From Mesodorylaimus sp. YZB2_4 (Eukaryota > Nematoda > Enoplea > Dorylaimida > Dorylaimidae): 64,000 nt of DNA. The notes beneath the pieces are model-generated. The model was not told where the DNA came from. It worked only from the letters and a program-made list of their open reading frames with translations, and made no database searches. Each line of letters starts with the position of its first letter. Position 1 is the stretch's first letter. Both the position numbers and the translations under genes were made by a program. Positions 1 to 64,000 of this stretch are shown piece by piece. Where the stretch lies: positions 62,001-126,000 of the forward strand of contig JASANH010000542.1 of the NCBI GenBank assembly GCA_030248295.1. Reading direction: 5' to 3'.

Positions 1-1724
1 TTTCAGACACGAGATCCCTAGCTGACCACTGGCCAATCCCTTCCTAAACACGACGTACCTGCTCCCTTTGCGTGCACTACTCGTTCAGGGATCCGCTCAC
101 GATCGAAATGAGCCATTTCGTCCAAAAATACTGTATCTTGCAGAAGCACTGGCCCACGTGGCCCCACCGTTTGCACATTTTGCTTGTCGCCGATCGGCGC
201 TCCACTCGTCGTAGTCAATGCATTCGGCTGCTGAAACACAAAAAAGATAGTTTTGAACGCATTCAAACTTTTTGGGGAAGATAGACATTTTTAGTTAGCC
301 GTGACGTGGCCAAAAAGTTGATTTTGTTTTAAAAATTAGTTTTAGTCGGAATTTAGCGCATAATATGCGAAATGAAGTAAAGATTTATCCTACAGGGGTT
401 TGCATCATTTGTTTTTTCTTTGCATGGATAACGGTCGCAATCAGTGAGCACGGCTAACTGAATACTTTACACATATAAGGAATTTTTTAAAGATGTTAAA
501 AGTTAGAAAACAGCTTAGTTCTCACACAAACGCAATTTTACATTAATTGTTTTGCGCAGTTGAAGAAAATAAACTAAAACTCGAAAAGTCTCTCACAGTT
601 ATCGCAAAACTCAGATTGTTCCAAAAGTAATGCTAACAAACTGATTTTAACTACCTTTCACTCCCACCCGACTCCTTTTTCCATTGGCCCACTTACTTTT
701 TGTGCCTCCTTGAACTGTGGCAATTGCTGGCTGACGGGTTCTTGTTTTTTGGACATTTTATTTCCCTCTGTTCCAATCGTTCTGCAAGCATACAAATCGT
801 ATATGAACTCTGGCCTTCCCCAAACGGAATCGTGCACTGAATACTCTACTCTAGTGCAAACCCAGTCGAGCCAAGGGTACACACTATCTCGAAGATAAGC
901 GGCGTCTCTGGCTTCAAAACATCACAACACGTGGCGAGGCGAGTAAACCAGTTTCAGTTCGTCTTGCGGAGTAAGTGGGCGAGAAATTGGTGAACGGAGG
1001 CCCTCCCCCCACCCGAATTTCCCATGACCAAATATACGATTATGGAAAATTCGGGAGGGGGCTAAGACTACAGACTTCTTTGACCATGCTGGTGTTCCCA
1101 GGTTGGGGACACCAATATAGTCAACCAAACTTCACATGTCACCTAAATTCCAAATAGAGGGAACATATCCCAATTGCCCAATCTAACACCTTCCATCCAA
1201 AATCATTTTACTCGCAAACTGGGCATAAAAATGGACAAGTATCGATATTAATTCATCTACAAATACTTCGCTCTTTGTTTCAAGAGCACAAAATCGTCAG
1301 CGGCAGGGGAAACAGACGTTGCAAAAAATGAAACTCGTCCAGAAGTGGACACACCCCGCATGCGCTACATACAACACATCCTAGCCAACAAAGCAATACC
1401 CCGACCCACACAAGAATCGTCTACTGTAGAAAAAACCAGTTATAACTAAATCTAAACCAATTACTCTTTTCACAAAATATAATTTACCTAAACTTACCAT
1501 ATTTAGTACTCTGATGAAAACAATGGCTCTCAATGAAAACACCCCAACTTTTTAAGTCAACCAAGTATAGCAACTACAAGAAACCCAAGACCAATATTCA
1601 ATTTACCGCTCCACTGATCTTATAAAGTGCATGCTAGAAACTCAGCTTTCAATCGAAATTAGAAAAACCCAACGAAGTTGGCGGCAAATATGATGGCCTC
1701 ACAAAGCAATAACGCACATTTGTC
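1..1724. other. Intergenic / 3' flank of the MO25 gene, no gene seen
   Basis: I see no convincing coding exon on either strand. Short open frames near the left edge overlap one another on both strands and show no family similarity. The part next to 1725 should hold the MO25 3' UTR, but I found no clear AATAAA on the minus strand there, so the transcript end is not placed. Confidence 0.5.
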
Positions 1725-4700
1725 TCATTTCATTTCTTGAATCTGCTTAATCAAGTAGGCCTTCTCGTCGTTGAATTGCTCATCTTCTGTTCGATCTGTG
1801 TGAAACTTACTCAAAAATTCCACCAGTTTTTCACGATTTCGAATCAAGATATCAGCGATTGGACGCGGCTTGTTCGGATTGGCCACGAACACCTACAAAA
1901 AGTTTTTCTGACAAGTGACCTTCGTTGAATTATTCTCACTACTTTCCTATTTCCATGTAACCCCTGAGGGACCAAACTCAAAAAAAGGCAGACACAGAAA
2001 TATCAATCAATGAAACCACTATATCATACCATCCACACCTCCATTACTCGACACAATCCAAAAATTTTCTATACATGATTCTGACATGTGGCCATGTAGC
2101 ACTCGATTAGCGGAGACTCTTTCGGCACTTACAGTATGTGCTGACTGAGTGCACGGAAAATATTCTTACAGTACATTTACACCCATAAAAATAGCTCATT
2201 AAATGTGAGTCTATCATCAAACACATACACAAAACTTCCAGCATCAACTCAGATGTGCGGCCACTAAACTGATCTGATTCACCCATCCTTAGGTTGCATT
2301 GTGACTGACCATTTATTTTTCAGCACCGTGTACTCTCTTTTATTGATAAAGGACACCCACAGGGATGGGGAGGGCTGGGCTAGCGAAGAGAGGACAGCCG
2401 CTTTTGGATGCAGCTGCCTGCTTGCGAGAGCTGTCAGTTTCTGACATGGCCTTTCGGGCCATCGACTGATCCGCCGATCCGCGGGGTGGATTGGTTTCCG
2501 ATCCGACTGGATTGGTAGCTAAAATTTTTTTCACTTTCTCTGCTTTAAAATGATAAAGAGTGACATGCTATGATGCGAAAATCCCGTTTTCTCTCAAATC
2601 AGAATTTAATCCCGCTTTCGGCGCTGCTTATCTCTCCCATGTCCTTTGGAGTCAACTGACAGAGAGCGACAGCGAGGACAAAAGAGCAGGTTCATGAGGA
2701 CGCACTGACACGTAATTCCCCCACCAATCTTTAACTTTTTGAAGTAAATTGGTCGGATCGGATAAGGATCGGGATCCAGGCCTAGGGTCGGATTGGTCGA
2801 TGCTGGCTTTCAGGATTAAATAAATGTGGTCGTCAGTGATTCTACAAGGTGCTGTTTTGACAGAGGGATATTTTGGCGGGAATCCCGAGTTCACAATCCG
2901 ACTGACCATATCTTAGATCAAGTATTCCCAAACCGATCTGGCCCAGATCGGTGGATCAGCCTATGCTAAAAACTGTCTGAAACATATTCGTCTGAAACAA
3001 CATATTCGTGATGAGATGTATGTACTCTTAAAAAAGAATTTGTTGCGTACATTATGCATAAAATCTACTACAAGACCCTAAATGTAAGCAGATGGGGCCA
3101 TTGACTTAGCCGACCAAGCCGAAGACATGGGCTGCGTTTTATTCGCCGCATACTGCATGTCCCTAGAATGCAGTGAACAGTGCAGCACAAGCATTTAGTT
3201 AGGGCTTGGGTGGGTAGGAGTTGCCAGGATTCCTAGTTAAAAATGTTAGCAAAATTTTAAACAAATGCATGTTATCCCCACCCCATCATCAGCATCTGAC
3301 CTGACCCTTGCATGTATTTGTAAAGCAGTCTGCGCGTGTCAGTCAAGACCATTCCCAGGCCAAGCCAGGCCAAGACCATTCCCAGGCTAGGCCAGGCCAA
3401 GACCTATAATCAATTTTGCCAAACGAAAATGTGCATGTAAAGACATCATTTTATGCAGAAAAGTGTGCATGCAATAGTATAAAATCATGCATATGTTGAA
3501 CCAAGTACCAAAATAGAGTTGTCAGAGATGTAAGCTCATTGAAACACAATCATGAATATGCTAGAAGCATGCAAATTGATGAGCTGAAAAGCTGTTATGG
3601 CTCATTGCGCATGTTTTACCTCGCATCTCCTTCTTCTAACCATGACGGATTTACAAAGAGCGAGGTAATTGTCGACGGCTATAGGTCATGATCATGATCC
3701 CAATCCCGTTAAGACTTGGTCCCTCCCGATTTCACGTTTAGGCATCGGGATTCTGCATGACTAATAAGGCAAACCCACGCTGTGCTGGAAATTACTCGCT
3801 GATTCATTATAGCATGCTGCAGCTCTTTGCGCAGTTCTAGGGTGGAAGGAAGGTTAGCATGGCTTGGCTGTTTGCAGTTTCTGAAGAAGTTTCTTCTAAA
3901 AGTTTTAAAACTGCGCATTGATCAATTTATATCCAGTATATATAAATATATATAATGATTGATGATCGGAAAGAGAACTTTAAAGAAAGTTGAGTGACTG
4001 AAAAAGTGCATTTGGGGTAATAGGCTCAGACGCTTTCTTGCGTTTTGCCTTATTTTTCTCACAAAAGCACCTTTTGTTTTAATACAGGCCCAAATATGCC
4101 CCCAAATATAAGTAAGCCATGCCAGCGTTTTTTTTTTTAAATTTTTTGGGTTTGGCCCCATGCCGCCCCAGTTCCCCACGGGACTTACAGCCCGTTTTGC
4201 CTATAGCCGGCCAGCAATCATATTATGATAAGCGAGGCTGTGAGGTAACCAGCTCTCACAGCAGCTTCCCTCTGCGTGTCTCCGCTAGGAGCACCTCCAC
4301 ACGAGGGCATCCTGTGCCAGCACCAGCATCCCAGGATGATAACGTTAGTGGGCGAGAAGGGAGGGACCTTCCCGACTGGTGTTCAGGAACCAGTTTCCTG
4401 ATTATCTACTCGCTAGGCGTCCGCCACATGACGGTACCGGGTGAGTCGCCCAGAGCCAGGGGCCAGTTTCACAATCACCTAGGACATGTCCTAAATACTG
4501 GGACATCCTGAGTCATATCCTACATCATTGTGATTTGACTGTCCTAAATTTGGGACATGTCCTATTCGATTGTGAAACGGCCCCAGGTGTGCAAGGCCAG
4601 CGACGGACTTACTAAACCGCCGTCGCAGACCAGTTCCCACTCTGAGAACGGGCTTGCTGAACTGCCATCCCCAGTCGGAACAGAACTGCGGCCTCCTAGT

Positions 4701-7700
4701 GAGGGTTGCTGGCCCAAGCAATGCGGGACCAACGCCTTAACCAACTGAGCCACCGCGGCTCTACTGCCATGCCAAGGTACCCCCGTAATAATTCCGCAAA
4801 GAGCTGCTACAGGCTGTGATAAACAGACAGTAGGCACCGTCCAGAAGTCTACTTTTGCCTTATTTATACAGAGTCCCGAGGCAGACGTTGGGATCAGGAT
4901 CTTGATCCCGACCTATCGTTAGCACAATGTTGTTGGAACACAGAGCAAATTTTCAAATGTGCTGAAATTTGCAAATGTAAAAGCTATTCACCTTACACCC
5001 CAAACTGGTAGACATACCTCCTTGTAACTTTAACTGTAACATCAAAATGAAAAACAATATCGAAATCAACTACTGAAGTTATCAGTGCCAGATAAAATAG
5101 TCCACTGTGCTGTTATAAGTTACTTAGCCACACCAATAGTCTTTAACTACAACGACTGCTAACAGAAACAAATATACTTCTTCAAAGCAGCCCTAGCCCT
5201 GACTGAAAAGCATCCCCCATGAACGTTAAACAGCCGCCAATTAGAGTCCAACCTAGGTACTAAAGTTTGTTGTGTTCCCTGTGCTCCCTTGTCCTCTTTA
5301 GGGTAACGTCATCAAAGTGATCATAAAACGCAGATTACGCCTCTCATGCGTGATCAACCTCTTCTATAGACCAACAAGCCTTTATTTTTGTCACGTGTTT
5401 AGCGCTCTAACTGAAGCAATCGAAGACAGCCAGCCATATAATCTAGCATGATGGAACATACGAAGAATGAGCAGACACGTTGATTCTGGAACACTCAGCG
5501 ACACTTGGAACGTGCGCCAGCAATATCTTGGCACACCTTCCCATTTTGCTCACACGAAGCATTTGCATTCTAAAGAGCAACTGAGCAATGGCTGTTAGCT
5601 GCCTTAGAGGTTAGAAAATCTAAAGAAGTTACCTAGGTACCACTTTTTATCAGTATCAGTACAGTACTGCTTCTGAATCAGTACTGGCGATTAAAAAAAG
5701 CAGTTCAAACCCTTTGCAGAGCAAAATTTTAGAGAAACACACGATTAGATATAGCAGCATCATACAATTATAGCACTAATCATCAGTGCCTACACTGCAC
5801 CCAAAGCAAATATTCGATAGCAGACGCTTTCGTGGAAAATTTGCCGCAAGACAGGGCTTTAGAGTTTTTCAGCCTCAAGCCCAGACCTGATCTTATGCCC
5901 ACCAGACCTTTACCGGCCTCGTGGGTTAGGCGTCTGACTCTCACGCCAGGTGCGCAGTTACGGGCGAGTGTTCGACTCGCGGGCCGGTAAATCATTTCGT
6001 GTAAAATGTGTCCCTTTACCCTCGAGTGCGCATAAGCGTTTGGTGATGTGGTAAAACATGAACATGAAATCAAGTTACCCTGGTCGACATATTCATGCCC
6101 TAACCGATTCCGTGCCTCAGACCGTAAGTTTATATATCTTGCACAAAAACATAGACAGGAATCAAAATTTTGTCATGTTCGCTCTTCATGCTGCCAAAAA
6201 TGTTAGGAAGGTAATTATTTTGCTTGTTTCGAAAAATCCATGCCACTAGACAGTGGTCACGAAAAAAGGCCATAAAAAGGCGGACAATACCCACGTATAA
6301 AAAACAAGTTTTTTCTTACCTTGAAGACGTGGAATGCTTCGAATTGTATACTTCGACTACTCTGTTTCAACATGTTCATCATCAATTTCAAATTCTCTGG
6401 ATGACTAATATAACGAGTCATAACATTGAAATTATGACGATCCAATAATAATTCACCGAGAAGCTATCAAGTCAACATTTTTTGTATCTAGAACAATTTT
6501 AACCTTTTCATGACACTTACTTTCAATGACTGACGTCGCGTAACATAATTTTCTGACGTGAGCAGATTTTGATAGGCGGCAAAGAATTTGTCATAATTCT
6601 GTTCCAAAAATTCAGCACACAGGGCTTTATGTTTGGTTATAAGCTCCTGAAAAACAGGTCAATAAAGAATGTTATAAACAACAATTTTGACGTCAAAAAA
6701 AGCGAAAAAGTCAAAAGTTGCTATTGTTGATTCTGCTGTGATTGCTGTGAGAGGTAAAACTCAATGCTAGTGTCTGCGCCCCAAATCAATCCCCTTTTGG
6801 GTTAATTATTAGCTGGATAAACATCGAGTAGTTATGGTATAGGCCCAAAATATCTTGACCAAGAATACGTTCTGCTGCGTAACAGTTACACAAAACTTTA
6901 CTGAATTTGAATTTTATGCTTACCGCGGTGAGCCTCGAGCAGACAGGCGACTAAGATAATGCAGCTTTTCATACACGGTTCTTTCGCCTGTTTGTTGCTG
7001 TACCGTACACCATAAATACTTATTTAGCTCCCCCCCCCCCCTCCGCGGGCCAATCATTTCTGAGCGTTTGGTCCCGCCTTTGAGGCAGGGCCCACTACGT
7101 CTCATGGATTCAAGTTCTTTTTCTCACGTCTTCTCTGAGAGTCTCCAGGCATCGTTTCTTTAGTCTGTCGAGCAGGCAGACTCAATGCGATCGGAATACT
7201 GAATCTGGGTCTTTGCGCATCATATGGCCATATCATCTCAGTCGCGACTGCGCACACCTTGCCTATATCAGTGTTTATTGCGTAGTCCATCATTCTGAAG
7301 CCAAGAGACCATCGCAACAATCTCGTCTGTCAGTGTTTCCTGAATTGTGACTCAGCATTCCAACCCGTCCGCAGCAACTGGCCTGACCACAGTTTGCTGA
7401 ATCTTTGATGCGAGGTAAGTCAGTCTTCTAGTTGCGGTCGCACAGCACCCCAGTCATCTATCGCCACTTCTGCCATGCGTTGTGGGTTTTCAGTCTTACA
7501 TCCAGCACATGGGATCCCGAGCACTTGAGCTGTGTCCTCTTGTTGATTACGATCCAATTCCATCAACTTACACCAAAAACGTCAGTCTGGGGGCCACATT
7601 TCACACATAAGGTAAGGACCAATCTGTTTCAACGAATGTCCACTTTCCCTTCCTGGGGTACCCGGTACTATATGGGTATTTACGGTAACCGCATCTAAGT

Positions 7701-9056
7701 GGAATCAAGCCCAACTTGGGTTTAGTCAACAGTAAAGTTGTCAGGTGTTGCACAGTGCATAACGACTTTAGCACTAAAATGATGGGTTCACTGAATCATG
7801 GCTAATAGGTACTGCCGATTATCACGCATACTTATGTATTGTATCCTGCAAAAAAACCTTTTCCATCAAAAATTCAAATAAAAAAGTGGCGGGAAAACAT
7901 TCACTCATGCAAATCACCCTTCCCTCAGACTGCAGACGTTCGCCCTGCGGTAAAGTTATGTTGAAAATCATCACTTGCACACAAGCGCGCGTAAATCCTT
8001 ATCTTATCGATCCTTGCAAGCTGTTTTTAAAAGTTACATTTTTAACAGGGGAAGGGGCTTTGCGATCCAACTGTTCATACCAAATACAAAAAATTTGACT
8101 TACTTTAAACGTGCTAAACGCATCTGTTGCCACGTCGAATGTAGGCACCTCGACGTAGTGAAAAAAATTATAAAATTCCTCCGATAACAACAGAACTTTT
8201 GCTAACGGTTCGTGCCTGATGCATTCGCGTAACATTAGACCACAGTTCAATGCCACTTCTTTCGGTATGTCCCCTTCGTAACTAAAAAACAGATAAAATT
8301 TAAATGTCCACAATAAATTCATACTTCAGATAATATCATTTTCTTGGAAATAACGTTTTAAAAAGATACAAAATCAGCAAAATTCAAGAAAGTTTGAAAA
8401 GTTCGATCCGTACTGCAATGGGAATATGCAAGTCCTTTTCACTCACCCACGTAGAAGTGTGATCAAAATGTCTGGCCTTGTGCATAAATACTCGACCGTC
8501 GGAGAACGAGTTCCGATTTGCCGCCGAAGTAAATTATTGAAAATTAAAGCGACATCTTTCTTCGACTAAAAAATAAAAAAATTTTCATTCTAGGCTCTTT
8601 TTCTTTACACCTTGATGCACCCATTGATTTTACGAACTAATAATGCAGGATTAGAAATCCTAAAAATGGCCTACGAATGTTTTTTTTACCTCGAAATCGA
8701 ACTTGGCCAAATTCAAAACCAGTAATGGTATAAGGCCAGTATTGTACGTTTCTTGCGCAAGTTGCGCCACCAATTCCGTTTGTGGTTCACTTTCAGCTGT
8801 GCCGTAAAGAACACCTTTCATCGCTTGCAAATTTCTCGCAGCTTCTTCTTGTAGCTGAAAGATTTTCGTGAGGCTTTATCTGGGAACATTTTTACTAGCT
8901 ATCTTAATGTTTCTTCATCTGAATCAAGATTTTAAAACCATCAAGTCTTACCTTTTCGGATTTTTTTGCATCCCCTTTTTCTAACGCGATAATAGATTCT
9001 TTGAGTGATTTGACGATTTCGGAAGGATTTTTTGATTTACCACCGAAAAGAGGCAT
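1725..9056 (-). CDS. CAB39: MO25 / calcium-binding protein 39 (LKB1-STRAD scaffold), seven exons
   Basis: Armadillo-like scaffold that holds the pseudokinase STRAD in its active form and so activates the kinase LKB1; it also stimulates Ste20-family kinases. It is cytosolic. Exons on the minus strand: 8952-9056, 8690-8854, 8447-8565, 8104-8281, 6521-6646, 6320-6463, 1725-1892. They add up to 1005 nt (334 residues), and every junction has GT-AG with matching phase. Family blocks are recognisable along the whole length: [94 protein letters not shown] and a final EDEQFNDEK before QIQEMK-stop. Length is close to animal MO25 (about 340). The start Met at 9054-9056 opens the usual short N-terminal peptide. 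A small insertion (around GDIPKE) sits after exon 3. It looks intact and functional. The last intron (1893-6319) is inflated by repeats. Confidence 0.95.
2456..2960. repeat. GATCCG/CGGATC-rich degenerate short-motif cluster
   Basis: The 5-8 bp motifs GATCCG, CGGATC and GGATT recur in three bunches (about 2466-2515, 2745-2800 and 2890-2960), in both orientations, so the stretch can fold on itself. It resembles the ATCCGA cluster near 27.4 kb and, more loosely, the ACCCGA clusters near 44.1 and 45.2 kb. Probably the ends of a MITE-like family; no coding capacity is visible. Confidence 0.45.
3345..3404. repeat. 27-bp tandem repeat, about 2.2 copies
   Basis: A unit beginning AAGACCATTCCCAGGC and ending in AGGCC is repeated directly with one or two differences, followed by a partial third copy. 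It is a short intronic minisatellite. Confidence 0.7.
4140..4785 (-). repeat. tRNA-derived SINE (long family), interrupted by a MITE
   Basis: Read on the minus strand, a tRNA-like A box (GTGGCTCAGTTGGTTAAGGC) near 4750 is followed by a B-box-like stretch and a body shared with the copy at 58.48-58.90 kb: a GACTCACCC block, GATGCCCTCG, then GTGGAGACACGCAGAGGGA and a tail with GGCTATAGGCAAAACGGGCT. The body is split by the MITE at 4459-4584. Other copies lie near 13.7-14.1 and 28.5-29.0 kb. Confidence 0.8.
4459..4584. mobile_element. 126-bp MITE with terminal inverted repeats, nested in the SINE
   Basis: The left end, GGGGCCAGTTTCACAAT, is mirrored by the right end, ATTGTGAAACGGCCCC, and both continue inward with GGACATGTCC and AGGACATGTCC. 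The flanking bases are the two halves of the SINE, so this element inserted after the SINE did. There is no coding capacity. The ends look hAT-like, but I do not see a clean 8-bp target duplication, so superfamily assignment is open. Confidence 0.75.
5911..6068 (+). repeat. tRNA-derived SINE (short family)
   Basis: An A-box-like GTGGGTTAGGCG is followed by a B-box-like GTTCGACTCGCGG about 50 nt later. The body then runs AATCATTTCGTGTAAAATGT, a conserved TCGAGTGCGC, and a tail of ACATGAACATGAA. Relatives are at 9.73, 11.40 and 46.14 kb, and in the opposite orientation at 46.33 kb. Confidence 0.7.
6647..8103 (-). other. MO25 intron 4 (1.46 kb)
   Basis: This lies between the MO25 exons ending at 8104 and starting at 6646. 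It contains a run of twelve C (7030-7041). I see no other gene in it; the short open frames around 6.9-7.7 kb lack splice partners or family similarity. Confidence 0.6.
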
Positions 9057-9727
9057 TGTTAAAAATTACAAGAAGTAACCATACCACTTGGAAATGACAA
9101 ATGTGGGTGTGGGCGGTCAGAAACTCGTTGCTCAGTAAACGAACTTCGGATTCGGCTGGCACAGGCAGAAACGAAGAGACACTTGGAATGCTGAAAATAT
9201 GCAAATTACCGCCATTCGCACACGAGGTGTCGGCACGCGCACACATCCAACGGCCTATCTCATTTGGCGGGAGTTTAAAATTAGGATCGAGCGAAGCAAA
9301 CTTTTTAAATTTTTTCAAAACTTAACGGATTTTTTGTGAAAATAGCCGTGTAAAAACGAAATGTGCATTTTCACATCTGCGAAAAAATGTATTAAAAACC
9401 TACCGATTGAAATGGGCCCACAGATTTGAGGCGTATTACACGTTCGATTCTGCCAATAGTTGGGTCAACCTCAGTCAGGTTTTTATGGTTCGATATAAAG
9501 CTTCGCGAAATAGATGTTACACTTAAGTATGGTCTTTCTTGAGCTCAATTCATCCTGGCTTACGACCTGGGGGTTTTTAGGGGATGGACATAATCAAGGA
9601 AGACCGCAGATCGTCTATTCATCCTGGAAGACGCCTTCGCAAAGACCGGACCCTGCAATAGCGAGAGCAGCGCCAGGATGAAGGAGAAGTAGCGTTTTTG
9701 CATTGAAATTTTTTAATATTTCATACC

Positions 9728-9882
9728 CGAGTCGTGGCCTAGGCGACGGCCTCGCACACTGAATGAGCACTCACAGGGGAGGGTTCGACTCCTGCCTGGG
9801 TGAAAGAGGATTGTCAAATATGTGTTTCTTGGCCCTCGGGTGCGCTTTATAAAGCTTGGCTATGAATAAAAAATGACATGAT
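9728..9882 (+). repeat. tRNA-derived SINE (short family)
   Basis: The A box is GTGGCCTAGGCG and the B box GGGTTCGACTCC, followed by the family body with CCCTCGGGTGCGC and a tail with ATGACATGATG. It is in the same orientation as the copies at 5.9 and 46.1 kb. Confidence 0.75.
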
Positions 9883-9894
9883 GCACCCACCCGT

Positions 9895-10200
9895 ACTGAG
9901 TGTGGATATCACACAGGTAAGGCGTCAGAGGGTAGCTGTCATGTGGGGAGCCCTCATGGCCTGGGATATCATTAACCCTGACTGGCTGTATAGGAACAAT
10001 GGGTTGTGAAAGGGGGTAGCCCTCAAAAAACAGATGCATGACATATTACTTTGCGAGCGTGTTCAAAGGAAATGGGATATTTTTCAACACGCTTTTGCTA
10101 CCACTCTATCATTTATCAAATCTTCTGATCAGTTCGGGTATTTCTCTCCGATCGCATCATTCGTCCCACCATTTTCCACTTCCACTCTCGTCAATATTAC
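9895..10200 (+). repeat. Dispersed repeat shared with 11.85-12.08 kb
   Basis: Shared blocks with 11855-12080 include a segment with CACTCTATCAT, CTGATCAGTTCGG and GCATCATTCGTCCCACCATT, plus an upstream GTATAGGAACAATGGGTTG-like block. Both copies follow a short-family SINE, so the two loci may be parts of one composite repeat or a local duplication. Confidence 0.55.
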
Positions 10201-10382
10201 TCCTTCCATCGACATTCTCCCATCGACATAGCGAAAGCAGCCGCGACGCTCGCAGCTGTCGAGGCTGCTTTCGCTATGGCCGTGCCGCTACGTTTGGTTG
10301 GAGGGACGCCGGGCGGACGGGTGCCTTTGCCATTCACCTTGATGACTGTGGCCGGCGTTTTAGCAGCCGTTTCATTCAGCCT

Positions 10383-10520
10383 CATCAGCTAGTCACGCCA
10401 GCTCCTCGAACTGAATCATTCAAACAGAGCTTTCTTTACTCGACTATTACAGCCTGGAACCAAGTGGCAGGTGACAAAGCAATGGACTCATTGGATAATT
10501 TTAAAAAGCACGTCTGGGGT
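10383..10520 (+). pseudogene. Non-LTR retrotransposon (LINE) reverse-transcriptase C-terminal fragment
   Basis: The translation resembles the tail found at the C-terminus of many LINE reverse transcriptases: a PRTESFKQSF block, then STITAWNQVAGD and SLDNFKKHV, matching the usual pattern R-T-x-x-F-K-x-S-F ... W-N-x-L ... S-L-x-x-F-K. Only about 46 codons are recognisable. The open frame runs in from a GC-rich segment upstream that I cannot identify. It is a dead fragment, similar in kind to the LINE-like 3' tail near 50.77 kb. Confidence 0.45.
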
Positions 10521-11117
10521 TCTTTCTTGCTTATAATCCTACATGTGCGATGCCGTTTTAGTGCGCTTTCAATTGCTTGGCTACCGAGTAAACAGACAGA
10601 CAGATTTGGTGAAGGTGTGGTTTCAACTCCTGCCAACCAAGCAGCATGGATTTTGTGAGAGTACAAAAAGCAGTGTATTAGGAAGTGGTGGTCAGGGGGA
10701 CAAAAACCTTTTAAAGAACACCTGTTACGTTTATGGACCCTAGCGACTCTATTAGGCTTTTTGGCGAGATCAGCCTGATTATTCAAGTTTTCAAAATTCC
10801 CCCAAAAAAATCCAGGCTTGCCTCCCTTGAACCCTTCGCTGGTCAATTTGTTTAAAGTCATGTGCTGCATGCACTTAAGTACAGGTGTCCCAACTGCGGC
10901 TAAGGTCGCTAAGTCTCCGAGTTTTATCAAGTTTTTTTCGAAATTCGATCGCATATGTGCGCATGTAATATACAGTACAGTATATTGTAGGTTTGAAAAT
11001 AAAGAATCCATTCCTCGGCCTCCAAATAGTGCTCCAGAACTCTCTTATATCAAAAATGACCCCATGGGTTCTTCAGTCGTGGAAAATCACATTTTTGTTA
11101 CCTAGCTGCTAACGTTA

Positions 11118-11215
11118 TATTATTTCCAAAAAAGTCTGTTATGACAGACTCAAAACTTTTAGACAAGCCAATGCACAGAGTGGATAACTAGGGCTTAGGA
11201 TGGCTGGTCTACTCG
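11118..11215 (+). repeat. Dispersed repeat, copy without the mini-LTR insertion
   Basis: It contains AAGTCTGTTATGACAGACTC, a GCCAATGCACAGAGTGG block and GGGCTTAGGATGGCTGG. The same sequence occurs in inverted orientation at 51.03-51.15 kb, and at 49.24-50.10 kb where it is split by an LTR element. The internal AGTGG (11179-11183) marks the site that is filled at 49.3 kb. Confidence 0.8.
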
Positions 11216-11394
11216 GCCACTGCAAATCGCAACAGCGGCTGATTAGGAAACGTGCTCGAGCTGCTTTTTTTGCATGAATATCATCACCACGACTAATCGT
11301 GAGCAACGGGAAGATTTGAAAGCAACGAGCAGTGTCATTGAAAGATCCAGTTCGTGGTCTACATAGTTTACTAAAAGTGTCTGTCTCTCGGGTT

Positions 11395-11512
11395 GAATGC
11401 GCACTACTAGCAAGTGTTCAACCCCCGGCTACGCAAATCATTTTGTGTAATGTGTTCCCCCATCCTCAAGTGTTCCATTCCTGATGTGGTGAAACATGAC
11501 CACATAAAGTTG
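11395..11512 (+). repeat. Partial short-family SINE
   Basis: It starts inside the B box (GTGTTCAACCCCCGG), lacks the A-box end, and keeps the body CAAATCATTTTGTGTAATGTG and the tail GAAACATGACCACAT. It is a 5'-truncated relative of the copy at 5.9 kb. Confidence 0.55.
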
Positions 11513-12339
11513 GAAAGGGGAATGACTGTTGAGAGTGTTACTCAAGGCTTGGGATCTCACGATAAGCTGTTCAACGTTACTCGCAGCGAAAATTCGACTA
11601 GCTAAGTATTTTCCATTTGCGTCGAGTCTCTCAGAAACCCTCTCTTAAGGAGTTGGTGCGCTTGAAAACGTAAAGTTGGAAAAAACCACAACCTCAAATT
11701 TTTCATCAACCGCAACTGGAAATTTATGGTTCTACGGATATTGCCGCTCGTTTTTACTCGCCACTGATTTCTGTCGTTACAGGCAAGACGCCGAAGAATG
11801 CTGCGCCGTGTAAGCAGCCCTTTATGGACTCGCGTGTACTGTAAGTACCGTTTCTCCTGAACGGGTGTATAGAAACACTGGGTTGCACATCTTGCGGGGA
11901 CTCCATAAAAAGTGTAATCGTGATATTCATATTTGCAAGCGGTCTCTAAGACATAATAGGAATAGGACCACCCTTTATCACGCTATCGCCCACTCTGTCA
12001 TGTATCACTGATCCTGATCAGTTCGGCCAGTTTGGGCTCTCCTGACTCTAATTGCATCATTCGTCCCACCATTTGCTCGCCTGTTGTTTCTTGTGTGGTA
12101 ATTATCAGCTGCACATGCAAGAAATGACACGTTGCCATTCAATTCATTCTTGTCTCATTGACGATACAAGTTGGCTAATGAAAAGCGCGATATTTCAAAA
12201 GTTGACTGTATTTACGGGGGGGGGGGGGTCCTTCAAAAAGTAACGGGAATGACATTGGGTCGTATTGCGTCCTGCGAACACGAGGGCTGACGAATCTCGA
12301 CGGGGTTAGCCAGGCGGGATTCTCGCCCATGGGCTCGCA

Positions 12340-12465
12340 AGGTGGAGATACAGCGCAGTAGAGTACCATGGAACACGATAGGCAGGTCCCAAATGGTCAC
12401 ATATCGCGCAGGGCCCATCACATCACTTGGCCACCCCAATAGGGACAGTACCACCGGCTCACCAC
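12340..12465 (-). repeat. Dispersed repeat shared with 14.24-14.36 kb
   Basis: About 120 bp are clearly alignable with 14236-14362. Shared blocks are AGAGTACCATG, CACGATAGGCAGGTCCCAAA, GGTCACATATC, CCATCACATCACT and TACCACCGGCT. In the 14-kb copy the repeat adjoins a long-family SINE, so it may be a fragment of that SINE or its neighbour. Confidence 0.65.
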
Positions 12466-13689
12466 CTCTGAATAAAAGAGCTGCGATACCAATTGAAATG
12501 TTTCAGAGTCTCTAGCAGTTACACTCTGCATTTTAGGCCTCACACTTTCAAATGTTTTATCCCGCCCAGAATCAAATCAACAAATTTCCAGCCATTGCAT
12601 ACCTGTACGTACTAGAAATAAACCCCGTTAGCAGAACCGTACTGAGATCTATATACTTGCACTGCACTGTACTCTTGTTAGACGAAGACAGAGAAAACCT
12701 TTCGTGTCCAGGTGAATGCCGGAGAAAAGAGACTTTTGGTGAGAGATATTCACTGGAAATGATAGAATCTAAGCGAAAACATCACCGATCCAAATACACA
12801 GTCTGCGCCGTTTATTATGATCGAAATGTTCAGTTTTCGCTTTTAGTGTCGCCGCAACTATTGTACACGGATTAGAAGTGTTTCTTGGTTCCCACAGCAA
12901 TATAAAAGCCTATTTAAAATACAATGTACCTTATCAGAAACCTGCTTCACGGCCTGAACACGAGCAGGACAGTGCATCAAGAGTATCACTATGCAAGTTT
13001 TCAGGGATTGAAATTAGATTCTTCTGGTCCACTGGATTAGATTGTAGTGTGCGCTGTTAAGCTAACTACTACAAACAACGTGCCTGATCTATCTAATTGA
13101 CCAATGGTGTCAAAAAGTGGTTTACATCTGTCTTGCTTCAGTAAGAGATGCCATCTGTTGCAGTTCTGGTCCTAATTCATGCAGAAAAGTCGGTTTGGTC
13201 GTACCGAAACTACCTGCATAATGCACAGCTGCTGCGCTTATATGATGCCGCGCTGCGCGTATTGAACTGCGCTGAGTGAAATCTTTGGGTCGCTCTAGGA
13301 CAGACTAGGGCTGACCAGGGATGGCTCAAGCCACAGGAACCAGCCAATAGAGCACACGGAACTTATCGACGAGCTTTTACTGGCCCACACCAATACGGCC
13401 GCACAGACTCACAATTCAGGGAGCAGCCGCACGTGCCGGCCATCGAGGGGTTCTGACGGACCTAAACTCTGAGTGCTCACAGAGCAACTACAGACCAGAA
13501 ACTCAGGATCAGTCTACTGATGCCTGCAAACCAAACTGGACGCTCATTCTTGATCTCGCTCTCGGTCTCATGCCAGCTCTAAGTTAGGAGAGGCCGACTA
13601 GTTCCCTGAGCCAGTGCACTAAGAGGCCAGAGAGAATAGATCCTATCACAGAACGAGACTCGATTGTGCATTATGCCACTATGCACAAT

Positions 13690-14110
13690 GTTCATCACGT
13701 TCATAATTGTTTCCATGGATTCTGCTCACTTGCCCTGAGCTCGTTTTCACCAAAAGCCAGCCAGCAGTCAAACCTTGTAAGCACGGGTCTTCGGTGACCA
13801 GCACATACTGTACAGGCGTCCCTCTATGCGTCTGCACAAGTGAGCATTTTGGGTCAGACACCAACTTTTCTGGACAGGTGGAACTGTCGGTGTTCGACAG
13901 CCCAGGCTCTCTACTCGATTGACTCCCATCTCTCCACTCAGACCACCTCGATGGTACTGACAATGATGGAATCACCCACGACCAGACGCGCATGACCGAC
14001 ATGGTTCAGGGCTCGCAAATTGACCTCCCCGTGAACCAGGATTCGACCCGGGACACGCCCAGCCGTTCTCTACTGGCAGACGAATGCTGAACCACTGCAC
14101 TACTGACGGC
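13690..14110 (-). repeat. tRNA-derived SINE (long family), antisense
   Basis: Read on the minus strand, an A-box-like GTAGTGCAGTGGTTCAGC near 14100 precedes GGGTCGAATCCTGG (B box). The body follows, with a GACAGTTCCACC-like block near 13.88 kb, a TGCAGACGCATAGAGGGACG block and a tail near 13.75 kb with TGCTGGCTGGCTTTTGG. The organisation matches the copies at 4.1 and 58.5 kb, at lower identity. Confidence 0.65.
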
Positions 14111-14886
14111 TGCAGAGCCTTCATGTTGTCGTATCATCAAAAGCAAACCACTTCCAGAAAAATCTTTAGAAATCCCAGCGGTCAAGCTTGAAGAAGCACG
14201 AGCGAAAGCACGATACAATACGAATTTCCAATTCGAAAGTTTACAGCACAATAGAGTACCATGTAGCACGATAGGCAGGTCCCAAACGGTCACATATCAC
14301 ACATAACCCATCACATCACTCAGCGACCCCAATAGGTACAATACCACCGGCTTACCATCTCGACCTGGACCTCACACCAAGCAATATAATATTACACAAT
14401 ACATCAACTACACGTTACCATCCTCATCCAACACTACTAGATCAATACTTATATCAATATGAATGACTAATCAATAAAATCTAAATCAATACCTTATCAC
14501 TAATCTAATCATTGAAGCCACACCCATTGTCACCAACCACAAGCACACATCAAAATCACGCGCACGTTTCGACCAAACAAAAGCGGTCCAGTGACTAGAG
14601 AGCAAACACAAAGAAATATTGGGTTATCAGTGATAAGAAATTGTGCGAATAAATTTAGTTATATGACATTTCGCTGTCGCGCGAAAACGGAAATTACAAA
14701 AATATCGGCTAAAATGTGCGTGAACAAGTGATTATATTGGACGGAAAAAGATTTACAGTACTGTAACTCGCGACTCAAAAAGATAAAAAAGATTAGAACT
14801 ATTTCATAAATGAATGTCATATTAAATTATACTTGTGAAAAGGCAACGCCTGGAGACCATTTTTTAAATTTTGCCCTTTCTATACC

Positions 14887-17800
14887 TTAAACCACATGGA
14901 TGGATTGATGTTGACTTTGACCTTGAGATTTACTCGTCTGATCAGCCATTTCTTCATCTTGACTATCTATTTTCGACATTCTCAAATCTTCTGCACGATC
15001 ATCGATGCCGGACGAATTCGAAAATGTCGATGTGGATGTGCGTTTCCAAAGAATTGGATGTTCACCATTTTTCGTATCGATTTTCGAAAGATTCAGAGTC
15101 ACGTGATCATCGATTTCTAAATGGTCGCAATCGATTTCTTCTTTTGGATAAGATGATATTGGTTGGGAATCGTCCATTTTCGAATCATTCGGTTGACTGT
15201 GAGAAGATTTACATAAGAGGAATGGGACGTAGAACATGCCACTTTTCAAGAGGACATCAGCGGCCAGATGTAATTGACGCAACCATATGAATATGTCAGT
15301 CAAACGTGCAGCCCCTTCACCGCACTGACTCAAATGGATTTGAAGAGCTTTAACATATTTGTCTTGGATTTGACTGACTTTCGAATGAAGTGCTGGATCG
15401 CCTAAAAAGAGAACGAATACTAAATTCTGGTGAGCACAACAGTAAAAATTTGGCCACGATTTGCAGTGGCTCGGCATCAAGTCACAGCATTTCCTAACAG
15501 ACAACCTATTTTCTGCCCGAAGGCTTTTCCAGCGTGAATTTTTCGATAATCATGGTTGTATTTAAATACAGGCTACGAAAATTCATGCGAAACTTTATGA
15601 ACTTTGTTGTGCGGGCCACAGTGCCAACAGTGCGTGCATGCAAATGAAGTGTTGTCAAGTACGATTGCCCACCGGAATGAAAAGCAGTTTTACCTTGATG
15701 CAGCAGAGTGACCACTTTCAAGCACACATATGCTTCGTGACTTAGGCCCAATCGTCGGAACGATCGTAACAATTCAGTAAACTTTTCTACCAACAAGCCA
15801 GCTTCGCGTTCCACATATTCGAGCGGAACTTGTCGTTTCATAATTGTTGATAGACGTTGACCCAAAACCATTAAATTATGTTTATGGTCATCTTGCGACA
15901 AAAATTGACTATGATCCTCGCCAGTAGTCAGTGTAGTGATATCGATTTTCTCGTCGTCGATAGTTTGGTGACAGGATGCGTAGAAGACTGTCGATAACAG
16001 GACCAATTCGGCCCATCGTTTGACCAACAATGCAGTCGGCACATCGGATGATAATTCCGCAAGATCGACATAGAACGGCAATTGTTTGGTCCATTCGACT
16101 AATTTATCCACAATTTCATCGCCGATTTTGGCCAAACGTTGACACGGATCACCATCGGCATCCACGTTCAAACCATCCAAGTTAATCAATGACTCTAATG
16201 AATCATTATCCATTAATTCTTGGATTAAATTTTTGGCTGGCTGGTCGATACTCGTCGGACGCTGACTGAATGTGGACGATGCCCGAACCAATGTCAAATT
16301 CAATGGTTCACTGATCAGAGGCGTGGTTAAAACGGGTGGTGAAATGGGACATGTTGATTCGCCCGACGATGATTGACCACCAGCGCCCCCTCCGTTATCA
16401 CTTCCTCTACTTAAAAGAGAGAACGCATTGGCGAACGATGAGCACGAGTTTGGTGATGCCAGATGATTGGTGCCATTCGCATTGGCCGCAGCTGCCAGCA
16501 GTCGCGCTTTCAATTCCTCAGATGGTGGACCATGGGGCGCCCCATAACCAGTGCCCGATGCGGGCACGAGTAGTTTGGAGTGGTGCTGATGCGGTGGTTT
16601 GTGGTCGTGTTGATGGTGGTGACTTCGATGATCCAAATTCGTTCTTAGTATGGATTCGCACAAGGCTTGGATTCGACGTGTTTTCTTGTACTTCAGTTTG
16701 TACAGGTTGTATATGGCGCTGCCATTTCGTCCCCCGGGCATACGATCTTCGCGCACGGCTTGTAAAACCATGCCTTGGTGCAGACATTTTTGGAAACGGC
16801 AATATTGACATCGATTTCGTTGCTCCTTGGTCATTGGACATCGTCCAGTGCCACTGACACATGTATAACGACGCTTGTTTTGAACGGTTCGCTTGAAGAA
16901 CCCTTTGCAACTGAAATGTAAACAATGGTTTCAACAATCTGTGTACATAATTGGCAAGCAGGATCAGGGAACCTACACATCACCAGGGGGGAAAGGGGGG
17001 GGGGGGAAGATGATAGCAAGAAAATTTGGGTGTTTTGACAGATTTTTGGAGTCAAGGTTTGGAGAGAAGTACGTGAGCAAGAACTTTGGAGTGAAGGTGG
17101 GGTCTTTACGAAGCAACGTCTTCGAAATACGAAGTCTATTTCGTTGCGATCCCAAATGGCGAACAGTCCTCAAGAAAATCGAGCCAGTTGTCAAATGGAT
17201 TCCTGTGGACAGGGGTGGATTCTATCATCACCCAAGTCCTGATTTCCTTGCACGCCCTGTCTCACTAACTTTATCCACAAACTCTTTCCAAGGCCTTACA
17301 AGCGCATTGTATTTTTGGCAAATGCCACGTGTTAGATACGCGTTAAAAACTTCAGGTTTGGAGCTAGGACTGGTATGAGTGGACTGGAGTCTATTCATGA
17401 TGTAAAGAATTACCATGTCTTTTTCTGTAAACATGTAGTCTTCGAAAGCAGAAAGAGAGCGGGAGCTGAAGTATAATTCGATGCGATGCGATGATTTATC
17501 ACTTATTTTTATCCAAAAGAGCCACATCGCATGCATTGATCGAATATACTTTGGCAGTACAGTATGGACTAGCTTTGGCAGTACCAGATGGTTGTGTGGA
17601 ACATGGGAGCAAGCGAGAACTCACGGATGGATGTCACATTCACTCCACAACAACCATATCTCCCTACCACACTCCGATGCCCATCATCCCTACGCCCTTG
17701 AAAAGTTTTCACTCTCTGCGCGTCCTTCTCAACTTCATAACACAAATTCTATGAGCACTCATCCTTGACCGCTCCACTCGGTCTTTTGTACGGCGAAGGC

Positions 17801-20800
17801 CGATCCAAGGACACATGTGACTCTCGAGCATGATTCGCTTGTTTTGGGCACACTATTTTCTAAATCATTATGAAGCATGACTTTGCACACTTGTTAGTCA
17901 CTTTGGAACCTAGGAAATTAGATGAGGTGTCGTTCAGTCATATGTAGCACATTCCTTAGTCGAGCCTCAACATGGACTAGTCACACTTCAACTCGCCAAC
18001 CAGAGGCCATATTTCGAAATGAACACGAGAGTCGCGTGAAAAACATAAAAAAAGTAGTGCTTTAAAACTTTCGCCTTGAAAATTGTGCTATTCGCTATTC
18101 TATTTGGGAGGAGGCTGTATTGAATACATGCACTAATAAATACGTTTAACCCCGCCATTGACGTCGGATGGCCCTGGCGGCGTTCGATTTTTAGCGCGTC
18201 AATGGCGGCGCGATGAAAATTTTTGTGGGACGCAAAACTAGGATTCGAGGTCGGGTCGAGAATGGAAGACGGAAAAGAGAACTCCCATTCAATCACACTT
18301 TACTATGAAATAAACCAACAATAGGCATACAAGGCCCGACTGGACGCATCAAAGCGTCAAATCGTGACCACTTGCGTCACTGGACGCCACTAGGAGGACG
18401 GAGGATGGCGACAGTGAAAAACGTGTGCACCACTCCATAAATGGGGATGGGCCGTGACCAGCCTAAATTTCCATGCAAGACCCATATTCCCAATATTACA
18501 CCCTGAACATTATGAAATGCACAAACGAAAAAAACTTGACCCTAATTTTTACAAAATTTACCTGCTTTCCAAAATTCCGGGTTCTCAATCTGATGAAACA
18601 AAAGATTTGGTTTTTTTGCATGAACTATTCTGCTAAACAATGACAGTTTCGAGATTAGGCCTGAGCAGGATTCGAACCCGCGCCTCTGGAATACCAATCC
18701 AGAGTGATCAAAAGTCTACAGACTTTACCTTTGTCCAATCTAGGCTCGCCTTTGTCCATTATTAGCAGGCACTGAACTTTACACTCGCCTCAAGCCATCC
18801 CATTTTTAAACTTGCATGTTTATTAAAATGGAAAATTTTCAAGGTAAACCACGAAAAATACAACCTTGACGAAACAGGCCCGTGTATTGGCTGTAACAAT
18901 TAGGTTTGAAAGAAGTTGCCAAAAGCAAATTAGAATGTCCTCGCTCATTGTAACCAGGAAACTACATGTTTTATTTAGAAACTAGTAAAGTTTTAGACTT
19001 CTCTAAAACTAAACTTTTTGAAAAGGGACAACAGGCGATCGAATAATCAACGAGTACGTTCAAGGACGCTAGGGAACTGGTTTCATGCATAAAAATGGGC
19101 CTAAAAATTTGTCTCATCAACAAACACGCGACCAAATTCTTGTGTGCTTGTCTACGTTCAAGGACATACATGGACTGAGTGGATGAGGGGAAAGAGGTAA
19201 CCTTGAGTCAAAGTGCTGTTTCCGCCAGATGGCTGGCAGGCTGGTTGACTCCCTTTGCATGGAATTTACCAACGCTGTAGTATGCGGATTCCGAAACCCA
19301 CCCGCCCAGCCCCCACCCATCGCTTCTCTCCCTCCCAAAAATTTAAGAGTTTTGAATTTTTATCATTTTGCACGCTCATGTTTAGTTTGGCGGTGCAATA
19401 TCGTGGGGCCTAAATGTGAAGAGGATGGTACCAACGTAAGCAAACGTGCGAAATAGGAAAAGGAGAAAAGGGAAGTGCCAAATTCGGAATGCACCCCAAA
19501 TGTGATAATGTCGATGAAGCTGGCACGCGTAACGCTGATTAGGTCCTAATTACAGGCGACTTGGCATTTTCCAATTGTATGTACTCAAATGGTAAACAAG
19601 CAAGCCGATGTTATACATCAGAAGCTCAACTTGCTCTATCCAGGACTTTTTATCTAAATTTAGATATAATTACGTAATTGCGCGGCAGGACGAGGAGCAT
19701 GAATTTTATGATTTAGTGCCCACGCGAAACGGAATCTAGCTCCAGCATAATAAATGAAAAGGCAAATTCTCATGTTTCGGTGCTGTTAGCCCGGGGCTAA
19801 ACAACTGCTTTACCATGGAGTTATCAATCAAACAAAGGAAGGACAAAATTTATTGTTCAGAACTTTGCCTATGGGAGCCAGAAATAGTACAGTATCGTTG
19901 GCCTATTGGGTGCTAGAACTATGCAGCTTATGCTTTATCGACACGCCAAATGCGTAGTATGTGCTTTGTCGGGGGGGGGGGGGGGGAGGAGGAGAGTCAA
20001 GAAAAGTCACCTACGTTAGAGTCCTTATCCTAACCTACATATGGTGCTTTGCGCTTCTGTCCACCTCAGTACGCTGTCCCTTTCTCGCATATGGCACTTT
20101 ACACCGTTAATCAGTCTGCCTACCTCAGGACACTTTACACTAACGTCTCTCACCCTGGGGCGCTCCACCAACTGTACAACTGTTCTCCACCAACACTTCT
20201 TCTTTCGGTCTACCAACTGTCAGAGGACCCTCACACTGTTGCCTATCTGAACAATTTGTGCGCAAGATCAGCTGTCTCCAACCTAATCAGGCATAGTGGT
20301 AACGGTAAAGGGAGACAGGCAAGTAGAACAAACTTTACACTTACCCTTCGCACGTGTATATACCGTAATGGAGACCAGATGATTTGTCGCCGCAAATAGC
20401 GCATAATAACGGATCATCGTCCAAATAATCAGCCATTAGCGAGCTGAAAGTACCACCTCCTCCAGCGTTTTCCATTGACCCGCTGTTGTCTCTGAGAAAT
20501 GACTGACTGGTGTTGTTTGACGATTGTTTCGAGAGATCCCACAAATTTTGTAAATCGTATGGATTGGTGTTAGTTGTGGTTGCGCTCAGCGTAGACACGT
20601 TCGGCGACCAAAGTGGTGGGGCATTTGCCGATTTGGGCACACCTGCTTGCGTACTTTGCTCAACCCTAGTCGCGCCCATCAGACTGTCTTCGGGCGACGA
20701 TCGCTGACCTTGATTCAAAAAATGAGCCGGATTCGGCGTGTAATGTGCTAACCATGAGAACTTCTCTTCCGCCTCAACAATCGTCGTTGTTGGATTAGAA

Positions 20801-21456
20801 AAGGTTGTTTTCTGATTTCGCTCTATCGATTTCCCATTTCCGAGGTGTAAATCGACAGGCGCCCCGTTGCCGCTGACCGAACTGCCGCTGTGGCTGGCAT
20901 TCCCAGACCCAGTGCGCGGTCCACCACTGCTCCCTCCGCTTTCTGTTGGTGATACTGATTCGGATGAGGATAGTGATAATTTTCTGTACGATGCCACTGA
21001 ACCAGGTTGACTGGTGGTGATGATGGAGGGTGGCGGGCAGGGGGAGGAGTTGGTCGCGTGACCCTGACTCGTACCCAAGGCCATACTCCGATACAGGGCC
21101 AGGGTCGTATTCGGGCCCATCGAGGCGGCAGCGGCAGCCGCGGCGGCCGAGAGTTGAGCTCGAATAGCGGCTTGATAATAAAGTATAGCCAATGGATCGG
21201 CCGAGTTTGGTCGAAGGACCGTCGGATGGACGATTTCGGGATTACGAAGTTGAGGAAAAGCTAATTTGATAATATCGAAATTTGGTTGACTTTGAGCTGC
21301 TGCTGCGACAGCGGCAGCCATAAATGGTGCGAAGTCGTTGCGAGCTGGATCGTTGGTTGGATTGTAGAATGGTCCCAAGTCGGCGGCTCCTCCATTCACC
21401 AAAGGACCCGTTTTTCGAACGGGTGATTGTAGACACGCGTCTGTGTCCAAATTCAT
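14887..21456 (-). CDS. Hr4: NR6 / HR4-type orphan nuclear receptor, three coding exons
   Basis: DNA-binding transcription factor of the germ-cell nuclear factor family (vertebrate NR6A1, insect HR4); nuclear. Exons on minus: 20345-21456, 15694-16910, 14887-15401, total 2844 nt, 947 residues, with GT-AG and consistent phase at both introns. Residues 1-350 are a low-complexity Ser/Ala/Asn/Gly-rich A/B region. The two-zinc-finger DNA-binding domain starts at Cys352, with P box CEGCKGFFKR and second finger through CQYCRFQKC. The diagnostic NR6 C-terminal extension follows: [10 protein letters not shown] then [11 protein letters not shown]. After a His/Ser-rich hinge comes a ligand-binding domain with [17 protein letters not shown]. 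It ends near [10 protein letters not shown], followed by an acidic tail of about 100 residues; no acidic AF-2 helix is evident. The first intron (3.4 kb) splits the first finger from its P box. The start ATG (21454-21456) is the first Met after an in-frame TGA at 21520-21522. An upstream 5' exon is not excluded. Confidence 0.93.
15402..15693 (-). other. NR6 intron 2 (292 nt), within the ligand-binding domain
   Basis: The donor is CAAG|GTAAAAC at 15693 and the acceptor TTTTTAG|G at 15402. Joining completes a Gly codon and gives a smooth ligand-binding-domain helix sequence ([13 protein letters not shown]). The reading frame of the preceding exon stays open into the intron, so retention would add a different C-terminus ending near 15506. 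Confidence 0.8.
16911..20344 (-). other. NR6 intron 1 (3.4 kb), inside the DNA-binding domain
   Basis: The donor is GG|GTAAGTG at 20344 and the acceptor TTTCAG|T at 16911. The intron holds G tracts (16995-17006 and 19971-19986), a tRNA-like fragment near 18.7 kb and copies of the ACTTTACAC motif. Short open frames (for example 17228-17536 on minus) have no recognisable family and I treat them as non-coding. Confidence 0.75.
18660..18752 (-). repeat. tRNA-like / tRNA-derived sequence, probably degenerate
   Basis: On the minus strand there is an A-box-like TTGGACAAAGG, a strong hairpin CTCTGGA...TTCCAGAG that could be a long variable arm, and a near-perfect T arm, GCGGGTTCGAATCCTGC. The two acceptor-stem halves do not pair convincingly and the anticodon arm is ambiguous. 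It may be a tRNA pseudogene or a SINE head rather than a functional Leu/Ser-type tRNA. Confidence 0.35.
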
Positions 21457-24400
21457 GTTTTCCCTCGTCGTTTTCCTTTTCTTGGCGTCGAAATTTTTCA
21501 CGCCACTCCAAAATGTGCGTCAAATGATTCTTGTGACAATGAAGAGTCAGGTTTTATTCTCGCCTTTCGTCCAAGGCCACACAAAACTAGAATAGGCGGA
21601 GTTTAGTAAAATTACGTGATTCTTGACCACCAATTGTAAAAATGTTACTTTTCACGAGAGCCTTCAATCTGATCGATCGATTACTTTACACTGCCGTACA
21701 AATACGAGTCGCTCCACCCCTCGTCGGTGACTGGTCTGGTAGGATGGTCCGGGTCGGACTTTACACTGCGATGGTTCCGACCTAAAAGAGTAAACATTTC
21801 ATAAATAACAAAATTCTTTACGTCAATAAGACGTCTTTCGTAAATTGCGTAGGTAGATTTTTGGCATAAACTCACTGTTTCATCCAGTGCAGGTTCAGCG
21901 AAGGCCTAGCTACTGTATGCACACGCAGCGCGCAGAGGCACTTGGCACTAGCCAAGCATGGATTCAACCATGTCAACTAGATTTTTCGTGGCCAAGTATT
22001 GGCGCGTGTATGCGCACTGGTCGTCATCACTCCTATCTGCCTATACATACTACATACAAACCGTGTCATCATTGGATGCGGGTTTAAAAAAAGCCACCTA
22101 GCCTTCTCTAGACAAGCAAGTTATGAAAAGTTTTTGGAAGGCGAGTTTGGTGGATGGGGTGGGCATTGTGTGATGGGGATGAAGACGCGTCATGAACATT
22201 CACCCAACACCAACTCACCCATTCGGGAGCCAGGGCTCGAAGAGAGTGCATAGATAGTGAGACATTCTCCCCCCTCCCCAGGTGCTTCCATTTCGGTAGC
22301 AGCGAGCATAGTGGGAGGGCATGATTTGAATGAGAAGGACCAGTTACGCATACGACTGCCCCTCCTGCCATACATAGGATGTACCTTCCATATAAGGATG
22401 CCCTCTTTGATACCGACTAGGTAAACTATAGTAAAGTTTGGCTTTGAAACGCTTCTTTGCCTTTTATGATGAAAGAATATCTAAAAACGAACCCGAGATG
22501 GACATTTTTTGCAAAGCTTACTAAAATTGGCAATGTTCGCCTAAAAGTTATGGTGACGAATTGTTTGGGGAAAAGAATATTCGAAAAGATGTAGTCAGCC
22601 GCGATGAAAGATTTGGTTTCATCGAGTCGACCTTGAATGCTGTTATTGATGACAGCACGGCCCGGGGCTACTTGTTGGACGAGTACGGTAGACGAATCAG
22701 TCAAGGACATCCGATACAGTAATCCCAGGCACAGATTGGAACTATACCAGATTCGGATTCGGTAAGTGCGGATAATCTCCAATTGGGAATCCTGATGGGC
22801 GGGAGGAGGAGCAGAGGTCGCTTTCTCTGTCACCCGGGTCAACTGCGAGATGGAATATGCGTCAAAGGTGAATGAGACGAGTGTCTGGCACACGGCTATG
22901 ACCATAGATGGTAAAGTTGGGAGGCGCGCGCGAGTTGGACGACGAGTGTGAAGAAAATGCGGCCACACGGGTTCGTCGAGCGAGGTTTTATAGAATACGG
23001 AACAGCGATTTTCGGTATAGGGTTGCGAAAAGTGGGTGAACTACATAAAAAGGTTAGCCGGTAACCTTGAAACGCATGCGCCACGACGAAATGTGCACAC
23101 ATGGTGGAATGGAAGGAGGCCGAGGCGCGATTTTCACGCCCAAAGGTCGACTCGACACCGATTACGTATGAAAACCAAGTCCGGATTTGAGACGTTCTTG
23201 GTCCGGTTTTAACCCCGGCCGGGCCCGTAATGCCCACTGCCCAAATAGGGTGCTCTTTCGGGGGTAGGTAAAAAAGAATCCTCCGTCGCAACCGGACTTG
23301 GTTTGCTCAACGACCCAGAAACTCGAACGAGGGCCGATTATAGACCGTCTTCATTTCTCTCTTCATCTTATAGACATAGGTCGGAAGGGTAACTTTTTTA
23401 ACCAAAATTTTTGGGTCGATCTTCTTTTTCCCCCAAATCTAACTAACATACGCCTAAAAGACCACGAACGAAACCACACGGCTAGTTTCGCCGCAGAATC
23501 GGGCCAAAATTTTAATTCCTCTTGGTCAATGTTTCAAAAGAGAGCGTGAAAGTTTTCATATAAATTCCTGACTGGAAGCACACCTCGTTCATTAAATTGA
23601 TGACCTAGAAAAGATTTTCGAAAAACCAGTGTCCTCTTCTTCTCGGCCATTGCCGACTGGACAACCGGATGGACATCGGATCGGCATAGCGCATATATTT
23701 TATTGAAAGTTTAGAAATCTAGGCGATATTCCATCGTTTTCCACCAGAATAAAACTAGGCGTGAGAATCAGAGCGAGAAAGATGCTAAACTCACCCAGCC
23801 TACCTACTCGGCAGAGGGGAGACCTAAAGCGAAAGTATACGATTTTGGAACAATAACTTCGCTTGTTTGCCGAAGTGACACTAGCCGACTCGGGTCATAG
23901 CTCATGAATGGTCGCCCCACTTTTCCTTGGCCATCACATCGGCAGAGTCTACCAAATCAGTGCCACCCCCAACGGCAGGATAGCAGATCCTGTTTCTGCT
24001 AACTGACAAGTTCTAATGAGCAGCAAGCTTATATGGGCTGGAGCAACCTCCCAGCCGGACAGAACCCTCAAATTAAATTCCAATATACTTTTACTTTTCC
24101 CACTTGTCTCCTACGTGACCATCCTTCATAGCCGCATCCTTACAGTCAGTCACTGACGCAGGTGGTGGACGTGTGCAGTGTCAGGTCGTGCCGAGTAATG
24201 ATTTTTTGGCTTTAATAATCCAAATTACGCCCACAGAATTCGCTATTGCCATTGCACACGTAGCTTACAAATGGCAAGTCGAACCAAGATTTGGCGGTGA
24301 TAAGAGCTAATTTCCACGTCTGGCTAATACCCATCGTGATGCTCGGCAGGAAAGGAAAGGCTCGTAGAAAGAACGAGACGGGTGCCTAATTGGAGGTGTC

Positions 24401-24791
24401 CCGTAGTTTAGATACGTCCATCCAGACGACCTATATCCGCTGTTGGTAGAGAAGACGTGATATCTTGCGCCTTATCTAAAGTCGTCGGGCTTCGCGTCAT
24501 GTTTACACTGGATTCTAGAATCGAAAATTCGTGAGTGGGTACGCAGTGCTTCAGGGAGAGGATTTCTGTGAAGCTACAAGCCGTTGGCAGAAATGAAATG
24601 TCTGCTGGTATGGCATGCTCAGTACCGAAGTTCTCGCGCAGGGGCTCATGGCAGCATACACTACACCAATTTACTTTACACTTTGTCAGCGCTGAGCTCC
24701 AGTTTGCAGGTTTGTTTGCAGATTACCAATTGAGAGATGTGTGACGTGAGTCTTCTGCCTTCTGCAATATGTGCATATGTTTACTTTACAC
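18776..24791 (+). promoter_or_regulatory. Cluster of eight exact ACTTTACAC(C/T) motifs around the NR6 5' end
   Basis: The 9-mer ACTTTACAC, followed each time by C or T, occurs on the plus strand at about 18776, 20096, 20132, 20332, 21683, 21758, 24673 and 24783. The copies flank NR6 exon 1: four in the intron and four upstream. Flanks differ between copies, so this is not one repeated element. I infer a possible regulatory site; no known factor is assigned. Confidence 0.35.
22522..22905 (-). CDS. Candidate first coding exon of an unrecognised secreted or membrane protein
   Basis: From a Met at 22903-22905 the minus strand is open for 128 codons to a good donor (TTTTA|GTAAGC at 22521), ending in phase 0. 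The first 20 residues (MVIAVCQTLVSFTFDAYSIS) look like a signal peptide or anchor. The rest is of mixed composition, without the low-complexity look of random frames. The frame is also open upstream of this Met for about 20 codons. I recognise no domain and found no second exon between here and NR6 at 21456, so the gene is incomplete at best. It could also be an unrelated open frame. Confidence 0.25.
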
Positions 24792-27364
24792 CGCCACAGC
24801 TTGTTCCCTTTAGATGGACAAAAGTGGGTATGTACATAACAGTAATCCAACGTCTATCACGACCGAATTTAACCTTGGCCAAGCGATTTGTGTCATAAGT
24901 CAGTAGTAAATCTTGAAAACTCTAAACTTGTGCAAGTTTTGTTGAACGTGTTCCAAATGCCGAAATAAGCATCGCCACGTGGGTGTCAACGTGGCCACAA
25001 TCAAGTCTTTCCTCTTCCCGTCCACGCTTGCACAACGTGCGATGTGCTTGGCTGGCACTGCCTGATACGAGTTTCGGAGGCGTGAGTTGGGACAAGAGGG
25101 AAAGACTTTATATTCGAGTGCGGTAGAGCTAAATACGGGCGCTTCGGCGCCACAAACACGATGTCAGCGAATCACTTCGATATTTGCCGCTTTCGCACCT
25201 ACCTCATTTATCCTAGGTTGTTTCGTGAGTGCGCCGGGACTCGTCGGTTTCACTGTCGTCGACCTATCGGCCTCGTTACGGTAATGACAGACCTTGCTCT
25301 TGTACTATCTGACGGCACTGACATTTGGCTCTTCGCCGGTGCCAGTTTCCGGCTGGCACGACTGGCCATCTTCCGATTGCCATCCGGTTCTTCTTCGACA
25401 TCGTCATGATCAAGTAGTTGACACTGGAATCCGTTGCGTCTGCTTTCCTCATTCGTCTCTCCTCTTCTTCGATTACGCAGGCAATGGCTCATATACGCGC
25501 GAATCAGAAACAAGGCCACGGCCTAATACGCAAAAATACCGGACTTGAAAGACGACATTTTCAAGGCCGCTCCAATTTATTCAACCAGGGGTATCAAAGA
25601 AAAATAGCGTTCTTTAAAAATATAACCAAAACTTTGTAGAAATGGGAATCCTGCAAAAGAATTTGCACCGATCAAATTTGCTGGGATTACAGGATCAAAG
25701 ACAACTCGCCTAGTTCTCTCGCATCACGTGCTTCTTGACACAGAAAAGTAGAGAAAATAGTCCATGGCCGCTTTGGGCAGTTTTCACCATTTTGACAAAA
25801 GTAGACCCTTCTTTGCACGGTCCAAATATTGAAAGGCGCGTCACACAGGCAGACATGTATGTAACAAGGCCAGTGGGGTAACAGGACGTTCCTGGCACCC
25901 GGGTCGACCCGGGGCTGACACCTTTCCTTTGTGACGAGTACAAGGAAAAAAGAACGAGAAGGGACACGCAATCAAAGAAACCTTTTTTGGAACGAAACAA
26001 GTCAAGCGTCGTAAGGAACCCCGTTCTTAATATAAGATGATCAGGAGAAAACGGTTTCGGGGTCGTCGCCGGTTTTTCATTGATGACAATGATCGTAGAC
26101 CTCACGTTTATTCACTGTTACACTTTTCTTTGGGGAGGTCCCATTTGGGAGGGGCGATCACAAAGTCAGTCTTTCTGTTGTGCAACGAAATTTAGTGGTG
26201 TGCGTTTATGTATGGATGCGTTACAGTAAAAAAAAACTATTAAAATGGAGTCTTGGAGTAAGGATGGCGGAATTGGCTTTTAGAATGCATTTGACACGAA
26301 CCATGCCGAACAATGTTTTGCACAATGTGGAGGAAAGAATCGGCTAAGAAAACAGTTTTGTACTTGCGCGCAGTTGCAGTCCTCACTGATAATCGAAACA
26401 TGACTAGCGAGTTTTACGAGCCAGAAAATTTTAGGTGCAGAACGAAACAAGAAAAACTATTTTTAGATTTGGCAAAACCTGATAGCAGCAAGTAAATCGT
26501 TAGATTCACCGGATGCTATGAGACGTCGGTGCCTAAAATCATGTCGTCAAGGTACACAAACGTGACATCAACTAATCAGTGCACGCAGGAAATCAGTCGC
26601 TGCTAGGTGCTAGTTACAAGTAATTGGCCGGGCATTTGTAATTAGCACGGCCTTCGTGCTAGAACTTGCCTGTACATGTAGATAAATCAAGTAGCAGCCC
26701 TGAACAGGAATTGAGTGATTAAGATTGCAGCAAACAGGAAACGACAGGCGTCTGGGCTGGTTCGTCGCCAAGTGTAAATTTGGCTTCAAGGGAGAGTACA
26801 TTACGTGATTCTTGGACTCATCATGGTAGCTTCTATGAAGGAAGAGCTGCCCGAGGGAGAAGCAGGGTAGTGAGCATATATGCTTTCAGCATTTGCTCGA
26901 ACATTCGTCGGTCTGAAGGATGAAATAAATTTCTGGCTGTCGATAAGCACATACCCGACCCGACAAAAAAACTGATAAAATCTGTAACTCATAAAAACTG
27001 ATGATACCTGTAACTCGATATGACTAAACTTGAATCTGAACCTTTGGTCATCAAGAATGCGTCATATACAGCTTGACGCCTAGCAACGAGTTAGCGCCAC
27101 GAAAAAAGGAATAATTGACTCTCAGTATAATGCGGATAATATAAAATATGTCACATGCGAAGATATAACAATATTCTGACACATTCTCAGGCAAAAAGTG
27201 ATTTCGTAGATTTTTATCGAAAACATGATTCAAAGCTGCTGCATACTTGCAAATCGACCATTTCACTCTTCTTCAGAGATTGCAGATTTTAAACCCATGT
27301 TGAAGCCAATCACAGCAAGTGGTTTTAAAGCCTTATCAAACGACTCAAATTGTGCGTCGGTACA

Positions 27365-27475
27365 TCACTCCTGATGGCCTGATCGGACACCGGATCCTAT
27401 CCGAAAAATAACAATCCGAAAATTCGAATCGGATCATCCGATCTGAACTATTCGATCTGACATTCTAAGCTGATG
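27365..27475. repeat. ATCCGA/GATC-rich short-motif cluster
   Basis: CGGATC, ATCCGA and GATCTGA motifs recur in both orientations within about 110 bp. It resembles the 2.46-2.96 kb cluster and is probably another fragment of the same kind of degenerate palindromic repeat. Confidence 0.4.
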
Positions 27476-27871
27476 CTGTTTGCAATGACTGCTGGCAAGC
27501 AACTGACTATTGAACAATTCTCCAACCCCTCTGTAGTGGTAATGAATGAGGTGGGATCAATATTCTGCATCGATGCTTCCTTTTTTCACGCTCTTTATTA
27601 GAGTGACAAAGTCATTTCATCATTATTATTTAAGCGGAAAAACATGGATGACTCATATAGGAGCATCGCAAACCGTTTAGCTCAAACTTCACAAAGCCAG
27701 AAATTGTAACTTGCTGATTGTTCCTAGGTGCAAAACAAGGCTTTCTGCAAAATATCATACGCGTCTGGCTATGTGATCAGCGATGGCGGTGGCAAAAAGT
27801 TCTAAAATTTTTTAAATTTTTTTTAGGGCAAGGAGCCCAAGCGTTCAGAAAGGTACACTTATATATTTCTT

Positions 27872-27891
27872 GGGGGGGGGGGGGGGGGGGG
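27872..27891 (+). repeat. G20 homopolymer tract
   Basis: Twenty consecutive G, the longest of six such tracts in the window. The others are C12 at 7030, G13 at 12216, G12 at 16995, G16 at 19971 and C15 at 62291. All are non-coding. Confidence 0.9.
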
Positions 27892-28524
27892 TATCTGACA
27901 GGTATTTTTCCCCTCAATATGTGAATAACAACATATCTTCAAGCACTGTCCGGTGGTCCTGAATGCGACAGACACAAATTTCGAAATCTTCTCACCAATA
28001 AAAAGATTATTTTGAAATGCATAGGGAGGACAAAATCATGTTAGAGAAAGTAGTGAAAAGGTTTTTTTGCTGCTGCTCACAGTCACTCGGTTGAAATGTT
28101 GCCAATGTCCATCAATCCAGCAATTTAGTTATATTACAGGTTGGCCTACCCGTATAGTTTACTGCAATGTATTCATGACAACGAGCAAACCTTCAAATCA
28201 AGATGTATGATTTATCAAGGTTTTAGGGATATGAGTTCAGTCTTAAAATCCTGTATGCAATGAATTTTCGTCAACTTCGCTGAAAAAAATCCAGTCCTTC
28301 AGCTCTTGTCAATGCCAGGCTTTGCACCAGTATATACCGTGAGGGGCAGCCTGGGGTTCGATTCGTATTGGGAATGCCGTTGGTATAGGATGGTCATATT
28401 GATCCACTCTGTGCAAGATTCAGATAGTGCGGGAATCTGTCATCTTCTGCATTTCACAGCCCTCGAACAACTCGAAATTCAAATTTTCCCTGCTGCAAGC
28501 TGCTTCAAACACACTTAAAGAAAT

Positions 28525-28965
28525 TGTTGTTGAGTTAGCTCATTTTGCCTATAGCTGGGCCCCGTTGCATGAAAGATACGACAAGTTAACTCAATAAGAA
28601 ACCTAGTTTAAGACAATTCGGTTTAGCTAAAAGCCAAATTCACATGCCCTCGCTGTCTCGCATGTGGACAGGTTTTTGCGCCAGCCTGAATTTCTTAAGC
28701 GCTTTTCTTATTCCATGAAGTCTTCTTATCGCAGTACACGTATTATATAGTTGACTTATTGAGTTGACTTGTCTTATCTTTTATGCAACGGGGCCCTGGT
28801 CAGCATTAGTCGGTGAAACTTTCGAAGCGAGACTGTGCAGGGGGCAGCAAACACAGAGGAGTCCTTCTGCGTGTCTCCACTCACGATCAGAGCACCACGA
28901 CAGTACTGCAGAGTATAGTACAAACCGTACTGAGTAGGTGAGCCACACCGCCTGGCGTGCAATGT
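28525..28965 (-). repeat. Long-family SINE (3' part), interrupted by a MITE
   Basis: On the minus strand the family block GTGGAGACACGCAGAAGGA lies near 28.87 kb, and the 3' end AGCTATAGGCAAAAT lies near 28.55 kb. The two are separated by the 240-bp MITE at 28557-28796. The tRNA head is not recognisable. Confidence 0.6.
28557..28796. mobile_element. 240-bp MITE with about 42-bp terminal inverted repeats
   Basis: The left end GGGCCCCGTTGCATGAAAGA and right end (reverse complement) GGGCCCCGTTGCATAAAAGA continue inward as near-perfect inverted repeats through ACAAGTTAACTCAATA / ACAAGTCAACTCAATA. It inserted into the 3' part of a SINE. It is non-coding and distinct from the MITE at 4.46 kb, although both begin with G/C-rich ends followed by GTTKCA. 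Confidence 0.8.
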
Positions 28966-29903
28966 CAGCGATGGTTCATGCTTCGATGGTTCGGTTTATT
29001 TGTTCAATTTGAAGGCGATCAGAATGCTGTCATATACAGTCAAATCCTCCTTATTGCAACCGATCTTGACGATGGAAAATTACGACTGGGTCCGTATTAC
29101 TGGAGGGAGTGACCGGTGGAGCTTTTGCACCACGCCAAAACCTTAGGGCAGCCTACTAAGTCCTCCGACCTAGTACATGGCTGAAACGTCGCTCTAACGG
29201 GTGAGGCTCCCAGCTGCCGGCTCCGTGCAGAGTATCGATTGACAGTCGAGCCTCTACGAAAGGATAGAAAAACGAGTTATATTCCTTTGAGATATAAGTA
29301 GAATATCTGTATTGTCGCGACGATCGCGATACACAACATGCATTACACTGCAGACTGTGATTCACCTATCGCCCTTCTCTGAACCCCTCCCTGTACTTCT
29401 CGTGTGTACTCTTAATATCGTTAGTGCCAAGTAAAACCGTAAGATCGAGCAGTTGTGGTTTAACATCCACTGCGCTTCACACAGCATCGGAAATGGGCAC
29501 TCTTTCCGACAGGTATCATATATTTTCGCAGATCAATAGCTTATCTGTGTATATTATTTTTTGAAAACCGAGATATGGATTTCAAAGATGTTTGGATGAC
29601 GGCTCAACGATGTTGCCGACTAAGTAAATATTTGCAAGTACTGGTTTTGCATCACAATCTATTATGCCAAATAGAGCATGATATAAGATATATAAATATA
29701 GAAGCATGGAAAATATATAGATATCTTAGTTTCACAGCATCTGAGTTACAAATAACGTTAATGCGCGAAAAAGAGAAAAATAAATTGTAATTTGCAATAA
29801 GCCATGCAGAAAGAATACTGTACGGTTATATATGTGACATATGTGCACTGTAATGACCTACTTTCTTCTCCGGTAAGAGTCTTGTCATTTAAATATGCAT
29901 CGT

Positions 29904-32900
29904 CTAAGCCCAAGTATTTCGAACGCGCACCACGCGTCTGCGCTCTCCAAATGATCCAAGATTATCTCGAATTTGCATTGATTCTGATTGGAACTGCATG
30001 GCTGGGCGATTTTGCACAGAGTCTGGCCCATTGATTGGCGGTGAAGCAGTGTTGGGGTTCACTGATCCAGGTGGTTCTTCAGTTTTGACCTCAGTTTGTG
30101 TGGGCTTATTAGCGGGTTTATCACTGGCTTGGTTAGAGTTTGGCTGACTTTGTTGGTCATAACCTGTTTCATTGCTCAGCGAGTGCTCAGGTTCGGGCTG
30201 TACCATCTTTTTGCCGTTGCAGCATTTCTCTTTAAAGTGACGCCATAATCTCATGATCTGACGCCACACAAATGGGTTGCTTACAACGTAAGTGGTACTA
30301 ATTGCCATACCCAAGGAAACATTTAAGCCAAAAGCAAGTGTATATGACACAGGATTTCGTGTAAAAACAGCAAAGGAAGAAGCCATAAAGCTCAGGGGTG
30401 CGAGAATTACAATAAATATCACGCCGACACGAGAAATGTGCGCTACTATCAGCTGAACTTTGTCTACAAGATTAGGAGTGTAAATTTCTTGCAAAATATT
30501 ATCCATGTAGGCTTGTTCTAGGCTAGTCAATGCAATAAGTGTTACGGGTAGCATAATCAAAAAAATTCGTGTAACTGTGGTCTCCCAGTTTAGCATGCAC
30601 GAAAATGGTGTCCCTAACTCATTAAAAAGTGTCTGAGATATTGCAAAAGAAGTTAATGCTGGGGCTCCCCAAGCTAAAACTATGAATGACTTCCAGTCAC
30701 CGTTCCAACCCCAACCCCCAGAAGTGACACCTGTTGTGATGTAGTATATGTGGTATGTTTGAAAAAGTGCTAAGAGCAGATGAGCCCCTCGAAAAAAGAG
30801 CATGAGAGCAGACATCCAGTTACAAAGAACCTGACTGATACCAGTGATGGATGGGCTGTTAAAGAACAAGATCAGACCTTGCTCTCCACAAATCGCGATC
30901 AATGAATGCAGTTTGAGACACTCCAATGGGCTTGAATCATAGAAAACACCAGAAACGATCAACGAGACACCAGCATTACCAAGAACCCACAAATTACCAA
31001 GGTTGCCAATGACCTGGTTGTATATTTGGATGGGGTCATATGTGTAACCCGATGGAATTTCGCATTCTAGTCCAATAAAGCCGCTTATGCACTTGCAATA
31101 ATAACTTGTAATATTGTTGTAGCAATCGCCAAATCGACATGGGTCTGTACTACAGTGATCAATTTCATCCTGGCATGCTACTCCCTGATAGCCAGGAAAG
31201 CAAATACATGAGAACTTATCCTTCTTACATCCTAAAGTGTTTGCTGCGAAACAAATGGCATAGCTAGAGCAAGGCCAAACTGATGATTCACTTAGGTCGT
31301 AAAATGATGAGCCAGAAGTGATGTCCCAAACAGATTCATTAGCTGAAGGAGGGTTTGCTTCGTCATTTCGAGACAAATTTGTGATGGGATTTTGTGAATC
31401 AACTTGCAGTCCTTGGGAATTTGATAATGACGGGTTTGGGAAATAAATCGTTCCAGTGACAAAATGGTTTTCCGCAGATTGCCCAGTATATCCATTATAA
31501 GACCCAAGAGGCCTAGTGGGCCCATCGTCAGTTTCTGGTAGACCAGAAAGATTGTCATCAGCCCCCGGAGGACCAGAGTAATTGCCATCAGCAACTGGAA
31601 GACCAATGGTTTTGTCAAAAACCCCCGGGGTGCCAGTATTTTTGTCGTCAAACCCAGGAACACCAGTTATTCTGTCATTACTTCCTAGAGAACCAGGGTT
31701 TTTGACATTGATCCCTGGAAGACCAGAGCGATTCTCATCAGCTCCTGGAGACCAAGAGAGATTCTCATTAACTCCAAGGTCGCCAATGTTTTTGTCATCA
31801 GAATCTGGCGGCCCAGAGTGATTGGCATCAGCTCCTAGGGGTCCAGTATTTTTGTCATCAGTTCCTTGGGGACCGCTGTTGTTGTTATCAGCTCCTGGAG
31901 GTCCAGGGGGGTTGTTGTCAGCTCCTGGAGGAACAGAGTGATTGTCATCAGCTCCTGGGCGATGAGTATTTCTCTCAGGAACTCCTGAGGGACCAGTGTT
32001 TTTATCATCAGCTGGTGGAGGTCCAGAGTGATTGTCATCAGCTCCTGGGCGATGAGTATTTTTCTCAGGACCTCCTGAGGGATCAGTGTTTTCATCATCA
32101 GCTCGTGGAGGTCCAGAGTGATTGTCATCAGCTTCTGGAGGAACAAAGCGATTTTTATCACCTTCTAGGCGATGGATATTTTTGTCAGGAGCTCCTGTGG
32201 GACCAGAGTGATCGTCATCAGCTCCTGGAGGAGCAGAGTAATCGCCAGCTTTTGGGGCATGGGTATTTTTGTCAGCAACTCCTGGCAGACTGGGATTTTT
32301 GTCATCACTTCCTTGGGGACCACTGTTGCTGTTATCAGCTCCTGAAGGTCCAGGGTGTTTGTCGTCAGCTCCTGGAGGAACAAAGTGATTGTCATCAGCT
32401 CCTGGGCGATGAGTATTTTTCTCAGGAACTCCTGAGGGACCAGTGTTTTTATCATCAGCTGGTGGAGGTCCAGAGTGATTGTCATCAGCTCCTGGGCGAT
32501 GAGTATTTTTCTCAGGACCTCCTGAGGGATCAGTGTTTTCATCATCAGCTCGTGGAGGTCCAGAGTGATTGTCATCAGCTTCTGGAGGAACAAAGCGATT
32601 TTTATCAGCTTCTAGGCGATGGATATTTTTGTCAGTAGCTCCTGTGGGACCAGAGTGATCGTCATCAGCTCCTGGAGGAGCAGAGTGATCGCCAGCTTCT
32701 AGGGCATGAGTATTTTTGTCAGCAACTCCTGGCAGACTGGGATTTTTGTCATCACTTCCTTGGGGACCACTGTTGCTGTTATCAGCTCCTGAAGGTCCAG
32801 GGTGTTTGTCGTCAGCTCCTGGAGGAACAAAGTGATTGTCATCAGCTCCTGGGCGATGAGTATTTTTCTCAGGAACTTCTGAGGGACCAGTGTTTTTATC

Positions 32901-35900
32901 ATCAGCTGGTGGAGGTCCAGAGTGATTGTCATCAGCTCCTGGGCGATGAGTATTTTTCTCAGGACCTCCTGAGGGATCAGTGTTTTCATCATCAGCTCGT
33001 GGAGGTCCAGAGTGATTGTCATCAGCTTCTGGGGGAACAAAGCGGTTTTTATCAGCTTCTGAGCGATGGATATTTTTGTCAGTAGCTCCTGTGGGACCAA
33101 AGTGATCGTCATCAGCTCCTGGAGGAGCAGAGTGATCGCCAGCTTCTAGGGCATTAGTATTTTTGTCAGCAACTCCTGGCAGACTGGGATTTTTGTCATC
33201 ACTTCCTTGGGGACCACTGTTGCTGTTATCAGCTCCTGAAGGTCCAGGGTGTTTGTCGTCAGCTCCTGGAGGAACAAAGTGATTGTCATCAGCTCCTGGG
33301 CGATGAGTATTTTTCTCAGGAACTCCTGAGGGACCAGTGTTTTTATCATCAGCTGGTGGAGGTCCAGAGTGATTGTCATCAGCTCCTGGGCGATGAGTAT
33401 TTTTCTCAGGACCTCCTGAGGGATCAGTGTTTTCATCATCAGCTCGTGGAGGTCCAGAGTGATTGTCATCAGCTTCTGGAGGAACAAAGCGATTTTTATC
33501 AGCTTCTAGGCGATGGATATTTTTGTCAGTAGCTCCTGTGGGACCAGAGTGATCGTCATCAGCTCCTGGAGGAGCAGAGTGATCGCCAGCTTCTAGGGCA
33601 TTAGTATTTTTGTCAGCAACTCCTGGCAGACTGGGATTTTTGTCATCACTTCCTTGGGGACTATTGTTGCTGTTATCAGCTCCTGAAGGTCCAGGGTGTT
33701 TGTCGTCAGCTCCTGGAGGAACAAAGTGATTGTCATCAGCTCCTGGGCGAGGAGTATTTTTGTCAGACTACAGTGCACCCTAGGGGACCAGAGTGATTGT
33801 CATCAGCTCCAACAGGACTAGAGTGATCGCCTCCAGGTCCTGGAGTAGCAGGATTGTCAACACCTCCTAGAGGGTCAGAGTGATCATCATGAGCCCCCGG
33901 AGGCCCAGAGTGATTGTCATTAACCCCAGAAGAACCAGAGTGAATGTCATTAGTTCCTGGATTATCAGGATGATTGTCATCACCTCGTGGAGGAGCAGTA
34001 TTTTTGTCATCAGACCCTAGGGGACCAGAGTGATTGTCATCAGCTCCAAAAGGACTAGAGTGATCGCCTCCAGGTCCTGGAGTAGCAGGATTGTCAACAC
34101 CTCCTAGAGCGCCAGAGTGATCGCCATCAGCCCCCGGAGGCCCAGAGTGATTGTTATCAACCCCAAAAGGACCAGAGTGAATGTTAGTAGTTCCTGGATT
34201 ATCAGGATGATTGTCATCACCTCGTGGAGGAGCAGTATTTTTGTCATCAGACCCTAGGGGCCCAGAGTGATTGTCATCAACCCCAAAAGGACCAGAGTGA
34301 ATGTTATTAGTTCCTGGATTATCAGGATAATTGTCATCACCTCGTGGAGGAGCAGTATTTTTGTCATCAGACCCTAGGGGACCAGAGTGATTATCATCAG
34401 CTCCAAGAGGACTAGAGTGATCGCCTCCAGGTCCTGGAGTAGCAGGATTGTCAACACCTCCTAGAGCGCCAGAGTGATCGCCATCAGCCCCCGGAGGCCC
34501 AGAGTGATTGTTATCAACCCCAAAAGGACCAGAGTGAATGTTAGTAGTTCCTGGATTATCAGGATGATTGTCATCACCTCGTGGAGGAGCAGTATTTTTG
34601 TCATCAGACCCTAGGGGCCCAGAGTGATTGTTATCAACCCCAAAAGGACCAGAGTGAATGTTATTAGTTCCTGGATTATCAGGATGATTGTCATCACCTC
34701 GTGGAGGAGCAGTATTTTTGTCATCAGACCCTAGGGGACCAGAGTGATTATCATCAGCTCCAAGAGGACTAGAGTGATCGCCTCCAGGTCCTGGAGTAGC
34801 AGGATTGTCAACACCTCCTAGAGCGCCAGAGTGATCGCCATCAGCCCCCGGAGGCCCAGAGTGATTGTTATCAACCCCAAAAGGACCAGAGTGAATGTTA
34901 GTAGTTCCTGGATTATCAGGATGATTGTCATCACCTCGTGGAGGAGCAGTATTTTTGTCATCAGACCCTAGGGGCCCAGAGTGATTGTTATCAACCCCAA
35001 AAGGACCAGAGTGAATGTTATTAGTTCCTGGATTATCAGGATGATTGTCATCACCTCGTGGAGGAGCAGTATTTTTGTCATCAGACCCTAGGGGACCAGA
35101 GTGATTATCATCAGCTCCAAGAGGACTAGAGTGATCGCCTCCAGGTCCTGGAGTAGCAGGATTGTCAACACCTCCTAGAGCGCCAGAGTGATCGCCATCA
35201 GCCCCCGGAGGCCCAGAGTGATTGTTATCAACCCCAAAAGGACCAGAGTGAATGTTAGTAGTTCCTGGATTATCAGGATGATTGTCATCACCTCGTGGAG
35301 GAGCAGTATTTTTGTCATCAGACCCTAGGGGCCCAGAGTGATTGTCATCAACCCCAAAAGGACCAGGGTGAAAGTCATTAGTTCCTGGATTAGCAGGATG
35401 ATTGTCATCACCTCGTGGAGGAGCAGTATTTTTGTCATCAGACGCTAGGGGACCAGAGTGATTGTCATCAGCTCTAAAAGGACTAGAGTGATAGCCTCTA
35501 GGTCCTGGAGTAGCAGGATTGTCAACACCTCCTAGAGCGCCAGAGTGATCGCCATTAGCCCCCGGAGGCCCAGAGTGATTGTCATCAACCCCAAAAGGAC
35601 CAGAGTGAATGTCATTAGTTCCTGGATTAGCAGGATGATTGTCATCACCTCGTGGAGGGCCAGTATTTTTGTCATCAGCCTCTATGGGAACAGTATTTCT
35701 GTCATCAGATCCTAGATGACCAGAGTGATTGTCATTAGCTCCAAAAGGACCAGAGTGATTGCCTCCAGGTCCTGGATTAGCAGGATTGTCATCACCTCCT
35801 GAAGCACCAGAGTGATCGCCATTAGCCTCTGGAGGCCCAGAGTGATTGTCATCAGCTCTTAGAGTGGCATGGTGATTGTCATCAGCTCTAGGAGGTCCAG

Positions 35901-38900
35901 AGTGATTGTTATCAGGTCCTAGGGAACCTGTGTTTTCGTCATCAGCTCCTGCAAGTCGAGTGTTGTTGTCATCAGTTGCTAAATGATCAGAGTTATTGTC
36001 GTCAGCTTTGCCGCTGTTTGCTCCTGATGTAATCGGGTTCTCAGAGGCATTTTTCAAGGGGTCAGTGTGCGTGTCATGAGCTTCTGGACGATGAGTGTCC
36101 TTGCCATAAGATTTTGGGGAACCAGCATCAGCTTCAGCTTCAGCTCCTAGAAAATTCCCTGGAGGACCCGCGTGTTCGTTGTCAGAGCTCGAAGGGCCAG
36201 TATTTTGGTTGTTAGCTCCAAGTGGCCCAGTATTACTGACAGAATTTACCACAGGACCAGTATTTCCGTTGGAAACTCCTAAAGAACCAAGGTGGCCATC
36301 TTCAGCTTTTCCATGAACAGTTTCCCAACTGCCTAATGTTAGAGGGCCAGTGCGTCCATTTTCAGCTCCCAAAGTGTTTGTGGTTTCATTGTTGTTGAGT
36401 GGATGACTGGTGCGTTCACTATCAGGCCTAAGAGGATCAATGCTCCCGCCAGTAGTTTCAAGAGGAACAATGCGATCACCATCAGCTCCTAGAGGCCCAG
36501 TGTGGGCGATGTCTGCTGCATGAGAGTTAGTGCTAATACTGCCATATTTTGGGGGATCTGTGTATTTGACATCAGCGCTTGCAAAGCCAGTGCCCCCACT
36601 GTTTCCTCGTAGAGGACCATTGAGTCCGATTTCAGATCCTGGATTGCCAGTACGAGTATTCTCAGTATCTGCTCCAAGAGCAACAGTGCGCCAATCTTCA
36701 ACACCCGCAGGACCAGTAATACTATTGTTCTCTTTCAGAGAATCAGTGTTTCCACTGTTAGTTCCAAAGGGATCAACGTTATTGCTATAAGATTCTTGAG
36801 GGAATGTGTTCTTGCCTGTAGCATCTAGACGACCAGTGTGTCCATCATCAGATCCCGCAAGACCATAACCTCCTCCATCACGAATCGAAGGAGCAGTGTC
36901 TCTGCTATCAATTCCTGAAGGGCCAGTATATTCGCCATTTGCTCCAATAGAACCAGTATTTCCATTGATGTATTCTGGGTGACCAGTGCTATCACTATTA
37001 TCTCCAAGAGGACCAATGTGTCCATCTTCAGCTATTGGAGGACTAGTCTCAATTCTGTTTGATTCCGATTGGCTGATGTATACGCCTTCAGCGCTGAAAA
37101 GGCTATTGTTTTCATTGTTGTCTGATGGAGGTTCAGTACGTCCACTATCAGGCCCCAGAGGAGTAATGTTCTCCCTGGCTGCTTCCAAGGAATTAGCAAG
37201 TTTGTCGAGATCTCCTGGAGGCACAGTGTTCGCGCTGATCTGTGCAGAAAAACGAGTATGCATGCCGTCTGCTGAGCTAGCATGAATGAGTCCATCATCA
37301 GTGTCAGAGAGACCAGTGCGTCCGCTTTCAGATCCTGATGGGCTAATGTTTTTACTATACGCAGCTTCAAGAGGATCTGTGAGATCGTCAACAGCAACTG
37401 CAGTGCCAGTGATGCGTCTGTCATTTGCTAGAGAAACAGCGCTTCCACTGTCAGTTCTCAAAGGATTAGCGTTACTGCTGCTCGTTTCGGGAGGAAAAGG
37501 GTTATTGTTAGTGGCTTCAACAGTATTAGTGTGTCCGTCTCCAGCGCCTCCAAGACCTGTTTGCCTGTCATTAGCTTCTCGAGTACTTATGTCCAATGCT
37601 GGGGGACTGGTGTGCCCGCTTGCAATTCCCAGAGAACCGCTCATTATAGTAGTCGCTCCAAGATGACCAGTGTGGCCATCATCAGCTCCAGTGTGTCCCG
37701 TTTCCGCTCCTAGAGGACTGGTGTAAATGTAATCAGCTCCTGGCGTTTCAGAATTCAAACTGTTGTTTTCAGATGAGACAATGTGTGCAGTGTTCGCTTG
37801 GTCAAGACTAGTGTTACTATTGTCATATGCTGTGGTTTCAACAAGACTAATCTTCCCACTATCAGCTCCTAGACGACCAGTGTTACCGCTGGCAGCTCCA
37901 GGAGTACCAGTGTGCTCAACCGCTACAGAATCAGTGTTTCCAATGCTGCTTGCGGGAGGAGCTGTGGCCGCTCCATCTTCTCCATTTCGGGCATTGTTCG
38001 AACTCTCATATTCTTGAGTATCAGCGCGTCGGATATCCTCTATATCAGTGGTGTTTTTATTGTCCTTTGTTGTAGGGACAGGGGTCTCAGCAGCATGGCC
38101 TCTTTTATAGCCTAGGGGATCAGCGTCATCATTGTTAGATCCTGAAGGGCTAGTTTCGCTACTGGCAGTTTCTATAGGACCAGTTGTCATGGTATCCAGT
38201 CTTGGCAAACTAGTGGTAGGCGCGGCACTGTAAAGAAGCTTTGTTAGAGAGCCTGCATGACCAGTTTGTTCACTGTCAATTGGTGCATGGCTTTTATCAT
38301 CCGCTACAGGACTAGTTTGCTTGATATAGTAAAGCCCATCGTCATTAGACCAAGCAATCGTGTTGTCGCTGTCAGATCTTGTAGTGCCAGTGTTCTTTTC
38401 TGTTCTATCCAGACTACCTGATTGAGATTCTAAAATATGAGTTAAGCTGCTTTCAGGCTCTGGATAGCTTGCGTGCCCAGTCTCGTGTAACGCAGCGCCC
38501 AAGGCAGCAATTCTAGCAGTTGTCAGATGCGACGTTTGAAAAATATTGCTTGGTGCTTTCAGTGATGTGTGTTCAAATGAGCTTGCCGCGAGAGAAAAAT
38601 TGGTGGGTGACATTTCTCCACTTGATGTCACTGATAAAAAAGTGGGTGCACTCAGCGGTGTTTCTGTGAATGTGCTGACTGCAAATGCTGGTCCAGTGGG
38701 TGAAGCTTCCACAGACGATGAAATAGTTAGATATTTGAGTGAGCTTCCTAAATTTGTGATTGAAAGCGCTGTCGATTGATTCGAAGATATGCTTGCAGTC
38801 TCTGGTATATCAGATGGTGTGCCGGTTTCTGTGGAACTTCTCGCGAGATCATCTGATGAAGCTGTACTGCTGAATGTTGCGTTAATATTATTCAGCGTGG

Positions 38901-41900
38901 TTAAATATGTTTCAGTGAATATATGGATTGTATTTGCTGCATCGGTAGGTAAAATTTCCCTAGTCGATGACACTGTCAAAATTTTGGGTGGGGTTTCTGG
39001 ATTTTCTGTTGTTGAAATTGATTTCGATATGCTTGGTGTTAAATCTGCAGATACGCTTGCTGTCTCTAATTCATCAGATTGTGCGCTGGCTTTTGGTAAA
39101 GTTATTGCAAGGTCAGTTAATGTCGATAAACTGATAGATTTGGCATCAATCTCTCCAGATGATGTCGATGGTATGTCTATGAATTTGGAGCTTGTAGTAA
39201 CTAAACTTATAGGGGTGGATTCTTCAGTCGATGTTATCGTTAGATTTGTAGGAGTACTTTCTGGAAATATTGTCGATGAAATCGAGGTAAATATGCTTAA
39301 AGTCGAATCTGTGGATACGCTGGTACTGTCCATAGATACATCAGGATGTGTGCCTGTTTCTTTTAAACTCACTGCAAGATCAGCTGAAGTCGCTACACTA
39401 CTAGATTCAGCATCAACTTCACTAGGCGATATTGATGACCTGTCAGTGGATGTGCTGCCTGCAGATACAGTATTGGCAGATAAAATTTCTGAAGTCGATG
39501 TTATCATAAGACTTTGGAATGAGTTCTCTGGACTCGTTGTCGCTGAAACTGATGTTAACATCTTCGACATCGAATCTGAAGATACGCTTGCTCTATCAGA
39601 TGCATTAGACTGTGTAATAGTTTCTGTTAAACTCATTGCAAGATCAGTTGACCTTGCTGAACCACTAGATTCAGCATCGATTTCACTAGGCGCTGTTGAT
39701 GATGTTTCTAGGGATATGCTGCTCGTAGTTACTAAATTGGTGAAAGATGTTTCACCAGTTATCGCTAGATTGGTAGAAGTGCTTCCTGGAAATGATGTCG
39801 TTGAAAACAATGTCATCATGCTCGACATTGAATCTGAAGACAAGCTTGTTGCCTCAGATGCATCAGACCAAGCAACAGTTTTTGTTGAACCCATTTCAAG
39901 ATCAGCTGATGCCAGTGAACTACTGGATGTGTGATCGATTTCACTGGAGGACTTCGAAGCTATGTCTATGAATGTGCTGCTTGCATTTGCCGAATCAGTA
40001 GATGTAGATTCTACGATATATGTGATGGTTGGATTGGTGGAAGTTTTTTCTGTAGTTCCTGCCACTGAAATTGATGTTGATCTGACATTGCTCGGCATTG
40101 AGTCCGGAGATGCGCTTGCTGTCTCAGATGCATCACTGAATTCTAATTGGACTTCACCAGGCGATGATGGTAATGTTTCTATGGATTTGGTAGAAGATGT
40201 TTCACCAGTCAATGTTGTCGTTAGATTAGTAGAGATGCTTTCTAACCATGTTGTCGAAACTGATGTCGAAATGCCCGACTTTAAATCTAAAAAGGCACTT
40301 GTTGTCTCAGATGCATCAGACCATGTACTAGTTTCTGTCGAACTGATGGCTGGACTACTTGATCCAGAATCGACCTCACGAGGCATCATTGATGATGTGT
40401 CAACGTATGAGCTGCTTGTAGTTATTGAATTAGTAGATGTGTCACCCGTAGATGTTATCTTTAGATTGGTGGGAGTGCTTTCTAAAAATGATGTCCACAT
40501 GCTAGACGTTGAATATGAAGATGTGCTAGTTGTCTCAGATCCATCAGACTCTGAACTATTTTCTAAGTTCATTGCATGGTAAGTTGATGTCGCTGAGGTA
40601 CCAGATATAAGATCGATTGCACTTGGGGATGTTGACGCTGTGTCTATGAATGTGCTGTTTGTTGTCACTAAATCAGTATTTGAAAATTCTATGCTAGTTG
40701 TATCCGTTAGGTTTGTTAAAGTACTTCCTGAATTTTGTGTCATTGAAATTAATGTCAATATCGATATGCTTGACGTCGAATCTGGAGACATGCTTATTGT
40801 CTCAGCTGCATCAAACTGTGTACTACTTTCTTTCGAACCCATTGCAAGATCACTTGATGCTGCTGAGCTACTGGATTCAGCAACAGTCTCCACGGGCGAT
40901 GTTGCTGATGTATCTGCGAGTGTGCTGCTTGCAGTTACTAAGTTGGTAGATACAGATTCCTTCATGGATGTCATCGTTAGAGCGGTGGATGTGTATTCTG
41001 AACTTATTGCTGTTAAAATTGTTGTAGACATGCTTGACACTAAATCTTCAGATACGCTTATTGCCTCAGATACATCAGACTGTGTACCACTTTCGGTAAA
41101 ACTCATTGAGAGATTAATTGAGCTTCCTAAACTACCACTATATCCAGAATTGACTCCACCAGGCGATGTTGATGACGCTTCTGTTGATGTGGTGACTGTA
41201 GAAGCTGCAGCACTAAGTGAAGATTCTTCGGAAGATGTGACAGTTAAACTTGTTGAAGGACTATTTGGATTTGTTGCTGGAGATGATGTCAATATGCTCG
41301 ATGACGAATCTGAAGATACACTTGTGGCCTGGGATGTATCAGATTGTGTGCTAGCTTTTGTTGAGCTTCTTTCTAGATTAGCTGATGCCTCTGAACTAGA
41401 TGTGGCATCGATTTCAGAAGGCGATGTTGATGACGTTTCATTTGATGCATGGACTGCAGTCACCTCATCAGGAGGTGAAGATTCTGTAGAAGATATAGCA
41501 GTCAGACTTGTTGAAGGACTATTTGGATTTGTTGTTGAAGATAATGTCAGTATGCTCGATTCTGAATCTTCAGATACGCTTTTTGATTCAGATACATCAG
41601 GCTGTGTACCACTTTCTATGAAGCTCATTCCAAGATCAGTTGACCTTCCCGAAATACTAGATCCAAAATCGACTTCGTCAGGCAATGTTGATGATGCTTC
41701 TGTGGATGTGTTGACTGTAGTTAATGCAGCACTAGGTGAAGATTCCTCCGAAGATGCAACAGTTAAACTTGTTGAAGGACTATCTGGATTTATTGTTAAA
41801 GTTGATGTCAATATGCTTGATGCTGAATCTGAAGATACACTTGTGGCCTGGAATACATCAGATTGTGTGCTCACTTCTGTTGAGCTTCTCTCAAAATCAG

Positions 41901-44900
41901 CTGATGCTGCTGAACTACTAGATGTGGCGTCGATTCCAAAAAGCGATGCTGATGATGTTTCTTCCAATGTGGTAACTGTAGTTACCTCATCGGTGGGTGA
42001 AGTTTCCAAAAAAGATGTAACTTCTACACTTGTTTTAGGGCTACCTCGATTTATTGTTAAAGTAGCTGTCAAAATGCTTGATGCTGAATCTGAAGATACA
42101 CTTGTGGCCTGGGATATATCAGTTTGAGTGCTCGCTTTTGTTGAGCTTTTCTCAATATCAGCTGATGCTGCTGAACTACTAGATGTAGCGTCGGTTTCAA
42201 AACGCGATGCTGATGATGTTTCTTCCAATGTGGTAACTGTAGTTACCTCATCAGTGGGTGAAGTTTCCGAAAAAGATGTAACTTCTACACTTGTTTTAGG
42301 GCTACCTCGATTTATTGTTAAAGTTGCTGTCAAAATGCTTGATGCTGAATCTGAAGATACACTTGTGGCCTGGGATATATCAGTTTGAGTGCTCGCTTTT
42401 GTTGAGCTTTTCTCAATATCAGCTGATGCTGCTGAACTACTAGATGTAGCGTCGGTTTCAAAACGCGATGCTGATGATGTTTCTTTAGATGTGGTAACTG
42501 TAGTTACCTCATCAGTGGGTGAAGTTTCCGGAGAAGATGTAACTTCTAGACTTGTTGAAGGACTATCTGGATTTTTTGTTGAAGTTGATGTCAATATGCT
42601 CGATGCTGAATCTGAAGATACACTTGTGGCCTGGGATATATCAGTTTGAGTGCTCGCTTTTGTTGAGCTTTTCTCAATATCAGCTGATGCTGCTGAACTA
42701 CTAGATGTAGCGTCGGTTTCAAAACGCGATGCTGATGATGTTTCTTTAGATGTGGTAACTGTAGTTACCTCATCAGTGGGTGAAGTTTCCGAAGAAGATG
42801 TAACTTCTAGACTTGTTGAAGGACTATCTGGATTTATTGTTGAAGTTGATGTCAATATGCTCGATGCTGAATCTGAAGATACACTTGTGGCCTGGGATAT
42901 ATCAGTTTGAGTGCTCGCTTTTGTTGAGCTTTTCTCAATATCAGCTGATGCTGCTGAACTACTAGATGTAGCGTCGGTTTCAAAACGCGATGCTGATGAT
43001 GTTTCTTTCGATGTGGTGAATGACGTTACCTCATCAGTGGGTGAATTTTCTAAAGGAGATATAGCGGTTGGACTTGTTGAAGGACTATTTGGATTTGTTG
43101 TTGAAGATAATGACAATATGCTCGATGCTGAATCTTCTGATACGCTTTTTGATTCAGATACATCAGGCTGTGTACCACTTTCTGCGAAACTCATTCCGAG
43201 ATCAGTTGACCTTCCTGAACTACTTGATCCGAAATCGACTTCGTCAAGCGATGTTGATGATGCTTCTGTGGATGTGGAGACTGTAGTCACTGCAGCACTA
43301 GGTGAAGATTTCTCTGAAGATGTAACTGTTAAACTTGTTGGAGGACTATCTGGATTTATTGTTGAAGTTGATGTCAATATGCTCGAAGCTGAATCTGAAG
43401 ATTCACTTGTGGCCTGGGATACATCAAGTTGTGTACTAGTTTTTGTCGAAGTTTTTTCAAGATCAGTTGATGCTGCTAAACTGCTAGGCGTTTGATCGAT
43501 TTCACCAGGCGATGTTGATAATATTTCTTTCGAGGTGCTCTCTGTAGCTGCTGCATTTACAGGTGAAGTTTCCCCAGTCGATGTTGTAGTCGCGGTTGTG
43601 CTTTCTGCACTTGCTGTAATTGAAATCAAGATCATTTATGCATAAGATGAAATGCTTATCATCTCTGATATTGTTGATGCGAAGGTCTTGGTTGAACCTC
43701 GAGGAGGATCTGTCAGTGTATCTTTAAGACTGGGTGTTTCATCACATTTGCAAGGTTGGATCGACCATGGGCCCATAACTCTGCTTTCCGTATCCCATTT
43801 TTGGCCAATCCTTTTTTAATTTCTAGAATTTTACATTATACGTTTATGAGTGTGTCCAAAACCTATTGCTTAATGCATAAAACTGTGTTCTGCGCGACCG
43901 AGTGATTTTTTATCACTCATAGTAACCATACATAAGCTAAGACGACCATGTACCTGACCATGTCGCCGTAGAAGTGAAATTTGTCATTGGTGGCAGTGAT
44001 TGCATCATGTTTGTTCCTTAAATCAAGTAGTAATGGCCGAATTTTTCCCTTCTTTTTTAGTATGTCGATCAGTATTTGTTTAGCAGTAGTCACTAAACAC
44101 CGGATCAGGTCGGGTTCAACCCGACGGGTCGGGTCAACCCGACCTGACCTGACCCGATCCGACCCGAAAGTCCCTGAGCAGAAATTTCGGGTTGGGTTTA
44201 CCCGAATTCGGTATAAGTAGTTGAAGTTCCTCGCGATAAAAACCATATACAAATGCTCAGAACGTGGTGGCGATGGTGTAAAGGTGACTGTGAGAAAGTA
44301 TGAGATGGAGACATCTAACGCACGCGAATCTTCATCTTTTGTTATTCCCTAGTTATCTCTAGTAAATGCGATAACGTTCCTTCATATTTACCACAATAGT
44401 GGGCAAATGATTTTTTAAAAACCCCAGATCTAAAAGCGACTAGGGTCTGTCCACTGGAGACAAGATTTAACCAATCCGAATAATAGGCGTGAAAAATAGA
44501 GACAACTCTGTCATAACTTTCGGAGTCTGAGACAGCTTATCCTTGGTTGAACATAAAAATGCCTAAATATATATGAGCCCCAGGCTAGAGTTGCATCTAG
44601 TCTTCACAAAAGATATTGCTTACAAAGTCATACTGTGCTGGACACTAGCTCCTGTCAGAACCTCCACTACTGATGGAAGGATGTGAGGGTACCTATCACT
44701 TTTGAACACAGCAAACTGTTCTGCAATGCTAACATGGATCGTAGTCGAGGGGGCTATTATTGATACATATTTGGTGTTTGGGTACAGACTATACGGCTCT
44801 TCCAGCCAGGTATACCCAGGAAGTTATGTAATATTCAGGAATCAAATGTGATTGTAGATACTCCTAGGACCTGCTAAAAGTTATCAATTACTTCTTACGT

Positions 44901-47900
44901 TAGAGTATGGCTAGTCTCACTCATTCATCAGAGTTGAATGAGAACTTTCACATATGAACCCTTCCCTTTGCAGAAATTACTAAGAAAAATTGGTCATTCT
45001 CCCAGCTTACAATTTGTGTGACATTCTCGGAAGGTACGCAGAATGAGAACGTGGAATGAAAGACTTTGTGCATGCATTCATGAAGCATATTCTGCAAATC
45101 CTGGAGTCGAACAACTATGAGAAGGTTACTGTAGTTGCTAATAGCAGTAACTTGCAAAATTTTCGTATTTTTGACCCGTTTGACCCGATCTTTCAAAAAA
45201 GTGACCCGACCCGACCCGACCCGAAAGTACCTGACCCGATTCGGGGTCTAGTAGTCACGCATTATATTTTTCTATCAGTAGGTTAAGTAGTCGCACCTTA
45301 ATCTGGGAAAAGCTCGTTCTACTAAAAGGATTCTGAACACTTAAAAATTTTTTCAATTAGTTAGTACTTACGAGTTAGTGCGCTATTATAATTTTGATGA
45401 ACGCGCAGTAATTGCTGTTTTTTAACTGTAGTGATCTCGTCTTCTTAGGAGACTGTAAATTTTCCCTGGTGACTGGAGAGATTGTTATTATGCTGGTATG
45501 GCTAGTTCTTTCTAGGAATGAAAATCGTAACTGCTAGCTAATGACCTATGTCTCTGTAAATCATGTTGATTCAGATATATTTCCCAGAAAACGATCTTCG
45601 ATTGCAAATAACTGACAGGTGACTACGTTTAGGTAATGTACCTTCCACAAACTCCATGATCTGAGTTTGAGTTGTGTGAAATTGAACATTTCGCTATTGC
45701 CTATTCGTTTCGGGTCTTCCTTTCAATAAAGTACTTGATGGAACGCCCAAAGCCAGGTCAAAGGTGAAAGGCTGATAGTGACTGCTTTTTGTTATTAGAC
45801 AGAGAGAGCCAGCTCCCTAAAGTCAGATGGCCAAAGCAATGGAGGACCTAGGCACATCACTTCTCCAGGGTGTTAGCTCTGGTGTATGCTCAACCAAGTG
45901 ATCGTTTCAGAGGATTATAAGCATTCAACACAGTAAAACAGATGGAGAATTAGATTTACGGCAACAATATGAGTACCTGTTGTCGTTGATGTCTACTGCT
46001 CATACCTTAACTGTCTACTGATCAAACTATAACGTTATCTCCGTGATTAGGGAGTCAAATCTGCAAGAAACTGATGATAAGTACTTCCCAGTTTCTCTAG
46101 CCAAACAAAGCGCTCGAGGGTTAGAGAACACATCGAGGGCCACGGCCGTGGCCAGGCGGCTAAAGGCGTCTGCCTCTCACAGTGGGTGCGCACTTAAAGG
46201 AGACGGTTCGACTCTCGCCTCGGTGCAGAATGATTGTCGAGAATGTGGTCCTTAGCCCTCTAGTGCGCTGCATGGTGCTTGGCTGTGGCTAAAGTGTGAC
46301 ATGACATGACACATACTTGCGAATAATTTTTGACCCATGTGGGAGTCGAACCCTCTTCCGTGCGTGCGCACCATGTGTGAGAGAAGCGGCTATCGCTACG
46401 TCTTGAGTTACTGTCAATAGTTACTCTTACTTCTTGCTGTAAGACTATAAAATGGCCAATAAAGCCAGAAAATTTTGGAATGAGAACCTTGTTCAAAACG
46501 AGAGTTATGAAGCGGTAATGGTCCAAGGAAGCAAGGTCCTATGTTGTCACATCATAAAAGCGAAACCATGTAGAGCAACAGTGCTTCCCTCACCTGAACT
46601 AAACGTGGAGCGAACACTTGTTTCAGCTTCAATTATCTGTGGTGGTGTGCTTTTCTGTGCGGAAGTTGTTGTAGTCGTAGTTGTTGCCACCACTTAAGAT
46701 AAATATACATACTAAATGGATTTCAGTTGTCGTCGAACCACAGAGAGTAAAAGTTTTGAATAAGATTAGTACATCCGAGCTGTATGCCTCATTGTTGTCT
46801 GGATAATTTGCATAAAAATTTGCGGCGTGAATGGCAGGAAAGTGTTTTATTCTTATAATCAGTCAAGAGAGAGAGAGGTTGCAAGATGGCCATGAATGCG
46901 CATGGTTCAAAGATTAACATCACATCTTACCTGATGATGTTGTTGGAGTCGATAAAACTGTCGATGATGGCGATAATGGCTTAGAAGTTGTTTCTAAAAT
47001 CAATAAGAATCTAAATAGTAGAAAATACCAGGGGAATGGTGTTTTTAGCAAGAAGTCTGTAGATGCGGTTAACAACTTGAAAATGACTAGTAGCCGCGTG
47101 AGAGAGATACATATCTGAATATAGTGCACAGAATATAGAATAATAGCACAACTGCATATAGAATAAAAGCACAACTCAGAATACAAGTTTTCAAACCTGT
47201 AAAACCTTGTGATTTTCTCAGTTTTGTGTCTGCCTTTCGATACCACTTGATCTTTTGCCCTGAATGTCAGCTGGTGCGGACATGCGGCAAAAAAATTTTT
47301 GTGTGTCACTAGCCAGAACGAGTCAGCTACTTCTCAGTGGAGGACCACCTCGGATAGGGCCTACGAAGACAATATGTCTTGTCGTTTCAGGCACTATTCG
47401 CTCACAGGAACACAGAATAAACAGATGGAGAATGAGATTAATGGCCATTACCCTGTGTGACTGCTGTTGTTGATGTTGACAAAAAAGTCGTTGATGAACT
47501 TGCGCGATCTGATTCTGTAACAAATCGCTTGTTCAAATGTGAAAAAACCTCATATTGCAAAATAGCCTTACCAATCGTCGTCGAACTGCCGAGCGTTGAC
47601 ATGTCTATCAAAAACACTGGTATAATTAAGCAGATCTATAAATTTTTCTGCTTATGTCTAAAATTACTGCTTGACAATTGCTTGATAGGCGTCTTCTTTT
47701 AAAAAAAAACCGTTGGAGAACATTTGGATAAATACAAGGTATAATGTATGTGCTATACAGGCGTAATTATGTGAAATCAACAAATCTTTTACTCAGATTA
47801 TTGCTCGTTGATGATGATGTCGGCAAGATGGTTGTGGAAGTCGGAACGAAGCTGGAGCCTAGTATGCAGAATGAGCAGATTTATTTACGGCTATAGATCC

Positions 47901-50900
47901 CAAAATTACTTACCGATAGTGAGTTTTGTGCAACGATTAGGTGTTGCGCCTACAATTCAGATAACGTCTTTAAAATTTTTTTCCTTCGCTGACGATGAGA
48001 TGAAAACGAAATGTGCGCAATACTACAGTATGTGCTATATAGGCGTAAATTATGAGAAATCTCTTACTCATGGTGAGGCTCGTTGATGATGATGTTGGCA
48101 AGATGGTTGTTGAAGTCGGAACAAAGCTGGAGCCTAGTATGCAGAATAAGCAGATTTATTTACGGCTATAGATCCCACAATTACTTACCGATAGTAAGTT
48201 TTGTGCAACGATTAGTTGTTGCGCCTAAAAATGCAGATAGCGTTTTAAAAATTTTTGTCCTTCACTGACGATGAGATCAAAACGAAATTTGCTCAATACT
48301 ACATGCTGAATAGGCGTAAATTATGAGAAATAAAAAATCTTTTACTCAGGGTGAGGCTCGTTGATGACGATGTTGGCAAGATGGTTGTGGAAGTTGGAAC
48401 AAAGCTAGAGCCTTAAGTACGCAGAATTAGCAGCTTTATCGATGGCTATAGATCCCACATTTACTTACCGATAGTAAGTTTTGTGCAACGATTAGTTGTT
48501 GTGCCTAAAAATACAGATAACAACTTGTCCTCCTGCCATAGATGTAATGTGATGATTTCGTGTCTGGGAGGTAGAGTATAGTTTTCCCAACTTGCACCTT
48601 ACCTTGCAACTCGCCTGCAAACTTTCAAAAGTCCAATGCTTTGCATGGCATGAGCTACAGTCAGTAGTCAGAGTCGTTTAAAAAGATATCAGGATACTTT
48701 GCCGGAGCAGAGGTGATCAGGTAGGGGTAACAAGTGCGTAAATACTACAGGCATAAGAGAATAGAAAATGTATTACTCGTCATGGTGCTTTTTGATGTTA
48801 TCGGCATGACAGTAGTGGTTTCCGGAGGAGAAACGGACTCTAAAATTTATGGAAGTACTGGAAGTAATTTCATGCTCTAGCTCCAACACTTACTTTTGAT
48901 GATTCTTACGCAGCTTTCGGTCGCTGCGGCTTAAAAAGAATAACCTTTTTCAATTTAAAAAATTAAAAGCTTCATGCTGGATGTGATATATTTTTTGTGC
49001 CCCCCAATGCTAGTATGATTACGAGATATTATGCTGTTGTCCAAAAGCTGTTACACGTGTGTTACATGTACAGTACTGACTATATATTTTATGCAATTAT
49101 TGTTGCTCATGCAAACATTTTGTTGGTTTATAGTTTGGTTGTTAAGGTATGACGGTTAAAAACAGTCCTATCAGAACTCTATCGTCTGAAAGTAAGGGGT
49201 ATGCAGCTTCCTCATCACATGCGTTGCTTTCAGACGCGGAAAGGCCAATTATTTCATTATTTCTAAAAAAGTCTGTTATGACAGACTCGAAACTTTTAGA
49301 CCAGCCAATGCACACAGTGGTGTCGCGAACGCGAGCTAAGATCAAGGGCTTCACAGCCCAGGCATGTTGGGAATGGGAAGTGATAATGTAAAGGTGGTGA
49401 TAGAAGATACAAGTGATCATTGCATAGTGTCGTTTTATGAGAAGCGAGTGTACGGTCGGTTAATCAAGTGCTCTATCGAAATATAATCTATATATATTAA
49501 ATCAACGTGTGATTCTGCCGTCGAGCTAGATCAAGTTCCACTGCGCAAACAATCGACGACAGAATTATTTGGTAGCAGAACGTGGTTGATTGCGGCTATC
49601 AACGATATCAACGATGGCGGTCGTTGCGGCGAGGCTTCGAAAACAGCTCGCCCCTCGACGCCTAGCCCTTCGCCACCTACTCGACGCAAAACCTAATTTG
49701 GCACTTATCAACGAAGAAACTACTCATGAAATCGACAAGTACAAGGCCCGCTTGCGAGCGCTTTTCGAGGGCTATAAGAACAAGGACGACGACTCTTTCA
49801 ACAAGCGGCGGAGTGTCGCGAACGCGAGTGAAGATGAAGGACATGATAGCCTCAGTGGTAGTGGTGTAAAGTAAGAGTGAGAGGAAGGTGATAGAAGATT
49901 CTAGAGAGGAGGGGGAGTGTCGTTTTATGTGAAGCGAGTGTACGGTCGTTTATCAAGTACTCTATTGAAATATACCTATATAAATCAAATCAACGTGTGA
50001 TTCTGCCGTCCCGCTATATCAACTTCCACTGCGCGACCAGGCGACGACAAGTGGAACCAGGGCTTAGGATGGCTGGTCTACTCGGCCACAAGAAAAAGGA
50101 GAGGTGGCCCGACATGCTGCGCACTGCACACAGTGTACGTAGAATCACTCGCATATATACTGTATTCATGCATTTAGAGGTCAGCATCAAAGCCACAAAG
50201 CCTTTTATTCTGTGTACTGCTGATTTTCAGACAGGCTCCCCAAATTAAGCTGTGCTGTTTCATACGAGCAACCTGACTATGCTAAAGCTGTAGCGCTGCG
50301 AGTAAAGTGATATGGCTTATCCTTAAATGGCTAAACCTCGAAAGACACTCTCAGCAATCTTTCCCCCTCCTTCCAACTTTATGTTCATGCTCATGGTTTA
50401 TCATATCAGTACCTATATCAGTAATCATCATAGACTGTTTCAACTATACCGATATTACCATGATCACGCGATTCATCTAACTCACCGTTTTGTGCACTCG
50501 GACATGTGTGGTCGACGTGTAAGTGCTCGTTTAACAAAGCCTCATCACCTCGAAATTACTTAACCTTGCTCGTTGTCATATTCTCAGAGTTTCGCGTTTT
50601 CGACTATTACTTCATGGAATTCTGTGATACCGAGTGATATCGCTTTCGGTAATTTCGAGGAATTCAAAAGTTATGTTTCTAAGCTTCGTTTTTAGACCTT
50701 TTTATCCTGTTTTTCTCGTATTTGTGCTGTGCCATTTCAGTGGGCTAATAAGCTTTTCGGCATAGTAAATATAGCATAGCATAGCATAGTAATGAACCGC
50801 TCGAGGATAAAGGGATACATAACACAAAATGATTTACCTAGCCGCGTCTTGAACACTACCTACTATGAGCATGTGTGCGCATAGCCAGAGAGTTAGACAC

Positions 50901-52736
50901 TCCCAACCCACTAGCAGACCACAAGCACAGGATTACAGGACCCTCTGCTCGTTGCCAGGATCAGTCGTCCTGTTGATATTAATGCGGATAAAAGCAGCTT
51001 CTGCTTAGACTTTTTCCTAGACCATAGTTGCGCTTAGCAGTGGCCGAGTAGACCAGCCATCCTAAGCCCTGGTTCCACTGTGTGCATTGGCTGGTCCAAA
51101 AGTTTCGAGTCTGTCATTACAGACTTTTTTCGAAATAATAAGACCGTTTTTCGTTTGTTTTGCTACAAACTAGTTTGGCCCAAAACACCTCACCGATCGA
51201 TCATTTCATACTAGTCAGAAACTCTTACTGATGGAATGCACAGATTTTTCGAGTATGTACTAAGATATACAGGCGGCAGGAAAAACAACAAATTAAGTAC
51301 TTCTTTTATGCATCTGTCACGCCTGAAACCTTATCTCTGACTGGGCAAAATAGTCAAGGACCACCCTTATATTCCTTGTTCGCAATAACGTTCCTCTGAC
51401 TCGTGAAAACAAGAGAAACAAAAACCAAAAATTCTAAACCGTGAAGGAGTCGAGCTGAGAGCCTCGTGGTCGGAAAACAAAAGTTCTGTTATAAAGCCAC
51501 ATTCTGCCACAAACAAATGTGCTGTAAATAAACTAAATAAACAATGTAAAAAGGGGCAACCTATCGGAGACTGAAGCCAGCCTAAAAAGAACTGGGTCAT
51601 GCTCGGGGTGATCTGAACTTCTGTTCTGTCAGAAGCTGGAATGCAGGATCCGCAACGTTTGTCAGGTTAGCTCGAATGTTTCTCGACAATATTACCCCCG
51701 CATCAAATAAAAGATGTGCTGCCACGGAAACTCTTTCCACATCATTTATATTCGTTCACATATTCTCAATTTATTATCGGCAAATTTATTGCTGTCCACC
51801 AAACCCATCTTCGTTAGAGCCCGCTGAGCCTAGCCAATCAATGGCGCTGCGCCACAACCCGTTCAGCTGATGTTTCTAAACGCCGCGCCAAAAATGAGAA
51901 CAGAAACATCAGCGCCTGCCACTTTCCATAGTCGATAACTCAAGAACGATTGAACCACAAAAGGTGATTTTTTGCAAGCTTTGCAATATAGGTCAGATCT
52001 GCAATCATGTCAATTATTATCGAAATCCGTCCAGTATCTGACGAGTGACGGTTTAAAAAAGGCCAAGAAAATGACTAAGCTTTTTTTAGGAATACTGTAA
52101 CTTTTTAGAAATGGATGCTCTTGAAAAATCTGTGTGAAAAGGCGGATTCTGAAAGTTTAAGCTTTTAGAAAATCTAAGTTTCACCGCTGTCCGATGTCCG
52201 GTGATCTATGTAGGTTGGTCTTTATCCTCCTCCTCCTCCTCCTCCTCCTCGTCTTCTCCCCCCCTGAACAAGAAATCGCGTATTCTGGAACTCGACAACG
52301 GCCAGATGTATTTTGATAAAAATTGGCACGATTGTAGATTCGGCCGACTCTGTCATGTGTGCAAAAAATCAAAAATTTTCATCAACCGTTCTCGAGTTAT
52401 TAGCCGGCGAAAATCGTCCTTTAGCATTAGGCGTCTGGTTGGGTGGTCTAACCGTAAGCAGGCACTACCGTGCCTGCTGATAAAGCGGCGGAGTAATAGA
52501 TAGTCAGATCAAACAAGGGTCGATTTTAGTGGGGGCATGTATTGCAAATTACTACAGGCATAAGATAATAGAAAATGTATTACTCGGTATGGTGCTTGTT
52601 GATGTTATCGGCATGACAGTAGTGGGTTCCGGAGGACAAACGGACTCTAAAATTCATGGAAGTACTGGGAGTAATTTCATGCTCTAGCTCCAACACTTAC
52701 TTTTGATGATTCTTACGCAGCTTTCGGTCACTGCGG
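29904..52736 (-). CDS. Giant mucin-like EGF-7TM receptor gene (3' part; 5' end not found)
   Basis: One minus-strand gene, inferred from continuous reading phase. A 13.7-kb terminal exon (29904-43613) is preceded by 13 mini exons: 46594-46692, 46931-46993, 47452-47514, then a/b pairs 47793-47858+47914-47949, 48068-48133+48189-48224, 48346-48411+48469-48504, 48777-48839+48894-48929 and 52584-52646+52701-52736. All are phase 1-1 with GT-AG. From N- to C-terminus: Thr/Ser-rich mini-exon peptides, a Ser/Thr-rich mucin-like region (about 1,670 residues), Gly/Pro/Asp/Asn/His-rich repeats (about 2,400), two EGF-like domains, seven transmembrane segments and a cytoplasmic tail of about 118 residues. 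Likely role (inference): a heavily O-glycosylated cell-surface receptor. The helical domain looks adhesion-GPCR-like, but no GPS cleavage motif precedes it. A 10-nt excess near 33.77 kb breaks the frame, and the signal-peptide exon is missing. Alternatively two adjacent genes meet at that break. Confidence 0.7.
30261..31004 (-). other. Seven-transmembrane domain of the EGF-7TM gene
   Basis: Seven hydrophobic segments of 18-25 residues. TM1 is around LGNAGVSLIVSGV and TM2 around LIAICGEQGLILFF. A Cys before TM3 (VLCNW) can pair with one in the second outer loop (FSCMLNW, the C-x-x-x-W pattern of family B receptors). TM4 holds AWGAPAL, comparable to the G-W-G-x-P of secretin/adhesion receptors. 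TM5-TM6 contain MLPVTLIAL and ILAPLSFMASSF, and TM7 ends with SNPFVW. A basic helix-8-like stretch with a CC pair (possible palmitoylation) opens the tail. It is uninterrupted by introns. Family placement (adhesion-like) is inference from these sparse landmarks. Confidence 0.75.
31062..31271 (-). other. Two tandem EGF-like domains next to TM1
   Basis: The first repeat has six Cys in the EGF spacing and ends CICFPGYQGVAC. The second (DEIDHCSTDPCRFGDC...CKCISGFIGLEC) begins with a DEIDHC start reminiscent of calcium-binding EGF modules, though the full calcium consensus is not complete. Only about 20 residues separate the last Cys from TM1, leaving no room for a GAIN/GPS module. Confidence 0.85.
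31500..36100 (-). repeat. Coding tandem repeats rich in Gly, Asp, Asn, His and Pro
   Basis: Decapeptide-like units of the type GADDNHSGPL, GSDDKNTAPP, GVDNNHSGPP and GTNNIHSGPF run through the giant exon. They are organised in higher-order repeats: about 447 bp (149 residues) repeated at least three times between 32.3 and 33.7 kb, and exactly 357 bp (119 residues) repeated at 34.0-35.3 kb. Both periods are multiples of three. Copies in the middle of each array are nearly identical and those at the edges are more diverged, as expected for unequal exchange. The acidic/His-rich composition suggests cation binding, but that is inference. A frame break lies inside the array near 33.77 kb. Confidence 0.9.
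33763..33775 (-). other. Frame break and premature TGA inside the repeat array
   Basis: The frame open from 43613 ends at a TGA (33763-33765). Compared with sister repeat units, which read GGG-TCT-GAT-GAC, this copy has GGG, then 10 extra nucleotides (TGCACTGTAG), then TCT-GAC. From there a different frame is open without a stop through the EGF and 7TM domains to 29904. The break sits where two higher-order repeat types meet, a place where an assembly could be wrong. No intron of realistic size restores the frame. Confidence 0.8.
36100..38550 (-). repeat. Diverged coding repeats (Gly/Thr/Ser/Asn-rich), transition zone
   Basis: Degenerate units of about 15-20 residues (for example around GHTGPLG, GNTGSLGA and SGRTGPS) link the Ser/Thr region to the Asp/His-rich region. 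They share the Gly-anchored rhythm of the younger arrays but are far more diverged, so this looks like the older part of the repeat domain. The frame is intact throughout. Confidence 0.75.
38550..43613 (-). repeat. Mucin-like Ser/Thr-rich coding repeats, 261-bp unit
   Basis: About 1,670 residues are very rich in Ser and Thr, with spaced Glu and Asp, typical of O-glycosylated mucin domains. An 87-residue (261-bp) unit is nearly identical in successive copies at about 41867-42127, 42128-42388, 42389-42649, 42650-42910 and 42911-43171, and more diverged in older copies towards 38.6 kb. The exon begins at an acceptor, ATTACAG|CA, at 43613, matching the phase of the upstream mini exons. The Met at 43635 is preceded directly by an in-frame TAA and is probably not the start. 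Confidence 0.85.
44090..44212. repeat. ACCCGA/TCGGGT-rich self-complementary cluster
   Basis: Alternating GGGTCGGGT and ACCCGACC blocks form several nested palindromes (for example GGGTTCAACCC) within about 120 bp. A related direct array, GACCCGACCCGACCCGACCC, lies at about 45210-45229, within a motif-rich stretch of 45172-45247. Both may be ends of one 1.15-kb element or independent copies. Confidence 0.6.
45172..45247. repeat. Second ACCCGA-rich cluster
   Basis: Short tandem GACCC / CGACC units, interrupted once by TTTCAAAAAAGT, then ending CTGACCCGATTCGGGG. It is similar in motif and ending to the cluster at 44.1 kb in the same intron. Confidence 0.6.
46137..46312 (+). repeat. tRNA-derived SINE (short family)
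   Basis: The A box is CGTGGCCAGGCGGCTAAAGG and the B box ACGGTTCGACTCTCGCC. The body carries GATTGTCGAGAATGTGG and CCCTCTAGTGCGC, and the tail is made of repeated TGACA units. It is the best-preserved copy of the family in the window. Confidence 0.8.
46325..46420 (-). repeat. tRNA-derived SINE head, opposite orientation
   Basis: On the minus strand, TAGCGATAGCCGCTTCTCTC with GTGCGCACGCACGG is followed by a B box, GAGGGTTCGACTCCC. It abuts the tail of the preceding SINE, making a tail-to-tail pair. Confidence 0.6.
47790..48510 (-). repeat. Three tandem about-280-bp units, each with two mini exons
   Basis: Units at about 47.79-48.03, 48.04-48.31 and 48.32-48.52 kb share exon and intron sequence. 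On minus, each has a 36-nt exon (peptide of the type ATTNRCTKLTI, one Cys) with donor ATCG|GTAAGT. About 55 nt later comes a 66-nt Thr/Ser/Pro-rich exon (type VPTSTTILPTSSSTS). Every exon is phase 1-1, so any unit can be gained, lost or skipped without changing the frame. Diverged pairs occur at 48.78-48.93 and 52.58-52.74 kb. Confidence 0.85.
48745..48970 (-). repeat. Duplicated mini-exon pair D (twin at 52.55-52.77 kb)
   Basis: This segment is about 90% identical by eye to 52547-52765. Both contain a 36-nt exon (AVTESC-type or AATESC-type peptide) and a 63-nt Thr/Pro-rich exon in the same phases as the 280-bp units. The duplicates are separated by 3.6 kb of transposon-derived sequence. Confidence 0.85.
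49321..50049 (+). mobile_element. Mini LTR retrotransposon (TRIM-like), 729 bp
   Basis: Two direct terminal repeats, 49321-49561 and 49814-50049, both start TGTCGCGAACGCGAG and end CGACGACA (TG...CA). A 5-bp target duplication AGTGG flanks the element (49316-49320 and 50050-50054). The internal part is only 252 bp. It begins with TTTGGTAGCAGAACGTGG, which looks like a primer-binding region, and keeps a short gag-like start (ARLRKQLAPRRLALR... with a charged helix). There is no polymerase. The host repeat occurs uninterrupted at 11.12 and 51.03 kb, confirming the insertion boundaries. The two LTRs differ at many positions, so it is not recent. Confidence 0.88.
50560..50792 (+). repeat. LINE-like 3' tail with (ATAGC)n
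   Basis: The segment ends in about four ATAGC units (around 50766-50788), preceded by TGCTGTGCCATTTCAGTGGG and TAATAAGCTTTTCGGC, a layout often seen at the 3' end of non-LTR elements with a short tandem tail. No reverse-transcriptase coding is recognisable just upstream. Confidence 0.35.
51030..51148 (-). repeat. Dispersed repeat, inverted copy with empty LTR site
   Basis: Reverse complement of the sequence that flanks the mini-LTR element at 49.3 and 50.05 kb. It has CACAGTGGAACCAGGGC uninterrupted (AGTGG at 51075-51079 on the complement), then GGATGGCTGGTCTACTCGGC. It is the pre-insertion form of the site. Confidence 0.85.
51597..52505 (+). repeat. Foldback-type repeat, inverted twin at 63.0-64.0 kb
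   Basis: About 0.9 kb align in inverted orientation with the right end of the window. Shared blocks are CAATTTATTATCGGCAAATT, TGTCCACCAAACCCATCTTC, AATGGCGCTGCGCC and GTCGATAACTCAAGAA. Internally the element has its own diverged inverted arms: AACTCAAGAACGATTGA near 51.94 kb against AACTCGAGAACGGTTGA, complement, near 52.39 kb, each followed by a matching series ending TCGAAATCCGTCC or similar. It contains a (CCT)n stretch at 52.23 kb. Non-coding. Confidence 0.75.
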
Positions 52737-52765
52737 CTAAAAAAGAATAACTTTTTTCAATTAAA
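52547..52765 (-). repeat. Duplicated mini-exon pair E (most 5' exons found)
   Basis: Twin of 48745-48970. It contains exons 52701-52736 (36 nt, one Cys) and 52584-52646 (63 nt, Thr/Pro-rich with one Cys), both phase 1-1. Further upstream exons, including the signal peptide, must lie beyond and were not identified. Confidence 0.75.
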
Positions 52766-52999
52766 AATATATTAGTATATTGCTTGCTGATTTTATCTAT
52801 AGCAACGCGGCTGCAAATAATAAGCTCGTAGTTTAGGTAGCAGCGATATTTTGTATTCAAGTGTAGTGAATGAGAGAACAGATGCATCACCCGAAATCCT
52901 CTCAGGCCATCAGGTGCTTTTATTGGAAAATATCTAAATTTGCCTTTTGTGTCACTCATTGTCTTGTCTCACTTTTGAAGCTGAAGGTTTCATTCAGTT

Positions 53000-54030
53000 G
53001 CCCAGCATAAGAAGCTGTTTTTTCTTTATTGCAAGACATTCTCCTTTTCCTCAATTTGTCTTTGCCTCCTTTTGGAATCCTACTGTAGGAACATAGGCAA
53101 GCGCAGGAATCATTCTGTTTTCAAGGCAAAATCAGCATCGTTTGCGTATCTTCCCTGCAGGCCAGCACCGTGGACACGGCGCCAAACAGACTGGCCCCAG
53201 TTGAAAAAGCAGCCGCGACTCGAGGAATTATGGAACTGATCCTGAACTGCATTGATTGCTGCTAATTCGAAATCAGTCATGATAGTTTCATGATTCAAAG
53301 TTGGCCTTCTGACTTTCAACTCGCTCATCAGTCGCGTATATGTTCGCTCGGTTTTGTCAGGTAGCAACGCGAAAATCGAAGGAATGACATTGTGATAGTG
53401 TACGCCGTGAATGGAATAAAGCTGCTGGAATAAAGGCAGTGGAGTTTTGAAGTACCGTCTGCGTACCAATGGATATCGCGCCAGGAGATCCAAATTTCTC
53501 TCTGTCGAAAACATCAACATTTTGTCAGGTCCGGGGCCGCTATCCCAGATCAGAAACTTTTCGCCATTCTCCGTCAGCCGATAGTGATCTGGAATCACCA
53601 AATCTTTGAGCGACGTTGGGTTGGGAGGAGCATCATTCACTTGTTGCCGAACACGCTGAACAGTTCGTTTCATGCAGGAGATCGCAGGAAGTTGGCCTTC
53701 AATCGCAGCATTCAATCCGACTGCGGTGGTCGCAATGATCTGGCGCGTGCTACCTGCTGTGGTCGCTGCAGCTCGCTCTTTTATTTTGGAGACAAATTTT
53801 TTCATGCTAACTTCCCCTGGATAAGCCGAGTGATTATGGTCAGCTGGTTGCTTGACAATTTGATCGTCCATAGTGCGCACTCGCGATTTGCATTTTACAA
53901 ATCGGATACATGGTGCATTTCCAGATTCGTTTCCCAGGAGTATCAGAACTTTCTTTTCGAAAAAGCAACATATTCAAAAAGAACAAATCTTTCCTTTTTC
54001 GATTTTTTATGTCCTTCAAAGGCATGATTT
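53000..54030 (-). pseudogene. Broken FLYWCH-MULE transposase
   Basis: Remains of a Mutator-like element transposase. The FLYWCH zinc finger lies around 53.85-54.02 kb, with W-K-C, a CKC-type pair and the final HNHS. Then comes a linker with PDHYRLTENGEKFLIWDSG. The MULE core has FKTPLPLFQQLYSIHG, IPSIFALLPDKTERTY and the second catalytic-region motif TDFELAAINAV, followed by FNWGQSVWRRV. The frame is broken at least three times: between the finger and its last His, across the first catalytic Asp segment (near 53.46 kb, where the expected ADGTF-type motif appears only in another frame) and before the C-terminal IPALAYVP block near 53.1 kb. It cannot encode an active enzyme as read. Confidence 0.8.
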
Positions 54031-54118
54031 CAACCTTGCAAAGAGAACGTATGGAGCAACTGAGCTCACTTCCAAAATTCCAGCCCCTCTGTCTGTTCCC
54101 TTTTATGTGTTAGGTATC

Positions 54119-54258
54119 TCGACATTATACACATAAGGGATATTCGCTTTTCGACATTTATGCAGGTCGACATTTCGGCGCCCGACATACTGGCGGCACG
54201 ACATTTTGACTACGACTTTTTGACGCGCGACATTTTTTACCCGACGTTTTGACATGAA
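54119..54258. repeat. Irregular array of CGACATTTT motifs
   Basis: Eight variants of CGACATTT(T) (including CGACATAC, CGACTTTT and CGACGTTT) occur within 140 bp at irregular 13-20 bp spacing. The array lies directly upstream of the broken MULE transposase and may be part of that element's terminal region. Confidence 0.6.
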
Positions 54259-56019
54259 ATCTGCAGTCATAGGGTGCTGATACCTGCGCACGCCTTGGAC
54301 TAGCGATTCAAGTTTGCGCGGCTGGCAGAGCCACTTGCACCAAACGGCCGCGCACAAACCCAAAGAAAACAGAACACCGCCACTATAAGAAGAGTGAAGA
54401 AAATGATAACTTACCACTGCCAAGATACTGTGTGGAACATAAAGTAAGTAGGAGCCAAGAATACGCGGTGTTCCACTGAAACATTTTTTGCATTCTAGTC
54501 GGCGATCACTGCATGTGCAGAGTATACCCGACCTTAGTCAACAGTTGGGTCGGTTGCATACCGCTCCTAGCGGGTTACCAGAGAGCTGACTGGTCTTACA
54601 GGACGCCTGGGGTATTTTCTTCGGCAGGCCATACAATCAACTCAGCAAAATCATTTCACGATATTCTTTTCCTGCTCCCTAAGCCAACTATCACTTGTGG
54701 TAGTATGATTTTAGAAATCAGAGCAGGTATAGTCATGGATACGACACGCCTATAGCAAATCACAGGCTACCAGAGAAATCATTTATTAGACTAAGCTAGC
54801 ATTTTAGCTGACGAATGCTTGCTATTAACAAAACTTTTAAAAAGATTAGAGAGCAGAGACTGTGATTAAAATGAAATAGTTGAGTTGCCCTTGAATGTGA
54901 GCATTCATCATGGCCACTCTACTTACTGTTGAAGGCCCGCAACTGAGCAGTCATTACAGTCGATGTATGTATAGGGACTATTACTTCTTACGCTCCCATG
55001 TCCCAGAAAAAAAAGATTATTCCCAAAAGTCAATAAACTAAGTTCATATTGAGCCAGCAGGAAGGAAAAGACAGCTTCATCACAAGCAGTAACTAAAATT
55101 TTGACAATCGGTCAAAATTTCAGCTACTGTTTTTTTTTAAAAAATGTATTTGCAAACATGTGATGCGCTGCCGCACACTATCGCGAGTAAAAAGCACGGC
55201 CCCACTATTACTATTATAATAGTGATAGTGGGGCCGTGGTAAAAAGTGTGCGTACGCTCCTTAGTTTTGTTCAGCACACCTGTTAGAATTCACAATTTTC
55301 AGAAATAATTCAGGTGCGAGTTTAAAACAAAAAAAGACGGTTTTACTCAATCAGTCAAATTCGAAAAACTGCAAGGAAAATCCAGTGAATGATTTCAGGT
55401 TCTGTTCATGGTCAACTGCGTCAAGAGGACACTGTACGCGAGAAGTTTTAAACTGTCAGACTCAAGTCTATTCTGTTTGGTGCTGAATTATTCTATCTTC
55501 ACCACAGTCGCCTAATCTTCGACACCAAACCTAATTCTTACCTGGATTGTAAGCATTAACCCAGAGTACACGTCAAAAATATTTGCTTTCTTTTCATGGA
55601 CACATGGTGAGGCTTAGAATATTTTTAAGCTGCCTATCAGTTTTAGCTTCCACTGCATCATATTTCTCCTTTCAAAGTTGAGTAAATCGGCTTATTTCGG
55701 CCGATCCATTACTTCAGACAGCGAGTCTGCTTCTAATGGTATTAAGTGTAATACCAGCGAGAATGCAATATTAGTTTTAGCTTGTACGTAAGAGCTACCT
55801 ACTCGATCCTCGCCCTCTACCTCCAACAAACGTATGACTAAAGGGTAAGCAAACAAAACTAGCTCGGTCAAGTATCTGTGGCAAAAGACAGAGGCGGAGT
55901 CAATAGACTAGCGGATACGAGAACATTATATATGCCCTCGCATTTACCACTCCTGTTTACAACTATTGCTATTCTGCCATTGCACGCGGCAATTTTTTTT
56001 GTGAACTTCTTCCAAGGCC
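54259..56019. other. Intergenic, no gene recognised
   Basis: This lies between the MULE remnant and the Cys-rich gene. It contains the 44-bp palindrome at 55195-55238. Missing 5' exons of the EGF-7TM gene could lie here on the minus strand, but I could not identify any. Confidence 0.45.
55195..55238. repeat. 44-bp near-perfect palindrome
   Basis: CACGGCCCCACTATTACT and its complement meet at a central ATTATAAT with no loop. There are 22 pairs with a single T-G mismatch. It begins with the same G/C-rich CGGCCCC type of sequence as the MITE ends in this window, and may be a MITE reduced to its two ends. Confidence 0.85.
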
Positions 56020-57230
56020 ATGGCTTCGTGCCTACGAAAATCTATAATATTGCTCATGGTGATCATGATGAGTATTATTTACATGGTGTCGTCGAAAGCA
56101 ATCCATGGGAAGAAGAGAAGGGTGGTTCACAAATCGGATATTCAAGAGCAACCATTTGTATGGAGGGTGGTATCAGTAAGTGAATACGAAGATGGAAGTC
56201 CTGTCAAGGAAAATATGCACGTGAGTTGCACTTTCTGCACTTGCACAACTGAGAATACGAGCGATGACTCACACAGCTCACACAGCCTCTCGCCTGCTTG
56301 AGCATTCCCAGCAGACCAGCAGGCTGCTCTACAATTCACTGCATCCTGGGCGCTAACCCAGACACAGGTAGAGAGGAAAGACTAATATTTTTAGACAAAA
56401 AACCTAGGGACTTTTTTACTTCACAAGCCAGTTAGATGAAAGAACTTGCTTGTCTGATGGGTTATGACGAGTCAGAAAGAATTATTATCCCATTGGCTGA
56501 GAAAAAAAAGGGCTGACGCTGCAGCCGCACATGCACACTTGTCGCTCCGTACGGGGCCCTTGTCCTGCTGACGTCGCCTTCGTGGCAGGCTAAGTTACAG
56601 TACTACTCGTATATCGATCACCCAACCACACATGAAGGGTAGTTTATTCCTGGGCGCGGGGCGCCGAAATCGATAACCTATGCATGATAGATACACCCCC
56701 GGAATGTGCACGCACTAGGCATGGTGAACATCACTCCACTATGTCACGCTCGCTCGCACCTAACACTTATTCAGTGCGTGATAATTTTCTCAACCCTTCA
56801 TTTTTAGTATCACAGTGGTCTTCTTCCGACCTGTACTCAAAACCATTCAAAGGGGCACTTCGTCAGCGAAGTCTGCATGACGCTGAAGCCATCAGACACT
56901 CAAGACACGGCATCGATCGGTTTCCAACACTGCGACTGCCCCGATGGCACATCTCCATGTTCCCGTAGCTTCGATCAAGAAGACCCTTACACTTACGCCA
57001 TCATAGACAACATGCAGTTGAAGACGTGCGTCCATAAGTCGCATATTCCATTGTGCACGCCCGCAAATAAGCGTCGCCGCGGAGGCGTCGTGGCCAAATT
57101 ATGGTATGGAGAAGAATTGCCACAACGCGTCTTGCTTCATTGCCGTTGCCCTCGGGGCTATGTCTGGGGTCGTCTACAATGTACCAGCTCTGGTAGAATA
57201 TGCTACGTCATGGGATGCGACAAGATTTGA
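56020..57230 (+). CDS. Secreted Cys-rich protein of unknown family, two exons
   Basis: Exons 56020-56220 and 56808-57230 join in phase 0 (donor CAC|GTGAG; acceptor TTCATTTTTAG|TAT) to give 207 residues. The first 27 residues (MASCLRKSIILLMVIMMSII then YMVSSKA) are a clear signal peptide, followed by a basic stretch HGKKRRVV that could be a processing site. The mature part has twelve Cys, mostly in two similar groups, HCDCPDGTSPC and HCRCPRGYVWGRLQC, followed by GRICYVMGC. The repeated C-x-C-P-x-G hints at an internal duplication. I do not recognise the family. A second good donor inside exon 1 (TCA|GTAAGTG at 56176) is also phase 0, so a form 15 residues shorter is possible. A possible poly(A) signal AATAAA lies at 57650. 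An overlapping frame from 55878 is open but has no splice partner. Confidence 0.65.
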
Positions 57231-58479
57231 TATAGTGCAGCACGTTGTAAAGGCTTGATATAAGTGCTATATACTGAAGGTTTTTTGAAATTTAATTAAG
57301 GAATGGTTTTGATCTGTGCCTGATTCGTGCGACTTGCATTTATGTTGCATTTTCTGTAAGGTTGCATTACGGACCATAAGTCAAAAGTAATCACCTAAAG
57401 TCTCCTTTGTTTTGCTTAACTGTGGATGGTCCAAAAAGATCCATCGCATGACATCAGCGTGTTGATAGTCTTTGGTAAACCAGTCGTGTAGCTGAGAGGT
57501 TAAAAGATAGGGTGTAAAGCCACGCAAAACAAACATCCAGCCAAACCCAACGAGCCGTTATCACATACCATACACACCTTTTGCCATACACACACCTCAC
57601 ACGCCTTTTGTAAATGTCAAACACCGAGCTCGGTGGTGTCCTATTGCGTAATAAAGGGCAAGTGGGCACGTGCGGCAATTACGAGAAAATGCACCAGAAT
57701 TACCCGCCCACATTGCTTTTGGGTTACGCTTTCGAATAGTGGAAAAATGGCTTTGCTGTTTGACACAAGGTCTGAAATGACTTCATTTTCTCAGTCTCTT
57801 CTGTAACCTGGCTTTTTGAGAAACTCAACAAGAAGGCAGATTTCCGACAATGCTTCGATCAGACGCGTTTTGATCCTGACCTCAAGGTCATTGATACTGA
57901 ACTGTATTTAGGAATCTTTTTTCTCTATCACACCACTGCACGATAAGTGAAGGGGCACGTCATCAAAACTATGCGCGATTGACGGGTGCTTTGCATACAA
58001 TCTACATGTCGAGGTGCGGAAACACTTTTTTGGATGTTAAAAAAGGGAAAGTGAACTTTGGAGGGCGCGGAGAACTGTACCAGTTACCATGACGTCAATT
58101 GGGTGCACATGCTGGTGGCTTCGCACCCTAGTATCACAACTGAAATATGAACTGATATGGCTCGATTGTTTATGGCACTTATCTCTTAAAATAACAACAC
58201 TGCGTTTGTGGCTGCAAAACCCTGCACATTTTTACGACCTTGGCTAGATGAAATGGCGAGAAATGTCAAGATATGTGAGAGATTAATTTAATGCTAATCA
58301 ATCGAAAATGGACCTAAGTAATCCTCATTAAGATAGTTAAGAAAACTGAATGCTAAAAAGGCGGCGTTTTCACATCATGCATGCTGCTGCCGTGTAATAT
58401 TGGAGGTTCTTTCGGCGAAAAATCTCCTACATCTCCGAGCGACCTCTAAATGTCTTGGATTGCATGTTAAACTACTATC

Positions 58480-58897
58480 TAAAGCGACCGCAGTAGTGCA
58501 GCGACTTGGCATTCGTCTCTGCGTATTGCTTGGGAGCGAGTGGCTGGACTCGTCCCGGGCTCGATCCCTGGTGATGGAGGTCGGTTTGCGAACCAAAAAT
58601 CCTCGCTGACCTTGCACGCAAGGCCGTGGGAGACTCACCCGATACCCTAGAGGTGCTGAGAGTGGAGAGACGGAAGCCAAACGAGGAGACAGTCTCGGCT
58701 GTCGAACACCGACTGGGTTCAAAGCCCGCCCGCCATCGTCCGAGGAAGTTGGTGTCCTCTACAGGATGCCCTCGCGTGAAGATGCTCCTAGTGGAGACAC
58801 GCAGAGGGACGCTGCTGTGTGTGCTGGTCCCCGCACAGCCTTGCCTGAAGGGTAACTGTTGGCTGGCTGTAGGCAAAAACGGGCTCAAGCCTAACAA
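58480..58897 (+). repeat. tRNA-derived SINE (long family), most complete copy
   Basis: It starts CGCAGTAGTGCAGCGACTTG (A-box region), with B box GGGCTCGATCCCTGG about 60 nt on. Next come GCTGACCTTGCACGCAAGG, GACTCACCCGATACC, GGATGCCCTCGCGTG, GTGGAGACACGCAGAGGGAC and a 3' end GGCTGTAGGCAAAAACGGGC. It matches the antisense copies at 4.1, 13.7 and 28.5 kb block by block, giving a family of about 420 bp. Confidence 0.8.
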
Positions 58898-59635
58898 AAA
58901 TTTCAAAAAAGTTAAAAACTAAAACGTGGGGTGCCATCCTAAACTTTTTGTGCTGTGTCTTTGGGGAAGGTATTTGTCTGTGTGAAATTACTTTTTGCAC
59001 CAGTATTCGAAAGGCAGGTACAGTATGTCTAAAAGATTCTGACAGATCGGAAGCTGATGCGATAATCTTGGTGCTGAATGCCTTTTCATAAGTATAAACT
59101 CTTCTCTTTGAGAAAATTACACGCTGTACACGTTTCGCGCAGTGCCGCTTGTACATTTCGAAAGAAAACAGATAGTAGACGAAAGTGTTCCTTGGACAGA
59201 AACCGCAGTCCATCACGTGGCTGGTTAGATATGAGTCGTCTAACCCATGGAGCGGAAAGGTCTAAAATGTAATGTTGTATCAGTATATGTTTTCAGAGAT
59301 GGCTGTGAATTTCGGTTTTCACGATCTTCACTTACTAACTAAATGCTCCAGTTATACTGCCATTGCAGGTTCTATGAACATGACACACCGCTTCCATGAC
59401 CTATACAGGTTTTTTCTCCACATTACAGTAGTCTGCATTTCTCACAAAACAGACTCAACGACTGTTTTTCTGTACCCGCCTCATTAATATGCACCCTATG
59501 GTTGCGCGAAAATAGGCGCACTGAAGTGAGTGAGATTTGACGTAACGAGTGCTGACGAGACAGGCCCAAGTTTCCGTGGTAAACCGAAGTTTTTTTCGTA
59601 GCGAGAAATTGTCTCTCGAAAAAAGCATGATCCCA

Positions 59636-59641
59636 TTTATT
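59636..59641 (-). terminator. Poly(A) signal AATAAA of the tectonin gene
   Basis: AATAAA on the minus strand, about 90 nt downstream of the lectin stop codon. The position is typical for an animal polyadenylation signal. Confidence 0.5.
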
Positions 59642-59731
59642 TCACAAAGTGTCACAAGCTTTGCTTATGCCCACCACATCATTAAACCCAGGTTTGTCCC
59701 CTCCAGGGCCTTGGTTAATGTCGCGCTGTTT

Positions 59732-60937
59732 CTACGGATAATAAGCAAAAAAAGCTTGACCAGTGTCCTTCCTCAGAGCATATATAAAGCTTTTTCCGAT
59801 AGCGACTTGAGAGGCGACCCCGTTGAACGCGAGTTTGACCCAGTTGTTGTTGCTCCAAGCGAATATCTCGCCAGCCCCGTTTAGCATGAGCACACGGTTG
59901 GCACTGTAGGCGTCGACTTGGACTGCATTTGCTCCGGGTCTTATAACCCAACGCCACTGCCCATTGGCCTGGTTATAATCCCAGTGGTAAATTTTCTGAT
60001 CCACTCCAACAATCCAGTTGTCAATGTTGGCGTCCTTGGTTGTTGAAACAGATATTGCACTTCCAGGCATTTGCTCCCATCTGCCATTGTCGCCAAACTT
60101 GTAAATCTTATTGGATAAACTTGCTGCTAGCGCGTAAGTTAGGTTTTTAGGGCTGATACTTAGCAAAGGGTCGCAGTCGGGTGATGACAATTCCTTCCAT
60201 GGCGGAGATGTTGTTCGACGCCAAAACGAGTAGGTCACGCAGCAAGACTATGAGAAACAGAAGTAAAATTTGTTATATTCTAAACCGCACTAGTAAACGC
60301 TCTCCATGCTGCGAAAGGAAAATAATGTGATTAAAAATATGGGCTTAAAGAATATGTGTCTTTTTTGAATGATCAAGTAAATTTTTACTTTGTTTTATGC
60401 TCTGTTTTCATAAATGATTTTCTGTTTTAGAAAATGTGCGCAGGGAAGAGTTTTTAGTGAACTTGAATGGCATTGTGAACTTAATTTTGTTCATTCTCAT
60501 TCGCCAAATCGTTTAAAATTCTTTCGCTACGAAGATAAAAATAGGGAGGGGGAAGTTTTGCTGAGTGTCATCTTTCACTGTTCTTGAAATTTTTAGACCT
60601 TATTATCAGTGGTGCTCAGACAAATACCTTCTGTAAATTCGAATCGAAGAATAGGCAATTTCAAGCTGCGGATACTTACAGTGGCTGGAGGATCTTGTTT
60701 CACCAATCCCCATGCTGATCCGTCCATACCTTGAGCTACTTGAAATCCCCCGCCGCCCCAGCTGTAACTAAACGCAAAACCGTCCCACCAGGCAAATTTA
60801 TTAGCTGGATCCACGATCCACAACGTGTTCTCAAGGGCAGAAATCGACTTAATGCCCACTGGATTCTGAAAAGCTCCCCAACTTTGAGCCGTTGATGGAG
60901 CCACGAGCACAGTGAACAGCGAAAGCGAGGCTAGCAT
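59732..60937 (-). CDS. Secreted tectonin-type beta-propeller lectin, two exons
   Basis: Exons 60680-60937 and 59732-60247 join in phase 0 (donor ACT|GTAAGT, acceptor TCTCATAG|TCT) to give 257 residues. A signal peptide (MLASLSLFTVLVAPSTAQ) is followed by five to six tectonin repeats of about 40 residues. Each has a Trp-rich strand and the pattern of W-x-x-x-x-G ... I-S ... N-x-I-Y-x-W. Examples are IVDPANKFAWW, QGMDGSAWGLV, ASLSNKIYKFG, GVDQKIYHWDY and LNGAGEIFAWSNNNW. Known relatives (fish egg lectins, horseshoe-crab tachylectin-1, other invertebrate lectins) are about 220-260 residues long and bind bacterial or glycan surfaces, so a role in innate immunity or egg protection is plausible but inferred. 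It looks intact. The intron is 432 nt. The neighbour on the other side of 57.2 kb is convergent. Confidence 0.85.
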
Positions 60938-63010
60938 GGCTGTTGTTCAAGAAAACGACAAACCAAAATTTGATTCTAGCATTTTATAGAATCAGGCCAT
61001 GTGTTATCTTGTGTGTGGAGTCTGCTATCTACGGACTGTATGCTATGTGCAAGCTGACACCCCATGATTCCTAAAGCACGGAACTGCGCCTACTTATCGG
61101 CTGCCGCTTCTTTCGATACCCCTCAATTTTATAAGGTATTTTTCCGGCCACTCTGGAGCCAAATTTCCAAACCAGGCCCAAAATTTGAATTTCGCGCTAG
61201 CATCCTAACATGTTTGCTCTTAGAGGCTATTGCTCTTGTGGTATTTTGGAGGAGCCGAAGGCAAGAGATAACAGAAAACAGGACAACTTTGTACTCTACT
61301 GTGTGCCTATTGTGTCAGCCCTGCAGTACACGATAATTTAAAAAATTATTGCACCTACATTGCACCTGGATTTTTTATTTTATTGCCTTGACCCACGCTG
61401 TGAAAAATGGCGACGCGATATCGACGTCGACGTTGAAAATATGTACATTGTGCAGAATCCGAGGCTTGAATGTTGCTGAGGAGAAACACGATGGGTAATT
61501 TAGTTTCAGAGAGTCAAATGTCGATATTGTGGTTTGAAAGGAAAACTCTGTGCGTTGATTTCACAAAAATTTCATGGCTGCCTACAGTTTTGAAGACCAA
61601 AGCTGTAAAAACTGTCTCCCAATGCTTCACGTTGCTATCATCAAGCGAGCTTACATCATGACGGTTAAATTTCGTTATTCGAGACGGGCAAAAAGTATGG
61701 CACAGCAAGCTATTCAGCAGCTGAGTGGGTTGGCCCCGACCCCACATATGGTAAGCTCTTTGCGCAAGGTGTCGCTTGTCTGGATTTTTCCTTAATGCGT
61801 GTACTAATCATTGTTCTGATAAAGCGTTTTTTTACAGCACAAAATGTATTGCCTGTGTTTGAATACTAGTGCACGGTGTTTTCGAAGCAGGGGCACTGTC
61901 ACATATAGAGTTCTGTTTTTTTTGTAGATTGCGTGATGAAAAATAATCTCTGTCATGATCAGGAAGGCTGATGGACCAAAAACTAAAATATCACTAAAAG
62001 TAGACATAATTTATTCCTTTTCTCTTCAAAGTTCCGCCTTTTTGTCTTCCTTTTACTAGAAAGGTTCACAAGGATGAGAAACCACGTGACAATGCAAGAC
62101 TGTATCAGTGAAAAAGATGACTAACATGTGGAAAAATCGACCGACTCTTTCCCGTTAGGGCGCGGGCCGACCGATGGACAAAAACCGATTTTTTATTGAG
62201 GCATGAACTCGATGCTCCACCATTTAATACTATTGTGGGTCTTAAAAACCTGAGCAAAGTTGCGACCCTTAACTAATTGCTGCGTCTTCGCCCCCCCCCC
62301 CCCCCTAGGGGTGGTCTAAACCTCCCTTCCCTCTGATCGTGAGCCCTCCTCCCTCAGAAGAACCAGAATACTGGCCGGCTGGTTCCTCTTCTTTTTCGCA
62401 TCAGCCTGTGCAAAAAGCAATAAAATTCTACGCCTTTTTTCTTTGAATTAAGCGTGGCAAAATAATTTTAACGAGTTAATTGGTTTTCATCGATGCTTAC
62501 ATTTGTTTTACAAAATTCGGCACTTTACTTAAACTTTACATATTTTAGCCCAAATGATAAATCTTTTTTATGACTAAGACAAATTTGTCTCGAAGGAGAA
62601 AGCACTTTGTCAAGCTTGGGAGAGCAAAAGATGAATTTCATAAAACTGCGTTTGAAGGGGGTGGGTATGGCTGAAGTGGTCGACCGTGGCTGCCTTGATA
62701 AGCAGAGAAAACTGGCCTGGTCTTACATTCACTCGTATTGGCAACGTGTCAAATATCCTTCCTGAAATACTCGAAGGAGTTCAAAAAGTTCGTAGCCTGA
62801 ATACCTTGCACATGAGCTGCAGCACCGAAATTTTACTTCACGCCGCCCACATTCTACAAGCCTATCACACTCGTACTGCCTGTTGCAACCCAAGTCAGGT
62901 CAGCACAACGAAAAAAAAAAAAAAAACGTCAGGGACCGTTTTTGAGTGGATCAGCGAGAAGTGGTCGGCATGCAGTCGAGGAAGGAGGGATGGTCAAAAA
63001 TCGAGATTTT
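60938..63010. other. Intergenic, no gene recognised
   Basis: The 5' flank of the lectin gene lies just above 60937. Further right there is a C15 tract (62291-62305) and an A16 run (about 62915-62930). A plus-strand open stretch at 62686-62898 ends at a possible donor, but no partner exon or family was found. Confidence 0.5.
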
Positions 63011-64000
63011 GTGCGTTCGACTTTTATGGATGGCCCCTAACGCTATCAGCAGGCATGGTAGTGCCTGCTTAGACCAGCCAGCCAGACGCCTAATGCTAAA
63101 GGATGATTTCCGCCGGCTAATAACTCGAGAACGGTTCGACGAAAATTTTTTATTTTTTGCACACATAGCAAAATCGGCCGAGTCTAGAATCGTGTGAATT
63201 TTTATCAAAATCCGTCCGGCCATTGTCGAGTTCCAGAATAGGCGATTTCTTGTTCAGGGGGGAGAAGACGAGGAGGAGGAGGAGGAACAACATGTGCCTA
63301 GATCAACAACCAGAGGTCGCACAGTTGTGAATGTTAGTTTTTCTGAAAGCTGAAACTTTCGGACTTTGCCTTTTGACGGTCATTTTTTTGAAGCTTCAAT
63401 TTCCGAAAAGTTAATTCTGAAAATAGTCACTGTTTCAGCTTTTTTATCCGTCGCTCGTCAGGCACTGGACGGATTTCGATAAAAATTGACATGGTTGCAG
63501 ATCTGACTTATCTTGCAAAGCTTGCGAAAAATCAACTGTTTTGGTTCGATCATTCTTGAGTTATCGACTATCCAAAGTAGCTGGCGCTGGTGTTCCTGTT
63601 TTACTTTTCGGCGCGATGTTTAGAAACATCAACTGAACGGGTTGAGGCGCAGCGCCATTGAGTGGCTAGGCTTATCGTTTGCGCGCTCTCACGAAGATGG
63701 GTTTGGTGGACACCAATAAATTTGCCGATAATAAATTGAGAGTATGTGAACGGAAATAAATGATGTGGAAAGAATTTCCATGGTCAGGACATGTTCTATT
63801 AGATGTGGAGGTAATATTGTTAAGAAAAATTAAAGCTAATAATAACTTGTTAAAACTGGCGGATCCTGAGCGTTCTGTTAGCTTCTGATGGAATGCTCTG
63901 GGGATAAAGAAGTTAAGACCACTCGAGCATGAGATAGTTCTCCGTACGAATTACGAATCCTTACGAATGAGTTTTTTTGTTTTTCCTGCCGCCTATATAT
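63010..64000 (-). repeat. Foldback-type repeat, inverted twin of 51.6-52.5 kb, cut by window end
   Basis: Reverse complement of this stretch follows 51.6-52.5 kb block by block, including CAGGCACTACCATGCCTGCT, GTGCAAAAAATAAAAAATTT, TTCTTGTTCAGGGGGGAGAA (on plus near 63.25 kb) and AATGGCGCTGCGCC. It also resembles 51.27 kb (GGCGGCAGGAAAAAC) at the very end of the window, so the element probably extends beyond. Confidence 0.75.

Follow-up and report, generated by a model that had tools for sequence, protein, structure and literature searches.

The usual account of adhesion receptors invokes a GAIN domain that cuts itself and exposes a built-in agonist. What, then, is encoded by a locus at which two EGF modules adjoin a seven-helix (7TM) domain directly, with an enormous repeat-rich stalk outside them? 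The question is raised by a window of 64,000 nucleotides from the nematode Mesodorylaimus sp. YZB2_4 (contig JASANH010000542.1, positions 62,001 to 126,000), in which an initial annotation had described, on one unbroken reading path, an EGF-7TM receptor whose giant stalk is partly mucin-like and partly made of decapeptides. The receptor, its stalk, the minus strand of the gene, and the order and composition of its parts were all recovered in our analysis; the unbroken path was not. By examining the reading frames, the predicted fold, and the relatives of the gene in the same genome, we find that the locus probably belongs to a family of class-B-like EGF-7TM receptors without GAIN, whose 7TM domain either derives from those of the class-B (adhesion/secretin) G-protein-coupled receptors (GPCRs) or is distantly sister to them. 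If this is true, a family with an adhesion-like 7TM domain and directly joined EGF modules would be a natural test of signalling without the GAIN switch. The components of this reading that were computed are the EGF-EGF-7TM order, the predicted fold class, the absence of GAIN, the varying outer modules, and purifying selection in a cluster of lectin-bearing relatives.

Under the standard code, the minus strand (on which all features of the gene given below lie) carries two long open reading frames in different phases: frame A, of 3,290 amino acids (43635-33763), and frame B, of 1,287 amino acids (33767-29904). Frame A corresponds to a large exon (33763-43613, with a candidate acceptor AG at 43615/43614) that passes from mucin-like into decapeptide sequence and ends in a TGA at 33763-33765; a TAG at 33768-33770 precedes the frame B ORF. 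The frame break, placed at 33763-33780 from the ORF ends and from comparison with the repeat unit, comprises 10 extra and 3 missing nucleotides (net +7 nt) and is the meeting point of 357-bp and 447-bp higher-order arrays. A coding motif follows one frame from 38304 on and another from 33740. The junction motif occurs in the window in one exact copy and one with 2 mismatches, to which we could attach no significance. The single open exon of 13.7 kb that had been annotated therefore loses its frame at 33763-33770, and a product of more than 4,500 residues is obtained only when the break is bridged (about 4,690 residues by summation, including all five candidate exons discussed at the end); as assembled, the frame is interrupted. 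The broken frame in the assembled copy would reflect an allele that is defective, a mistake of assembly or consensus calling within the repeat, a pseudogene, or a break that is spliced out.

A pseudogene or null allele is unlikely in our judgement, but it deserves serious attention. Under this explanation the break is real and fixed, the gene yields no more than a secreted mucin fragment with CTVV at its end, and the EGF-7TM exon, still intact, would be a relic of recent origin. Stops are present in both frames at the junction, the lesion (net +7 nt) contains sequence foreign to the repeat and is unlike a homopolymer error, and no poly(A) signal (AATAAA or ATTAAA) was found within about 600 nt downstream of the stop; moreover, one relative of the gene, L012, also seems to be C-terminally truncated, with a dN/dS of 0.59 to another relative, L011. 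Against these observations, the junction is the only place in the 13.7 kb where a loss of frame was seen, and the EGF-7TM exon retains its conserved cysteines and 468 open codons. The reading frame of the Ser/Thr part has been kept open as well: six units of an 87-aa repeat bear 134 substitutions from their consensus, from which 6.2 stops would be expected, and none is seen (P ~0.002). The same test applied to the decapeptide units expects just 0.07, 0.02 and 0.43 stops, too few for their lack of stops to be informative. The longest open runs in 100 dinucleotide shuffles reach at most 239 codons, compared with the 3,290 codons of frame A, and the stretch between the strong tandem arrays (36008-41162), into which weak 87-aa and decapeptide similarity extends, holds 1,717 open codons compared with at most 211 in 100 shuffles. 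Within the repeats, dN and dS hardly differ (means 0.019/0.017, 0.116/0.116 and 0.355/0.351), and residue-level constraint on the stalk is therefore without support.

Alternative splicing in the repeats, in which exitron-like introns skip the break and produce stalks of variable length, appears quite unlikely. Although 80 phase-compatible donor/acceptor pairs lie above modest thresholds between 33200 and 34400 (for example, the donor CGAG/GTGATG at 33983 paired with ...CTTTGTTCCTCCAG/ before 33712, the slash marking the splice point), this pair count comes without a control, the best donor score is 4.7, and the same motifs recur in repeat units and so may not serve splicing.

The membrane domain had been described as family-B-like, a description that is borne out by fold and weakly by sequence; Pfam 7tm_2 is not matched in the window protein. 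In the AlphaFold2 model (mean pLDDT 59.9), the domain (30219-31034) consists of seven long helices followed by helix 8, with ten-residue means mostly of 70-88 in the helices. The best Foldseek match in the PDB is CD97 (E 5.3e-6), followed by ADGRG2, ADGRL3 and ADGRD1; the best 18 matches are all of class B1 or B2, and among the 50 matches listed class B accounts for 44 and class A for six, the latter from rank 19 (E 4.3e-5) and with E-values at most about twentyfold that of the best. A family profile of the 7TM domain alone (alignment A2, with 277 columns and 10 of the 13 rows, three near-identical rows being omitted) was compared with the PDB at E<=10 and reached four sequences: three ADGRD1 entries (E 0.0055-0.011, aligned over up to columns 14-272 of 277), making ADGRD1 the sole GPCR reached, and an NKG2D entry (E 0.4). 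Four of the 10 members, the window's own 7TM domain not among them, are matched by 7tm_2 (best 6.2e-4), with two paralogues scoring 18.7 and 17.6 for a cut-off of 20.6. The 10-row alignment has 32 invariant columns, which include the cysteines of TM3 and ECL2 (C78 and C153 in A2); both are aligned with the ADGRD1 cysteines, so that the TM3-ECL2 cysteine pair is present. A W--P pair in TM4 is also invariant, whereas the glutamate that class B has in TM3 is aligned opposite a glutamine in the family, a point against the assignment. A single comparison, made without a negative control, of the family with two receptors of the same genome that we label latrophilin-like gave a probability of 20% in local mode (E 0.0011) and 59% in global mode. 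We conclude with moderate confidence that the 7TM domain is a divergent class-B-like domain, an assignment based on the family profile and on a model of the mean pLDDT given above.

It is very unlikely that the domain belongs instead to some other seven-helix protein, or to another GPCR class with convergent landmarks. Such an origin would suit the empty single-sequence searches (no Pfam family scored for the window 7TM domain, and no PDB chain was found with the window sequence), the failure of 7tm_2 to find any of the 13 family loci among its 47 matches in the genome, the profile E-value of only about 0.005, and the appearance of class A in the fold search; yet fold search, profile search and Pfam agree on class B, the 7TM profile reaches no PDB chains at E<=10 beyond the ADGRD1 and NKG2D entries, and no unrelated transporter family was matched.

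Highly improbable, despite the discontinuity of the frames, is a pair of genes in which frame A encodes a secreted mucin and frame B an EGF-7TM receptor with a start of its own. Frame B has no Met ahead of residue 985, inside TM3, and the decapeptide, although found in the assembly only at this locus, lies on both sides of the break. Without a Met before TM3, the EGF-7TM part needs upstream exons, and the shared decapeptide vocabulary together with this lack of a start argues that both frames come from one ancestral gene.

The 7TM domain is preceded by two EGF-like modules of six cysteines each (31173-31271 and 31062-31154), identified from sequence, conservation and profile. The family profile matches Delta/Notch EGF pairs (best E 3.6e-24), as would be anticipated from the two EGF domains of the initial annotation, and 11 of the twelve cysteines are invariant or nearly so in the family. 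At least two ectodomain EGF modules are characteristic of the EGF-TM7 (ADGRE) receptors, and two are present here. A cytoplasmic tail, ending in the stop codon TAG (29904-29906), occupies 29904-30218.

In the model TM1 starts near residue 912, shortly after the final cysteine of the EGF pair (residue 902); the gap of about 10 residues between them leaves no room for a GAIN domain or a GPS. None was found by Pfam in the window protein (E<=10), consistent with the earlier claim that the module is missing before TM1, nor, at E<=1, in the 13 rows of alignment A1 or in three longer paralogue frames; two A1 rows weakly match the GPR128 N-terminal domain (best 0.017). The linker between the second EGF module and TM1, EIPSGYTYDP, contains no stretch resembling the FAVLM motif of a tethered agonist, which the two latrophilin-like receptors of the genome possess. 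Eight GPS matches exist in the genome, all at loci outside the family and including these two latrophilin-like genes; the absence of GAIN belongs to the EGF-7TM family. Pfam scans of both frames also revealed no hormone-receptor (HRM) domain of the kind that marks secretin receptors, and no SEA domain. A receptor so built would couple to G proteins without the GAIN switch.

The stalk contains two kinds of repeats, as had been annotated: 87-aa Ser/Thr units, and decapeptides organized within higher-order units of 119 and 149 aa. The mucin-like part (38533-43613; 1,693 residues) is 46% Ser and Thr and has no cysteine, and its 87-aa repeats (41163-43537) provide the long Ser/Thr-rich tandem repeats typical of transmembrane mucins. 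The decapeptide part, rich in Gly, Asp, Pro, Asn and His, is divided by the break into block 1 in frame A (33766-38532; a transition zone and the 119-aa higher-order repeat) and block 2 in frame B (31509-33767; the 149-aa higher-order repeat), with 1,589 residues before the break, transition zone included, and 753 after it (about 2,340 in total). In searches of the genome in which the best candidates were scored, all 15 decapeptide matches and all 13 matches to the 87-aa unit fell at the window locus, which suggests that the stalk is specific to this member of the family. No Pfam or NCBIfam match was obtained for frame A, and the decapeptides matched nothing in the PDB. N-glycosylation sequons are not in excess in the Ser/Thr part (13, shuffle mean 20) or in decapeptide block 1 (29, shuffle mean 23, largest 35); block 2 alone stands out, with 15 for a mean of 6.4 and a largest value of 16 in 300 shuffles, although it is not above all of them.

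A protein search of the genome (145 Mb in 1,067 contigs, E<=0.01) yielded 41 matches, consisting of the window gene, 12 loci with E<=3.8e-45, a fragment at a contig end (L022), and 27 weaker matches, 25 of which lie in the EGF part. The family thereby counts at least 13 loci. The twelve relatives share 30-44% identity with the window protein, and each has an open frame across the match; L021 has one recognisable EGF module. In nine of the twelve (L013-L021) a further domain is found in the same frame, and five of these domains were aligned. The model of the L019 domain (mean pLDDT 70.6) matches C-type-lectin-like entries among the 50 matches listed; lectin matches by profile are only weak (best E 0.013), and Pfam found no lectin domain in three of the loci. 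On the evidence of this model, the nine loci appear to carry a C-type-lectin-like domain in place of the giant stalk. The stalk of L011 comprises 418 residues, of which 28% are Ser or Thr. The outer part differs by member, being a C-type-lectin-like domain, a Ser/Thr/Gln-rich stalk, or the giant stalk. Seven of the lectin-bearing loci (L014-L020) are near-copies with dN/dS of 0.04-0.11 in all 21 pairs, values that argue for strong purifying selection on the lectin cluster, though some of these copies may represent alternative haplotypes of one gene. Distant paralogue pairs range from 0.17 to 0.40 where a value is given, and between the window exon and its paralogues synonymous sites are saturated, leaving all seven pairs without a value.

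Each part of this receptor has a known counterpart. EGF-TM7 receptors (ADGRE, CD97/EMR), one of which, CD97, is the best structural match, likewise combine tandem EGF modules, a mucin-like stretch and a class-B-like 7TM domain. In ADGRE the EGF modules are distal and a GAIN stalk lies between them and the 7TM domain; in the window receptor the order is the opposite, with EGF modules adjoining TM1 and the stalk outside them, and it further differs in having no GAIN, GPS or tethered agonist, a much larger stalk, and decapeptide repeats. In transmembrane mucins of the MUC3/4/12/17 type, Ser/Thr tandem repeats are followed by EGF modules and these by a membrane anchor, an order that the window protein shares. 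These mucins have a SEA domain and a single membrane-spanning helix, whereas the window protein has seven helices, no SEA domain that could be found, and a long acidic, His-containing decapeptide block.

A giant Ser/Thr-rich, mucin-like spacer is described for ADGRG4 (GPR112), whose extracellular part exceeds 2,700 residues according to excerpts of PMC10687090; unlike the window receptor, in which none of these was found, ADGRG4 has a pentraxin-like tip, an HRM domain and a Stachel mechanism. The giant stalk of the window gene would extend the mucin-spacer idea to a receptor that has no GAIN domain to pull on. Receptors without a GPS are reported from the sponge Amphimedon, where they make up 12 of 40 adhesion receptors, some of them combining a short N-terminus with a core 7tm_2 domain (PMC4302439); the N-termini of the window family are long by contrast, and 7tm_2 is barely recognised. 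A sponge origin of the window is rejected on its mitochondrial code: the best COX1 copy reads TGA as Trp, AGR at expected Ser positions, ATA at expected Met positions and AAA at a conserved Lys, in keeping with the invertebrate code of many bilaterians. The GAIN/7TM module is present in most holozoan adhesion receptors but not in every one, as noted in a choanoflagellate survey (PMC12716839). Signalling without GAIN has been raised as a question for BAI3, where deletion of GAIN spared neuronal functions according to the abstract of PMC13322242, yet a section heading there states that NFAT signaling requires the domain. In the open-licence literature searched, we found no described GAIN-less EGF-TM7 or repeat-stalked adhesion receptor and, in line with the initial annotation, no receptor with a decapeptide stalk of this kind; the combination of EGF-TM7 parts, ADGRG4-like spacer, GPS-less architecture and mucin order was not seen among the records listed. 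We are inclined to regard the receptor, under the class-B-like EGF-7TM reading, as a "7TM-anchored mucin".

How such a receptor might work can be outlined only tentatively, and we hold the model as a whole, from secretion and glycosylation through spacing and EGF sensing to G-protein signalling, to be somewhat less than an even prospect. The protein would enter the secretory route by means of a phase-1 signal exon, for which the candidate at 54493-54415 has the strongest donor. Its Ser/Thr part of about 1,690 residues would, judging from composition counts, be O-glycosylated and stiff, and the decapeptide part, rich in Asp, His, Gly and Pro and bearing NHS sequons, would form a hydrophilic spacer. 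The EGF pair may pass ligand binding or pull directly to TM1, and G-protein signalling would proceed without self-cleavage or a tethered agonist, such that the receptor would act as a membrane mucin anchored by a signalling 7TM domain. Mucin extension is quoted as 2.5 Å per residue in excerpts of PMC10687090, and at this value the stalk, with its about 4,035 residues, would span roughly 1 micrometre.

From an evolutionary standpoint, it is conceivable, though we would not rate it as probable, that the family is a lineage-expanded subclass derived from class B, which lost the GAIN/tethered-agonist switch, placed an EGF pair on TM1, and swapped its outer part between lectin and repeat stalk. It is likewise conceivable, at a similarly guarded level, that in this subclass the stalk is unique in the genome, amplifies fast, and spans about 1 micrometre, with a reach that varies between individuals through repeat number.

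The 5' end of the gene is defined by candidate exons. A scan for Ser/Thr mini exons, which required phase 1-1, a Ser and Thr content of 50% or more and acceptable splice sites, gave four on the sense strand and none on the antisense strand of 43640-56000, while 1-29900 and 56000-64000 yielded none in either orientation; in 14 stretches around the paralogues five were found, four of them on the receptor strand. The mini exons of the initial annotation are upheld to this extent, and its 5'-most exon, at 52736, is doubtful. The gene model includes phase 1-1 candidates at 47452-47514 (60% Ser and Thr, weak donor), 46931-46993 (65%) and 46594-46692 (50%), and a weak candidate at 43954-44016 (40%, below the 50% limit); those at 47514-47452 and 44016-43954 are absent from the scan output, and the scan exons at 48133-48068 and 47604-47572 were not used. 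A scan for first exons in 43600-64000 (donor of at least 5, hydropathy of at least 1.5) returned two on the sense strand and none on the antisense strand. One is the candidate signal-peptide exon at 54415-54493, with the phase-1 donor MQKMFQWNTAYSWLLLTLCSTQYLGS/G (score 6.0), a hydropathy of 1.62, and a single copy in the genome. The other, 52887-52701 (donor 5.5), includes the exon at 52736; its higher hydropathy peak (2.28) counts for that exon, which is nevertheless disfavoured because the 241-bp segment around it is duplicated within the same intron region, at a distance of 3.8 kb (211 bp, 94%). On these sequence features, the donor and the ordinary signal-peptide length, we prefer 54493-54415 as the putative first exon. 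A stricter scan (hydropathy of at least 2.0, donor of at least 4) returned only 47448-47406, with a donor of 4.0. The layout of L011 is similar, with C24:663645-663567 as one of three signal-exon candidates and a Ser/Thr exon upstream at 660747-660625. Within the would-be first intron of the window gene lies an ORF for a MULE transposase.

Within the would-be first intron of the receptor, and on the same (minus) strand, lies an open reading frame for a MULE transposase (window 53113-53973; match 2.2e-9). The intron region of the receptor also holds a 275-bp unit in about 2.8 tandem copies (window 47750-48521), part of which gives rise to the Ser/Thr-rich, phase-1 exon-like stretch at 48133-48068. 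Among the lectin-bearing paralogs of the receptor, L014-L020 are seven near-identical lectin-EGF-EGF-7TM loci spread over seven contigs, with dS values among them of 0.03-0.19, and represent either a recent expansion or uncollapsed haplotypes.

Nuclear-receptor pieces with zf-C4 matches are found on the minus strand of the window at 15509-16930 and 20344-21519: one match (1.9e-14) is accompanied by a weak ligand-binding domain, and upstream of that piece is a second, partial zf-C4 match (1.8e-6). A Tectonin match on the same strand (59735-60247; E 1.3e-6) scores 28.5 bits, below the Pfam cut-off of 30 bits.

The genome containing the window (G000) carries 15 COX1 matches across 11 contigs, among them C73 (251445-254668), and contig C73 bears partial COX1 copies on opposite strands. 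Every one of the 15 contains an in-frame TGA, with TAA or TAG also present in several; these copies are either insertions of mitochondrial DNA or parts of a mitochondrial contig that has been rearranged.
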